A stretch of 64,000 bases of DNA from Phlyctochytrium arcticum (Eukaryota > Chytridiomycota > Chytridiomycetes > Chytridiales > Chytridiaceae): contig JAHLKI010000027.1 in NCBI GenBank assembly GCA_025602905.1, positions 1 through 64,000 on the forward strand, written 5' to 3'. A program made the translations under genes and the position numbers. Positions 1 to 64,000 of the stretch are shown one piece after another. How positions within the stretch are numbered: position 1 is the stretch's first letter; each line of letters begins with the position of its first letter. The notes beneath the pieces were generated by a model, which was given only the letters and a program-made list of their open reading frames with translations, searched no databases and was not told where the DNA came from.

Positions 1-603
1 ATTTGACCCCCGGACAATTCCGTGCGTGACAAACATTCCCACAATTCCCACCCGCGCCGACCAATATGGCTACGCTAATACTGGTCGGGAGACCCTGGAT
101 AGGGCGAGCAACCAGCGTGCGAAAGCCGAGATTGTCCAGATGTACTATCATTTCTTCAACACTACAGTGCCAGGTCAGCTTTAACTTGTCTCCTTTTGTC
201 GATATGCCATTTCTCAAACCTTTTTGTTGCAGCGATGAATGCCATGCCCGGGGTGGTTAGATTCAATATCAATGATGCGAGCACCCGGCGGAATAATGAT
301 CTTCGAAAGCGTGCCGTATACCATTTTTTTGTCCAGATGGGATCCATGTTGAAAACGTTTTGGGGCCATCGCGATTTCCGAGCACCAGTCCATCAAGGAC
401 CCGGACGTATGTCGTGGGCAGCGTGGTCTCTGCCCATCAGAGACATAAGGAACAGTATCTGTCACGATGCCACTATCGCCTTCCGTATACCACAGACTAC
501 ATATTGGATTGCATACAGAAATCAACGCCTTGACGACGCCATCAGTGACGGCTTCCATGCACTGCGGTCGATGAAGATGAGGCTAAATTTGTTCCTAGTC
601 TAA
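1..603 (+). CDS. 3' part of an unrecognised spliced gene, truncated by the window edge
   Basis: The frame is open from the left edge and reads into a GT-AG intron at 174-232 (59 bp). The split Gly/Ala codon joins in phase, giving ...YYHFFNTTVPAMNAMPGV..., and the second exon runs from 233 to the TAA at 601-603. The intron length matches the well supported introns elsewhere in the window, which is why I believe this is a gene. The readable part has no motif I recognise; it is rich in Arg, Phe and Trp (for example KRAVYHFFVQMGSM and GPGRMSWAAWSLP). There is no visible signal peptide or transmembrane segment. The end of the protein may be wrong if there is another intron after about 470. Function unknown. 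Confidence 0.4.
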
Positions 604-2818
604 TTATGATTCTTGCTCCTCATGTATATCTGTATCTGTCTGTATTTTGGTCTCCTTCTGAATTATATAGTTATGGTTCTTGCTCCTCATGTATATCTGT
701 ATCTGTCTGTCGTTTGATCGGTAGTGCCCGCTGTCGTGGTACTTGCGATTTACACACAAACACATCAATAGCACAGAATTTGAGACGCTTCCCGCGCATC
801 TCGACTAAAGCTGTTCCAATCGCCCTTAGTCCCGACTTCCGCCATAATACCCATGTCAAGCTCTTTCATGACCGTGCACCAATACTCCCATTCTTGGTCT
901 GACTTCAACTTTCTGACCTCAATAAATAACAGGACCCGTAATCCTAGACACCCGGCAACTTTATTTCAGTGTCTTTCGATATTTGTTTGCCTGTATATCT
1001 TGTGCCCATAGCTGTAGCCAAACATTTTTATTCTCAGTGTGAGGTCTGTGAGCGGGTGTACGCAAAGCATCGATGTACAGGATCCTGGAAGGCAGGCGGC
1101 GCTGCCGCCCTATGCATAAGGCAATGGTAAAAGAAAATAAACGGATCATCCATTCAGGAAATGGAAAAGAAATGGTATTGTGAATGTACGGATCAAATCG
1201 AGGGGCAATATTTTAGTGTGGGAAAGAAACGGCAGAGTTGTGACCAATTCAGGTATTTCCAAATTCATTTGGCTGGAACTTTGCCTTGCATCCATGCATT
1301 CATGGTCGGTGATGGATTTCATGTCCTTGGTATTTCCTGTATGGCAAGGAAGAGGGAAGCAGTAAGATAATGGGGAAAAGGAAATATTATTACATGTTTT
1401 GAAAATCTTTGTACTCTGGCTGAAACGTTGCATATATGGTCCGTACCAAATGCCATGTCGAAGTTTTGCTTAGAAAGGTAACAGAGATGGGAGATGCAAG
1501 CAAAAGTAAGGAAAAAGCAAATCCTTTCAACATCTAGAGAGCTCAAGCATGCATTGATCTACAACCTACAGAATATCTAGAATGTTTAAACTGAGAAATC
1601 ATTCCAAACACATTGGTTCATATGCTTGCTGGCGAGGTGCATCCAACTTGTTCCAAGCACTCTTGTCACCGACCGACGTTGCAATGCCCATGACCTGCAC
1701 GACACTCAATGGAGACCGGACATGGAGCGAATCAATGACAAAGGCCTTTGTCTTCAAAATAGATTTCAAAGGATAGTGGTTCGTGACGCAGATGGGTAAT
1801 ATTCCTGAGATCTATAAGATCTGAAACGTCCTCTCATACGTTTTTTTTAGCCTCGTGCTTACGATCAATGGACTTCTTGTTGGAATTGCCTTCCTCCTTC
1901 TTATATGGATTTCTTTCCGAGACGTTGTACGGAACCATTGCGTGTCTCAGTGGGGACTTCGAAGGGCCGCCAGAGGACAGTGCGCCTGCTAACAAGTTTA
2001 CCAATATATCACGGTTGGCCAATGGCACGCAATACGTACATTTCTCAGAGTTCCCTTAAGGTGATTGTGCGTATCACTGCACACTCTTGTATAATATACC
2101 CATGCCCGCTCACAGCATTTTCAGATGGAGAGGGTGATGAAGAAATACCGGCACCTGATGATGTACAACTGGTCTGCCGCAGATATATTATGCAGATAAT
2201 ACTGCAGTCAACCAAACACGCCAGTAGTATTGCAGCTTGGAGGCATATCCGAATTGGAGTCAAGAAGATGAATAACAGCACCAAAAGATACGTCCATCGC
2301 CTGGACAGGCAGAACAGCACTCTAACGGCCACTGAGCGATATTTGTGGACTTCCGGGCAATTGGCAAAAAGAGGAGGGTTTGGTGGTTCCGCCAGTCTTG
2401 CGCTCATATATATGGGAGGGAAGGGATTTTTGCCCTTCGTGAAAGAAACACCCACTTTCAAAGATGGTATGCCTGACTTCATTGAGCTCGCTTTCTATCC
2501 ACTGAGGATATTTGCAGGGAGCAAAAGCTGGGACAGATCCTATTGCAAAAGACGTGAAAACGATGAAAGTATAAGGCGCCCGCCTTCACTGACACGATAT
2601 ATTCACCTTAGATAGGTACACTTTTACATAATGTATGCTAGAATGGCATCAATTAGGAACCAAATGTTGGAATGAAGAAAATGAGGTCCCTTGTCACAGA
2701 TGAGATAAAACTGAAGATTTGAGTATTTTACATAGCATCAGCCAAGCAAGCATCAGATATCAATTGGTGCGACGGAAACATGGCTACATGAGGTGCTTGA
2801 TTGTGCTGCCAGAACAGG
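604..2818. other. Intergenic stretch, no convincing gene
   Basis: Contains only short open frames without a recognisable domain. The longest is a plus-strand frame of 236 codons at 1905-2615, described separately. Two copies of a short phrase (TTCTTGCTCCTCATG) lie about 70 bp apart near 611 and 680, each followed by the same TATCTGTATCTGTCTGT run, so this is a small local direct duplication. Confidence 0.5.
1905..2615 (+). CDS. Possible hypothetical protein of 236 aa
   Basis: This is the longest open frame between the left-edge gene and SEC16. The translation is basic, has no low-complexity bias and contains no domain I can name. Overlapping open frames of 145 codons exist on the other strand, so length alone is weak support. 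No intron boundaries with matching phase were seen nearby. It would be convergent with SEC16, whose stop lies about 200 bp to the right. It is listed only because its length exceeds the local background; it may be chance. Confidence 0.15.
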   Translation: MDFFPRRCTEPLRVSVGTSKGRQRTVRLLTSLPIYHGWPMARNTYISQSSLKVIVRITAHSCIIYPCPLTAFSDGEGDEEIPAPDDVQLVCRRYIMQIILQSTKHASSIAAWRHIRIGVKKMNNSTKRYVHRLDRQNSTLTATERYLWTSGQLAKRGGFGGSASLALIYMGGKGFLPFVKETPTFKDGMPDFIELAFYPLRIFAGSKSWDRSYCKRRENDESIRRPPSLTRYIHLR

Positions 2819-5800
2819 CTAACGGTGGCCATCCTGTACATTGTTCTGACCCCATTTACTAGCAGAGGAAGAATTATTTAGCCCTAGATCGTCGTCATCC
2901 GTTGCCGGCAAATAGGATTGACTGGAATTTTGGGTCTGACTGGAAACCTGGTCGTTACGTGAATTTGACCTTCCAGCATATGTTTGGGATCCATATGAGT
3001 GAACTGTTTGGAGTCCTCCTGTTGCTGTGAAGTCAGGATTGTACATCGAACTGTTTTTCTCCTCGTGCATTACGAACGAAAATAAGCCACAAGTCATTTT
3101 CTCGAGCGACGCTAATTACCTGTAGGTCATGTTCACTTGGGGCATGACTTATCTCATGGTCTTGAATTACTTTCTCCTGTGCTGGCGGCTGGAAAGGCTG
3201 CTGTAGTATGTCATTCCGATAATCAGTCGGGGTATTCTGAAATCCGTAATACGCCGTGGAATGATCTTCTTCCGCTATAGATGGATTTTCTACCATTGAT
3301 GGTTCCGAATAGCTAGGCTGATGCCGTTGCTGATGTCCATCATCTGGATAATGCTGTGTGTTCGCCTCGCCAGGGTTTTCAGCGTACATGCCAGCTTGAG
3401 GATGAGAATGCCCGTTGATATGATATTGCGCACCACCGTCAACTGGATAAGCAAGTGTGGTCTCCGGAATGCTATAGCCATACTGAGTGGTACCTGCGCC
3501 TACGTATGCTAGGGCAACTGAAGCACTGCTGTGATCATATGGCGTATCGTTAGCACCTGGATAAGCAAATGCGCTGTTGTGATGGTTGTAATCGGGTTAT
3601 GAGTGATTAACCCCAGAAAATACAGGGCTAACGGTAGATTGGCTGTATTTTGCGTAGTGCCGTTCTGGGGATATGTGCTTGTGGCTTGAGAGTTGTAATC
3701 GTACTGCGCAGTCTCATTGCCGGAATACCCGATAGTTTGAACAGTGGTATTGTAATCGTACTGCGCAATGTTATCGCCAGAATACCCAGTAGTGGTGTCA
3801 GCGTTATTTTCAACGTGCTGCACTGTGTTAATGCCAGAATACCCGGTAGTGGGGTCAGTGTTACTGTAATCGTACTGCGCAGTGTCATTGCCAAAATACC
3901 CAGTGGTGGGGTCAGTGTTCTGGTAATCGTATTGCGCAGTGATATTGCCAGAATACTCGGCAGTAGAGTCAGTGTTGTTGTGATCGTACTGTGCAGTGTT
4001 ATTGCCAGAGTACCCAGTAGCGGGGTCAGTGTTATTGCCAGAATATCCGGTAGTTGAGTCAGTGTTATTGTAATCATGATGTGCGGAGTAGGATTGCTGT
4101 GTCGTTGGCCATGATTGTTGACCCAGACTGTCATGTTGATGGTGGGATGAGGATAACGTACGATCATACGCTGATTGGGTCATGCCGGGGTAGTAATCTT
4201 GGTTGGGGCATGTTTTGCGGTGATTGCGTGAGAGCGGCATCCGTATGTATATGCGTGACATCAAAATTTCCGGGCTCCGACGGGATTGAGTATTGAGTTG
4301 ACGTATGGATGTTCCCATCTCCGGTCCCTGATGCTGCCGATGTCACAATTGGATCATTCTCTCCAATTGCATTGCTCATTAAACGATCCAACTTCCGAAC
4401 CCCAAAACTGCCTATCTTGCTGATCCACCCGCCTGGATCCTTTCCAGTAAGCACTGCCTGCAGATTGGACAAATGTAAACGTGATGACAGTATCGCGAGC
4501 GATTCGACAAAAACTCGGTGAAAGTAAGGGCTACCACGCGCATATCCCCTCAATGTGTGTTCCAAACCATCGAAATACTTCTGAGCCAGATCTACCATTC
4601 CTAAATCCGCTAGAATGTGCCCGTACAATAATTTGTGTGCTTGGAAGTGAGGTAAAATTCCGTTCGTTCCTCGGCCTTTTGGCGTTTGTGAAAACTCATA
4701 GATTTCAGTAAGGTGGAACCCCACTATCCATCGGAAGTACGTAAATGGGCGGTGAACATGTGAAGCCCCAATAATTGCAATTCTGCTCTGGGTCGACTCT
4801 GTGCCACCGACAAGGGACGGATCACAAAACAGGAAACTGCGATGATATTTAACTGCAATGCTCAACTGTCACTCGATTTGAAGAGCTTACCAGCACTGTG
4901 CAGCCATCTCCATATTCAGTTGGCGTAAGACGATCTCCTAGCGCCACAATTATCATCTGATTTGGCTGCGCGCGATTGGCAAGAAGAAGACAGAGTATCC
5001 GGCGCCAATGAGAAATACTGCCAGAGAAATCTGGGTTGATCTCCTGATTGTTGTTCTGCCGAACAAACAGTGCGGCTACCATCAAAATCGTAAGTTGTAA
5101 GTTCGGATGAAGAAATGCTCGAATTACCACAATCCAAGTCGGAACCAGCACACAGCTGGACGAAAAACTTCAGAACAGGAAAATCTTTCAAGTCCGCGCC
5201 GCTTCCAGCGGCTGGTCGAAATTCGGAGGATCCTTCACATTCCGACGCTATGAACAGCGCAACTACACGATTGTACGTTTGCTTGCCAGCAACGGCAGCA
5301 AGAATTAAAGCATATGACCACAATCGGTGGGTAATTGCAATCTCGTATGCCTCTTCTAGCTTTCCATCGACCAGAGCATCCTCAATTATCGCATGAGGAG
5401 AGGTTCCTTTTGGTGCATCTGCCAGAAGTAAAATTTTCTTAATCGCTGGAAGGTCGAACTTTGCACTGATAAAGCAGTCAGACACTTGACAAAACCGCCC
5501 CGGTAGAAATGAGTATCTTACAGAAAGGCAGAGGGGAATCCATCGTGCTCAACAATTACTTTCAAAATGCAAAGTAGTATTGAATAGTTTTCGGCCTCGT
5601 GCGTATCAAACAGATTCGAGCTATTGTCCTCAGATAGTGAAACGGATTGTGGGATTTCTGGTTTGTCCTGGAGACTCTGTATTTGGTCAATATAGGCCAA
5701 AATATCCTTCTTCTTAAGTTTCGCCTTGGGCTCTACAAGTGGGGCAGGGAGCTGCAGAAATTTCTCTTTGACGGTTGGTGACAAGACTTGATTTACATGT

Positions 5801-6170
5801 TGCAGAGTCACAGCACTAGAGTAGCACTTGCGAACTGTAATGGACTGACCTTGCCTGTCCGTGACATATCGCGTTTGCCTGGTAACCGTGATATATATGA
5901 GACGTCCGGAGGTCGAGAACGAGGCAAGGCAGTGTCCACCAGTCCGTCCTAAAGGATCTACAGAGACGTGCGAGGGTAGCAAATGTGTCGGCTTTTCGGA
6001 TACCTGCCCTTGCCAAACTGCGCTGGATACAACTCCAGTCTGCGAAGGGTGGATAGAATGGCCATAACGTTTCTCTGCCATTTCTCTCCAATGCTGGCTC
6101 TTCTATATATCAGCATACCGGTATCGGGAAAGTCTGAACGCGGTTTTGCACCAATGTCTGGAATAGACAC
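2819..6170 (-). CDS. SEC16: Sec16-like COPII assembly scaffold
   Basis: Sec16 is a peripheral ER-exit-site protein that organises COPII coat assembly. The central conserved domain is recognisable: a LASFSTSGRLIYITV strand, then the alpha-helical ACE1-like stretch with EDALVDGKLEEAYEIA, ITHRLWSYALILAA, HWRRILCLLLANR, IVALGDRL and later FHLTEIYEF and LLYGHILADLGMVDLAQKY. Several minus-strand introns are phase-consistent: 6118-6075, 5521-5466, 5127-5076 and 3119-3062. The join near 4870 and the one between the frames around 4164-4318 are not resolved. The C-terminal third is disordered, contains a 19-residue tandem repeat and ends ...QNNVQDGHR at 2819. The 5' end is uncertain: the first visible exon starts without an ATG at about 6170, and an upstream exon carrying the N-terminal region is likely. 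The length is short compared with yeast Sec16, mainly because the N-terminal disordered region is missing or not found. Confidence 0.8.
3680..4080 (-). repeat. Coding tandem repeat, 57 bp / 19 aa, in the SEC16 tail
   Basis: About six to seven diverged copies of a 19-residue unit of the form TAQYDYxNTDPTTGYSGNN. Copies keep the AQYD and GYSG blocks and vary between them. The unit is rich in Asn, Thr, Gly and Tyr, as expected for a disordered, possibly condensate-forming segment. Divergence between units shows it is not a recent slippage product. Confidence 0.75.
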
Positions 6171-9100
6171 CAGGCCAAATCAGTTTGAAGATCATAATGC
6201 AATCTGTGTATACAACAGTACTAGAGTGATAACTTCTTCCTCGCTACGCTCGTTCCAGAACTCCGTTCAAAACTTGAAGCTTTTGCCATTAGTCCAAAAA
6301 AGGTATTATTTGCGACCAACTTAAACGTGCTTAAACGTGAGAAGCATCCGAGTAACAGATACAGAAAACCAAGGATATTCTGCGAAATTACAGCTGTAAT
6401 ATATGATCGTTCTACCAACTCCCTGCAAGTACGTCTTGAAAAGAACTTGGAAGTTCATCTGTGTCTGGGAATTTCGCGATGCCGGTGCTGCGCCACTTAG
6501 CCCCCAAGGGGGAGATAGTAGATACTGCTCTGGACTGAAAGGAAAGCCCCGGGAAGTTACCTCGCCATGGTTGGTTTGAGATCCAGAAAGTCGTATCAGT
6601 CTCCAGAGTCAAAATTATTAGACAAGTACCATGAGAGAACCTGGAAAAGATGTTAGATGCTACCTGCACAGGATGATTTAGACTAGTACAGTAGATGCAA
6701 ATTCTACCGCACGCTGCTACAGAAGCGCTACGATCAAACGGGTTTAACCAAGGAGATCAGATATTCCTATCAGCTTCTATAAAAAAGTGAACATTCGAAT
6801 TGAATGCTCGCTGATGCCTCTGAATCAAGCTACAGATATTGTTCCCAAAACTGCAAATAATCGAGATCAATAATGCCCAAAAGCAAGACATGAGCGACAA
6901 GATCATACATACAGTAGTTAGCCCGTGATTTACGTTGATGACGGTATCCCGAACTTCCATTAGGTGATACACGAATCAAACCTATCCCGAGCAACTGTTT
7001 GGGTATAGATGCTGGGGGCAACGAGTGTATGACACCCAAGCATGCAGACTTTAAGTTTTGCAACAATACAGGTTCATGGCCCTGGCCAGCATGTTTGGTC
7101 AATGGATCTTGGCACCACTGAATTAGATGTCATCTAAGTAACAGTGAGGCTTTGGTGAGGGGAGAGGATCTTTATGAAACATAAATATGAAAGATTCAAG
7201 TATGTTACATTCTGAATTCCATAGGCAGTCCACCCGGAACGTGTAAGAACTTTGTGCTTTGCAGTATAGTAGTACACAATTGAGAACCAAACCATACTCC
7301 GACGTGATGGCAAGCATATATATATGTACAAGGCATCTGCGACGGCCGGCACCATTTGGGTTTCCTGGAATAAGAAAAAACGGTCGACGTTCCCGCGTAG
7401 TGTGATGACGATTAGATCTCAACTCAAACTCACGCGAAGGGAGTCCTGAATACTCCAGGCGTCCTTCTCACCAACTTATTCAGCATCCAGACGATCGCAT
7501 AGCTTCCTTGGGAGCGTTGTCACTCTCAGAGCCAGCGCCGTAGATCATCAATACATGGTATTCAACCTCTGTCCACCAAGTCTCAAAAATAGTGGGCTTC
7601 CTGAACATAAGAATTGATGGGCGGGGCCTACAAACTACAGGAATATGAAGAAGTCTGCCAGCGCATCGTCTGTCGGCCAAAATGTTTTGCACCCAAATTC
7701 CATGCCACCGTGAGAGTTTCCTGTATATAAAAGCGCGTCGACGCGTCGGCCATCCATCCTCCACAATCTACTTACGCGACATCTTTGGCACAAGCCAGTT
7801 TGCTTGAGACGGGCAGGATGGGGCAAAAACTGCCAGTCCGTAACGGCATTCGGAGATCGGAAAAGTAGGGTGTAGGTTGCATCATTTGAGCATAGAGACT
7901 AGCCTTGTCTGTTGCCACGTTGGGACATGATGATTTGGGATCGGAGAGAGAGGGTGTAGATTGCACTACCTATTTGAGCATACTAAGACCACATGTTCTT
8001 CAGCTGGCAACAGCCGCAACTGGCTCGGTAGTAGCTATTCACCACCAGAAGATAACCAACCGCAGTGCCCGTCACTGCTTTGGTCATGTACTAACGTGTT
8101 TTGATTCCTTACCGAGGACAGTGGGAGTGAGTGTCCAGGATTATACTTTCAAGCCAAGTACGTCCGCATTCCTGGGTTCGTTCGAAACTGCTTACCTCCC
8201 CTCACTTGGAGCGCCTGATCTCCGCCAATTTGGTATTTTGGTATCATTAATATTATTCGTTGTCCACTAAAATCACATTTTCCATCGAAACCCGCTCGCC
8301 GCAGCCCAAAGTCGATCAAACCAACCAAGCTGATGACTTGATAGAGGAATTCTCGCGGCACAATATGGTGAGAACATTTCGATTTTGCGCCATACTTAAA
8401 TGATGCTTTTCTTCTGTTGTTAGTTATTACTAGGCAAGATTTACCGGAAGCGAGGACGTCTGCGGGAATTTCAAGAAGTACGGGTGCGACGACTACGCGA
8501 GTACGCTTGAGACTGACAAATGCTCACAGATATTGGCCCCAACCGCCATTTCCGTTGATATAAACTTCATATTCCACTAGAGGCTGCGTTGGTTCCGGGT
8601 TTTCAGGTGAGCAAAGCTTTATTCCTAGAATTAGGGTATCCTTCCTATCTTAACTTTTTCAAATCGTTCCAGATTTCCATGGAGAATCTGCAACATATCT
8701 CCACGTCTACTTCTTTGAAATCATGCCTTTGATATTACCATACACATTAGTTATCTATGCATGCCCCCTTCTCGTTGCTACTGCCTGATGTACTAAACTA
8801 TTTCCCATGCATGTAACATTTCCGATTCCCTTTCTGCCGTTGCTATCCTCTTTTACCTCTTCATTTATGTAGCTTTCACTTTCGCGTACATAGCGTCTGT
8901 ATATTACTCTTCGTTTCTTTGGTGCATTTTATTTTCCTTTTATATCATCACGTTGTCCTTTCTACCGAAAGCATGTCAGCCTAGAGCAAAGTAGACAGTG
9001 AAATATACCCTTTGGGATTCGGATCTTAGTAGGGAGGCACTGTCGAAACCATCCAAATTACAATGATGTTTAGGTTGGATGGATGCCTGGCCAAGATGGA

Positions 9101-9963
9101 AGTTATGCGGGCGTCCTTGCATGCAAGATATCTTATTATGTCGCAGATACTTCGGGTGCTTTTGTGCAAGAGGATCGGTTTTAGGTCGAAAGAAGAGGGA
9201 GGTCATATTATATAGTTTGTCTCATAAATGGAAGGTTGAATAATGAAAATCGAGAGCTGCAGATTAGTAGGCTTTCAATCAATTCAATTAATAACATTGG
9301 CAACCCTCAGAAAGCAGGAAATTTTGAAAGGGATAAGTAGATAACATTTTTGGTACTTCTTTGGCTTGATGGCAGTTCAATTCCTTTGCTCGGCCAGCAT
9401 ATTCGGTGGATCAACAGCTTCACGAACGCTGATCAAGTAAGGGCCAGAGTTTGCTGAAGGACGACCAGAACAACTTGCCCACGGACGTGTGATCGAACTC
9501 GGAATCGGAGAACGCCAACTTGTTGACTGGGAGATCAGGGAGATCTGGATGAAATTTGAGAATCTGTCGAAGGTATGGGTACCGTAAGAGAATGGTCAAG
9601 GCCAATGCGGAAACCACCGAGTATATAAGTACAAGCATCCGCGAAGCACGGCACCGATGTGGGTTTTCTGGCATACAAAGCACATCGCCGGCAATATGCA
9701 GTAATGCGCTCAAGTTGTCGCAACTGGGTTCTAGTTCTGAAGTCAATCTCATGGGAGGGGGGGTCAAGTCTCGGGCAGGCTCCGAAAGCTTCAGAGAAGC
9801 TCAGCAACTCCAAATCCAGTTGCGACGTCCTCCTACCAGCTTTCCCAAAATAATCAAAGTCGGAAAGTCAGCACGATCCAAATTTAACCTCCGTCGAAAA
9901 GCCGGGTTTGACCAGTAGAATCTGTCCTTTCAGTCCCAGAACTTTGTACAGCGCTGGCATGTT
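6171..9963. other. Gene-poor stretch left of the Crypton
   Basis: No long open frame with a recognisable domain on either strand. Notable content: a pair of similar segments near 7850-7890 and 7935-7982 (both GGTGTAG(A/G)TTGCA followed by TTTGAGCATA); similar TATA-like, capped-looking segments near 7310, 7720 and 9620 that may be diverged copies of a decayed repeat; and one small candidate spliced gene at about 8108-8510. Region 8511-9960 shows nothing I can support. Confidence 0.4.
8108..8510 (+). CDS. Candidate small spliced gene, unrecognised
   Basis: Three frames join in phase through two GT-AG introns of the size typical here: exon to 8240, intron 8241-8304 (64 bp), exon 8305-8367, intron 8368-8423 (56 bp), exon 8424-8510 ending in TGA. 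The joined C-terminus reads ...RQFGILPKVDQTNQADD..., then LLLGKIYRKRGRLREF and a basic tail ending LREYA. The protein would be small and strongly basic at its end, resembling organellar or ribosomal small proteins in composition only. The start codon is not identified and the frame is open upstream to about 7905. I do not recognise a family. Confidence 0.3.
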
Positions 9964-11277
9964 ATGCAAGGACCCTTCCCATCTTTTGCAAACAGTTCTT
10001 CGTGGTATCCTATCAAAGTCTTAAAGAGTGGGACAGATTCCCACAAGCCGATGTCATACACGGTACATCACACAGCAATCTCGGCTGCTTTATCCTCAAT
10101 CGGCCTAGAATCACAAGCTAAAACGCACGTCGGTCGGCGAGGTGGTGCCCGAATGGCAGAGCTTGGCGGAGCATCGGATGCGCACATCCGGCGTGCAGGT
10201 CATTGGACCAAGGAGACGATGGAAGCATTCTATTTAACTTTACGGCGGGAGGTCTTGCGATCGAACAGCGGATTCTGTGTAGAGGGTGGGGCATATTTCC
10301 TTAAACGCGCAACAATTGATCCACCGGCGAGTCTGACACAGCAGATCTTCCCAGACATTGAACTTTGGCTTGGGAGGTTGACGGACGGAAATAGAGCGGA
10401 ACCGAACATTGCCGCTGGCGGCTTTTTACAGTTCCTCCGACATCTCCGAGTTACAATTCTGCAAGACTCGGTGGAGCTACGAATTCATTTTCCCGATCAT
10501 CCAACATGGAATCACCCCGTGTTCAGAAGTAAAGAGTACCGTGTGTACGCCGCCCAACTGCGCGCTTCCATTGAGGAGGGTCAAGAGCCTACTAACATAA
10601 CCCTCCAGCGAGCCATCCCCATCATTTCCGAACAGCTCACCGCACTTCACGAGACACTCAAAACCATTCATAATGTTCAGAGAGAAGAAACACGGAGGGT
10701 CGATCTGAATGTGATGGCAATACGGCGATCCCTGACTGAAGTATTATCGGGCCGACCGCCAATGCCGGTGAACAGGGGCAGTCTTTTAAACAGCAACGAA
10801 AATGATATCACACTAGCTACCGAAAGAAATTCCAGCGGCCTTATCAGCCACATGAGCAGATCATTTGAATCGTCCGACAATAGTATTCCTCCCAATCAGC
10901 AAAACCAGCACCATCAACACCACCTACAGCGACAACGAGAGGTCAATTCGGCACCCTCCCACAAAATGAGCCGAGGACTTCAACGTGTTCAAGATGTTTG
11001 GCAAGAGTGGGAAACCGGACTCAGCTTTGGTCCAGCCATCAAAATTCTGGAGGAGACTTGGGGCCCCGCATGGTGCCACGGATATGAACGCCGATTTTTC
11101 AATTGGCGAAAGTTGATCATTGACGCAGTGGAGGCCAGGATGATCTCCCATAGTATTGACGCTAATCGTGCGGCAAGCTGGTTGGATAATGTCCGCCGTC
11201 GCAAAAGGTGGTCGCTCAATAACCTGTCAAAGAACCTCGGTGCCATCAAGAACCTCAGTGCTGTAAATCATGTCTGA
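9964..11277 (+). CDS. Crypton-type tyrosine recombinase with GCR1_C domain, N-terminally truncated
   Basis: Cryptons are fungal DNA transposons that move with a tyrosine recombinase rather than a DDE transposase. The 437-residue frame shows the C-terminal half of the catalytic domain: a WYPIKVL block near residues 14-20, then THVGRRGGARMAELGG with His55 and Arg58, RRAGHW with His80/Trp81, and the nucleophile candidate Tyr90 in METFY-like context (EAFY). The C-terminal part (about 335-400) reads QDVWQEWETGLSFGPAI...WGPAWCHGYERRFFNWRK, matching the GCR1_C DNA-binding domain found in Crypton F elements. The first catalytic Arg box and the N-terminal SAM-like domain are not visible upstream of 9964 in any frame, so the element is 5'-truncated or disrupted and probably inactive. 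It lies 600 bp left of the telomeric retroelement array. Confidence 0.75.
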   Translation: MQGPFPSFANSSSWYPIKVLKSGTDSHKPMSYTVHHTAISAALSSIGLESQAKTHVGRRGGARMAELGGASDAHIRRAGHWTKETMEAFYLTLRREVLRSNSGFCVEGGAYFLKRATIDPPASLTQQIFPDIELWLGRLTDGNRAEPNIAAGGFLQFLRHLRVTILQDSVELRIHFPDHPTWNHPVFRSKEYRVYAAQLRASIEEGQEPTNITLQRAIPIISEQLTALHETLKTIHNVQREETRRVDLNVMAIRRSLTEVLSGRPPMPVNRGSLLNSNENDITLATERNSSGLISHMSRSFESSDNSIPPNQQNQHHQHHLQRQREVNSAPSHKMSRGLQRVQDVWQEWETGLSFGPAIKILEETWGPAWCHGYERRFFNWRKLIIDAVEARMISHSIDANRAASWLDNVRRRKRWSLNNLSKNLGAIKNLSAVNHV

Positions 11278-11886
11278 GAGATTAGCACGGATTTAGCTAG
11301 CTTCATCCCTTGGTCTTTCTCTATTTAATTGAATACATTTCGTTTCGTCGTGCCCCCAGTAAATTTTAATCTGATTTTAAACCTATGGATCTGGTCCGGT
11401 CTCAATCGAGGGATCAGCAACATCGAGCTGATCACCACTTCCAATAAGTATAACATTGTGTGCACTGAGCTTTAGATTACTCTGGACGTCACCGCACATG
11501 CAAGGACAGACAGACATGTTATATAAAATGCAGGTAAAAAATGGCACAGACTTGCATCAGCATCAGGCGATTGTAAAGTCCAGACCGCAGAAACGTAGGC
11601 CTCAGTAACGTGCGAGAATCTGGAAAATACAGTAGATATGAATCACAGATCCAATCAACTAATACTGTGTCGCGGCCCATCGTGAATGACCTTATAAATT
11701 CTCTCGACAGACCCATCTCATACGCTTCAACCGACCTCAGCGCTCGTCCTGCTTGTTTCTCCGCGTATGACAATAGGATTATGCTGGTCTTAGTTTACCG
11801 ATACCGTATCACCCTCATATGTTCCCACACACCCTCCACAAGAGAACTTCAGAAATGTTTGAGAAAATGTGTGTATTCAGCATCAG
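11278..11886. other. Unique sequence between the Crypton and the first telomeric tract
   Basis: No supported gene. This is the last single-copy sequence before the TTAGGG tract at 11887, so under the fusion model it is the original chromosome-end-proximal DNA on the left side. Confidence 0.5.
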
Positions 11887-11897
11887 TTAGGGTTAGG
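11887..11897 (+). repeat. Telomeric tract TTAGGGTTAGG (left flank of the array)
   Basis: Reads TTAGGG on the plus strand at the boundary between unique DNA and the B0 remnant. It is the expected orientation for a right-hand chromosome end. Confidence 0.85.
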
Positions 11898-11947
11898 ATG
11901 TGAGGAGAGTGTTATTTGAGAGCATGCAGATATACAGAACATATCTA
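11898..11947 (-). mobile_element. B0: about 50-bp 3' terminal remnant of a family B non-LTR element
   Basis: Matches the last about 50 bp of B1, B2 and B3 (GAGAGTGTTATTTGAGAGCA, then the ATATACAGAACATATCTA stretch) with one mismatch, and stops abruptly where the next TAGGGTTAGG begins. The extreme 5' truncation is what aborted target-primed reverse transcription leaves. Confidence 0.8.
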
Positions 11948-11955
11948 GGGTTAGG

Positions 11956-14900
11956 AATAACGGTTCTTATTAGGCTGGAGGCAATGTAGATACATCAGGT
12001 ACTATCTAAATGACTAAAGTAATCAAGCTACATAGAGAAATGTCCAAAAAAAAGTGAAAACAAGTATAAATGGTCGAAAAAGTAGCATAAATACGCCGTG
12101 AAACACGCCAAAGCATGGCCAGGATATGTCCAGTAACTCCAAAGAATAGTGTGGGAACTTGCAAATTCTCATGGAATGGGCAATTTTTGGGAGGAAACTT
12201 GAAATTTGAGAGAAAAGTTGAAATGGTGATAAAGGAAGTGAGGACCAGAGTTGTTAGGAGAGTTAACCGGCGTGCGCAGAGTAGTGCTGAGTTGAAATCA
12301 AGGGGCAGCAGGCTTGCTTTCTGAAAAAACTTTGTGGTAAGGTGGGAAAATGTGGAAAAAATGTCAACTTCATGCCTTGGGCATGATGAGAGAGCTTGAA
12401 AATGGTGTGTGCGGGGATTGCCATAGTCTACAAATGGTGTTACGGGAAGCTGTGCCGAGTTTGAGGTCATTTGAGTGATTTTTGATGGAGTTGGAAAAAA
12501 TGAGGTATTGATAGTGTTTTCCCATATTTTGCAGAAGTCATATTAGAATGAACAAATACGGCAGGAGGATGATGAGATTTCGCCCACAGTTGCCGGCATG
12601 GGTGGTGTATGGGGTGGTGGGGTCATACTGGCTGGATGGGCGCATTTCAGGGAGCGCAGTATGAGGGAAGAGGTGTTTTTTGTGGATGTCTGGTCTTGAA
12701 GAGCTGAAGGCAGGGAGAGATGATGGGCCTCACTAGTACATGTAGTAGTCGGAGCCAGGGCGGCTGTTGTTCATTGAGAGCCCAGATCGACTTAGGGACA
12801 GGAGACCACAGCAGGAGGAGAGAAGCGTGGGAAAAAAACGAAACTGGGTGATGTCGAGTCAACAACCGGCCAGAGACGGTCGACGCACATGCCCCATGGG
12901 CTGGCAAGCGGGGACGTGGATGAGTTGACTTAAGAGCATACCGCATTAGCACCAAAAGTGAGGCCAGGAGGGGAAATCGGGTGTTTTGCCGAAATAGTAG
13001 ATTGCAAGACTTGAGGTATTGAATTCCAGTCAAAATGAGGCAAACTGATACTAGGGTATTCCATTTGGGTACCATTTCGAGGCTGGGACGAAGTCCCAGA
13101 ACGAGAAATGCATTTTGGAATTTGATGGGTTTTATTGTTGGTGGGTGGAGATGAATGCCAAGAGGATAAAGAGATTTTTGATGGGGGGGTAGTTGGAGAC
13201 ACAAGAGTAGGCAGGGTCTTGTTGGACACAGTGTTCTAGTGTTAGGTGGTGTTGTTGGCCATCTTGTGGATGTTTTTTGTGAGGATGTCTATGAGGCAGG
13301 TGTGCTGAGGGTGGTACATGGTGTAAATTGGCCTTGGGAACTCGGGGTGGTGGGAGTGGGACCATAGACACAGTTTTTCCAATGAGGTGGTAGAGTAGGT
13401 GACCAGAGGCGCCCAGTATGTTCCATATGGATCATGGAAAGTTGAGTTCCAGAGTGTGGGAGAAAAGTCGCGATTTTTCAGACAGAAACTCTTGCTACTA
13501 GAATAAGACACTACCAAAGTAGCATGAAGAGCACCGTAGCGTGTGGGGCGATGATTGGCCATTAGCGCCCGACTCCGTAGATCCATAAATGGACAAGATG
13601 GCATGAGAAATACCGCCAAACAGCACAAACCCGGCCCTGGCAAGGAAAGTGATAATGGGCAGTGGGTTCTGGCACAGGGGGTGGTAGGGGGTACATAGAC
13701 GGTGGTTTGGGGCCAGTTGTAGGTCATCCAGGTCGAGACTCAGGGGACAGGTGGCCAGGGATAAAAATTCCAAAAATTTCGGGCTGTCCTCCAGACTAGG
13801 TAAACTTGATGAGGACTGAAAGGGGCATGCTGAAAGTGGTACCAGAGCTGGAACCGGGTACGGGGCGAGGGCGGGTATAGTCAAAAGTCCGTTGTCTTGA
13901 TGCTCCTGCCTGATTCCAGGTGGTATGCATGGGGCTGGGTTGACATGGAAAAAGTTGATGAAAAAGGCTTGAGAGGGTGGCATATGCCGTATATACGGAT
14001 GGGGAAGGTATAGACGGTTCTTTAGGTGACATGCAAGCGTGTCCAAGTGCAAAGCTGTGGGTAAGGTGTCCAATCACAGGAAATACTAAAAATTCCCGCC
14101 ATCCTCCAGACTAGGTAAAGTTCCTGTTGAGGTGTGATAAAGGGCCCATGATTGCACAGAAGTTGCAGGTGGGTATGGTGGGACATTTGTTGCTGTTGAT
14201 TGGCGGTTTGCATGCCCCGTTCTTGATTTGGGGGTTGGTGCGGGTGGTGTTGAGGGTGGGTAGATGATAATGATGAAAACCACTGGACAGGGTGCCATAT
14301 GTCACAGTGTTTGATAGAGGGGGTGTTGAAGGTGGTGTGGGTGAGATTTGGGTCCAACTGGAGCAAAAAAAGTGGTAAAAAGTGCTGGAGATTGCGAAAG
14401 TCATAAATGCTCGGTTTTTGAGAAATATTTCTAAGTCCCAATACCCAGAAGCGTGATTGGCATGTACTTCATGGCAATGGGGTCCCATAAGCCCAATTCT
14501 TCACAGATACTGGAGAGCACCATTTCCGACTATAGGGTGGAGCTTGGGAGTGTTGTTATAGGGTAATTCTCGAGGTTGTCATAGGTGCTGCTGTCTTGAT
14601 AAACAAAGCTGCCAAATTTGAGACATGTGCATTCCAAAATTGCAAATTTTCAACATGAGCCTAGCCGTTCTGGGAGTTGAAGTGATGGATGTAGGGCATT
14701 TTGGAGGTCATACTTTTGCTCCTTGAGGTGGGGTTTGGTTGGATATTAACAAACTTTACCCAAGGGAAGCCGTTTTATCGGCGATCAGTGCAAACTAGTG
14801 GTACAGGCACTCCCCTGATTCAAATGGAGCATGAGTTGCAGAAACCTGACTTTGAAGGGTCGAGAAAAGAAAATTTGATGGTGTGGGGGTGGTGGGAGGA

Positions 14901-15120
14901 AAAAGGCAATCATCAAATTTGGGTACCAAATGCCAATAATGGGAGTGAGATTGTGAATGATTGTAGCAAGGAGTTGATAAGGGAGAGTCCAGAGCAGTAA
15001 GTAGCTGAAGACTAGCAGTTTGATGGATTGTTGGTGAGAGGAAGTTGTGGTGTTCTTGGAGGTGAGGTGATGCCAGTTGTAATTGGGATAGTCTGAAGTT
15101 GATTGAAGCGGAGATCTGGA
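11956..15120 (-). other. Very long 3' untranslated region of A1
   Basis: About 3.2 kb between the ORF2 stop and the 3' terminus, conserved in A2 (24673-27838). Frames inside are open on the minus strand (for example 12006-12470) but show no domain. There are diverged internal repeats: TCCTCCAGACTAGGTAAA occurs at about 13788 and again at about 14101. It also carries a 17-nt perfect hairpin sequence at 13083-13099 that is shared with family B. Confidence 0.75.
13083..13099 (-). repeat. Hairpin element CTGGGACTTCGTCCCAG in the A1 3'UTR
   Basis: Perfect inverted repeat: 7-bp stem with a 3-nt loop on the sense (minus) strand. The same 17 nt occur in A2 (25800-25816) and twice in each family B 3' region (17438-17454, 17487-17503; 33783-33799, 33832-33848). 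Flanking sequence differs between A and B. Confidence 0.8.
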
Positions 15121-17002
15121 TTACATAATCACACCGATGGCCGCTGGAAAGTGAAGGGCGGTATTGGGGGGAGAAGCGGGTGACAGGGCAGATGAAAAGG
15201 GGGCCGCCGAAGGGATCACACGACCTGCCGGTGGGCGTAGTGCTTCTTGTTCCAAAGGGTCACCCCATTCCTCGTCCATCAACTGTCGGTATACAATTTG
15301 AAGCAAGACCGCAAATAAATATCCGTCGGCATGGTTTACCACGCAATCCAATGCACTGTACAGTTCCGTATCCAGTTTCTTGTCCAAGAGCCGTTGTCGA
15401 TCCTTTAATAACCATTCCGAAATCCGCGGCCATTCTGCATGAGTCTCAAAGAACGGGAGCGCACATTCAATCATACAGCGGCGATTCACCCAACGGCGGC
15501 AGATATCACACTTCTTCCTTGACATAAGGACGTTTTCCCGCCACTTGATGGCCCATGGTCGGAGGACTGGAGGTTGCAGATAGAAGACGGAGTCAACATA
15601 ACTCTGGGGGCGCCGGTACAGAATGTAGTTTGCCAGTGGGGAGCCTGCCGGTCCTGAATCAAAACGTCGGTACAGTAACTGGTCCAAATTTGATTTTCGA
15701 ACATAGGACCGCCAGCTAATTGGATTTTCTTCTGGTGGTGAGGCCGCAACAACAGCACGCCAAGCGATCACGTCAGTAGGTGGTAGCAAACATCGAGGAA
15801 GAACTGCATCGATAGATAGTAATGGCGTGACGGGGGCCGCAATGGATGGCAAAGAGAACAAAGGATTGGATTGTGGCATCTTTTCCAAATGCAAAAAGTA
15901 GGAGCCCACCATATCAACAGCCCGATGGCTCCACTGTCCTAGCGCACTCATGCTCTCATGTAACTGTTGCGGTGCGAGTCGGCCAAATATCCAATCGAGG
16001 GCCTCGCAATGAAGCTTCTCTAATCCCGTACGCAACGGCAATCGACGGGGATCAGCACCAGACCATATCCAGAAGGGAGGAAGACCGAAGTCTGTATGTG
16101 ACCGAACGAAAGTTTTGTACAGGGTAAGTCGCACCACCACTGGCCAGAGATTTCCGCTAATCATCAGAGCTTTAAGCATTCGAGTAGCCTTGCCAAGACG
16201 GATATCCAGATGATCTTTCCACATAATTCCTTTTGCCCCCGTCGGAAATCCAAGGTATTTGTAATTTTCAACCTTGGGTACAGACTTGCTGGCTAATAGA
16301 AGAGTAGGCGGGCCGGAAGCATCCCACTTGTCCTTCCAAACCACGCCGCACTTGCTATTATTGAACTCCATCCCGTTTTCCGCTGCCCATATGGTACAAA
16401 CATCCAGAAAGAGTTGTGCTTCCCTGATATCAATTGGCTGGAGTTTGATATCATCGGCATAGGCAAGAGATGGGGGGAATTTGCGGATGGTCAAATCTGT
16501 CATAGTATCCATTGTCAATAGCAAAGTGTCAATGAAAACATTGAATAACAGTGGTGAGACGAGTGACCCTTGAAACAGTCCACATTCACGCGAAACAGAT
16601 GGCGTGAGTTCACCGTTGACAACGAAACGAGAGGATGGCTCGCGGCACATTAAACTATAGACAAGTGCAACCGCCCACACTGATGCTCCTGCTTCTTTCA
16701 CCCGCTCAAGTAAACGAGAATGCGGGACTCTATCATACGCGGCCTTTAGGTCCAAGTAAATAGAGATGTCAGAGCCCAGACGAATACTTTCACTCCCAAT
16801 GAGCGCTTGGGTAATAGCCGAATGCCGTGAGCGAAAGCCGCCCTGTCCAGGATGGACTTTGGCCCAATCTTCACCATGCCACACAGTCAATACTCTTTTC
16901 TCGAAAAGCCGACGCAGGACACAAGTATTGGCAATAGGCCGAGTGTCGGCAGGTCCAACGAGATCACCATCCACTTTGGCTGTCAAGGTCACATTTGCAG
17001 AG
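15121..17002 (-). pseudogene. A1 ORF2 fragment (reverse transcriptase and C-terminal part)
   Basis: The readable frame keeps the RT domain and beyond: KVDGDLVGPADTRPIANT, GGFRSRHSAITQAL, YLDLKAAYDRVPHSRLLE, GLFQGSLVSPLLFNVFID, the catalytic YADDIKLQ, and the zinc-knuckle-like CDICRRWVNRRCMIEC near the C-terminus. The N-terminal endonuclease and the start of the RT region are missing because of the 5' truncation at 17002. The remaining frame has no stop, so loss was by truncation and not by decay. It translates almost identically to the intact copy in A2. Confidence 0.9.
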
Positions 17003-17015
17003 GGTTAGGGTTAGG
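17003..17015 (+). repeat. Telomeric tract between A1 and B1
   Basis: GGTTAGGGTTAGG on the plus strand, joining the truncated 5' end of A1 to the 3' end of B1. Confidence 0.9.
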
Positions 17016-17060
17016 ATGTGAGGAGAGTGTTATTTGAGAGCATGCACATATACAGAACAT

Positions 17061-17081
17061 ATCTATCTATAAGACTAACTA
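17061..17081 (-). promoter_or_regulatory. Conserved 3'-tail motif (B1)
   Basis: Sense strand GTTAGTCTTATAGATAGATA, about 45 nt before the telomeric terminus. The core TTAGTC, 2-3 nt, TAGATAG occurs at an equivalent place in A1 (12001-12020), A2 (24718-24737), B2 (33406-33426), B3 (38739-38760) and C (46830-46853). A role in recognition of the RNA by the element's own reverse transcriptase is inference. Confidence 0.6.
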
Positions 17082-17437
17082 GAAAAAACGAGAAAAAGGA
17101 GCAAAAAATGATAAAACTACGAAAAAAGGCGATTTCAGACTGGAGCCCGGCAGTGGGGAGGAACGGTGAGTGAGGGGGAGTAATCCAGAAAGATGCGCAC
17201 GGCAAAGAGCGTTAAGATGTCCTAAGACACCTTATGTGCAAGGGTGGGTGAATGGGTCGAGAAAACGCGAAAAATGGTGGTAAGAAGGGACTTGGGGTTT
17301 GGAGGGCATTTCAGCCTGAGAGACGCGTGGCCCGTGCTTGGGAAGATGTGGTGGATGAGGTAGAGCAGCGGGGCAGAGGTGGAGGCCGAGGTGGTGGTGA
17401 GGGAGGTGATGTAGCGGTGATGGCAACAATTCCAGAG

Positions 17438-17503
17438 CTGGGACGAAGTCCCAGAGTAGAAGACGGTGGTGGTAACAATTCCAGAGCTGGGACGAAGTCC
17501 CAG
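17438..17503 (-). repeat. Paired hairpin elements in the B1 3'UTR
   Basis: Two copies of CTGGGACTTCGTCCCAG (sense) at 17438-17454 and 17487-17503, 49 bp apart, each preceded on the plus strand by ACAATTCCAGAG. In B3 one copy has a single change that alters only the loop base and leaves the stem intact (38317-38333). Confidence 0.8.
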
Positions 17504-17796
17504 AGTAAAAAAGGATGGTCGGGGAGAGTGTTGCGTGGTCTGGGGGAGGTCGAAGGCCGGGTGGTATTAATGATGGGGATGGCCAGGACGTGGGGTAGCG
17601 GGGGTTGCACACAGCGGTGATTTTGGTGAAGGGCCCGATGGAATTAGTGATGGGGATGGCCAGGAGGTAATGGGGATGAGAAATGCGTGGGAGGGGTGAA
17701 TGCAGGCTGCGCGGTGCCGATGGTAACGGCATACGCCGGGAGATGATGTGGGGAGAGTTGTCGGTGGGAGAGAAGGCGTGGAGGGTTGCTGTGTCC

Positions 17797-20700
17797 TTAT
17801 CCAATGCCGGTGATGGGAAGGCCGATGTATTTGGTGGAGGGGAAGGTCGCGGCCGTGTGGTTGTTGTGATGGCGAGGGTGGTGGGGATATGGGTGAAAGC
17901 GCGGGGAGGTCGTGGCGGTGATGCAGCGGGCGAGGGGACGCGCGCGGGCTTCAGTGGAGGCATCATGCGGTGGTGGGAAGGAGGGAAGGACGGAGGGCCT
18001 TTCTTGAGGAGCTGGGGCCGTGACCGTGGTGGGGATGGGTGGTTGGAGTTGGTAGGATGCGCGACGAGACCCGTGAGGGCGTCGGTAGCGGTAGCGGTGA
18101 TGTTGGGTGGGATGGGAAGGTTGTTGTGGTGGTAGCGGCAAGTGGGGGAGCGGTGGGCGTGATGGGGGCGCGGTCCGGGGTGAGGAGGATGCGGTGTGTG
18201 CGGGGGTATTATCAGAAGCCGTGGGGAGTGCTGGGGTATCTTGGGAAGAGCCTGTGTTGCTGGGGGTATCGGGTATGTTGCGGGGAGGGGAATCATCTAC
18301 ACTACTTACTATTCTACTACTAGGGGGAGGGGGGGATGGCGGTGCTTGGTCTTGGATGTCGAGGTTGGCAGAGGTCCAGGATTGCATGGTCGTGTAGAGG
18401 AGAGTGAAGTTGTCGTAGTCTTTGTGGTTGAGCGTCTCGTCGAGGATGTTGTAGTGGGGGGCGTGGTAGCCGCGTTCGCGGAGCTTCTTGCGTTGGGCGA
18501 GCGTGTTGGTGAGGTGGGTGATGATGGCGGGGGTGGTGATGTCGCGGAAAGGGTTGCAATCGACGATATGCCCGCGGGTAAGGCGTTGGCGGCAGATGGG
18601 ACATTGGAGATGGGGGTTGAGGTTGTTGAGGCGCCAGCGAACAATCTGGCGGGCGAGGGAAGGAGGGCGTTGGAATATGCCAGTATCGGCGCCGACACCG
18701 TGGCCAGTCCTACAAGTGTTGCTGATGGAGTTGGCGAGGATAGACGGGTTGGCGAGAAACCCATTGCGAACGGAGCGGGCGGGTATAGATCGGTTGTCGA
18801 GGGGGTGGGTGCTGGAGGAAAGGGTCGCGCGGTGTTGGAGGATGCGGTCACGGCGAAGGAATTTCTTCCAAGTAAGACGGGGGCCGGTGAAGCTGGGGGG
18901 GTATGCATTGACAATGTTGTTGTAGGCGGCGAGGAGTGGTTGAGTTTGGAGACGGAGCCGAGGGATGATTTCACCGAGGGACCATGGGCCACACTCGGGA
19001 AAGCGGGCATTCACTACGGCCCAGGGGGAGGTGGCGGAGAAGGTGTTGTTGTAGGAGGAGAGGCGGAACGCGAAGGATGCAGCAAACTCGGTCATCTTGC
19101 GGACGGGGTTGGTGAGAGAGGTTAGTGATTCCATTGTTGCGAGGGACGTGGCGGAGGAGGTGTTGAAGATCCATTCCAGGGCGGTGCGGTGGTTGGTGGT
19201 GAGGAGGGTGAGGAGAGATCGTTGAACATCTGGCGGTTGACCATCCAGCCATAGGCCGAAGGCCTCCATACCATAAGTACAGAGCGATTGGATGAATGTG
19301 CGGTAGATGGTGAGTTTGGTGCCGGGGGTCCAGGCCTGGCCACGCATCATGGTATAAGAGAGAAGGCGGTCGGCTTTGGTGGTGGTGGTGGTAATGAACT
19401 TGGGCCAGTTAATGCCGCGACGGGTATGGGGGTATCCTAGGTACTTGTATTCGGAGACGTGGGGGAGGAAGCCATCTTGGAGGGGGAGAACGGCATCGGG
19501 TGGAGCGCCAATAATGCCACATTTAGCCAGTCCAAACTTCAGAAAATTCGCATCGGCCCATGCCTCACAGAGGGCGAGTGAGGTGCGGATGGTGGGGAGG
19601 GTAGCGGCCTGGAGTTTGATGTCGTCGGCAAAGAAAAGGGCGTTGGGGAGGTTGTTGTTGGGAAAGTCGTTGGTGGGCGCAAGGATAACGGCGAGCGGGT
19701 CTATAAACAGGTTGAAGAGGAGAGGGGAGAGAACCGATCCTTGGAAGAGTCCGCGGATGATGGGGATGGGGTCGCAGCGGGTTCCATTGACTACCGCTAC
19801 GGTGGACATGAAGCGGCAGAACAGCGCGAACACTAGACTTAAGTCGCGGCGAGGGGCGCCACGCCCAGCCAGAACTTGCATCAGGTGTCGATGTGGGACA
19901 TGATCGTACGCACCCACCACGTCGAGAAAGACCTGAAGCTGGGCACCTAGTCTACACGAGGCGTCGGACGCGAGAGCTAGGTGGGTCGATCCTTGACGTC
20001 GCTGGAATCCGCCTTGAGAAGGATGAACTTTGGCCCACGGGCGGCCACGCCAGGCGCGATGGAGACGTCCTTCAAAGATACGGCGGAGAATTTGAGTGAG
20101 GGAGATGGGGCGACAAGCAGAAATACGAGAGTCGGTGGTGGTTTTGGGGATGAGTACAAGTTTACTGGTATTCCAACATTGCGGGGTTGCCCCCACAGCG
20201 AGGAAGTGACGGAAGATGGCAGTAATGTCTTGTTCGAAGGTGGTGGAGTAGGTAAGGGTGGTGAGGAGAGTTTGATGGAGGCCGTCGGGCCCTCCGCTAC
20301 GGCACTTGGGGTATCGACGGATGGCATCACAGATGGAGGTGAGGGAGAAGGCGCGGCGTTCGGCATGGGATAGTTCGTAGGTGAGGGAGCCGCCTGGGTC
20401 GTCTGGAGGCGTTGATGAGCAGGTGGAGAAGGTGGTGGAAAAGCGGGCGGTGGTAGCGTCATTGGGCGTGAGGTTGGCATCACCGCTGGTGAGTGTGGGT
20501 TGAAGGCCACGGCGGGAGCGTTTGAATGCACGGATGGCGGCGGTAGTGGTAAGGGGGTCATGGAGGTCGGTGGTGGAGATGGGGATGACTTCGGTTGATT
20601 GGGGGCGGGACTTGGCGCGGGAGACGCTGTAGTAGCCGAGGGTATGTTGAGCAACCGAGAGGAGGGTATCTTGAAGAGCTAGACCAAGGGTATCAACGGT

Positions 20701-21663
20701 GGAACACACAGCGGCACGGTCGGATAACGGTGTTTCTTCGGCAGAGGCCAGAGCGGTAAGTAGTGGTCCCCGAAAGGCTAAGTACTTCTGACATACACGT
20801 TCGCACACGTCGGTCCGAACGAGGTCGCGCAGATGGATAGATCGGCTTTCTGACGCGGCCCCGTCCACTCCCCACCAACCAGGAGGATAATTAACCGGAC
20901 GTCTTTCTCCGGGCCTGGCTGATGGTGAGTGCCCGCTAGCTAGAGTCTGGAGGGGAGAGGGAAGAGAAGAGAGTTCGAGAGACATTAGTCCATGATCAGA
21001 GCGAATGACATTACGATAGTAGCCCCAGTCCGGAACTAGTCCAGGCTGTGCAAACACGAGATCTGTTGTAGTCTTGCCGTGGGTAGGTCGGGTATGAATA
21101 AGGTCGTGGGTATCGGTGATGGTGAAGATGGTATCGCGCCGGCCAGGCTCGGTGGTAGTGGAATCATTGGTGAGAGCGCCCAGACGGATATTAACGTCGC
21201 CAAGGAGAATATGGGGAGGGGGATGTTGTGTGAGGATGGTAGTGATAGTATCGTCGTCGAGGCGGGGAGGGAGGTACACAGCGCGGATGATGTGGTGAAA
21301 GTACCGGAAGGTAATTGAGAATTCACTGACACCGATGAGGGAGACATGGTGTTGGTAGAGGGGAGGGACAACAAGAATCAGACCACCATTTTGATGGCCG
21401 ACGGTGCGCGCTGTTGCGGGGAGGGTAGAGCTGGCCATGATCCAGTTACAAGACGTAGCATTCCTGGGCACGCCCCACGTCTCTGCAACGACGAGGGCGC
21501 CCCACTGCCAGCGGTCAAAAAGCTCCTTGAGTGTGGTATATTTGGCATCACTTAGTCCTTGGGCATTGACATAGGCGAGGGTATATGGGAGACGAGGTAT
21601 ATGGTCGGGGGGTATAGGGGGAGGATCGTGGTCTCTGTCGCGGGGTGGAGTTTGGCTAATCAT
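17797..21663 (-). CDS. B1 ORF2: endonuclease-reverse transcriptase (1288 aa)
   Basis: Nicks target DNA and copies the element RNA from the nick (target-primed reverse transcription). The N-terminal AP-type endonuclease has LAYVNAQGL, VVAETWG, GHQNGGLILVVPP, LLGDVNIRLG and RSDHGLMSLEL. The RT follows with RPISLTQILRRIFE, VFLDVVGAYDHVPHRHLM, RGLFQGSVLSPLLFNLFID and the catalytic FADDIKLQ. A CCHC-type knuckle (CPICRQRLTRGHIVDC) comes next, then a long Pro/Ser/Thr-rich tail of about 200 residues not seen in A or C. The start ATG overlaps the ORF1 stop as ATGA at 21663-21660, so ORF2 is probably made by termination-reinitiation. No RNase H motif was found. B2 carries an apparently identical partial copy. 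Confidence 0.9.
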   Translation of the reverse strand: MISQTPPRDRDHDPPPIPPDHIPRLPYTLAYVNAQGLSDAKYTTLKELFDRWQWGALVVAETWGVPRNATSCNWIMASSTLPATARTVGHQNGGLILVVPPLYQHHVSLIGVSEFSITFRYFHHIIRAVYLPPRLDDDTITTILTQHPPPHILLGDVNIRLGALTNDSTTTEPGRRDTIFTITDTHDLIHTRPTHGKTTTDLVFAQPGLVPDWGYYRNVIRSDHGLMSLELSSLPSPLQTLASGHSPSARPGERRPVNYPPGWWGVDGAASESRSIHLRDLVRTDVCERVCQKYLAFRGPLLTALASAEETPLSDRAAVCSTVDTLGLALQDTLLSVAQHTLGYYSVSRAKSRPQSTEVIPISTTDLHDPLTTTAAIRAFKRSRRGLQPTLTSGDANLTPNDATTARFSTTFSTCSSTPPDDPGGSLTYELSHAERRAFSLTSICDAIRRYPKCRSGGPDGLHQTLLTTLTYSTTFEQDITAIFRHFLAVGATPQCWNTSKLVLIPKTTTDSRISACRPISLTQILRRIFEGRLHRAWRGRPWAKVHPSQGGFQRRQGSTHLALASDASCRLGAQLQVFLDVVGAYDHVPHRHLMQVLAGRGAPRRDLSLVFALFCRFMSTVAVVNGTRCDPIPIIRGLFQGSVLSPLLFNLFIDPLAVILAPTNDFPNNNLPNALFFADDIKLQAATLPTIRTSLALCEAWADANFLKFGLAKCGIIGAPPDAVLPLQDGFLPHVSEYKYLGYPHTRRGINWPKFITTTTTKADRLLSYTMMRGQAWTPGTKLTIYRTFIQSLCTYGMEAFGLWLDGQPPDVQRSLLTLLTTNHRTALEWIFNTSSATSLATMESLTSLTNPVRKMTEFAASFAFRLSSYNNTFSATSPWAVVNARFPECGPWSLGEIIPRLRLQTQPLLAAYNNIVNAYPPSFTGPRLTWKKFLRRDRILQHRATLSSSTHPLDNRSIPARSVRNGFLANPSILANSISNTCRTGHGVGADTGIFQRPPSLARQIVRWRLNNLNPHLQCPICRQRLTRGHIVDCNPFRDITTPAIITHLTNTLAQRKKLRERGYHAPHYNILDETLNHKDYDNFTLLYTTMQSWTSANLDIQDQAPPSPPPPSSRIVSSVDDSPPRNIPDTPSNTGSSQDTPALPTASDNTPAHTASSSPRTAPPSRPPLPHLPLPPQQPSHPTQHHRYRYRRPHGSRRASYQLQPPIPTTVTAPAPQERPSVLPSFPPPHDASTEARARPLARCITATTSPRFHPYPHHPRHHNNHTAATFPSTKYIGLPITGIG

Positions 21664-23831
21664 TCTTCTAGCGGCATACTTCCCTTGGACATAGTGGGGG
21701 TGATGTGGGTGAGGGGATCCTCAAACTCTTCATTATCAGAGACGACGTCCATATCGGCGGTGGGGGAGCTGGCTTTGTTGGTCGTAGTATTTGGGTGGCC
21801 AGGACGGTGGAGGATTGTACCCGAAGGGTAGGTCGGCGGGGGAGTTGATTGGTTGAGGGAGGGAGTGGTGGACAGGTCCTGGGTTCGGGTGTCGGTAGGG
21901 GGTGCCGCAATGTCCATGTCGGAAGGTGATGACGGGCGGGAAGGAGGTGGTGCGCGTGTGTCTTCGGGGATGGGAGGGTAGCGGTCCGCAAAGCGCTTTG
22001 CACGGTTATCATCGACGAGTTTCATCACGCATTCGCGGAGAGGAAGGCCGGGGGTGGTGTAGGGGGAGAAGGAGTCCGGGAAGAGAGGGAGAAGGTCGGC
22101 GGTGGTGGCAAGGGTGAGGTAGAAGGTCGCGACCATTGGGGAGACGGTACGGGACAAGATGCGGTGGAGTCGTTTGGCGGCGTGGTCACGGACGGTCTTG
22201 CGCTGTTCTTCGGTAGGGGATTCGCTGCCAGAACGCGTCGGGTCATAGTTGTCGAGGACGGGGAGGCCAACGTCTTTCAGTTTGGCAATCAGAGTGGGGG
22301 CATGCTCGGGGCGAACCAGTAGTTCGAGGATATTGGCTCCAATGAAAGATAGTTCGAGTATCTTGGTAGTGTCGATGGAGAGATTGTGGAGAATGTTGCG
22401 GAGTTCGGCGTAGTGTCCCCGGTAGGTACACCGCGCGTGGATGAGGACGGGGGTGGGTTGGGCGGCGGGATCGCGGCGGAAGGGAAGACGATTGGTTGGG
22501 CGGGGGTTGAGACGACGGAGAGAGTCAACAATCATCGGCTTTTGCTCCGAGGGGAATCGTGCGGCAATTTGAGCAAAGGAAGGACGGGCATAAGGGGTGG
22601 TGGCAGTAGCTGTTGCAGCAGCGGGGGTAGTGGAGAGCGGGCCGACGCGATTGGGGGAGGTAGTGGTAGCGGGGATGTTGGGGGTGGGCCTAGCGGAGAT
22701 CTGAGGGGGAGAAGAACCGTTAGCAATTGCAGGGAGAAGAACGGATGGGGAAGAGTCAATTTTAGTCACCAACGAGGCAACCAGACCGGCGAGAGAAGTC
22801 ATCATAGTTGTGGTGTGTTCCATGAAAGCATTGACACGGTTATCGGTGTCTTCTTGGCGTTTGGCAGAGTCCTTCATAAACGCAGCCAGGATGGGGTCGG
22901 TGTGGGTGGGGACAGTGATGGCGGTGGTGGGAGTAGGTGTGGGAAAGACGGGGATGGTGTGGGTGAGCGTGAGCATGGGCATTTGGGTGAGGAGAGCATT
23001 GTCATTGGTGAGGTCGACGGTGGCGGTGGCAGGGGCGGCAATGGTGGTAGTAGTAGTGGGTTGTTGGGTGGTGATGGGTGCGTCGACGTCGAAGGGAGTG
23101 GGGGATTGACCGGTGGGGCGGCGAGCCGCGGGGGTAGGCGAGAGGCGGCGCGCGAGCGGTGTGTCCGCGGGCGGGCGTGGTTGGAAAGGTACGGGGGAAG
23201 CGCGGCGAGGAGGAGGAGAAAGGGAGAGCGAACGCTCTCCCAATGAAGGAGAGGAACGGCGGCGTTTGTTGGTAGCGGATTTGGGAAGAACGGGGGGCAA
23301 AGCGTTGTTGGAGGGGATAGCGGGGAGGTTGTTTACTTTGAGCGCATCCTGTAGGGTGATCTTGGTCGAGCACGCTTGACATTTGAGGCGAAGATTCTTG
23401 CCGTTCATGCCATCGCTATTGAAGCTTCCGATACAGCCGTTTTCCTTACAGACTAGAGCCTTGCGGTGTTCGGCAAAGTGGGTCTTTAATAGGGCAACCT
23501 CGGGGCTGTCGGGCTTGCGTGAATTCTTGCGGCGGGAAACGGTGGTAAAGCCGTCGTTGTCGGGGGCGGGAGAGGGTGATGCACGGGCAAGGCCTTTCTC
23601 TTGCTTGATGCGGAAGAGCTCGGCAAGGTCCTCAGGAGTTACGTCCGCCATAGTGTAGGCAGCGGGTCCAGGCGTGGCGGCGGTGCAGGCAGGTTCTTGG
23701 GATTCAGCGGGGGAGGGCGTGTTGTCCTTGTCAATCATCTCGAGAAGAGCGGTGGTAGGAGAAGGTGTGGGGAGTGCAGAACTAGGTCCAGCGGAGTTTG
23801 GAGCGGCTGGGGTCAGGAATCTCTTGAACAT
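21660..23831 (-). CDS. B1 ORF1: RNA-binding chaperone-like protein (723 aa)
   Basis: ORF1 proteins of non-LTR elements bind the element RNA. The start is set at 23831 (MFKRFLTPAAP); the frame is open 15 codons further. After a Pro/Ser/Thr-rich N-terminus, a zinc-ribbon-like pattern occurs near residue 130-155 (CKENGC ... LKCQAC). A long disordered stretch follows, then PSFAQIAARFP and a beta-alpha region with ILELSFIGANILELLV that looks like a degenerate RRM. The PSFAQI..RF block and the (S)(W/F)IG..LE block are shared with A ORF1 and C ORF1. The stop TGA overlaps the ORF2 start. Confidence 0.75.
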   Translation of the reverse strand: MFKRFLTPAAPNSAGPSSALPTPSPTTALLEMIDKDNTPSPAESQEPACTAATPGPAAYTMADVTPEDLAELFRIKQEKGLARASPSPAPDNDGFTTVSRRKNSRKPDSPEVALLKTHFAEHRKALVCKENGCIGSFNSDGMNGKNLRLKCQACSTKITLQDALKVNNLPAIPSNNALPPVLPKSATNKRRRSSPSLGERSLSLSPPPRRASPVPFQPRPPADTPLARRLSPTPAARRPTGQSPTPFDVDAPITTQQPTTTTTIAAPATATVDLTNDNALLTQMPMLTLTHTIPVFPTPTPTTAITVPTHTDPILAAFMKDSAKRQEDTDNRVNAFMEHTTTMMTSLAGLVASLVTKIDSSPSVLLPAIANGSSPPQISARPTPNIPATTTSPNRVGPLSTTPAAATATATTPYARPSFAQIAARFPSEQKPMIVDSLRRLNPRPTNRLPFRRDPAAQPTPVLIHARCTYRGHYAELRNILHNLSIDTTKILELSFIGANILELLVRPEHAPTLIAKLKDVGLPVLDNYDPTRSGSESPTEEQRKTVRDHAAKRLHRILSRTVSPMVATFYLTLATTADLLPLFPDSFSPYTTPGLPLRECVMKLVDDNRAKRFADRYPPIPEDTRAPPPSRPSSPSDMDIAAPPTDTRTQDLSTTPSLNQSTPPPTYPSGTILHRPGHPNTTTNKASSPTADMDVVSDNEEFEDPLTHITPTMSKGSMPLEE

Positions 23832-24287
23832 TAGAGACTCGGGCGGCTCAGCTACACACGCGTCGGGCAGTAACACAGACGCGTCTACGGATCTCGGCTA
23901 AATTAGATATCCACAGAAATCCAAGGGGAGAAGTGACCCAAGGAACCAGCGAAAACAAGCACGAGGGGGTGGTTTTTGGCGGGATCGGCGACGTGGTGGT
24001 ATGACAAATGCCGGCGGAGAGCGGGGGAACAGAATGAGCCAATGGATGGATGGATTCGTTCAGAACTGATGATGGACGGTCAAGAAAGGTGGTTTTGGGG
24101 CGAAAATCGGTGTTTGGACAACGAGATCCTCGCAATTGCGGTGGGGGAAAGTTGGCAGACTAATCCAACGGGGCAAACAAGACACTCAGGAGATAGCCCT
24201 CAGTGAGTACTATCGACCTATGTGGTTGTTTGTGATTCAAAATGTTTGGGGGACGCGCGGTTCGGGTTCTAATCGAGCAGGCGGTCC

Positions 24288-24662
24288 TGAGATACAAATG
24301 AACAGTCTGAGATACAAAATGAACAGTCTGAGATACAAAATGAACAGTCTGAGATACAAAATGAACAGTCTGAGATACAAAATGAACAGTCTGAGATACA
24401 AAATGAACAGTCTGAGATACAAAATGAACAGTCTGAGATACAAAATGAACAGTCTGAGATACAAAATGAACAGTCTGAGATACAAAATGAACAGTCTGAG
24501 ATACAAAATGAACAGTCTGAGATACAAAATGAACAGTCTGAGATACAAAATGAACAGTCTGAGATACAAAATGAACAGTCTGAGATACAAAATGAACAGT
24601 CTGAGATACAAAATGAACAGTCTGAGATACAAAATGAACAGTCTGAGATACAAAATGAACAG
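24288..24662. repeat. 21-bp minisatellite, about 17.3 units
   Basis: Unit is ATACAAAATGAACAG followed by TCTGAG. The first unit lacks one A; all later units appear identical. It lies between the 5' leader of B1 and the TAGGGTTAGG that starts A2. Uniform units imply recent expansion or homogenisation. Being a multiple of three it is open in several frames, but this is a consequence of the repeat. Confidence 0.95.
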
Positions 24663-27600
24663 TAGGGTTAGGAATAACGGTTCTTATTAGGCTGGAGGCA
24701 ATGTAGATACATCAGGTACTATCTAAATGACTAAAGTAATCAAGCTACATAGAGAAATGTCCAAAAAAAAGTGAAAACAAGTAAAAATGGTCGAAAAAGT
24801 AGCATAAATACGCCGTGAAACACGCCAAAGCATGGCCAGGATATGTCCAGTAACTCCAAAGAATAGTGTGGGAACTTGCAAATTCTCATGGAATGGGCAA
24901 TTTTTGGGAGGAAACTTGAAATTTGAGAGAAAAGTTGAAATGGTGATAAAGGAAGTGAGGACCAGAGTTGTTAGGAGAGTTAACAGGCGTGCGCAGAGTA
25001 GTGCTGAGTTGAAATCAAGGGGCAGCAGGCTTGCTTTCTGAAAAAACTTTGTGGTAAGGTGGGAAAATGTGGAAAAAATGTCAACTTCATGCCTTGGGCA
25101 TGATGAGAGAGCTTGAAAATGGTGTGTGCGGGGATTGCCATAGTCTACAAATGGTGTTACGGGAAGCTGTGCCGAGTTTGAGGTCATTTGAGTGATTTTT
25201 GATGGAGTTGGAAAAAATGAGGTATTGATAGTGTTTTCCCATATTTTGCAGAAGTCATATTAGAATGAACAAATACGGCAGGAGGATGATGAGATTTCGC
25301 CCACAGTTGCCGGCATGGGTGGTGTATGGGGTGGTGGGGTCATACTGGCTGGATGGGCGCATTTCAGGGAGCGCAGTATGAGGGAAGAGGTGTTTTTTGT
25401 GGATGTCTGGTCTTGAAGAGCTGAAGGCAGGGAGAGATGATGGGCCTCACTAGTACATGTAGTAGTCGGAGCCAGGGCGGCTGTTGTTCATTGAGAGCCC
25501 AGATCGACTTAGAGACAGGAGACCACAGCAGGAGGAGAGAAGCGTGGGAAAAAAACGAAACTGGGTGATGTCGAGTCAACAACCGGCCAGAGACGGTCGA
25601 CGCACATGCCCCATGGGCTGGCAAGCGGGGACGTGGATGAGTTGACTTAAGAGCATACCGCATTAGCACCAAAAGTGAGGCCAGGAGGGGAAATCGGGTG
25701 TTTTGCCGAAATAGTAGATTGCAAGACTTGAGGTATTGAATTCCAGTCAAAATGAGGCAAACTGATACTAGGGTATTCCATTTGGGTACCATTTCGAGGC
25801 TGGGACGAAGTCCCAGAACGAGAAATGCATTTTGGAATTTGATGGGTTTTATTGTTGGTGGGTGGAGATGAATGCCAAGAGGATAAAGAGATTTTTGATG
25901 GGGGGGGTAGTTGGAGACACAAGAGTAGGCAGGGTCTTGTTGGACACAGTGTTCTAGTGTTAGGTGGTGTTGTTGGCCATCTTGTGGATGTTTTTTGTGA
26001 GGATGTCTATGAGGCAGGTGTGCTGAGGGTGGTACATGGTGTAAATTGGCCTTGGGAACTCGGGGTGGTGGGAGTGGGACCATAGACACAGTTTTTCCAA
26101 TGAGGTGGTAGAGTAGGTGACCAGAGGCGCCCAGTATGTTCCATATGGATCATGGAAAGTTGAGTTCCAGAGTGTGGGAGAAAAGTCGCGATTTTTCAGA
26201 CAGAAACTCTTGCTACTAGAATAAGACACTACCAAAGTAGCATCAAGAGCACCGTAGCGTGTGGGGGGATGATTGGCCCTTAGCGCCCGACTCCGTAGAT
26301 CCATAAATGGACAAGATGGCATGAGAAATACCGCCAAACAGCACAAACCCGGCCCTGGCAAGGAAAGTGATAATGGGCAGTGGGTTCTGGCACAGGGGGT
26401 GGTAGGGGGTACATAGACGGTGGTTTGGGGCCAGTTGTAGGTCATCCAGGTCGAGACTCAGGGGACAGGTGGCCAGGGATAAAAATTCCAAAAATTTCGG
26501 GCTGTCCTCCAGACTAGGTAAACTTGATGAGGACTGAAAGGGACATGCTGAAAGTGGTACCAGAGCTGGAACCGGGTACGGGGCGAGGGCGGGTATAGTC
26601 AAAAGTCTGTTGTCTTGATGCTCCTGCCTGATTCCAGGTGGTATGCATGGGGCTGGGTTGACATGGAAAAAGTTGATGAAAAAGGCTTGAGAGGGTGGCA
26701 TATGCCGTATATACGGATGGGGAAGGTATAGACGGTTCTTTAGGTGACGTGCAAGCGTGTCCAAGTGCAAAGCTGTGGGTAAGGTGTCCAATCACAGGAA
26801 ATACTAAAAATTCCCGCCATCCTCCAGACTAGGTAAAGTTCCTGTTGAGGTGTGATAAAGGGCCCATGATTGCACAGAAGTTGCAGGTGGGTATGGTGGG
26901 ACATTTGTTGCTGTTGATTGGCGGTTTGCATGCCCCGTTTTTGATTTGGGGGTTGGTGCGGGTGGTGTTGAGGGTGGGTAGATGATAATGATGAAAACCA
27001 CTGGACAGGGTGCCATATGTCACAGTGTTTGATAGAGGGGGTGTTGAAGGTGGTGTGGGTGAGATTTGGGTCCAATTGGAGCAAAATAAGTGGTAAAAAG
27101 TGCTGGAGATTGCGAAAGTCATAAATGCTCGGTTTTTGAGAAATATTTCTAAGTCCCAATACCCAGAAGCGTGATTGGCATGTACTTCATGGCAATGGGG
27201 TCCCATAAGCCCAATTCTTCAGAGATACTGGAGAGCACCATTTCCGACTATAGGGTGGAGCTTGGGAGTGTTGTTATAGGGTAATTCTCGAGGTTGTCAT
27301 AGGTGCTGCTGTCTTGATAAACAAAGCTGCCAAATTTGAGACATGTGCATTCCAAAATTGCAAATTTTCAACATGAGCCTAGCCGTTCTGGGAGTTGAAG
27401 TGATGGATGTAGGGCATTTTGGAGGTCATACGTTTGCTCCTTGAGGTGGGGTTTGGTTGGATATTAACAAACTTTACCCAAGGGAAGCCGTTTTATCGGC
27501 GATCAGTGCAAACTAGTGGTACAGGCACTCCCCTGATTCAAATGGAGCATGAGTTGCAGAAACCTGACTTTGAAGGGTCGAGAAAAGATAATTTGATGGT

Positions 27601-27838
27601 GTGGGGGTGGTGGGAGGAAAAAGGCAATCATCAAATTTGGGTACCAAATGCCAATAATGGGAGTGAGATTGTGAATGATTGTAGCAAGGAGTTGATAAGG
27701 GAGAGTCCAGAGCAGTAAGTAGCTGAAGACTAGCAGTTTGATGGATTGTTGGTGAGAGGAAGTTGTGGTGTTCTTGGAGGTGAGGTGATGCCAATTGTAA
27801 TTGGGATAGTCTGAAGTTGATTGAAGCGGAGATCTGGA

Positions 27839-30800
27839 TTACATAATCACTCCGATGGCCGCTGGAAAGTGAAAGGCGGTATTGGGGGGAGAAGCGGGTG
27901 ACAGGGCAGATGAAAAGGGGGCCGCCGAAGGGATCACACGACCTGCCGGTGGGCGTAGTGCTTCTTGTTCCAAAGGGTCACCCCATTCCTCGTCCATCAA
28001 CTGTCGGTATACAATTTGAAGCAAGACCGCAAATAAATATCCGTCGGCATGGTTTACCACGCAATCCAATGCACTGTACAGTTCCGTATCCAGTTTCTTG
28101 TCCAAGAGCCGTTGTCGATCCTTTAATAACCATTCCGAAATCCGCGGCCATTCTGCATGAGTCTCAAAGAACGGGAGCGCACATTCAATCATACAGCGGC
28201 GATTCACCCAACGGCGGCAGATATCACACTTCTTCCTTGACATAAGGACGTTTTCCCGCCACTTGATGGCCCATGGTCGGAGGACTGGAGGTTGCAGATA
28301 GAAGACGGAGTCAACATAACTCTGGGGGCGCCGGTACAGAATGTAGTTTGCCAGTGGGGAGCCTGCCGGTCCTGAATCAAAACGTCGGTACAGTAACTGG
28401 TCCAAATTTGATTTTCGAACATAGGACCGCCAGCTAATTGGATTTTCTTCTGGTGGTGAGGCCGCAACAACAGCACGCCAAGCGATCACGTCAGTAGGTG
28501 GTAGCAAACATCGAGGAAGAACTGCATCGATAGATAGTAATGGCGTGACGGGGGCCGCAATGGATGGCAAAGAGAACAAAGGATTGGATTGTGGCATCTT
28601 TTCCAAATGCAAAAAGTAGGAGCCCACCATATCAACAGCCCGATGGCTCCACTGTCCTAGCGCACTCATGCTCTCATGTAACTGTTGCGGTGCGAGTCGG
28701 CCAAATATCCAATCGAGGGCCTCGCAATGAAGCTTCTCTAATCCCGTACGCAACGGCAATCGACGGGGATCAGCACCAGACCATATCCAGAAGGGAGGAA
28801 GACCGAAGTCTGTATGTGACCGAACGAAAGTTTTGTACAGGGTAAGTCGCACCACCACTGGCCAGAGATTTCCGCTAATCATCAGAGCTTTAAGCATTCG
28901 AGTAGCCTTGCCAAGACGGATATCCAGATGATCTTTCCACATAATTCCTTTTGCCCCCGTCGGAAATCCAAGGTATTTGTAATTTTCAACCTTGGGTACA
29001 GACTTGCTGGCTAATAGAAGAGTAGGCGGGCCGGAAGCATCCCACTTGTCCTTCCAAACCACGCCGCACTTGCTATTATTGAACTCCATCCCGTTTTCCG
29101 CTGCCCATATGGTACAAACATCCAGAAAGAGTTGTGCTTCCCTGATATCAATTGGCTGGAGTTTGATATCATCGGCATAGGCAAGAGATGGGGGGAATTT
29201 GCGGATGGTCAAATCTGTCATAGTATCCATTGTCAATAGCAAAGTGTCAATGAAAACATTGAATAACAGTGGTGAGACGAGTGACCCTTGAAACAGTCCA
29301 CATTCACGCGAAACAGATGGCGTGAGTTCACCGTTGACAACGAAACGAGAGGATGGCTCGCGGCACATTAAACTATAGACAAGTGCAACCGCCCACACTG
29401 ATGCTCCTGCTTCTTTCACCCGCTCAAGTAAACGAGAATGCGGGACTCTATCATACGCGGCCTTTAGGTCCAAGTAAATAGAGATGTCAGAGCCCAGACG
29501 AATACTTTCACTCCCAATGAGCGCTTGGGTAATAGCCGAATGCCGTGAGCGAAAGCCGCCCTGTCCAGGATGGACTTTGGCCCAATCTTCACCATGCCAC
29601 ACAGTCAATACTCTTTTCTCGAAAAGCCGACGCAGGACACAAGTATTGGCAATAGGCCGAGTGTCGGCAGGTCCAACGAGATCACCATCCACTTTGGCTG
29701 TCAAGGTCACATTTGCAGAGTTCCAACATTTGGGCGTCGTTCCCAAGCAGACACAAAGATAAAAAAACAAACTGATGTGACTGGCAAAGACTTCACTTGC
29801 ACACAGTGCCTTAAGCAGAATGGGAGGAACATTGTCCGGGCCAGAGCTTTTCGTGACAGGATACCCTCTTATCACCTTTTCTATACCTGCCCAATCTCCC
29901 ACCACGGCAGCCATGGCACGCGCTACAACATCGCCAGCCGCAGGTATCTCAAAAGCAAGAGGTGGTGGGTTGGCTACCGGATTCTTGAAGATTTCAGCAA
30001 AATGCTCCACGACAGAATCCACTGCCGATACAGTACTCCCTTCAACACCAATGACCGGCTGTTTTCCCCGCAAGCTTCGTTTGAAAAGACGAGTGGCTGA
30101 ACTTGCATCTTGAGCTCCACGCAATGCATCCTGAAGGTGGTCCGGCCGCATTTGCGCTACTGATGGGACATATGCTCCCAGCACCTGTTCACCAACAAAA
30201 AATATCCAATCCGATAGTAACTGTCCTATAAAATCAATCATCGCTTCACGATCCGCAAGTGACAGCGACATCCCTTCATTCTTGAGGAACTGAAGAAGAG
30301 TATTGATATCCCAACTATCGCGGTCATATTCGGAGCAAATTCGTTCCTTGACTAGTGACTCCGAGAGGTACTTTACAAATAGCCGGCGCGTGGGATTAGA
30401 TCGGACATCAGGAGGAGGTGATGAGACCAATGGCCGAGAAGGTGGTGTCCAGTCAATCTTCATAATGCCATGATCGCTACTAATTGGGGCCGTTTCATAG
30501 GACCATGACAAGGTAGTGGATGAGGTCAGGATATGGTCTAGTCTTGAGAGGCCAGAGACTGCCGGAAGAAGGTTCAAATGGTGTCGAGAAGCAGTAGTCC
30601 AGAATGAGTGAGCACGTGGGGCGGGATCATTTAAGCGCCGTGGGTTATCCCCAGTGCGGCTACCCAAACGGACATTGACATCCCCAATAATAGCAACCGG
30701 CTTAGAGGTCATTTTTGGATTCAGAATTTCTTGGACAACATTCTCTTCGAGAGATGGCGGCAGATAGACAAAGAGGAAATGTTGATTATGAATAGCCAGG

Positions 30801-31090
30801 GAGAGGGAGTACTCAGTTTTGGCCATATAGTTGATGAAGGGATGGAGACGAGGCGGGACTAGCGCCAGAAGGCCTCCGTTTTGATGGCCGTGAGTTCTGG
30901 GTTGAGATGGATATGAGGACCAGAACTGGGAGTATGGGTGAGTTTTTATATAATTCCAGGATGTAAACCAGGTTTCTGAAATGATGATGAGGTCGTAGAC
31001 GTTGTTGTTGATGAGATCGATAAGAATATCCAGCTTCAAGGGTGTTAATCCTCGCGCGTTGATGTATCCGATGATGAGTTTACTATTCAT
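27839..31090 (-). CDS. A2 ORF2: endonuclease-reverse transcriptase (1083 aa)
   Basis: The start is placed at the ATG of ATGAATAG (31090-31083), which overlaps the ORF1 stop; the frame is open 21 codons upstream inside ORF1. The endonuclease shows IIGYINARGL, IIISETWF, GHQNGGLLALVPP, AIIGDVNVRLG, SRLDHIL and SSDHGIMKIDW. The RT shows SSGPDNVPPILLKAL, TRPIANTCVLRRLFE, GGFRSRHSAITQAL, YLDLKAAYDRVPHS, GLFQGSLVSPLLFN and the catalytic YADDIKLQ. The C-terminus has CDICRRWVNRRCMIEC, a Cys-rich knuckle in the same place as in B and C. Closest in this window to C ORF2 (same YINA.G, GHQNGGLLA and NRRCMI.C blocks). No frameshift or stop is present. Confidence 0.93.
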   Translation of the reverse strand: MNSKLIIGYINARGLTPLKLDILIDLINNNVYDLIIISETWFTSWNYIKTHPYSQFWSSYPSQPRTHGHQNGGLLALVPPRLHPFINYMAKTEYSLSLAIHNQHFLFVYLPPSLEENVVQEILNPKMTSKPVAIIGDVNVRLGSRTGDNPRRLNDPAPRAHSFWTTASRHHLNLLPAVSGLSRLDHILTSSTTLSWSYETAPISSDHGIMKIDWTPPSRPLVSSPPPDVRSNPTRRLFVKYLSESLVKERICSEYDRDSWDINTLLQFLKNEGMSLSLADREAMIDFIGQLLSDWIFFVGEQVLGAYVPSVAQMRPDHLQDALRGAQDASSATRLFKRSLRGKQPVIGVEGSTVSAVDSVVEHFAEIFKNPVANPPPLAFEIPAAGDVVARAMAAVVGDWAGIEKVIRGYPVTKSSGPDNVPPILLKALCASEVFASHISLFFYLCVCLGTTPKCWNSANVTLTAKVDGDLVGPADTRPIANTCVLRRLFEKRVLTVWHGEDWAKVHPGQGGFRSRHSAITQALIGSESIRLGSDISIYLDLKAAYDRVPHSRLLERVKEAGASVWAVALVYSLMCREPSSRFVVNGELTPSVSRECGLFQGSLVSPLLFNVFIDTLLLTMDTMTDLTIRKFPPSLAYADDIKLQPIDIREAQLFLDVCTIWAAENGMEFNNSKCGVVWKDKWDASGPPTLLLASKSVPKVENYKYLGFPTGAKGIMWKDHLDIRLGKATRMLKALMISGNLWPVVVRLTLYKTFVRSHTDFGLPPFWIWSGADPRRLPLRTGLEKLHCEALDWIFGRLAPQQLHESMSALGQWSHRAVDMVGSYFLHLEKMPQSNPLFSLPSIAAPVTPLLSIDAVLPRCLLPPTDVIAWRAVVAASPPEENPISWRSYVRKSNLDQLLYRRFDSGPAGSPLANYILYRRPQSYVDSVFYLQPPVLRPWAIKWRENVLMSRKKCDICRRWVNRRCMIECALPFFETHAEWPRISEWLLKDRQRLLDKKLDTELYSALDCVVNHADGYLFAVLLQIVYRQLMDEEWGDPLEQEALRPPAGRVIPSAAPFSSALSPASPPNTAFHFPAAIGVIM

Positions 31091-33260
31091 GTTCAGATGG
31101 AGCAGGGGACCCAATACGGACAATGCCATCATCGGGGCCAGTCTGCGCGGCATCAGATGAGGAAATGGCCGGTGTCGAACTCATAGCAGTATCGGCAGTA
31201 AGGGTGGGATGTCTGGCCTTGATAGTGCAAACCCATGCACTAAACAGCTCCTTTACACCTTCATGCCGCGTCGTTTCTACAACGCCTTCTACACGCCGCA
31301 AGTTCAATGCCAATACTTCTGGGGCACGGGGCGCGTTTGGATTATTGGTGGGATTGCGAGGAACGGCCGGGTTGAATAAGACATCAATATCCAAATTGCA
31401 GCGGCGCGCCTGTGCCCGGAATGACTGGTAGTAGTCTTCGTCAAGGGTGATCTCAAGAGTGGTCCCAATCCAAGAGAAGTTGCGGATCTTGGTCAGCATA
31501 AAATGCAACTTGTAGAAGACACTTTTCAACTCTTTGAATGACATCCTGGGCAGACTAGTCATGTAGACAATACGGAGACCGAGGTCAACCGCAGCCTTTT
31601 CAACGGGGGTGCGAATGTCTGGCCTTTCCTCAATAACAGGGCGGCGGCTATCTACACGGCGGACATTGCGAGCCTTCTGAATAAGCCTGAGACCTTCGCG
31701 GATATCCTTCATCTTTTCTTTATTATCATCATCTTGTGGAAACCGCTGCACAATTTGTGCAAAAGACGGCTTTGGACGGGTAAGTGGTCTTTGCATTTCA
31801 ATGTGCTCAACACCGGTCAGATCATTGATTTTGTCAACCAGATCCTCAGTCTGGTATTCAGTATCACGGCGAGTACCAAGCGGAGTTTTGTTGGCTTGTG
31901 AGATGACCGGGGTGTGGCGGCGGCGCGGTGTATTCCCTTGCGGTTGCACAGTAGTGGAAATGCGCGCGAAACTCGCAGCGTGGCTTGCTGCAGGCTCTAC
32001 GTCACGGCTATTGCCATCGCAACGCCCCTCGAGCCCCTCTTTGCACGTTTCAGCAAACACCTTGCCGATCTTTACTACTTCTTCCTTTCCAACAGCAGCC
32101 GAGTTATGGGCCTTTAACATCTCCGCAACTTTACGCACGACCTCGTCTTCCATCTTTTCAAATCTTGCCTCCATAGATGCCTTGACGGACTTGAGTTCTG
32201 ATGCCAGGTTGGTATTTTCTTTTTGAAGCCGCGCGTTCTCCTTAACCAATGCCTGATAGGACTCAACCGAGATCTCATCCGCTTCAAATAGTGGCTCCTC
32301 GCCATCACTATTTGCAACTTGTTTCCGAGGCTTGAACATAGAGACCAATGGGAACTTCTGTTGCTGGTTGTGAGGTGGGCTGACTTTCTTAAATACAGGT
32401 TTCCCCCGACGGCCAATGTGATTCCAAGACTCGTCTTCACCATCTTCATTACCATCATCACTACCATGAGTGATCCAGCCATTCAGACCACTTTTTCTCG
32501 GTGCCTGGGTATTACCAACACTACCACCACGGACACTATTGCCATTAGGAGGAGTGTGCAGTCTGTCACCATTGATACCAACAGCCGGCCGCATAGAACT
32601 ACTGGCATTCCCATTGTGGTGTCTGCCATGGCCACTGTGGCTCTCGCTCTCATCACCTTCAAATGCAGCAATACCGGCGTACCCATGATACTGCATGCCA
32701 GTATCATCTTCCCCCCAGGACGGAGTACGCTCAACTGCCATCTTCTGAGAGCTTCCTGACATCAAAGCTTGGCTAGCTTTCTTTTCAATACCTTGCCCAT
32801 GACCATTGCCAACAGTCACTACATCTTGCTTGACCATCCTCATTCCCTTGACACCACCAAACTTTGTTCCATATGCTGCACGCATTGGCCCCTTGAGCAA
32901 CTTTTCTTTGACCATCAGTTCCTCCATAGTTGAAGCAGCAAAAGAGGATTTACATTTCTGGCATTTGAAAGTGCGGGTTTCCCCCGAACTATTGCGTGCC
33001 ATATTACCAACTGCCGATGTACAGGCCTTTCTGCCGCCATATCCAACGAGGGTGTTTGGGCAAGGCACTTTCAAACAAAGTTTGTCCCAGACAATATCCA
33101 AAGGATCCTTCACAGGAATGGAGCGGCCATTAGCATTCTTGACAAACTCTGGGAGTGAAAGGTAAGAGCCTTCATCATTCTCATCATCTGACGCATTGTG
33201 CAATCCAACAGATGCAGATCGAGAGCGGGCGCGGGTCATGTAGCTAGTTTGGCTACTCAT
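31083..33260 (-). CDS. A2 ORF1: RNA-binding protein (725 aa)
   Basis: The start is at ATG 33260 (MSSQTSYMTRARSRSASVG); the frame is open 17 codons further. An N-terminal Cys cluster (LCLKVPCPNT ... KACTSAVG ... FKCQKCKSSF) resembles the zinc ribbon of B ORF1. A predicted coiled coil follows (ALVKENARLQKENTNLASEL and onward), suited to multimerisation. Then come PSFAQIVQRFP and an RRM-like region with FYKLHFMLTKIRNFSWIGTT. The protein ends PSEHE with TAG at 31085-31083, overlapping the ORF2 ATG. The role, binding element RNA and possibly targeting telomeres, is inferred from the family. Confidence 0.8.
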   Translation of the reverse strand: MSSQTSYMTRARSRSASVGLHNASDDENDEGSYLSLPEFVKNANGRSIPVKDPLDIVWDKLCLKVPCPNTLVGYGGRKACTSAVGNMARNSSGETRTFKCQKCKSSFAASTMEELMVKEKLLKGPMRAAYGTKFGGVKGMRMVKQDVVTVGNGHGQGIEKKASQALMSGSSQKMAVERTPSWGEDDTGMQYHGYAGIAAFEGDESESHSGHGRHHNGNASSSMRPAVGINGDRLHTPPNGNSVRGGSVGNTQAPRKSGLNGWITHGSDDGNEDGEDESWNHIGRRGKPVFKKVSPPHNQQQKFPLVSMFKPRKQVANSDGEEPLFEADEISVESYQALVKENARLQKENTNLASELKSVKASMEARFEKMEDEVVRKVAEMLKAHNSAAVGKEEVVKIGKVFAETCKEGLEGRCDGNSRDVEPAASHAASFARISTTVQPQGNTPRRRHTPVISQANKTPLGTRRDTEYQTEDLVDKINDLTGVEHIEMQRPLTRPKPSFAQIVQRFPQDDDNKEKMKDIREGLRLIQKARNVRRVDSRRPVIEERPDIRTPVEKAAVDLGLRIVYMTSLPRMSFKELKSVFYKLHFMLTKIRNFSWIGTTLEITLDEDYYQSFRAQARRCNLDIDVLFNPAVPRNPTNNPNAPRAPEVLALNLRRVEGVVETTRHEGVKELFSAWVCTIKARHPTLTADTAMSSTPAISSSDAAQTGPDDGIVRIGSPAPSEHE

Positions 33261-33349
33261 TTTGATAGAATGTCGGGTTTTTTCTTGATTTTTGTTTTTC
33301 TTCACTAGCAAGAATAGTTCTCTTGAATGTAGGAGGTAGCAATAATACT

Positions 33350-33360
33350 TTAGGGTTAGG
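33350..33360 (+). repeat. Telomeric tract between A2 and B2
   Basis: TTAGGGTTAGG on the plus strand. Confidence 0.9.
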
Positions 33361-34141
33361 ATGTGAGGAGAGTGTTATTTGAGAGCATGCACATATACAG
33401 AACATATCTATCTATAAGACTAACTAGAAAAAACGAGAAAAAGGAGCAAAAAATGATAAAACTACGAAAAAAGGCGATTTCAGACTGGAGCCCGGCAGTG
33501 GGGAGGAACGGTGAGTGAGGGGGAGTAATCCAGAAAGATGCGCACGGCAAAGAGCGTTAAGATGTCCTAAGACACCTTATGTGCAAGGGTGGGTGAATGG
33601 GTCGAGAAAACGCGAAAAATGGTGGTAAGAAGGGACTTGGGGTTTGGAGGGCATTTCAGCCTGAGAGACGCGTGGCCCGTGCTTGGGAAGATGTGGTGGA
33701 TGAGGTAGAGCAGCGGGGCAGAGGTGGAGGCCGAGGTGGTGGTGAGGGAGGTGATGTAGCGGTGATGGCAACAATTCCAGAGCTGGGACGAAGTCCCAGA
33801 GTAGAAGACGGTGGTGGTAACAATTCCAGAGCTGGGACGAAGTCCCAGAGTAAAAAAGGATGGTCGGGGAGAGTGTTGCGTGGTCTGGGGGAGGTCGAAG
33901 GCCGGGTGGTATTAATGATGGGGATGGCCAGGACGTGGGGTAGCGGGGGTTGCACACAGCGGTGATTTTGGTGAAGGGCCCGATGGAATTAGTGATGGGG
34001 ATGGCCAGGAGGTAATGGGGATGAGAAATGCGTGGGAGGGGTGAATGCAGGCTGCGCGGTGCCGATGGTAACGGCATACGCCGGGAGATGATGTGGGGAG
34101 AGTTGTCGGTGGGAGAGAAGGCGTGGAGGGTTGCTGTGTCC

Positions 34142-37055
34142 TTATCCAATGCCGGTGATGGGAAGGCCGATGTATTTGGTGGAGGGGAAGGTCGCGGCCG
34201 TGTGGTTGTTGTGATGGCGAGGGTGGTGGGGATATGGGTGAAAGCGCGGGGAGGTCGTGGCGGTGATGCAGCGGGCGAGGGGACGCGCGCGGGCTTCAGT
34301 GGAGGCATCATGCGGTGGTGGGAAGGAGGGAAGGACGGAGGGCCTTTCTTGAGGAGCTGGGGCCGTGACCGTGGTGGGGATGGGTGGTTGGAGTTGGTAG
34401 GATGCGCGACGAGACCCGTGAGGGCGTCGGTAGCGGTAGCGGTGATGTTGGGTGGGATGGGAAGGTTGTTGTGGTGGTAGCGGCAAGTGGGGGAGCGGTG
34501 GGCGTGATGGGGGCGCGGTCCGGGGTGAGGAGGATGCGGTGTGTGCGGGGGTATTATCAGAAGCCGTGGGGAGTGCTGGGGTATCTTGGGAAGAGCCTGT
34601 GTTGCTGGGGGTATCGGGTATGTTGCGGGGAGGGGAATCATCTACACTACTTACTATTCTACTACTAGGGGGAGGGGGGGATGGCGGTGCTTGGTCTTGG
34701 ATGTCGAGGTTGGCAGAGGTCCAGGATTGCATGGTCGTGTAGAGGAGAGTGAAGTTGTCGTAGTCTTTGTGGTTGAGCGTCTCGTCGAGGATGTTGTAGT
34801 GGGGGGCGTGGTAGCCGCGTTCGCGGAGCTTCTTGCGTTGGGCGAGCGTGTTGGTGAGGTGGGTGATGATGGCGGGGGTGGTGATGTCGCGGAAAGGGTT
34901 GCAATCGACGATATGCCCGCGGGTAAGGCGTTGGCGGCAGATGGGACATTGGAGATGGGGGTTGAGGTTGTTGAGGCGCCAGCGAACAATCTGGCGGGCG
35001 AGGGAAGGAGGGCGTTGGAATATGCCAGTATCGGCGCCGACACCGTGGCCAGTCCTACAAGTGTTGCTGATGGAGTTGGCGAGGATAGACGGGTTGGCGA
35101 GAAACCCATTGCGAACGGAGCGGGCGGGTATAGATCGGTTGTCGAGGGGGTGGGTGCTGGAGGAAAGGGTCGCGCGGTGTTGGAGGATGCGGTCACGGCG
35201 AAGGAATTTCTTCCAAGTAAGACGGGGGCCGGTGAAGCTGGGGGGGTATGCATTGACAATGTTGTTGTAGGCGGCGAGGAGTGGTTGAGTTTGGAGACGG
35301 AGCCGAGGGATGATTTCACCGAGGGACCATGGGCCACACTCGGGAAAGCGGGCATTCACTACGGCCCAGGGGGAGGTGGCGGAGAAGGTGTTGTTGTAGG
35401 AGGAGAGGCGGAACGCGAAGGATGCAGCAAACTCGGTCATCTTGCGGACGGGGTTGGTGAGAGAGGTTAGTGATTCCATTGTTGCGAGGGACGTGGCGGA
35501 GGAGGTGTTGAAGATCCATTCCAGGGCGGTGCGGTGGTTGGTGGTGAGGAGGGTGAGGAGAGATCGTTGAACATCTGGCGGTTGACCATCCAGCCATAGG
35601 CCGAAGGCCTCCATACCATAAGTACAGAGCGATTGGATGAATGTGCGGTAGATGGTGAGTTTGGTGCCGGGGGTCCAGGCCTGGCCACGCATCATGGTAT
35701 AAGAGAGAAGGCGGTCGGCTTTGGTGGTGGTGGTGGTAATGAACTTGGGCCAGTTAATGCCGCGACGGGTATGGGGGTATCCTAGGTACTTGTATTCGGA
35801 GACGTGGGGGAGGAAGCCATCTTGGAGGGGGAGAACGGCATCGGGTGGAGCGCCAATAATGCCACATTTAGCCAGTCCAAACTTCAGAAAATTCGCATCG
35901 GCCCATGCCTCACAGAGGGCGAGTGAGGTGCGGATGGTGGGGAGGGTAGCGGCCTGGAGTTTGATGTCGTCGGCAAAGAAAAGGGCGTTGGGGAGGTTGT
36001 TGTTGGGAAAGTCGTTGGTGGGCGCAAGGATAACGGCGAGCGGGTCTATAAACAGGTTGAAGAGGAGAGGGGAGAGAACCGATCCTTGGAAGAGTCCGCG
36101 GATGATGGGGATGGGGTCGCAGCGGGTTCCATTGACTACCGCTACGGTGGACATGAAGCGGCAGAACAGCGCGAACACTAGACTTAAGTCGCGGCGAGGG
36201 GCGCCACGCCCAGCCAGAACTTGCATCAGGTGTCGATGTGGGACATGATCGTACGCACCCACCACGTCGAGAAAGACCTGAAGCTGGGCACCTAGTCTAC
36301 ACGAGGCGTCGGACGCGAGAGCTAGGTGGGTCGATCCTTGACGTCGCTGGAATCCGCCTTGAGAAGGATGAACTTTGGCCCACGGGCGGCCACGCCAGGC
36401 GCGATGGAGACGTCCTTCAAAGATACGGCGGAGAATTTGAGTGAGGGAGATGGGGCGACAAGCAGAAATACGAGAGTCGGTGGTGGTTTTGGGGATGAGT
36501 ACAAGTTTACTGGTATTCCAACATTGCGGGGTTGCCCCCACAGCGAGGAAGTGACGGAAGATGGCAGTAATGTCTTGTTCGAAGGTGGTGGAGTAGGTAA
36601 GGGTGGTGAGGAGAGTTTGATGGAGGCCGTCGGGCCCTCCGCTACGGCACTTGGGGTATCGACGGATGGCATCACAGATGGAGGTGAGGGAGAAGGCGCG
36701 GCGTTCGGCATGGGATAGTTCGTAGGTGAGGGAGCCGCCTGGGTCGTCTGGAGGCGTTGATGAGCAGGTGGAGAAGGTGGTGGAAAAGCGGGCGGTGGTA
36801 GCGTCATTGGGCGTGAGGTTGGCATCACCGCTGGTGAGTGTGGGTTGAAGGCCACGGCGGGAGCGTTTGAATGCACGGATGGCGGCGGTAGTGGTAAGGG
36901 GGTCATGGAGGTCGGTGGTGGAGATGGGGATGACTTCGGTTGATTGGGGGCGGGACTTGGCGCGGGAGACGCTGTAGTAGCCGAGGGTATGTTGAGCAAC
37001 CGAGAGGAGGGTATCTTGAAGAGCTAGACCAAGGGTATCAACGGTGGAACACACA
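34142..37055 (-). pseudogene. B2 ORF2 fragment
   Basis: Keeps the RT domain (FADDIKLQ), knuckle and Pro-rich tail of ORF2 with no internal stop. The endonuclease is gone. By chance the frame stays open across the junction into antisense B3 sequence, giving a 1160-codon chimeric frame to 37624; that extension is not a real protein. Confidence 0.88.
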
Positions 37056-38023
37056 ATGGGTTTCTCGCCAACCCGTCTATCCTCGCCAACTCCATCAGCA
37101 ACACTTGTAGGACTGGCCACGGTGTCGGCGCCGATACTGGCATATTCCAACGCCCTCCTTCCCTCGCCCGCCAGATTGTTCGCTGGCGCCTCAACAACCT
37201 CAACCCCCATCTCCAATGTCCCATCTGCCGCCAACGCCTTACCCGCGGGCATATCGTCGATTGCAACCCTTTCCGCGACATCACCACCCCCGCCATCATC
37301 ACCCACCTCACCAACACGCTCGCCCAACGCAAGAAGCTCCGCGAACGCGGCTACCACGCCCCCCACTACAACATCCTCGACGAGACGCTCAACCACAAAG
37401 ACTACGACAACTTCACTCTCCTCTACACGACCATGCAATCCTGGACCTCTGCCAACCTCGACATCCAAGACCAAGCACCGCCATCCCCCCCTCCCCCTAG
37501 TAGTAGAATAGTAAGTAGTGTAGATGATTCCCCTCCCCGCAACATACCCGATACCCCCAGCAACACAGGCTCTTCCCAAGATACCCCAGCACTCCCCACG
37601 GCTTCTGATAATACCCCCGCACACACCGCATCCTCCTCACCCCGGACCGCGCCCCCATCACGCCCACCGCTCCCCCACTTGCCGCTACCACCACAACAAC
37701 CTTCCCATCCCACCCAACATCACCGCTACCGCTACCGACGCCCTCACGGGTCTCGTCGCGCATCCTACCAACTCCAACCACCCATCCCCACCACGGTCAC
37801 GGCCCCAGCTCCTCAAGAAAGGCCCTCCGTCCTTCCCTCCTTCCCACCACCGCATGATGCCTCCACTGAAGCCCGCGCGCGTCCCCTCGCCCGCTGCATC
37901 ACCGCCACGACCTCCCCGCGCTTTCACCCATATCCCCACCACCCTCGCCATCACAACAACCACACGGCCGCGACCTTCCCCTCCACCAAATACATCGGCC
38001 TTCCCATCACCGGCATTGGATAA
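37054..38023 (+). pseudogene. B3 ORF2 C-terminal fragment
   Basis: Begins within the C-terminal region of ORF2 (NGFLANPSILANSISNTC follows the junction in frame), includes the CPICRQRLTRGHIVDC knuckle and the Pro/Ser tail, and stops at 38023. RT and endonuclease are absent. Confidence 0.85.
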
Positions 38024-38804
38024 GGACACAGCAACCCTCCACGCCTTCTCTCCCACCGACAACTCTCCCCACATCATCTCCCGGCGTATGCCGTTACCAT
38101 CGGCACCGCGCAGCCTGCATTCACCCCTCCCACGCATTTCTCATCCCCATTACCTCCTGGCCATCCCCATCACTAATTCCATCGGGCCCTTCACCAAAAT
38201 CACCGCTGTGTGCAACCCCCGCTACCCCACGTCCTGGCCATCCCCATCATTAATACCACCCGGCCTTCGACCTCCCCCAGACCACGCAACACTCTCCCCG
38301 ACCATCCCTTTTTACTCTGGGACTTTGTCCCAGCTCTGGAATTGTTACCACCACCGTCTTCTACTCTGGGACTTCGTCCCAGCTCTGGAATTGTTGCCAT
38401 CACCGCTACATCACCTCCCTCACCACCACCTCGGCCTCCATCTCTGCCCCGCTGCTCTACCTCATCCACCACATCTTCCCAAGCACGGGCCACGCGTCTC
38501 TCAGGCTGAAATGCCCTCCAAACCCCAAGTCCCTTCTTACCACCATTTTTCGCGTTTTCTCGACCCATTCACCCACCCTTGCACATAAGGTGTCTTAGGA
38601 CATCTTAACGCTCTTTGCCGTGCGCATCTTTCTGGATTACTCCCCCTCACTCACCGTTCCTCCCCACTGCCGGGCTCCAGTCTGAAATCGCCTTTTTTCG
38701 TAGTTTTATCATTTTTTGCTCCTTTTTCTCGTTTTTTCTAGTTAGTCTTATAGATAGATATGTTCTGTATATGTGCATGCTCTCAAATAACACTCTCCTC
38801 ACAT

Positions 38805-38815
38805 CCTAACCCTAA
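38805..38815 (-). repeat. Telomeric tract between B3 and C
   Basis: Reads CCTAACCCTAA on the plus strand, the opposite orientation to every tract left of 37054. Confidence 0.9.
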
Positions 38816-38819
38816 GAAC

Positions 38820-39947
38820 ATGGACCAATTCAACGATGCGCTGAATGCTCGGTTGGAGCGGATCGATGAACAGTTTGAGCGCAAGTTGGAGGAAAGGATG
38901 GCTGCCCAGTTTGGTGCGAGTCAGAAGCAAAAGCAAGGAAATCAATCAGTCAAGAAGGCCTCGGGGGAAAAGAAACAAGCAGCTCACCCCCCAATTACCC
39001 CTGTCATCGCGCCCCCAACGCCACAACATATAACCCGAATCCCAGCTCAGCCCCCGGCTATACCCGCTCCTCCTGCTAAGCGCAATAGGCTTCCTCGGGT
39101 AAACACGGAACAACGTGCTCGGATAGAACAAGCGGCGGGTCAGAATGGAACCATTGCCAATGGAACAAACTCTATCGCAAACCAGAGCCGTGGTACAGTT
39201 CCACCAGCCCCACTTTCGAAGGCCGCCGCGAGTTCGTTAACAGAACAAAACGGCTGGGTCCCAGTTCCTTCTCCCAAGCGAAATGTCTCGTCCCGCAATG
39301 TCGCCGGTCCTGAAAATGACACTAGAGGCCGGCCAACTTTTGCCGACATAGCGTCTCGCTTCAATGATGAAAAAACGCAGAGCGATGTCCGTGCTGGTCT
39401 TTTGATGTTGGAAAAGGAATCGAAAGCCGCCATTGAAGCTCGCCAAAGACTGCGAAAGCAGCATACCCCAGAAGAGGAATCGAAGCATGAGTTAAAAAGA
39501 GTGTATATCTCTAACTTTCCCCGCTTGCCGTTTGGTAAAGTAAAGAAGGCGATGTATGCCTTCCATATCCGCCTGACTCAGATTCACAACCTCTCGTGGG
39601 TTGGTAACACCCTTGAAGTTTTGATCGATGCCCACTACAAGCCGGCCTTCTTGGCGCATCTCGAAAGACTGCAGTTCGACGTGGATCATTCATTTGACCC
39701 ATTGTCTGACAACCCTGCTAGCCTCAATGGTGCGCCGCGTGGTAATGCGGTAAAGCACTTTCTCCAGCGGGCGTCTGATATTATCAACAGGTCAACTAAA
39801 TCAAGGACAGCGGATTACTTTAGTGATTGGAAAGATGAGGTCTTGGCTAGACCATCTTCTTCTCCGTCGCGTCCCCCCTCTGTCCCCATTGATTTGGAGC
39901 CCGATCACTCATCTGCCGATTTGGAAGACGCTGAGTTCTCTGAATGA
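38820..39947 (+). CDS. C ORF1: RNA-binding protein (375 aa)
   Basis: The start MDQFNDALNARLERIDEQFE opens a probable coiled coil. The frame also runs upstream into B3 sequence, but that is another element. PTFADIASRF near residue 180 matches the PSFAQI..RF block of A and B ORF1, and YAFHIRLTQIHNLSWVGNTL matches the RRM-like block of A ORF1. There is no N-terminal zinc-ribbon Cys cluster, so this ORF1 is about half the length of those of A and B. It ends EFSE with TGA at 39945-39947, overlapping the ORF2 ATG as ATGA. Confidence 0.8.
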   Translation: MDQFNDALNARLERIDEQFERKLEERMAAQFGASQKQKQGNQSVKKASGEKKQAAHPPITPVIAPPTPQHITRIPAQPPAIPAPPAKRNRLPRVNTEQRARIEQAAGQNGTIANGTNSIANQSRGTVPPAPLSKAAASSLTEQNGWVPVPSPKRNVSSRNVAGPENDTRGRPTFADIASRFNDEKTQSDVRAGLLMLEKESKAAIEARQRLRKQHTPEEESKHELKRVYISNFPRLPFGKVKKAMYAFHIRLTQIHNLSWVGNTLEVLIDAHYKPAFLAHLERLQFDVDHSFDPLSDNPASLNGAPRGNAVKHFLQRASDIINRSTKSRTADYFSDWKDEVLARPSSSPSRPPSVPIDLEPDHSSADLEDAEFSE

Positions 39948-42900
39948 TTGATACATCGATTGGATATATCAATGCCCATGGAATGGATGCAAAGAAATTC
40001 CACACATTCATTGATCTGCTAGACGACAACACGTATGACATTATTATAGTGGCCGAGACCTGGTTTGTTGATTGGACATATGTCAAGGCACACCCCTATT
40101 CCCAATGGTGGTCTTACTATCCATCAACTCCCCGCACCACAGGCCATCAGAACGGCGGACTATTAGCCATTGTCCACCCTCGAGTTCAATCCCATATCAA
40201 CTTCACCTCAAAATCCGAACACTCACTGACAATCTCCCTCTACAACACACCCTTCCATTTTGTCTACCTCCCTCCCTCTCTTCCCGAACCCAGAGTCTCA
40301 TCAACTCTCTCACCTCAAACGACGCCGTCCCCCGTCGCTATTATTGGAGATATCAATGTTCGTCTGGGTCAAAAGACCGGCGATTCAGCGAAATTCAACA
40401 ACCACCCAGCACCTCGCGCGAAGACATTTTGGACTGCGGCATCCCGTCAAAGTATGCGATTGATTCCTACCGCAAGCGGTCTGAGCCGGGTTGATCATAT
40501 CCTGGCCAAAGATATTGATCTAGAATGGCATTATGTTCCTAGTCCGGTTGAGTCAGATCACGACATGATGCAAATTCGGTGGAGACATTCACCGATAACA
40601 CCGCTTACACCGCCTGACACGCAAGAATCTCCCACACGTCGTCTCTTCACAAAGTATCTGTCTGATGAACGGATTCAAAGAAAACTCATCCAGCTGTATG
40701 ATCTGGATGAGCTGAAATTGACGCACGCCCTGACTCGTTTGAAAAGTGATGGCCCGTCTTTTTCTCTCGATGAACGTCAAGAAGTGATTGATGTTGTGGG
40801 TGAAGCTCTGTCTCTTTGGATCTTTGACGTTGGTGAACGTGTTCTCGGTTCGTATGTCCCTTCGGAGGCAAAGAAGAGACCGGACAAGATGGCAGAAGGT
40901 CTTCGTATGATTACCAATGCTAATACCGCGACCCGTTTGTTCAAAAGGAGTATGCGCGGGAAGCAGCCGTGTATTGGTACGGACGATCCCAGTGTCTCGG
41001 CAATGGAGGCCGTCACGTCCCATTACTCCGATATTTTCAAAAGCCCGTCACCTAATCCCTCTCTTGCCCCATACTGCCCGGAACAGTATGACCAGCAAGC
41101 GGAGGATATGGCCAAAAAAATTAGCGATTGGGAGCAGGTGGAGAAAGTTATCCAGTCTTACCCTTCTGACAAGAGTTCTGGTCCGGACAATGTCCCTCCA
41201 GTGTTATTGAAGGCTTTGATGAGTAGCAAAGTCTTCGCAACGCATATCTCTTTATTCTTCTTTTTGTGTGTCCGGTTGGGGACCACGCCGCTCTGTTGGA
41301 ACTCTTCAAACGTAACGTTATTGGCTAAGGTGGTGGGCGACAAAGTCGCCCCTGAGGATACCCGGCCAATATCAAACACTTCGGTGTTGCGTCGTTTGTT
41401 TGAACGTCGTGTTTTGTCAGCGTGGGAGAAAGAGTCTTGGACTGATGTTCATCCCGCGCAAGGTGGTTTTCGCTCGAGGCATGCAGCAACAACTCAAGCT
41501 TTGGTCAGTGACGAAAGTATTCGCTTAGGGGCGGATATTTGTATTTACCTCGACTTGAAAGCTGCCTATGACCGCGTGCGGTTTCATTTAATTTTGGAAC
41601 GCGCCGAGCAGGCCGGAGCCAGTGTGTGGGCTCTCGCTTTGATTTCGAGTATGATGTGTCGGCTGCCGTCTTCTAGATTTGTCGTGAACGGAGCTTTGAC
41701 CGGTCCCTTGGAGCGGGAATGCGGTTTATTTCAAGGTTCACTTCTTTCACCGCTTTTATTCAACATTTTCATTGACTCGCTCTTGTTGATTATTAACGAC
41801 TTCACGGACATTGGATCTCGACGCTTCCCCCCTATTTTGGGTTATGCCGATGATCTGAAATTACAACCGCTAGACATTGCAGAAGCTCAGATGTTCTTGG
41901 ACGTTTGTTCAGGATGGGCTACTTTGAATGACATGTTATTCAATAACAAGAAATGTGGGATCACTTGGAAAGGTAGCTGGGACGCGGACGGACCGCCGGA
42001 ATTGATACTTTCTGGTAAGGCCGTGCCAAATGTCACTAGTTATCGGTATCTGGGTTTCCCCACATCATCGCGCGGAATTATCTGGACAGAACATTTGGAG
42101 GTGCGATTGACCAAGGCAGACAAAATGCTCAAGGCGTTGACGCTCAGCGGAGACTTGTGGTCTGAAAATGTCCGCCTGACATTATACAAGATCTTTGTGC
42201 GTTCTCACACTGACTTTGGTCTACCTGCTTTCTGGGTCTGGAGTATGTATGATCCCGTTCGGAAACAATTACGGGATGGTTTGGAACAACTTCACATTCG
42301 CGGTCTGGAATGGATCTTTGGAAGATTGGCACCGCGCGGATTGCATGAAAGCATGTCAGCTTTGGGCAGATGGGATCACCGTGCGGTGACCATGATCGGA
42401 TCATACTACATTCATCTGGACCGAATGCCGCGCTCGAACCCTTTGTTTCATTTGTCGTCTGTTGTCAACCCTGGAGTCTCTGAGTTATCTATTAATGCCA
42501 TCTTGCCACGGTGTTTGCGGAAACCTGTGGAGATAGAAGCTTGGATGACTGCCGTCGGTGTCGCGGATCTTAATGAAGGGGAACGTCCCCGGATTGGTTG
42601 GAAGTCTTGGATCAGAAAGAAGGGCGTTGAAGATATTGTTCAACGTCGAGTCAATCAAACTGGTCCTGGAGCACAACTACCGGCTTACATTCTCAACCGT
42701 CGGCCTGCCACCTACATCGATCGTGCTTTCTGGATTCAGCCTGTCGCGCTCCGTTCATGGGCTTTGCATTGGCGGGAGAACACGATGATGGGTCGAAAGA
42801 TGTGCGGTGTGTGCAAGAGAGCTGCCAACCGCCGGTGTATGATCACATGTGCGATGCCTGGTTTTGAAGCGCTCGCGGAATGGTCTCAGTTGGATACTTG

Positions 42901-43153
42901 GATTACATTCGACAAGAAGCGGCTTCATTTGGCAAACCTGGACGGTGAACTGTATTCGGCTGTGGACGCCGCGTTGAATCACGGCGACGGATATTTGTTT
43001 GCGCGCCTTCTCAAGTCTGTTTATACCGATCTCTTTGAAGAAGAGTGGGGTGATGCCGAGGAGCAGAAAGCACTGACGAGACCACCACCTGCTCTTCCCC
43101 AACCGTCAGTGGCCGAGCTGCTCCCATCCCCCATCTCGTCTGGTTCCTCTTGA
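39944..43153 (+). CDS. C ORF2: endonuclease-reverse transcriptase (1069 aa)
   Basis: The endonuclease has SIGYINAHGM, IIVAETWFVDW, GHQNGGLLAIVHP, AIIGDINVRLGQ, SRVDHILAKD and ESDHDMMQIRW. The RT has SSGPDNVPPVLLKAL, TRPISNTSVLRRLFE, GGFRSRHAATTQAL, YLDLKAAYDRVR, GLFQGSLLSPLLFNIFID and the catalytic YADDLKLQ. The Cys knuckle CGVCKRAANRRCMITC lies near residue 950. Intact throughout, no RNase H motif seen. It resembles A ORF2 along its whole length, so A and C look like sister families with B more distant (judged by eye). Translation is probably coupled to ORF1 through the ATGA overlap. Confidence 0.93.
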   Translation: MIDTSIGYINAHGMDAKKFHTFIDLLDDNTYDIIIVAETWFVDWTYVKAHPYSQWWSYYPSTPRTTGHQNGGLLAIVHPRVQSHINFTSKSEHSLTISLYNTPFHFVYLPPSLPEPRVSSTLSPQTTPSPVAIIGDINVRLGQKTGDSAKFNNHPAPRAKTFWTAASRQSMRLIPTASGLSRVDHILAKDIDLEWHYVPSPVESDHDMMQIRWRHSPITPLTPPDTQESPTRRLFTKYLSDERIQRKLIQLYDLDELKLTHALTRLKSDGPSFSLDERQEVIDVVGEALSLWIFDVGERVLGSYVPSEAKKRPDKMAEGLRMITNANTATRLFKRSMRGKQPCIGTDDPSVSAMEAVTSHYSDIFKSPSPNPSLAPYCPEQYDQQAEDMAKKISDWEQVEKVIQSYPSDKSSGPDNVPPVLLKALMSSKVFATHISLFFFLCVRLGTTPLCWNSSNVTLLAKVVGDKVAPEDTRPISNTSVLRRLFERRVLSAWEKESWTDVHPAQGGFRSRHAATTQALVSDESIRLGADICIYLDLKAAYDRVRFHLILERAEQAGASVWALALISSMMCRLPSSRFVVNGALTGPLERECGLFQGSLLSPLLFNIFIDSLLLIINDFTDIGSRRFPPILGYADDLKLQPLDIAEAQMFLDVCSGWATLNDMLFNNKKCGITWKGSWDADGPPELILSGKAVPNVTSYRYLGFPTSSRGIIWTEHLEVRLTKADKMLKALTLSGDLWSENVRLTLYKIFVRSHTDFGLPAFWVWSMYDPVRKQLRDGLEQLHIRGLEWIFGRLAPRGLHESMSALGRWDHRAVTMIGSYYIHLDRMPRSNPLFHLSSVVNPGVSELSINAILPRCLRKPVEIEAWMTAVGVADLNEGERPRIGWKSWIRKKGVEDIVQRRVNQTGPGAQLPAYILNRRPATYIDRAFWIQPVALRSWALHWRENTMMGRKMCGVCKRAANRRCMITCAMPGFEALAEWSQLDTWITFDKKRLHLANLDGELYSAVDAALNHGDGYLFARLLKSVYTDLFEEEWGDAEEQKALTRPPPALPQPSVAELLPSPISSGSS

Positions 43154-46100
43154 GGTCTTTGTCTTTCAGCATTTCGCCATTCCTCAAGATTCCGCTCCAA
43201 ACCGTGATTATGTCAGCACCAAATCTCAACATTCAACAGACAAGCGAGCCTTCCCAAATCAACATTAATCAACGGATCATCACCTTTTCGACATCTATCA
43301 TACCCTACTCCTCAACACACCCCACCACAACCCTTTCAACCTCCACCCTGCGAAAGCAGGTCCCTCCTCGTCAATTACCCGTGCCTCACAACCACGTCGC
43401 GCGGGTGCTTTGGGCACGCCGCCGGCATTGACGAGTCGATCACCCTCCATCATCCCCATACCACTCCCACTCCTCCTCTCAACTCTCGAGATACCCTTTG
43501 CGGGCCGAGCGGTGCAAGTCCGCCGGCCGTTGGTGCTCTGGACGGGTTTCTTTGTCAATTTCGCTGTTTCGGATAAGTATCCTACCGCATTCCTAATATT
43601 CTCTTAATTGACATTGTCCCGACCGGTCCCCAACCTGCAGTTTATCAAATGGCACGATGTTTTCTATCAACCCACGAAACTACTTACTTATTGAGGCTCT
43701 TTTGGCGAAGTTCGAAATTTTGGGCGAATTCGACCGTCAGCAACGTATTTTTCATCATCCCACATCTCATCCCTCATCTTCTCCTCCAGTATACCTTCGA
43801 GTACATGTACCTACACCTTCTGGTCTCTTTGGTGCAGCATTGGAGCTACTCTCTGGATTTTTTGATATGAGGTCGGGTCGCGCGATATTTTTTCCGTTTT
43901 GAAAATTCGACACCATTGCCACAATCTCCCCCACAGCAACATCCCACGTGCACCATACGTTCGGCCTAGTGCCGGGCGTCACTGGTAGAAGTCTCAGCAA
44001 GAACGCTTATGCCTACGCCAACTTCCGCACATCACCCGCCACCCCCCCTACAACATCTATCCCATCCCTCCCCAACCTCTGTGCAGGGCCGAAAGGTGCA
44101 CCATACGTTCGGCCGCGTGCTGGGCGTCCCTGGTGAAAGTCCGAGTAAGCAAGCTCATGTTTCCATCAATTGTCGCACATCTCTCGCCACCCCCCCTACA
44201 CCCTTCACCAAACACCGTTCCTACCACTGAAACTTCGGTTTCTGCTCCACGCTCCCACTCTTTTACTTTCTCTACTGCCTACTGGTCATTTGCTGCAGTG
44301 AAAGACGGTGCGGCGAGCAAGTTGTATTGAAGGGACGGTATCGCGGCAATTTTGGGCTCAACCAATCTGGGACACTTCGCTTAATCGCGGGGTCTTCATT
44401 TGCGCCTAGATTTGCACCGCACCATCTCCTACACACTCTCCACCAACGACAATGTATCCAGCTTTGTATCTGCTGATTTCGCCAAGTTCACTCTCACATT
44501 GGCCGTAACGGTGGTGAAGTGCGGGAAAACGGTCACGGACGGCACACTGGGCCTCGTACTCCTCTTCAGACATCTTCTTTGACACTCCCTACTGCAACAT
44601 ATTCAAATCGCGCGGTCCCTCCTGGTGTTTGGGGCATTTTTGATTAAGTGCCTTTGTCCTGTCAATTTCTGATATTCTGCTCCTGGACAACAATTACTAG
44701 ATAAAGTGGGTCCGAGCGGTCTGCAACTTGGCAGAACGGATCTCCGGGCGTATCTCTCTGAAACCTTTGTCTTCGGTCTGCTGCTTTTGGACGCGTTACC
44801 TTTTTCGACATTTTTGCGACAACATTGGCCGACGTGCCGATGAATTTCACCAATTCCGCATTTTTGGGTCTACGGTCTCGACGTTCATTGTCTTGGTTCC
44901 TTTCACCATCCCATTTATGAAGAACTCGGTCGCTGTCGTCCAATCTGGGTTGCGCCATCTCCAACGACATGTCTGGTGCCAATCTGGCCGCGGCGTTGTT
45001 TTTCCCACGAAAATGGACCACTTGTCCTAAGTGTTTCCGTTCCGAAAGACCTGCAATTTCACCCACCCATTCAGCTACATCTCCCCCACCAAATATCCAT
45101 CACCCAGGCCTCTGTCCCTTCAACCTGGCTGTTTTCACCACACCCTCGGACATGCCCTCATACCATCGCGCAAATCCCTCATTTTCAGCTCCCCGACCGT
45201 GGCCTACATTTCTCTCGTCATCCCCAACACTCTTTGAAACTACCTATGCACCGTGGCGAGCCCCGCTGCAAGTTTCAATTTGGAAATGCTGGCGACATGC
45301 TGTTTCGGTTTTTGTCGCGACATTTTTTCCCACACGCACTTGGACCACTCGAATTAGGGAAAAATGTACCGATTTAGCTGCCGTTGATACCACACCACCA
45401 GCAACACCCCCCGCATCAACTCCCCGACATACAGGCCTCTGGCACGTCTCTTTGTTTGTTTTCACCACACCATCGGCCATGCCCTCATACCCCTCCGCAA
45501 ATTTCCTCCTTTTGACCACCCGGTCGCGGCCTGCTTCTCGCTCGTGCTCTCCAGTGCTCCCTGAAGCTTCCCCCGTGCCGCGGTGCGCCCCACCTCTGGT
45601 TTCAAGTTCGAAATGCTTTTGGAATGCTGCCACGGTTTTTCCGCGATTTTTCTGGTCCTGTCCTCCTTGACCACTCGACTTAAGGAAAATCCTCCCGATC
45701 AGCTCCAAAATCATACCTCATCTACTGCCACACTCCCCGCACCAAAGTACCTCTTCACACGCCCCTATGTCATGGTCTGGGCAACTTTGACTTTGTGCTA
45801 GTCCGTATGCGGTCCCATGTTCCTTTTTGTCTTGGGTTCAGAATGTCTTCGACATTCTGGGAGGAATTGTATATCGCGATTTTTTCCCACTCTGTCCGTT
45901 GACCACTTCAATTAAGTGATTCGTGTCGGATCCGGCTGAAACTTGGACCACACCTTCGTCAACACTCTCGCCACCAATTGCCCGCACGCCAGGACTCTAT
46001 CAAATTTTTTTTGGTCATCGTATTCAACCCCTCGGCGCGAAATTGTACCCTGGTCAAGAATTTCGCTTTTTCGACACTTTCGACACCTCATGCCCTTTCT

Positions 46101-46907
46101 TTGCCATCTACAAGGTCCTTCCAACGGCGCTGCACTCGTCCTAGTGCCCTGCATCGTCTTTGGTCTCGGAATTGCGCTCAACATGCCTCTGTACTGCGCA
46201 GGCCGATGCGCAGCACTGTACACGCTGTTCAAGTCCTGGCATAGTACAACTGACCTCATTCGACACCCACGCTCTCCGGCACCACCCTCAACACCTTTTC
46301 TATGCATTATCAACGTCCTAGCCGCCTGGCTTCATGTTTTTGATAGCATTTTCGGTCTTTTTCGCCATCCTCTCGCCACTACCTCATACAACGTCGCTGG
46401 AATGATATGCTCCTAATCATTTCCATTCAAGTCGGCGCCCTCTACAAGATTCACTACAGCCGAGAGTCAACATACCTCATCACTTTTGCCACCATCAACA
46501 CACTCGCCGCCTTTCTCTCGCCACAACCTCATACAGCCTTGCTGGCTCGATATGGCCCTAATCATTTCAATTCAACTCGGCTCCCTCTACAAGATTTGCT
46601 AAACCCGAATGGCAACATACCTCATCAGGTTTTCACCACACACTTCTTTTTGTCAACTTTCCCATGTTTTTTGGCTCCAAACCACCCAAGATCACTATGG
46701 ACTACTTCTGGATACCTACAGACATCATAGAGCGTACTTTCCGGCGTACCCTCCTATTTTTTCTAGTCGCCTACTCTCCTCCCAGACATTTTGTACTCTA
46801 GTTTTTCTATTTTCTATTTCTCTCTCAAGTTAGTTTAGTCTCTAGATAGATAGCTTGTGTCTCTACTTCTTGTACTTGTACACATACTCTTGAATTAAAC
46901 GAACCAT
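43154..46907 (+). other. Very long 3'UTR of element C, built from diverged repeats
   Basis: About 3.75 kb without a supportable gene. Internal direct repeats are visible: CACCATACGTTCGGCC at 43951 and 44099 (148 bp apart); CATGCCCTCATACC-like segments at 45151 and 45478 (327 bp apart), each preceded by GTTTTCACCACACC; ACCTCATACA segments at 46381 and 46526 (145 bp apart). The conserved 3'-tail motif is at 46830-46853. Several plus-strand open frames exist (for example 44969-45670) but none has a domain. Confidence 0.7.
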
Positions 46908-46927
46908 AAACCCTAACCCTAACCCTA
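46908..46927 (-). repeat. Telomeric tract, three CCCTAA units, right boundary of the array
   Basis: The longest telomeric tract in the window. It reads CCCTAA on the plus strand and directly abuts the interior of a copia gag gene. Confidence 0.9.
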
Positions 46928-47922
46928 TCCAAGGTAACCCGACTGAAAACAACGAAAACAACGGTCAAGGTCACGCTCAAGGTGGTCAGACTCAAGGCAC
47001 CAACCCGCTCTTCACTGCTCATGATCCAGCTCAAGCCTTTGCCGCTGCCTTGGAAATCCAGCGATTGAAGAACGAATTGGAATGCCAAAAACTACGTGCT
47101 GAATTGCTTGTTGCCCGTGCCGCCCGTGTCCCAGAAATTCAAGAATCTCGCTTTGCGGAACGACTCGAGAAGGCCATTCCCAAGTTCTCCGGCGAAATGG
47201 ACAAGCCCGCTTTGTTGACCCAATTCCTTCGTAAAGTTGAGCTGTATCTTGAGGCTTCGGTGGTGTCTCCCAAGCAATCGTTTATGATCATTTTGTCGAA
47301 ATTTGTCGGAAGTGCCGACACTGAGATTGAACGTCACACCCCGGTTTTCGACACTTGGGCAACACTTCGCGCGTTTCTTATCAAGAAGTATCACCGAGCA
47401 AACTTGCCCGCAGAAGTCTTTGCTCGATTGCAGAAATTGAAACAGAAGGGATCCCTGACTGCCTACAATGCTGACTTTGACGAACTGGTTCCCCAACTCC
47501 CTGAAGGCTTCCCGTTCTTCGTCACCGCTACACTGTACATCCAAGGCATTCGGGATTCGGCTGCTCGCCAGTACCTCAACACGGAAATGCTTCACGGCAG
47601 TATTAGCGAACTTGTGGACCTCAAGGCCGAGGCTCAAACATTCTTCAGGTCTTCCGACAAAGGCGATGTTTCGGCGACTCCTACGTTACCACCAACTGAA
47701 GTCTACCAAGTTCAGCAACGAGATGGCAAACCCCGTCGTTCCTATCCCTGTCCCATCTGTGATCAAACGGACCATCGTGCCCACAAGTGTCCCAAGCTGT
47801 CAATGGTCCGATCCAACGTTGCGGCACAGAAACGCAAGCGACCTGACTCGGCTCATGAAGTCGACACTATTGTTCCATCACTGGTGCCAACACAAGATCT
47901 CTACTCTTCTGACAGCGATTGA
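46928..47922 (+). pseudogene. Copia gag, N-terminally truncated
   Basis: The frame enters from the telomeric tract. It contains a coiled-coil-like stretch (LEIQRLKNELECQKLRAELL), a retrotransposon gag domain (PKFSGEMDKPALLTQFLRKV, then FLIKKYHRANLP and ARLQKLKQKGSLTAYNADFD) and a zinc knuckle CPICDQTDHRAHKC (C-x2-C-x4-H-x4-C). It ends at an in-frame TGA (47920-47922), after which the same frame continues into protease. Confidence 0.85.
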
Positions 47923-49440
47923 AGGGTTGGAGCCATCGGCACTACCGGCCCACGACAGAAACGTGTGCGGTGGCTCCTTGACAGTGGGGCAACAACAACG
48001 ATAACCAAGGACCGGTCGTTGTTTACTTGCTATGGTCCTACACAGCGACGGGTAAAGGTGGCAAACTCGGTGATCATTCCAGCAACTGGGGAGGGAACAA
48101 TCCAGATGACCACCCCGACTTCGGCCACTATTGAAGTTCCCGCTCTTCATGTCCCAGAAATTTCTACCAACTTGATGAGCGTTCGGGGTCTTGCGGATGC
48201 AGATATTATCACCACTTTTGCCAAGAACTCGGTCAAACTCCAGCATGAGCTCACAAAGGAGATTTTGAACGTGTCGCCAACAACATTGATGTGGGATATT
48301 GATGTTACTCTTGCTCGTCCGGGTCAGTTTCGGGGGGTCGGAACCGCGTATTCGGCTTCAACTATGGATACAAATAGGGATTTGCTTCCTGCTCTTCCAG
48401 GCGAAAACGGAAACATAGGCACCGCTTTTGCAACCGACACCTTGATTCCTGGCGATGTTTCCGCTACAGCATCACCTCCATCACCATTCAAGAAAAAGGA
48501 TGATCGTCGTCTCTGGCACCTTCGCACCGGCCATCCTCGCAATCGCGTCTTGCAACTCATGTCCAAGAAGTGCAAGAACTTTCCCACAACGCTTTCCACC
48601 GACGACTTCGAACCCTGCCCAGCGTGCTACACTGGCAAGGCACATCGGGCTTCTTTTCCCCATTCGGAACGTAAAACTAGTCGACCATTTGAAGTCGTAG
48701 CTGCTGATCTCGTCGTCTTTCTGGATACACCTACTGAAGAAGGCTATCAATACTTCGTCCTCTTCACAGATCTCCACACTTTGTATACTTACGTCGCGCT
48801 ACTCCTGGACAAAAGTGCCGGCTCAATCATCCAAGCTCTTCGGTGTTATCTACGTGATGTGGTGATGCGCAAAAATCCAACAGGACCACTGGTTGGCACA
48901 TATCGCACGGACAATGGGAAAGAGTTCTGCAATGCCGAGATGCAACAGTTTCTGTTCGAGTTGATAAGCCGTCATGAAACGACTCAGTCTTATACGTCAC
49001 AATCCAATGGGGTTGCGGAACGGATAAATCGCACAATCTGCACCATTCTTCGTTGCATTCTTCATCACTCTGGTCTTCCTCTCGTCTACTGGGGTGACGC
49101 TGCTCTTCATGCTGTGGACCTGTACAACATCAGCCCACGTCTCACTGCCCCTCAGCAACTCTCGCCGTTCCAATTGCTCTGGGGTCGTCCCCCGGATGTT
49201 GGCCATCTTCGTGTCTTTGGTTGCAAAGTTTGGGTTCACACCGCCAAGGAACATCGCCGCGGAAAAGTCGAACATCGTGCCACAGAATGCCACTATCTCG
49301 GACGTTGTCATACCACGAAAGGCGACAAATTTTTGCAAATTTCAACCAACGAACGCTTCATCAGCCGTGATGCTGTCCGCTTCATCGAGCGACCACCGTC
49401 GACCATGCCAATCACGTCGAAATCTTCCCCGGCTTTGCGG
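47923..49440 (+). pseudogene. Copia protease and integrase part of pol
   Basis: Same frame as gag after the TGA. Protease active site RWLLDSGATTTIT, integrase zinc-binding region (LWHLRTGHP ... CPACYTGKAH), catalytic core with VVAADLVVF and TDNGKEF, and the downstream FGCKVWVH block. The frame is lost at about 49390-49440, where one base of shift moves the reading to the RT frame (...HANHVEIFPGFAVSN continues in the other frame). Confidence 0.85.
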
Positions 49441-51161
49441 TTAGCAACATTCCTATAGACTTTCCTGGTGCTGAGACGGAGCCCAACACTGTTGACGAAG
49501 CCCGCCGTCGCCCAGACTGGCCTCTCTGGGATGCTGCAATCAAGGATGAACTGGCCTCCCTCGACCGTCATGGCACCTGGCGTGTACGTCCACTTCCGAT
49601 TGACAACGAGACTGGTCGGAAACGTGTCGCTATTGGGTGTCGTTGGGTCTTGAAACGCAAACGCAATGCCAAGGGTGTCGTTGTTCGATACAAAGCGCGT
49701 CTTGTGGCTCTTGGATACTCGCAGAAGTTTGGGATCGACTACAACGAAACATTTGCTCCCGTGGTGAAAATTCAAACTATTCGTCTTCTCCTCGCTCTTG
49801 CCCTTCACCATCATCTTCAACTCTGGCACATGGATGTGAAAACGGCGTTCCTCAATGGTAAACTCAGTGAACGCGTCTGGATGCGGCAACCTCCCGGCTA
49901 CCCTCTTGGTGATCCTGACGACTTTTTGGAGCTCATGAAGACTCTCTATGGCCTCAAACAGTCCCCCCGCGAATGGTACTCTGTTCTCAAAACCTTCATG
50001 CTTTCTCTCGGTTTTACGGCTTGCTCGGGCGATCCGTCTTTGTTCTTCCGTCGTGCTCCTGATCTGGTTGTTGTCGCTGTTTATGTCGATGACATCATCA
50101 TAGCCACCAGCAACGACGATGCCCTCGAGGGGGTGAAACGTGAACTTAGCGCCAATTTCGAGATGACAGACTTGGGAACACTCGACTGGATACTCGGAAT
50201 CAAGCTTGAGCGATACAACGACGGATGGCACTTGCACCAAGGACAGTATATCAAGGAGATGCTTGCAAAGTACGAGTCGGTTGATCCAACACCTTTGAAG
50301 AAGCGACGCACTCCGGCAAGTTCAACAAAGGCTACCATCACGGATACTGACAACGATCTATCTCTTGAACCGACATTCCCGTATCGACAGATTGTTGGCA
50401 GTCTTATGTATGCAGTGGTCGCAACTCGGCCCGACATTGCATTTGCCGTGTCTATGGTCGCCTCCAAGATGTCTACTCCCAAGCAGTCCGACAAGAAGAA
50501 AGTACTTCGCATCCTACACTACTTGCGAGGTCAGCCTGATGTTGGTCTCTGGTTTCCGAAGAAAGCGACTGTTCCAACTCACCCTGCTATTCTTCCACAT
50601 GATGGTCTTATTGGGTTTTCTGATGCCGATTGGGGTGGTGATCAAACAAGTCGACGTTCTCGAACAGCCTACGTTTTCTTGCTCCACGGATCTCTTGTCA
50701 GTTGGGTCTCGAAACTTCAAGTAACCATCGCGCTTTCCACTACCGAGGCAGAATATATGGCAGCAACGCAATCAACGAAGGAAGCAATGTGGTTGAAGAA
50801 TCTGCTCAAGGAGTTAACCATTACCCAGTACTCTTCTGAACCTATACTTATCTTCGAAGACAACCAGTCGACTATCAAGACTATCAACAACCCGGTTGGC
50901 CACGCACGGATGAAGCACATCGACATCCAGCACCACTACGTCCGCGAACGTGTAGCTGCCGGCGACGTTCGTTTCGAGTACATGCCCACCGCTGATATGC
51001 TTGCCGATGCTCTTACGAAAGCTCTACCATTTGATCAGTTCTCATCAATATTTCGACGCTTGAACGTCATACCTCCTGTCCCAACTCAGAAGCCTACGAA
51101 CGCCAGAAAGCCGAAGGACCTTGTCGTCCCAGTCTCCGATGCGCAAAGGCGAGAAAGTTGA
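49392..51161 (+). pseudogene. Copia reverse transcriptase and RNase H
   Basis: Reads WPLWDAAIKDELASLDRHGTW at the RT start, then YKARLVALGYSQKFGIDY, MDVKTAFLNGKL, LYGLKQSPREWY, the catalytic YVDDIII, SLMYAVVATRPDIAFAV, GFSDADWGGDQTSRRS and the RNase H end STTEAEYMAATQSTKEAMWL, with LADALTKALPFDQ. Open from the frameshift to 51161. The domain is complete, so decay is limited to the TGA, the frameshift and the 5' loss. Confidence 0.88.
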
Positions 51162-51312
51162 AGGACCTCATCATCTGCTCTGAAGCGACTTTACGCCCGA
51201 AAGCAACATCAAAGAAAATAGCAACATACGTCAGCATCATCCTCATCTGATCGGATTCCATAGCAACCAGATCTTCGGTCATCTATCCAAATGAGTTCAG
51301 ATGAAGGGGTGG

Positions 51313-51498
51313 TGTTGAGACGTCATGACTCATCCTTCCCATTTAGTGGATAGCGGTCATATTGCAGCATAGTTTAGCGGTAGAATCCTATTTATAGTTG
51401 GACGACCTATGACCTACGTACTGCTGTATCTAATTCAATAAGCTACTAGTCCCGATATAGGATACCAGCTTTAACAGTACCTGTACCGGTTTGCTACA
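51313..51498 (+). repeat. Candidate 3' LTR of the copia element
   Basis: Starts TGTTGAGACGTC right after a purine-rich tract and ends ...GCTACA, giving TG...CA ends and about 186 bp. Without a 5' LTR or a known target duplication the boundaries are a best guess. Confidence 0.45.
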
Positions 51499-51729
51499 AC
51501 CTCGGCCGCCGGGCCGCGCGCAGTCCAATCACGTGGACCCTTCACGGGCCAGCAAACGAGACTTCGCAAATCCTCGTTCACAGCAATGGCAACCGTTTCA
51601 GCCTTCCGTACACTGGGTACAGACAGTCCCGGAAGTGCCTCTGACCTCACACCTGCAAGCGATGTCCTTGACCAAGATTTGTTTTGAGGATGCGGAATTG
51701 TTTGTGTCCTTTCCTAGTGTACTAAAAGC

Positions 51730-52185
51730 ATGTCTGCAGTAAAGGACTACGTCCGTCACAACCTGCAACGTTGGAAGAAGGACCATGCGGTCATTCAAGT
51801 TTTCTGGCGCCACCGACCGGATTTGGTCAATGTATTTGTTCAAGCCAGCAGGGCGATAGAGTCAGACGAAGAATGGGAGTATTGGTGCAAGGTCATGAAA
51901 GATTTTCATTGTATGGCCGTTGAAACAGTGATCGGTACCACGGACGATTGGAGCGTGCATATGAAGAGATGCCTTTGTAAAGTGTTTGTAAATTTAAGAT
52001 TCTGTACATCATTGCGTTCGTCCTTGAAATTTTTTGTATTGGCCTCCTTGGGCAAAATAGAGGAATCCATTTTGTACTCTTACTCTTCTAAAGGGGGTTT
52101 GGAAGGCACAGGTGGTACTCCGCCGGTTATTGAGGGTTGTTGCGACCACATTCACCCAACCGTGACCGTCCACCTTCCAAAGTAA
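51730..52185 (+). CDS. Hypothetical protein, 151 aa
   Basis: Starts at ATG 51730 (MSAVKDYVRHNLQRWKKDH). The first 100 residues look like a helical soluble protein with Trp, Asp and Glu (FWRHRPDLVNVF, ESDEEWEYWCKVMKDFH); the remainder is less protein-like and may be intron or non-coding. I do not recognise the family. It lies about 230 bp right of the copia element. Confidence 0.3.
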   Translation: MSAVKDYVRHNLQRWKKDHAVIQVFWRHRPDLVNVFVQASRAIESDEEWEYWCKVMKDFHCMAVETVIGTTDDWSVHMKRCLCKVFVNLRFCTSLRSSLKFFVLASLGKIEESILYSYSSKGGLEGTGGTPPVIEGCCDHIHPTVTVHLPK

Positions 52186-52739
52186 TCCGAATAAGTAGAT
52201 AGAAAACGGCTTACCTTCTTCTGTCGGCTGATGGCCAAGTGTTTGAGGTCGTAGAATTAAGTCATAAAGGCGGGCTCATGCAACGGCCGAATTGATTTAG
52301 TACAGTATGTTTGAGGAACCGATCGCTGCAGAAGTTAATTCGGCCTTAACTCTCTTGTTGCTTTCGCCTCGCCCCTGAAACAAGTATAACCCCACTGAAT
52401 CGGAGGGTCCATGTATCCTTGAGAAGCCATTTGAATTGTTTTCGAAAGTACAATGACTAGAAACTTCTACTACAACACAGGTAGGAGGCAGCCAAGAGGA
52501 CGGCGTGAGAACGAGAGTCTGAAAAGAGCAGATGGAGAAAGCGATGAAAACGGTAGAACGAACGAGGTATGGTAAGAGCAGTAGTCTATAGGCCAGCAAA
52601 CCAATGCATATTCACACGGTGCTATTTTTAATACGAATGAATAACTCATTACAATACGTTATCGCGCACCAGCTCTCGCACTGAGATCAAACGCAACTAG
52701 GCTATTTCATCGGCAAATTTCCTGCCAGCAAATGCCAAC
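52186..52739. other. Intergenic, nothing supported
   Basis: Only short open frames (such as about 100 codons on the minus strand at 52297-52599) with no recognisable domain. Confidence 0.4.
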
Positions 52740-53054
52740 ATGTCGAACAAACTAGAAACCCTCTTCCTGAATCCTTTAAAGGTGGATGGTTCCAACTGTC
52801 TGACATGGCAATCTCAATTCAAAGCTTTACTCAAAGAAAAGCACTTCTACCGGGTTCTTTTTCCAACAAACGCAATTTTGGGATTGACTGAAACTGAAAC
52901 TACATCTGAGGATACAGAAAGTACCAATGCCACCATTTTCCGCCTCGTTCAACGACATTTTGATGAAGGTTTACAAGCTCAATATTTGACCACCACTGAT
53001 CCCCGCGTCTTACGGAATAAACTTGACGATCGGTTCAACTCCCACGCCCAGTGA
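52740..53054 (+). pseudogene. Copia-type gag N-terminal fragment
   Basis: The 104-residue frame starts MSNKLETLFLNPLKVDGSN and continues CLTWQSQFKALLKEKHFYRV, then FRLVQRHFDEGLQAQYL. This is the pattern of the N-terminal gag region of copia-like elements (a DGSNY..W.. motif followed by helices). It is unlike the gag of the neighbouring element at 46928. No pol follows: the next 600 bp hold no supportable frame. It may be a relic or a first exon of a domesticated gag gene, since CCCA/GTGAGT at its end could be a splice donor. Confidence 0.45.
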
Positions 53055-53672
53055 GTCGCCCTCGTTCTCTTTCTTCCATGTACTTAGGACATATCGTTCT
53101 CTTCCCGCAACCTGGATCTAAGGCGTAACATTCTTGAGCCGCAGATATAAGACAAATATGAACGTGGGTCACAACTCGCGACACACGCAGCAAATTGTCC
53201 ATGGCAACATTTTTGGTTCATAAAAGCAGATCGCTCAAGGGCAAAACTTTCCCCTCCTCCCCCTCAAGTTCTGAAAGCCAACGTCTTCCAAGGAATCGTC
53301 AAAACCTATAAGCGTCTCGAAGTCATTAGTTAAATTTTCTAGCAAAGGGAAGGTCGGTGGGAATTTCTTGTGACAGTCGGCCGCGCCACATCAAGCTGAC
53401 GTAAAGCAGTCTGACCCCTCAGCGCAACCCCAACCTCACTATAGGGTGGCACAGTCATTGCTGCTCACGTAATCCAAGTTCGCGAGATTCACCCGAGGCG
53501 GTTTTTCATTGTTTACCTTCACCCATCTTCTCCATCTTGTGCACAACCTACACATAGTAACCTGTACTTTTAGCTCACAAAGAAGACGTTCTGGTACCTT
53601 CAAAGACATTGGCAGCTTTTTTTACCCACTTAAATAACCAAACTTTAGATATTTTAACGCGTTAGTGTCGGC
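53055..53672. other. Non-coding stretch, nothing supported
   Basis: No domain-bearing frame. May hold the promoter or first exon of the downstream DUF6589-like gene. Confidence 0.4.
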
Positions 53673-56581
53673 ATGCCGCCGAAAAGAAAGGTAGATTGCG
53701 CTTGTGGTTAATCTCGAAGATCGTCCTTCCCCACGTCTTGAACCCCGGCCCATCCTCTTCACATACTCTTCAGTTATTCGTACTTACACCTCCTATAGCT
53801 ACCGGCCACGGATTGCAGTGGTCAGTGGTACCATACAGTTCCTGGAAGAAAGGGTTCGAAATGGTACTATAAACCTGGTTGTGCCAGCTGTGGATGTAAA
53901 ACGTCTGCCCGATTTCAACGTCTATCTTGGTCTGAGGTTGAGCGTCTGCAACTTCTTGGACTTAACTTTCAGTTTGGCGCTGGTTCTACTTCTGCGTACA
54001 TTTGTAATGTAACACGTTTGCGATGGAGAGAAGCCGGCTTTTTTGGTATTCAGTCTCTCGGAAATCCGCAGGCAGATGATCCAGATCTAGCAATTGAAGA
54101 AGAGGAAGAGAGAGAGACTGTCGTAATTCTAGCAGACTACGATACGCCAGAGGACATTTCGGCCATGTCTGTGTCAATTCCTACACAAGCAAACCCCGAA
54201 ACTTCTCTTGAATCACCAACGCTGGCTGACTACCGCCTTGCGCTCTTGGAGTTTAGCGCCGTACCTTTCAAAGAGAATCCGTTTGTCCAAATGGATGAGT
54301 TCATCTCCCAAAACCCTCGCTTGTACGAGTTGAAAGCTTCAGTTTTCTCCATTTCAAACTCTCATTCGGCAACACACAATGACCGCAAGAAGAGAGGCAT
54401 AATCTTCTCTATCTGTTATGATGCTTGGGTCTTGGACAGGAGGAACAACTACATCAAACGCTATCTTGGTCAGCAGCTGCATAACACTTCCTACACTACG
54501 CAGCGGCTGTTCTCTCGAATGGGTATCTGCTATCCCCCGTCGAAGTCAATAGAACGCGCAAACAACCTGATCGCTGATAGCCGAGAAAAGCTGATCAAAA
54601 AAATTATCACCACCCGTCCTCTCCTAGTCGTCACCATAGATGGATTTCACTGGTGTCACATTAGGGCATTGCCTGCCACCGCAAACGCCCCAGGAAAATT
54701 CACAACGGCTCATACGGCGGCCAATTATGGGGTTAAACTCCATCCCTCCATACGCCCGCTTTCTGCAGCGTTCGCAGATGCCACCACCGCGGTTTTGAAA
54801 GATCTTGATTGGGTCACGAATATCATTGTCTGCCCAACGGTATCCTATGCTGAACTTAGGCAAGGTGCCGTCCTTTCCAAAAAAATGTACGCGTACAGTA
54901 TCTCGACCAAGGCTGCATCTCAAAAGGACTTCCATCTCATTGGCAGTGACGCGAATCCCTTGAAAAGCGCAGCGGACTTAATACCGATTTTGGAGAATGT
55001 GGCAATCTTCTTGGCTAAGGTACCGTATCCTCAAAGAAAATGCGTCTTCAGCGATTGATAGGCTTTCTTCGCACAGGTGGGTTATCCTGAAAAAGATGGC
55101 GTTTTTACACATTCCCTCGTTCTGGCCGGTGACTTTTACATCTGGATGTACGCCAGCAAGCTTTTCAACGCACCAAAATTCAGCTCGCTCAAGCCCCATG
55201 TGCTCACCGTCCCTGACCTCATGCACATCTCACTGAATGCGCAAGAGGCTATCCTCATTCACGCCTGGGGCATTATCCATCCTCTCTGGGTCGCAGGGTA
55301 CCCAGAGATTGAAACAACCACACCCATTAAGATGCGCCCCAAAAGGCGGACCGCCATGTTGGCTCTCGCCATGGTTGCTTGGCAGGAGTGCCGCAAGGAG
55401 ATCATTTCAAACTTTGAGTCGGCCGCAGCGACCAATGGGCACGCCACAGCCATCCGAAAAGCCATGATTAGTTCATTAATCTGGGTCTTCGAGGAAGCAA
55501 TTCCTCTGGCTGTGGACGCGCCGTATCTTTTGGCAAGTGGTGATATCGACTCAATAAAGAATTGTCTTCAGCGCCTCTACCATCTTTTCGTGCGGTTGGA
55601 AAAGAAGAACTACGTGAACATTGTTTTATTCATGTCGGGCTTCCTTGAAAAATTGCTTACAAAAATGTCGCCAGAAAATGCAGCCGATATTTTTTCAGTT
55701 TGCTCAAGTGAGGTCATGGAGGTTTTTCAGTCTGTACTGCGTCCGGCTATTCGATTTCAAGACTCGGATGAGCAAGTGTCGCGCAAGGCGCTGTTGATTA
55801 CGGCGATGAAGGATGACAGTGCCATCGCCCAACTTGCCGCCATGACCGAACGTGAGAAAGAATTCCAAGAGCAGGCCGTTTCTTTCACAATTGAAGGAGG
55901 GGTGTCAACTACCCTCAGTCCTCTTGAAAGCGCAATGGAGAAGGTCGTGCCCGGAATGGTAAGACATTTGCGGGCCTGGTTCTCCACCCTCTTTAAATTC
56001 TCGTTCGATGTTGTCGGTAAGAATGGAAAACTAGCCTACTCATCATCTACCCTTGCCCACTACACCCTCACATCCAACCCAACCCCTCCGCTGTCTCCAT
56101 CCCCTTCACCATCCAACTCGCTTCCGACACCTTTGGCTAGCCCTGCGAAGGGTGCCAAGGGGCTTTCGGTACCGAAGAAACCACAGCCGGTTGTCTTGGC
56201 CATCGTCCGCGAAACGCTAATTCCATTACAACTTCGCCGGCAGACATTCGCAAAACTTGGGAACGAGATAGACATCTCGCAGTACCAAGTCCTTCCTCCT
56301 CCCAAACGTAGCGCCCCCCTCGCCGACACACGAACGTGCAAGGAAAACCTGCAAAGGCGAAGAAAGTGCGAGACTTCCTCACCGAGGAGACCACCCGCGG
56401 GCCACAACTCACCTCCTGTGGCTGCGGCGAGAATGCCTGCAAATTCCAAGCCATGTACTCCTGGATAGCCCATCAATCCATGACATTTTTCTGGCTCAAC
56501 ATTGATCAAGTGCCAGCACGCGAAACTGAAGGTAAGTTTGGGGGGTCACCCTCCATTATGTGTTTATGCATGGCCACTTGA
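53673..56581 (+). CDS. DUF6589-like protein, spliced, possibly frameshifted
   Basis: A candidate first exon (MPPKRKVDCAC at 53673) precedes a frame from about 53820 that carries a Cys cluster (CASCGCKTSARF) and flows through 54018 to 55019. A 57-bp phase-0 intron (55020-55076) leads into VGYPEKDGVFTHSL and a frame open to 56468. The region RRNNYIKRYLGQQLHNTSY ... QRLFSRMGICYPPSKSIERAN ... LLVVTIDGFHWCHIRAL resembles, from memory of the family, the DUF6589 proteins that are multi-copy in some fungi and are often linked to mobile DNA. The last 150 bp look more coding in another frame (KKVRDFLTEETTRGPQL then CGCGENACKFQ), suggesting a frameshift near 56330 or an unseen splice. The start is unresolved. 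Molecular function unknown. Confidence 0.5.
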
Positions 56582-57170
56582 CGAGGTAAGTACTCACGCG
56601 TTCTATACCATCATTAGAATGATCTGTATGATGGAGAGAAAAGTAGCTGAGGGATTGGATTTTCTGCAAGCATTTTTGTACCTCACCCAAGATCAGTGCC
56701 GATGTTAAGGGTAGAAGTTCCTAGTATTAGACTCTTCATCATTAGGCAGTTTTCAGACCGTAGATTTTTTCAGGACACATTCACATTCATTTACTATTAT
56801 TCTCTGTATTTACCAACTACCATTAACATAGATTTGCGCTTGTAGTTTGCTTTTTCAAGTTGGGCATTGGATGGTCTCGCGTTAATTCCCAACCTCCGAC
56901 GCGGCTTACGTAAATTTTGGCGCCAAATTTCTGGGGTTGCGCTGAGTCTGACCCGCGCAGATTGAAGTTGACCAGCACCATTGTGAAGACAATGACTAGT
57001 CAACGCAAACAAAGCTATCTGCCGTTCTAAGAGAGGTATTGGGAAGCAGTGGTGTGGATCATCGCACACATTCTTTTATCTCATACGCAGGGATTTTTGG
57101 ACTGTTTCAAATTTGTCACATTGACCGTAGTGCTCAATCTCCACTAGACCAAGTAGTCGTAGCCAGCAGA
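56582..57170. other. Intergenic, upstream of the HECT ligase gene
   Basis: No gene supported. The HECT reading frame is open back to 57039 without an ATG before 57171, so part of this stretch may be leader or an upstream exon. Confidence 0.4.
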
Positions 57171-60100
57171 ATGACAATGACCTCACCCCCTGGGGTCCCG
57201 GTACGGAAGCCCTCTGTTACCTCCTCATCAAGTTCGCAAAATGCCCATACAAACGAACGCGGGACCGGATCCAGAAGGAATTCCTCGGGTGGAAACACTA
57301 GCAATTCAAATATTGTGTGCAGTATAGAGAACCGGGATGTATCTGGCAGTATCGATGTTGCGAGCGGCGGCCGCACGTACGAGAATTACGGAAATTCCTT
57401 TGCGCTGGCGTCTTCACCGCCTTATCATACACCAACCGCCCCATCCTCTTCAACTACCACTTCAACTGCATTTTCTCCATCAATCAATCTTCTACAGTGT
57501 ACCCCAACTGGAAATCTCTCTGGAAGTTCTTCTACAATTTATCGCTCAGCTTCTTCCTCACCAGCGCCCACAGTCAGTATTTCATCCATAAATGGCGCAG
57601 GAATGACCCGGTCAACATCATTCAAGGCCGCACTCAACGATCCCCAGCTCGCCAAATCTATGCATGAGAGTCCTGCCAAACGGTCTTCGTCGTACAAGGA
57701 TCCGCAGAACGCAGCATCTAAGTTCAAGTTTGAGTCGGCAGTTCGTCGCTATTACTATCAACTGACAGTTGGCTGTGGTGATTCAACGTGCACGCATAAA
57801 CTGTGCGCTTCCAGCATTTTGAGTCCCAAGTTAAACCCTGATGCTTCCGCCATTATGGCAGTGCAGCTTGCCTCAAGGCCTCGTCTCCTTTTCTGCCCTC
57901 GAATACCGCCCACTCCTCCCTCCGGATTTTCAAATGCGCATCCAACACCGGATACTGGGCAGTCTCATGCATTGTCGCCTTCCTCTCGGACATCTCCTTT
58001 CTCCAAAGTATCAAGGTCCTCCCCTTCGCCTTCGAATACCAGTGTAAATAGCGTCCCTGCTCGTCCCTTTTTGTCCTCCCTTCTCGCTGCTTCTCCCTTC
58101 TCGTCCCTCTTCCCTTCAGAAGCACCTTCAATACCAACAATCCCTACACCCCTATCTGATGGCAGTAGCACATTTGCCATGCGCAGGTCTCATTCAGCCA
58201 GTGACCTTGACGATGTTCATTTATCGGAAGATTTGGCCAAAGATATTCGCGACGATCAGCATGAGCAAGAGACGCCCCCAAATTCTACTACCATCAAGAC
58301 GCTCGATACAGAAGTTGGTTTAAAGCTTGTAAGCAAATTTGGCACCGACAGAGTTAAGGAGCACAGTCAATTTTTCAGTAAAAGCAAGTCATCTGCAGAC
58401 TTGCCCACACTTTCAGCTGTCACAGGTGAATAAAGTTTCGCATTGAATCCCCGTTTCTATTTCTTATTTTGTACTTAGGAACAATGTTCCATCGTTTTTC
58501 GCAACGACAACGACATAACACATCTTCAGCCTCATCAACACCTCGTACCACCATGTCTCGGTCGACTTCACACTCATCTATCTCCAGTATGGAACCCGAA
58601 CAACTCAAAAATGCGCTGCTACACCATCAATCGCAAAATCCGCCCGATGTTGACCACTCCAGCGGACGTGCACCTCTTTACCTTATTGACACAAGCACAA
58701 AGCTCAAGCAATCGCTAAGCTCATCTGATACTTCTGCCACTGCACCCACGACCGCATCGCCAACTACAGAAAATCCTCATCTTAGCCTGGGTTACTTGAC
58801 CCTACCCTTATTGAAATCGGCCGTAGCCACCTATCACGAAGCCGTCACGCCTACCTCTGCTGGAGTTTCATGTCAGGGTATGGCAGAATCTGATGCCCTG
58901 CTCGGTGACCCTCGCTTCCTAGTAAATTCTATCGAGACGGTTTTCTCGGATCCTGAGGCATTGAATCGGAGTTTCTTGCGTACGGGCAATACGGCAGAGT
59001 CACCTCATTCCTCGCAACTGGATTTACCAGCCGTGCGCGAAGCCTACGCAATCATTCTGAAACTTTCACCACGCAAAACCTTTCTCACGCCCTTCATCAA
59101 CTCCTTCGAACTCATTCTTGCACGCTTGTCACTGAATACCACTACCCTTCACACTTCATCCTCATCTTCACTTCGCCATCTCCTCATACTCCTAGAGAAC
59201 CCACTTCTTCTGGATTTCACGTATCACGACTCATTACTAAAGCATATGTGCCTTCTTTTGGGCAATCTAAAGTCCAAGCCCAGGCACGTTCTGACCCAGT
59301 GGCTGTCAGAATATGAACCTGCTCATCTCAAAAGTATTGTTCAAGTCTTCCAAAGCTTTCTGGCTGATCATTTCCACCCTCATCCGCAACCCGATCAGGC
59401 TTTGGTTTGCTCTATCAAGGTTTTATCCTTGCTGTATCGCGCGAATGATTTGGGAAGTCGGCATAAACCGGGATTGGATATTTCCGTGTTTTACAATGAC
59501 GTATTGGACCGAAAACTGAATTTCAAAGAAGAATACAAGCAATGGAGGCGAACTTTGGAGGATACACCTTCATCCAGCAGCAACAAGCAAAGTGTACGAG
59601 CGGCGGGTAAATCAACCATCAAGAGTACAACTCCGAGTAGCTCAATTCACAAATTCTCATACTTCAACTACCCCTTTCTTTTCACGCCGCTGGCCAAAAC
59701 GCGAATCATGCATATTGATGCCATGGTTCAAATGTCGCTGGAATTCGAGGATGCATTCGTCCATCAAGCCCTCGTTGTCCACGCCCAGCGGTTCCTGACC
59801 TCTGATAGTCGATCCGTACATCACCTCGAGCACGCCCTCAAACAAGCAACCAACCCCTATTTAGTGCTTGAGATCCGCCGCGATCGACTGGTGGAAGACG
59901 TGTTAGACCAGCTACGTACCAAGCACGCCGATCTCAAGAAACCCCTAAAAGTCCGGTTTGTGGGTGGAGGCGAAGAAGGGATGGACCAAGGCGGCGTCCA
60001 AAAAGAGTTTTTTCAAGTTCTGGTCGCCAAGTTGCTTGATCCCGCCTATGGGATGTTTACCTATGACACGGAAACGCGGCTGAGCTGGATTCAGACAGCG

Positions 60101-61065
60101 ACTTTGGAGAGTGAAGGCAAATTCGAGCTGGTGGGTCGGGTGTTGGGGCTTGCACTTTATAACGGTGTCATCGTCGACGTGCCGTTCCCCAATGTTGTCT
60201 ACAAGAAACTACTCGGCGAGCATGTAGACTTGGAAGATGTTAAGGAAGCATGGCCGGTACGTTGATCACAACAAACGTCTAGCTTTTTGATCCCAAACAT
60301 GGACTGATATATCTGGCTTCTTTTAGGCACTTGGTCAAGGCCTCAAAACACTCCTCACCTGGCCCGAGTCACAAGGCGACGTTCGAGACATTTTCTACCG
60401 CACGTTCGAAATTTCCTATGATCTGTATGGGACGGTCAAGACCTACCCCCTGGTTGAAAACGGGGAGGATCTGTTTGTAACGAGCGGGAATCGACAAGAA
60501 TTTGTTAATTTGTATATCCAGCATTGGACCGGTGAGAGTGTTAAACGACAATTTGATGCGTTGCGACGAGGCTTTCAGGGTGTGTGTGGTGGATTGGCGC
60601 TCAAGGTAAGTTTTTATCTTTTCAAAACTTCTTTTAACGTACGGAATCATTGACTTTATATGCTCTCGATAGATGTGTCGGTCAACCGAACTCAAACATC
60701 TCCTAATCGGCACAACCCCCACAACCGTCAGTTTCCAAGCCCTCGAAAAAGCCGCCTGTTACGATGACGGCTATTCCGAGTCCCATCCCGTGATAGAATG
60801 GTTCTGGTCCATAGTCCACGACCAATTCGATATATGCACCAAACGTAAACTCCTCGAATTCGTCACGGCCAGTGATCGGGTCCCCGTCGGCGGATGGGGC
60901 GGGGTGACCTTTGTCATTCAGCGAAATGGACCTGATACGGACCGGTTGCCGACCGCATTAACCTGTTTTGGAAGGCTGTTACTCCCCGAATACGCGTCAC
61001 GCGAAAAACTGCATGATCGGTTGCTGACTGCTATTGAGAATGCTAAAGGCTTTGGGCTTGTGTAG
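57171..61065 (+). CDS. UBE3A-type HECT E3 ubiquitin ligase with N-terminal AZUL zinc finger (1234 aa)
   Basis: Transfers ubiquitin from an E2 to substrates through a thioester on its HECT cysteine. Four exons join in phase: 57171-58425, 58479-60256, 60327-60605, 60673-61065 (introns 53, 70 and 67 bp, all GT-AG). After a Ser/Thr-rich disordered N-terminus, RRYYYQLTVGCGDSTCTHKLC gives the AZUL zinc finger with Cys202, Cys207, Cys212 and Cys242 as ligands. A second disordered stretch is followed by a helical middle and the HECT domain: LVVHAQRFLTS, LEIRRDRLVEDVL, KPLKVRFVGGGEEGMDQGGV, FEISYDLYGTVKTY, NRQEFVNLYIQHW and LPTALTCFGRLLLPEY with the catalytic Cys1202. The domain order is that of human UBE3A/E6AP. 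Start ATG 57171 is the first in frame; MTMT offers a second ATG two codons on. Convergent with the arrestin gene, about 300 bp apart. Confidence 0.9.
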
Positions 61066-61367
61066 ATTTTTTCGCAGTAATTATAGAATATTACTTCCAC
61101 CACATTTTCAATCTCATGTTTTACTAGTTTGATCCAGTCTTGCACAAAGTCGGATACGTAGGAAGTATGTTAGAGAGAGAATTAGGAATGGTTTTTACAC
61201 CATCATCTATACAATATGTAGTACGGAGTAATCTAAAATAAGGAAGAGAAATTACATATTTTTGGTCAAAAATTTACGTGTAAGAGAAGAGTCCAGACAT
61301 CCTAAATTTTGTTGGCTGCCTGTGAGTATTTGGCCAGATCTAAATAAAGCATTAGTTGACGTCTTCA
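61066..61367. other. Convergent intergenic spacer
   Basis: AT-rich 3' flanks of the HECT and arrestin genes; it should hold both polyadenylation regions. No gene. Confidence 0.5.
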
Positions 61368-64000
61368 TCATGAGATGACGGATGAATACGTACATTCCAT
61401 GAGTCTCGGGGACATGCCGCGGGGTGAGGTGCTTAATCCCACTTCGCCAGCTCCACTAGTTGAAAGCTTACTAGCGATAGGGACCGGATCACTTTTCTTC
61501 ACTTGTGCTCTTGTAGGAGACTCCTGACCCGCAGCTGCATCTCTATGTTCTGCGGGGATAGCCCTTCGTGACTTTTTCTTTCCAGCAGCCAATACAGGCA
61601 ACGGAGGAGCATCCATAGGTTCATGATTGTCCGCCGCCGCCAACCCATCCCCAAAATCAAAGTCAATATCCAAAAAGTTGTTTTCGGTGCCTACGATGGT
61701 CGAGACTTGTGATCCCAGAGAAAACCGGGACGGACGCGTTGGAATTACTCCTTCGGCAGCCGACGCGATGGATTCTCGGATTGGATCTTTCTTGGTTTTG
61801 CCTGGGCGTCTATGTGGGGAAGTCGTCGGGTCGTCTTTCTTTGATTTGGGGCCTGACCCGGGCGGTGACATGGGTTCTTGTTGCCGCTGTGATACGTATT
61901 TGGCCGGTCGAGGTTTCAGCGGAGGAGAAATTGTTCGATACTGGATTGGGACCTCTTCGCAATCACCATTCGCACGACTTGCCCTTTCATTTGGTTTAGA
62001 TCCTTTATGATGTGTAGGTGACGACGGTGCATCACTCGGAAGTGCGGGCAAGGGTCGCGCCTGTCGGTTTGACGATGGGAGGTAGTCGGGACTTTGCTTT
62101 GAAGGCGGGCTGGTGGACAATGGACTTGTTTGGGGTGGAGTGGGAGGTGAATACAAGTTAATGTCCAGCCTTCCCCGTTTTGCTTGCAGAACCGGGCTGG
62201 GTAAAGCCAGTGGATCAAGGCCACCGCCTGCGTTGTTGTTGGCGAAAAGGTTCCAGTTTTGCGGTGAGAGAGGGGTTTCGGTTTGCTGGTTGGGACTGGA
62301 CGGAAGGTCTAGCAATTGCGAGTTTCGTGACATGAATTTACTCCGCTCCGTAGCGGGTATGTACGACAATGGCCGGGCAGGACCACTCGGCGGAGACTTT
62401 GTAATATTGCCTTTGCTGGCAATACCCCGCGCTGCAGCGGTGACTGGCGAAACGGGTGCCACATTACGCAGCGGGACAGGTGAATCGGCCCCAATGATGG
62501 TTCCACGACCATCTTCTCGATGACCGGCCGTGTCATATAATCCAGCAGCACGCCGCTTGGCCACAAAATCGGCAACATCCCCTTCGTCGTCTGACCAGGG
62601 CAATGCGCGACGGCCCTTTGGTTCGGGTAGTTTGCCCCCATTGGTAGCAGCTGCCGCTGCTCGCGCCGCAGTAGCTTTACTTGAAGTACCCTTTTTGATT
62701 CCTCGCAATGTCCGTTTGGGTGATGACGACCGCGCTCGAAGCGTTCCCTTCCACTGTTCACGTCTTCTCGCGCTCGGGTGTAGGACGTCATCAGCGGGGT
62801 CATCGGAAATAACATTGTAGTGCTGAGGATGCATATTGGCTTGCATGTCGACAGTTGGGGGCGGCAAAATGGAAGCTGAGTGACAAATGTTGATTGGGAG
62901 TTCAATTGCCAAGTCTTTACTGATTGGCAGCGACACATTAGTATAGCAACCACATCTTTTACGAAACATTGACTGAACATACTTGAATGCCCCCATGTTG
63001 AGTGAAATCAGAACGCGACAGCCGACTTCCGCCAGAGCTGTGTTTCGCACTGTTCGCATAAACCTCTGTTAAGAGATTAGCGCGAGACCTGGACAAATAC
63101 AAAATCTATAACATACCGGTATATGAACATTGAGTATGTTGGCGCGCTCCTCTCCAGGATCAAAAATAAAGTCCTTTTCCTTGAAAGAAGATTCCGCGAC
63201 CGATTCGCTGAATATTTTGACATCATTGAGCGGATCCTCGGCCGTTGTTCCTTCCCGCAACATCATCAACTTTCTGACTAACGAAAGTTTGATGCCCTGA
63301 ACCCGACATTTTGAGTCATTCTTGACGCGGACTTCAACGTACACGTCGTTGCCAGAGCAAAAGAATGATTTTTGGGTAGTGCCCTCCAGCTGCACTTCAC
63401 CCGAGCCACCAAACCACGCTTTTCGTCGATTTCGGGCTCGGATCGGGCGGTCCACTACCATGGAGTGATTTGCTTTCCAGTTTTCGACAACAAATGCTTC
63501 CTTTGATCGAAAGAGACTGTCACTTTTCCCATTTTGCTGATATTGGATGACTCTTGAATGTTCATTGTTAACGCATTTCACTCATTTGGCGATGCTGAAC
63601 CTTACCCAGTAATGACATAACGCAAACTAGCCAGGTTTTGGTAAGCGTAGGAGCTGGGTGCGTCTTCCGGTAGTCGGAAAGCAAACGGAAATGTGGTTTT
63701 GCCCTTGTTGGCCAACCAATACCCACCATCCGCTGGTCCCCGAACAGCATTACTTGGTGGCATCCGTTCTCCTTGAAAAACAATCCGTGCAGAAAGAAAT
63801 CCTTGACTGCGTCCATAGTCCTTATCAGTGACCTCTACATTTGAAAAGGAGGTCAACTTATACCCAAAATTTAGCAAAGATAAACAAACAAGTTTGTTAC
63901 CTTCATATCCGTTGAGTTCGACCGAGATTTCGCCTAGACGCAAACTTTTACTGCTGGAAGAAATGACTTCCATTCTACCATGTAGATTTCCCCCGGCCAC
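61368..64000 (-). CDS. Alpha-arrestin (arrestin-related trafficking adaptor), N-terminally cut by the window edge
   Basis: Arrestin-fold adaptors link membrane proteins to ubiquitin ligases and endocytosis. Three minus-strand exons: 64000-63606 (partial), 63552-63117 and 63065-61368, with GT-AG introns of 53 and 51 bp that preserve phase (...RYVITG/VIQYQQNGKSDS... and ...NVHIP/RFMRTVRN...). The first exon gives the N-lobe (LSARIVFQGERM, TTFPFAFRLPEDAPSSYAY). The second gives the linker and C-lobe (FRSKEAFVVENW, FFCSGNDVYVEVRVKNDS, VQGIKLSLVRKL). The third finishes the C-lobe (DLAIELPINICHSAS) and continues as a disordered tail of about 470 residues rich in Pro, Ser, Arg and Lys. No PPxY motif is visible in the tail, unlike many Rsp5-binding arrestins. 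The last codons may hide a further splice donor (GAAT/GTACGT). Confidence 0.88.

Follow-up and report, generated by a model that had tools for sequence, protein, structure and literature searches.

Introduction

In Drosophila, HeT-A, TART and TAHRE form head-to-tail terminal arrays with their 3′ ends facing inward, and their tails are oligo(A). SART1 and TRAS1 of Bombyx mori carry an APE-type endonuclease and two open reading frames (ORFs), and insert inside long TTAGG arrays. Targeting of telomeric repeats has been described for SART1 and TRAS1 (PMC7265360), and the retroelement telomeres of Drosophila are known to exist without telomerase (PMC5537684). MoTeR1 and MoTeR2 of Magnaporthe oryzae are non-LTR elements located at chromosome ends, with the 5′ end toward the terminus and short TTAGGG tracts between them (PMC7367193). 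As described there, truncated copies occur, blocks are shared in a BIR-like manner, relics are internalised by end joining, and interstitial tracts of at least three units are break-prone (PMC7367193). The FoTeRs of Fusarium oxysporum are telomere-associated as well, with the 5′ end outward and TAACCC tracts at the 3′ end, and the paper describing them attributes a restriction-like (REL) endonuclease to MoTeR1 (PMC12857005). The terms 'head-to-head' and 'fusion' are absent from the main text of the MoTeR paper (PMC7367193), as are 'chytrid' and 'fusion' from that of the FoTeR paper (PMC12857005). TTAGGG ends in a chytrid are documented in a paper on Batrachochytrium (PMC11797018). Among the open-access papers listed in literature searches, none was recognised by title or available abstract as dealing with head-to-head arrays or with chytrid telomeric retroelements. 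Here, a stretch of 64,000 nucleotides from the chytrid Phlyctochytrium arcticum (the window) is described, in which two opposed arrays of terminal type meet at one joint, one of the features expected of an end-to-end fusion.

Organisation of the window

The window starts at the first base of contig C27 (381,795 bp) and its left flank is therefore just 11,886 bp long. C-numbers designate contigs of the same assembly (31.5 Mb, 91 contigs), and T1 to T7 are family names coined in this analysis. In genome-wide sequence searches only the best candidates were scored. The following features were recognised.

1–11886, unstranded: left flank with SEC16-like gene, other repeats and Crypton-like ORF (Pfam, own-genome DNA search)
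About 2247–6102, minus: SEC16-like gene (Pfam Sec16/TPR_Sec16)
About 6495–9936: other repeats of the left flank (own-genome DNA search)
9919–11277: Crypton-like ORF (Pfam NDC10_II and GCR1_C)
11887–11945, minus: 3′ stub of T1, last ~60 nt, with tail TTAGGGTTAGG (98% over 61 nt to the T1 3′ end)
11946–17002, minus: T2, 5′-truncated, telomeric tail at 11946 (99.6% to 24663–29720; RVT_1)
17005–24662, minus: T1, longest window copy (Pfam Exo_endo_phos_2 and RVT_1; same block in C46)
24663–33349, minus: T2, longest window copy (Pfam Exo_endo_phos and RVT_1)
33350–37053, minus: long arm of T1, 3,704 bp, 5′-truncated at the joint (no difference to 17005–20708)
37053–37055, unstranded: head-to-head T1/T1 joint with 2-nt overlap (same joint in C50 and C8)
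37054–38815, plus: short arm of T1, 1,762 bp, 5′-truncated (reverse complement of 33350–35111 and 17005–18766)
38816–46927, plus: T4, 5′-truncated at about 38814, with partial ORF1 and with ORF2 at 39944–43153 (Pfam)
46925–51477, plus: Ty1/copia element, broken on the 5′ side (Pfam; 99.4–99.5% to C50:63150–67744)
57000–60265, plus: right host gene, AZUL/HECT ubiquitin ligase (Pfam)

The original prediction placed the non-LTR elements on the minus strand left of 37054 and on the plus strand right of it. This was confirmed, as the reverse transcriptase (RT) ORFs on the left (15121–17004, 17797–21720, 27839–31180 and 34142–37636, all minus) and the one on the right (39944–43153, plus) all gave RVT_1 by Pfam. 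The ORF at 34142–37636 remains open beyond the joint at 37053/37054. In the longest T1 copy, ORF1 lies at 21660–23897, ORF2 with the endonuclease (EN) and RT at 17797–21720, and the tail at 17001–17015. Its 5′ end carries 18 copies of a 21-bp repeat (24287–24663, detected by TRF), which are also present in C46. The longest T2 copy contains ORF1 at 31083–33374 (stop to stop) and ORF2 with EN and RT at 27839–31180; further copies of T2 ORF2 were found in C3, C17, C46 and C50. The tail of T4, CCCTAACCCTAACCCTA, occupies 46911–46927. At the other end of this element, the T1 tail is joined to T4 at its 5′ cut, and C46 holds a near-identical copy of the first 542 bp of T4 that continues past the truncation. 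No element of the window is interrupted by another one with both halves retained.

Ordinary genes had been proposed on both sides of the arrays. The Sec16 and AZUL/HECT domains were indeed found by Pfam, but the proposed arrestin at 61368–63068 gave no Pfam match at E 0.01, and right of 46927 the array adjoins the truncated Ty1/copia element, not a host gene directly. Compared with the C50 copy, the LTRs of which are located at 63145–63313 and 67956–68123, this copia element is short of the 5′ LTR and of about 212 bp. The absent 5′ part does not occur at the left edge of the array. The nearest relatives of the AZUL/HECT protein come from Thoreauomyces and Geranomyces (57–59% identity in the best four matches). 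The SEC16-like protein used as query gave no protein match at E 0.001, in a search whose candidate list may have been filled by matches to its repetitive tail. The ORF at 9919–11277, combining NDC10_II and GCR1_C, presumably belongs to a Crypton-type recombinase element.

Genome searches with both flanks revealed no allele lacking the array among the best candidates. With the left flank, several repeats were found elsewhere at up to 95%, besides the SEC16-like gene in C35, of which a second copy extends over C35:196055–200667 at about 84–86% DNA identity. No such second copy of the HECT gene was seen among the best candidates of the right-flank search. The region 53417–56953 is a dispersed repeat with four more copies at 94–99% (C49, C29, C5 and C25), and neither of its two long ORFs matched a Pfam model.

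Element families and their 3′ tails

In the longest copies of T1, T2 and T4, an APE-type endonuclease domain precedes the reverse transcriptase (Pfam). This is the pair of domains expected of telomere-associated non-LTR retrotransposons, and the class is assigned here by these domains. The ORF upstream of ORF2 in T1 and T2 had no Pfam match. ORF2 identity amounts to 31–32% between T1 and T2, 58% between T2 and T4, and 56% between T2 and T7. T1 and the T6 group (C57, C65, C66 and C6) share 57–58% in the best pieces of ORF2 and 40–55% elsewhere. Relatives of the T2 RT in a large protein collection are remote (at least 43 proteins, with 19–35% identity among the matches listed).

Probes for the 3′ ends of five groups were run on 322 kb consisting of the window and other regions of the genome. 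They gave 48 matches (T2, 14; T5/T4, 14; T1, 12; T7, 5; T6, 3), five of the T5/T4 matches sitting 29 nt from another one. TTAGG was found immediately before every one of the 48 recognised 3′ ends, with a telomere-matching run of 5–18 nt. The T4 end at 46927, which is devoid of the probe sequence, stands outside this count. Because some blocks are common to several contigs, the 48 tails correspond to 31 distinct junctions. The families are distant by ORF2 identity and all telomere-tailed; they therefore have one odd trait in common, the telomeric 3′ end. The 3′ ends directly adjoin either unrelated DNA or another element at its 5′-truncated end. No target-site duplication was detected in three arrays (C27, C50 and C6), the two sides sharing no word longer than 5 nt.

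Telomeric tracts and telomerase

All seven telomeric tracts expected in the window are present, none of them displaced by more than 3 nt. They are short, with 10–17 nt and thus fewer than three units. The 11-mer TTAGGGTTAGG occurs five times, on the plus strand at 11887, 17005 and 33350 and on the minus strand at 38805 and 46912, while 100 shuffles gave a mean of 0.02 and none reached five. The 10-mer TAGGGTTAGG is located at 11946 and 24663. The 17-mer CCCTAACCCTAACCCTA has a single occurrence in the genome, at 46911 of the window, and its reversed control likewise one. For AGGGTTAGGGTTAGG, 17 occurrences were counted in the genome versus two for the reversed control; by position comparison, 15 of the 17 sites are element 3′ ends, and the remaining two are in C41 and C63.

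The assembly contains no (TTAGGG)4. No telomeric array was detected in 40 end stretches of 500 bp from contigs C1 to C21 (starts of C1–C7 and C9–C21; ends of C1, C2 and C4–C21). Among these, the end of C8 matches an element and displays three scattered TTAGGG, and the other 39 have at most one TTAGGG or CCCTAA each. The genome is predicted to encode a telomerase RNA-binding domain (Telomerase_RBD at C19:314085–314640; best piece 46.6 bits, cut-off 25). A loss of the telomerase gene was rejected on this ground.

Orientation of arrays and contig ends

The element 3′ end faces inward at 13 of the 15 boundaries examined between array and flank (two each in C27, C50 and C8; C3, C57, C17, C47, C28, C66 and C6:434571). 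At the two others, C6:414923 and C6:719489, the 5′ end lies against the flank. The count covers neither C17:135822 nor the arrays of C46, C65 and C75. Fourteen of the 15 flanks (286–601 bp; C8 end left out) were compared with T1, T2, T4, T5, T6 and T7; 13 were without match and the C3 flank showed a 26-bp match to T6.

Nine contig ends lie in an element, and seven of them have the 5′ end outward (ends of C3, C8, C46 and C57; starts of C28, C47 and C66). The orientation in C66 was derived from match positions, and the sample includes a minority of the ends of C22–C91. The exceptions are the start of C8, which is an inverted short arm, and the start of C75. These elements combine a telomeric 3′ end with a 5′ end that in most cases points toward the presumed terminus, which is characteristic of telomere-associated non-LTR retrotransposons. 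At C6:414922–414923 and C6:719488–719489, single-orientation arrays within a contig of 1.28 Mb have their 5′ end abutting non-element sequence; the junction at C6:719488–719489 is also present at the start of C65.

The T1/T1 joint and other head-to-head joints

At 37053/37054, a T1 copy that retains 3,704 nt up to its 3′ end meets an inverted T1 that retains 1,762, and no telomeric repeats are present there. The same joint, to the nucleotide, was found in C50 (about 77639, in the other orientation) and in C8 (1179/1180). C27, C50 and C8 do not differ in their long arms. The short arm of C27 has 3 substitutions in 1,762 that are absent from the other copies compared, all of them within 508 nt of the T1 3′ end. 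As these distinguishing bases end 508 nt from the 3′ end, the adjoining 1.25 kb up to the joint could derive from another copy. The C50 short arm has no substitutions, and that of C8 has seven differences, mostly indels, none of them farther than 205 nt from the contig end. The neighbours differ as well. In C27, the long arm adjoins the longest T2 copy and the short arm T4. In C50, the same truncated T2 lies on either side with different flanks and tails, and 3 substitutions and one indel distinguish the two arms over 8,855 positions. In C8, other sequence follows the long arm and the contig stops within the short arm.

It had been proposed that each half of the window looks like one capped chromosome end and that the window is the fused product. 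The first part is borne out: 5′ ends point outward, 3′ tails inward, no target-site duplication was detected, elements are stacked on truncated 5′ ends, and the copia element is broken. The halves thus have the anatomy of terminal arrays. The joint, however, is not private to this locus, which leaves the proposed fusion with partial support and speaks against the simple, single event that was first suspected. Finding the same two nucleotides three times is unexpected of independent fusions, and the T1 joint was therefore taken as one event that was multiplied. A single origin is most likely, with a later multiplication due either to the assembler or to recombination between ends. The data fit a real multiplication, through break-induced copying or recombination within identical T1, as well as overlaps made there by the assembler. 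The bases in which the arms differ speak against palindromic reads from a single molecule, but they do not speak against an assembler that joined ends via identical T1. Because the arms have distinct substitutions and the flanks differ, hairpins or missed adapters were set aside as an explanation of the whole pattern.

Other head-to-head joints exist in the genome. C17 contains a near-perfect T7/T7 palindrome with arms of 8,374 nt, 3 substitutions and a spacer of about 71 nt; its centre had no other match in the genome search, and the joint was seen in C17 only. To the right of this palindrome, C17:134028–135822 is a T1 fragment cut at both ends, with neither 3′ end nor tail. In C75 (6836–6852), two T7 copies are head to head with CCCTAACCCTAA between them, which resembles a residual telomere cap.

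A block of 17 kb is common to C27 and C46. Tandem units of T5 of ~7.0 kb were observed at C46:111976–119482, C6:414923–434571 and C3:1715732–1731354. They are 99–100% alike where compared (C6 versus C46), with identical internal junctions in C46, C6 and C3. This likeness suggests recent block copying.

Origin of the joint

The window most likely shows joined ends, be it by fusion, ring closure or a copied inverted block, and not an original, private site of fusion. The preferred explanation, given a chance just short of even, is that retroelement-capped ends were joined 5′ to 5′ and that the T1 joint, after a single origin, spread by copying from end to end. That 37053/37054 is a real physical joint has, by our judgement, a probability of about one half. 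Element RNA with 3′ CCCUAA would pair with the handful of TTAGGG units that a chromosome end, or a broken, telomerase-tagged end, carries, and would be reverse transcribed there. The next element would be added on the eroded 5′ end, by which arrays would grow outward with their 5′ ends distal. Break-induced copying may then spread blocks between ends, as proposed for the 17 kb of C27 and C46 and for the T5 units of C3, C6 and C46. Uncapped, T1-terminated ends would have been end-joined once, giving the T1/T1 joint with its 2-nt overlap, and this joint would later have been copied into at least three places, C27 included.

The joining of capped ends is supported by the 3′ ends facing inward (13 of 15), the 5′ ends facing outward (7 of 9) and the tails (48 of 48), by the broken copia at the array edge and the lack of duplication in the C27, C50 and C6 arrays, and by the presence of one joint in C27, C50 and C8 with arms that are separate copies, the distinct C17 joint and the telomerase domain. 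The truncated copia, the cut T4 with a T1 tail attached and the lack of shared words are what the addition of elements to broken or terminal ends would leave. Against the joining of capped ends, one and the same joint is found in three contigs with different neighbours, which would require several recombinations if it is real but few overlaps by the assembler, and at least four head-to-head contigs (C27, C50, C17 and C75) imply many joined ends in one viable genome. The two C6 arrays with a 5′ end against other sequence and the tailless T1 fragment of C17 also speak against it, as do the C27 substitutions confined to 508 nt from the 3′ end and the C8 short-arm differences confined to 205 nt from the contig end.

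An assembly join is the main competitor, placed somewhat below even. At least two true ends inside T1 would have been merged by an overlap assembler via identical T1 and one real or chimeric inverted T1/T1 molecule, and the block reused in C27, C50 and C8. In favour of it, three contigs hold the one joint, the T1 copies are practically identical, five contigs (C3, C46, C57, C8 and C47) stop inside T1 or T2, and T4 has a near-identical C46 copy over at least its first 542 bp. It is also favoured by C27, where no distinguishing base lies more than 508 nt from the T1 3′ end, and the seven differences in the outer 205 nt of C8, mostly indels, suggest thin coverage there. However, the distinct substitutions of the arms oppose palindromic reads of a single molecule, the distances from the joint to the T4/T1 boundary (1.8 kb) and to the C8 flank (3.7 kb) are spanned by ordinary long reads, and C17 and C75 carry other joints. 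An event at one locus, in which both ends of one double-strand break primed element addition and the cDNAs met 5′ to 5′, requires no fusion and predicts the 3′ tails on both sides and the missing duplication, as found. It is nonetheless improbable, for the absent 5′ part of copia is not at the left edge, the stacked elements on each side require repeated additions to lasting ends, and the same joint exists at other loci. Least probable are ordinary nested insertions in both orientations in a repeat-rich region, without terminal addition. Mobility and near-identity of the elements speak for this, as do partial matches in the interior of C4, C12, C41 and C63, but the orientation rule and the telomeric tails on all recognised 3′ ends oppose it, no window element is split with both halves kept, and the order of truncations in the window largely refutes it; ordinary nested TPRT insertion was rejected for want of target duplications in the three arrays.

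A wider proposal goes beyond the joining of capped ends at this locus: the chromosome ends of this chytrid would be capped mainly by several APE-type families, each with no more than some three telomerase-type repeats, and would be joined repeatedly, giving fused or ring chromosomes or copied inverted joints, and head-to-head arrays would be a tolerated part of the normal karyotype. This is considered unlikely.

Comparison with known telomeric retroelements

A chytrid in which several APE-type families have TTAGGG tails in common, next to a telomerase gene and to several head-to-head arrays, would bring Drosophila-like terminal arrays to an early fungal lineage and would document how chromosome ends capped by retroelements are joined in nature. 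Should the joints have been made by assembly, they would still be a warning: an assembler may merge chromosome ends through terminal elements that are identical.

HeT-A, TART and TAHRE resemble the chytrid elements in their terminal arrays with 3′ ends inward. In the HeT-A/TART system telomerase is absent, whereas the chytrid genome is predicted to encode Telomerase_RBD and the tails are of the TTAGGG type. SART1 and TRAS1 share the targeting of telomeric repeats, the APE-type endonuclease and the two ORFs; they reside in long TTAGG arrays, whereas the chytrid elements sit on non-telomeric DNA and no long array was seen. The MoTeRs, non-LTR elements at chromosome ends, resemble the probably terminal chytrid elements in orientation, short TTAGGG tracts, truncations, block sharing and, if the joints are real, internalisation by end joining (PMC7367193). 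The 21-bp repeat array at the T1 5′ end is reminiscent of the 5′ repeat tracts in MoTeR elements, and the short tracts in the C27 array fit the view, taken from the MoTeR work, that interstitial tracts of at least three units are break-prone. According to the FoTeR paper, MoTeR1 has a REL endonuclease, whereas the chytrid elements have, by Pfam domains, an APE-type endonuclease before the RT and a separate ORF1. The FoTeRs agree in telomere association, outward 5′ end and telomeric tract at the 3′ end (PMC12857005), and differ by their REL endonuclease and single large ORF from the APE-type chytrid elements with ORF1 and ORF2. MoTeRs and FoTeRs, as described in these sources, are thus ascomycete elements with REL endonucleases, whereas the chytrid case involves several APE-type families.
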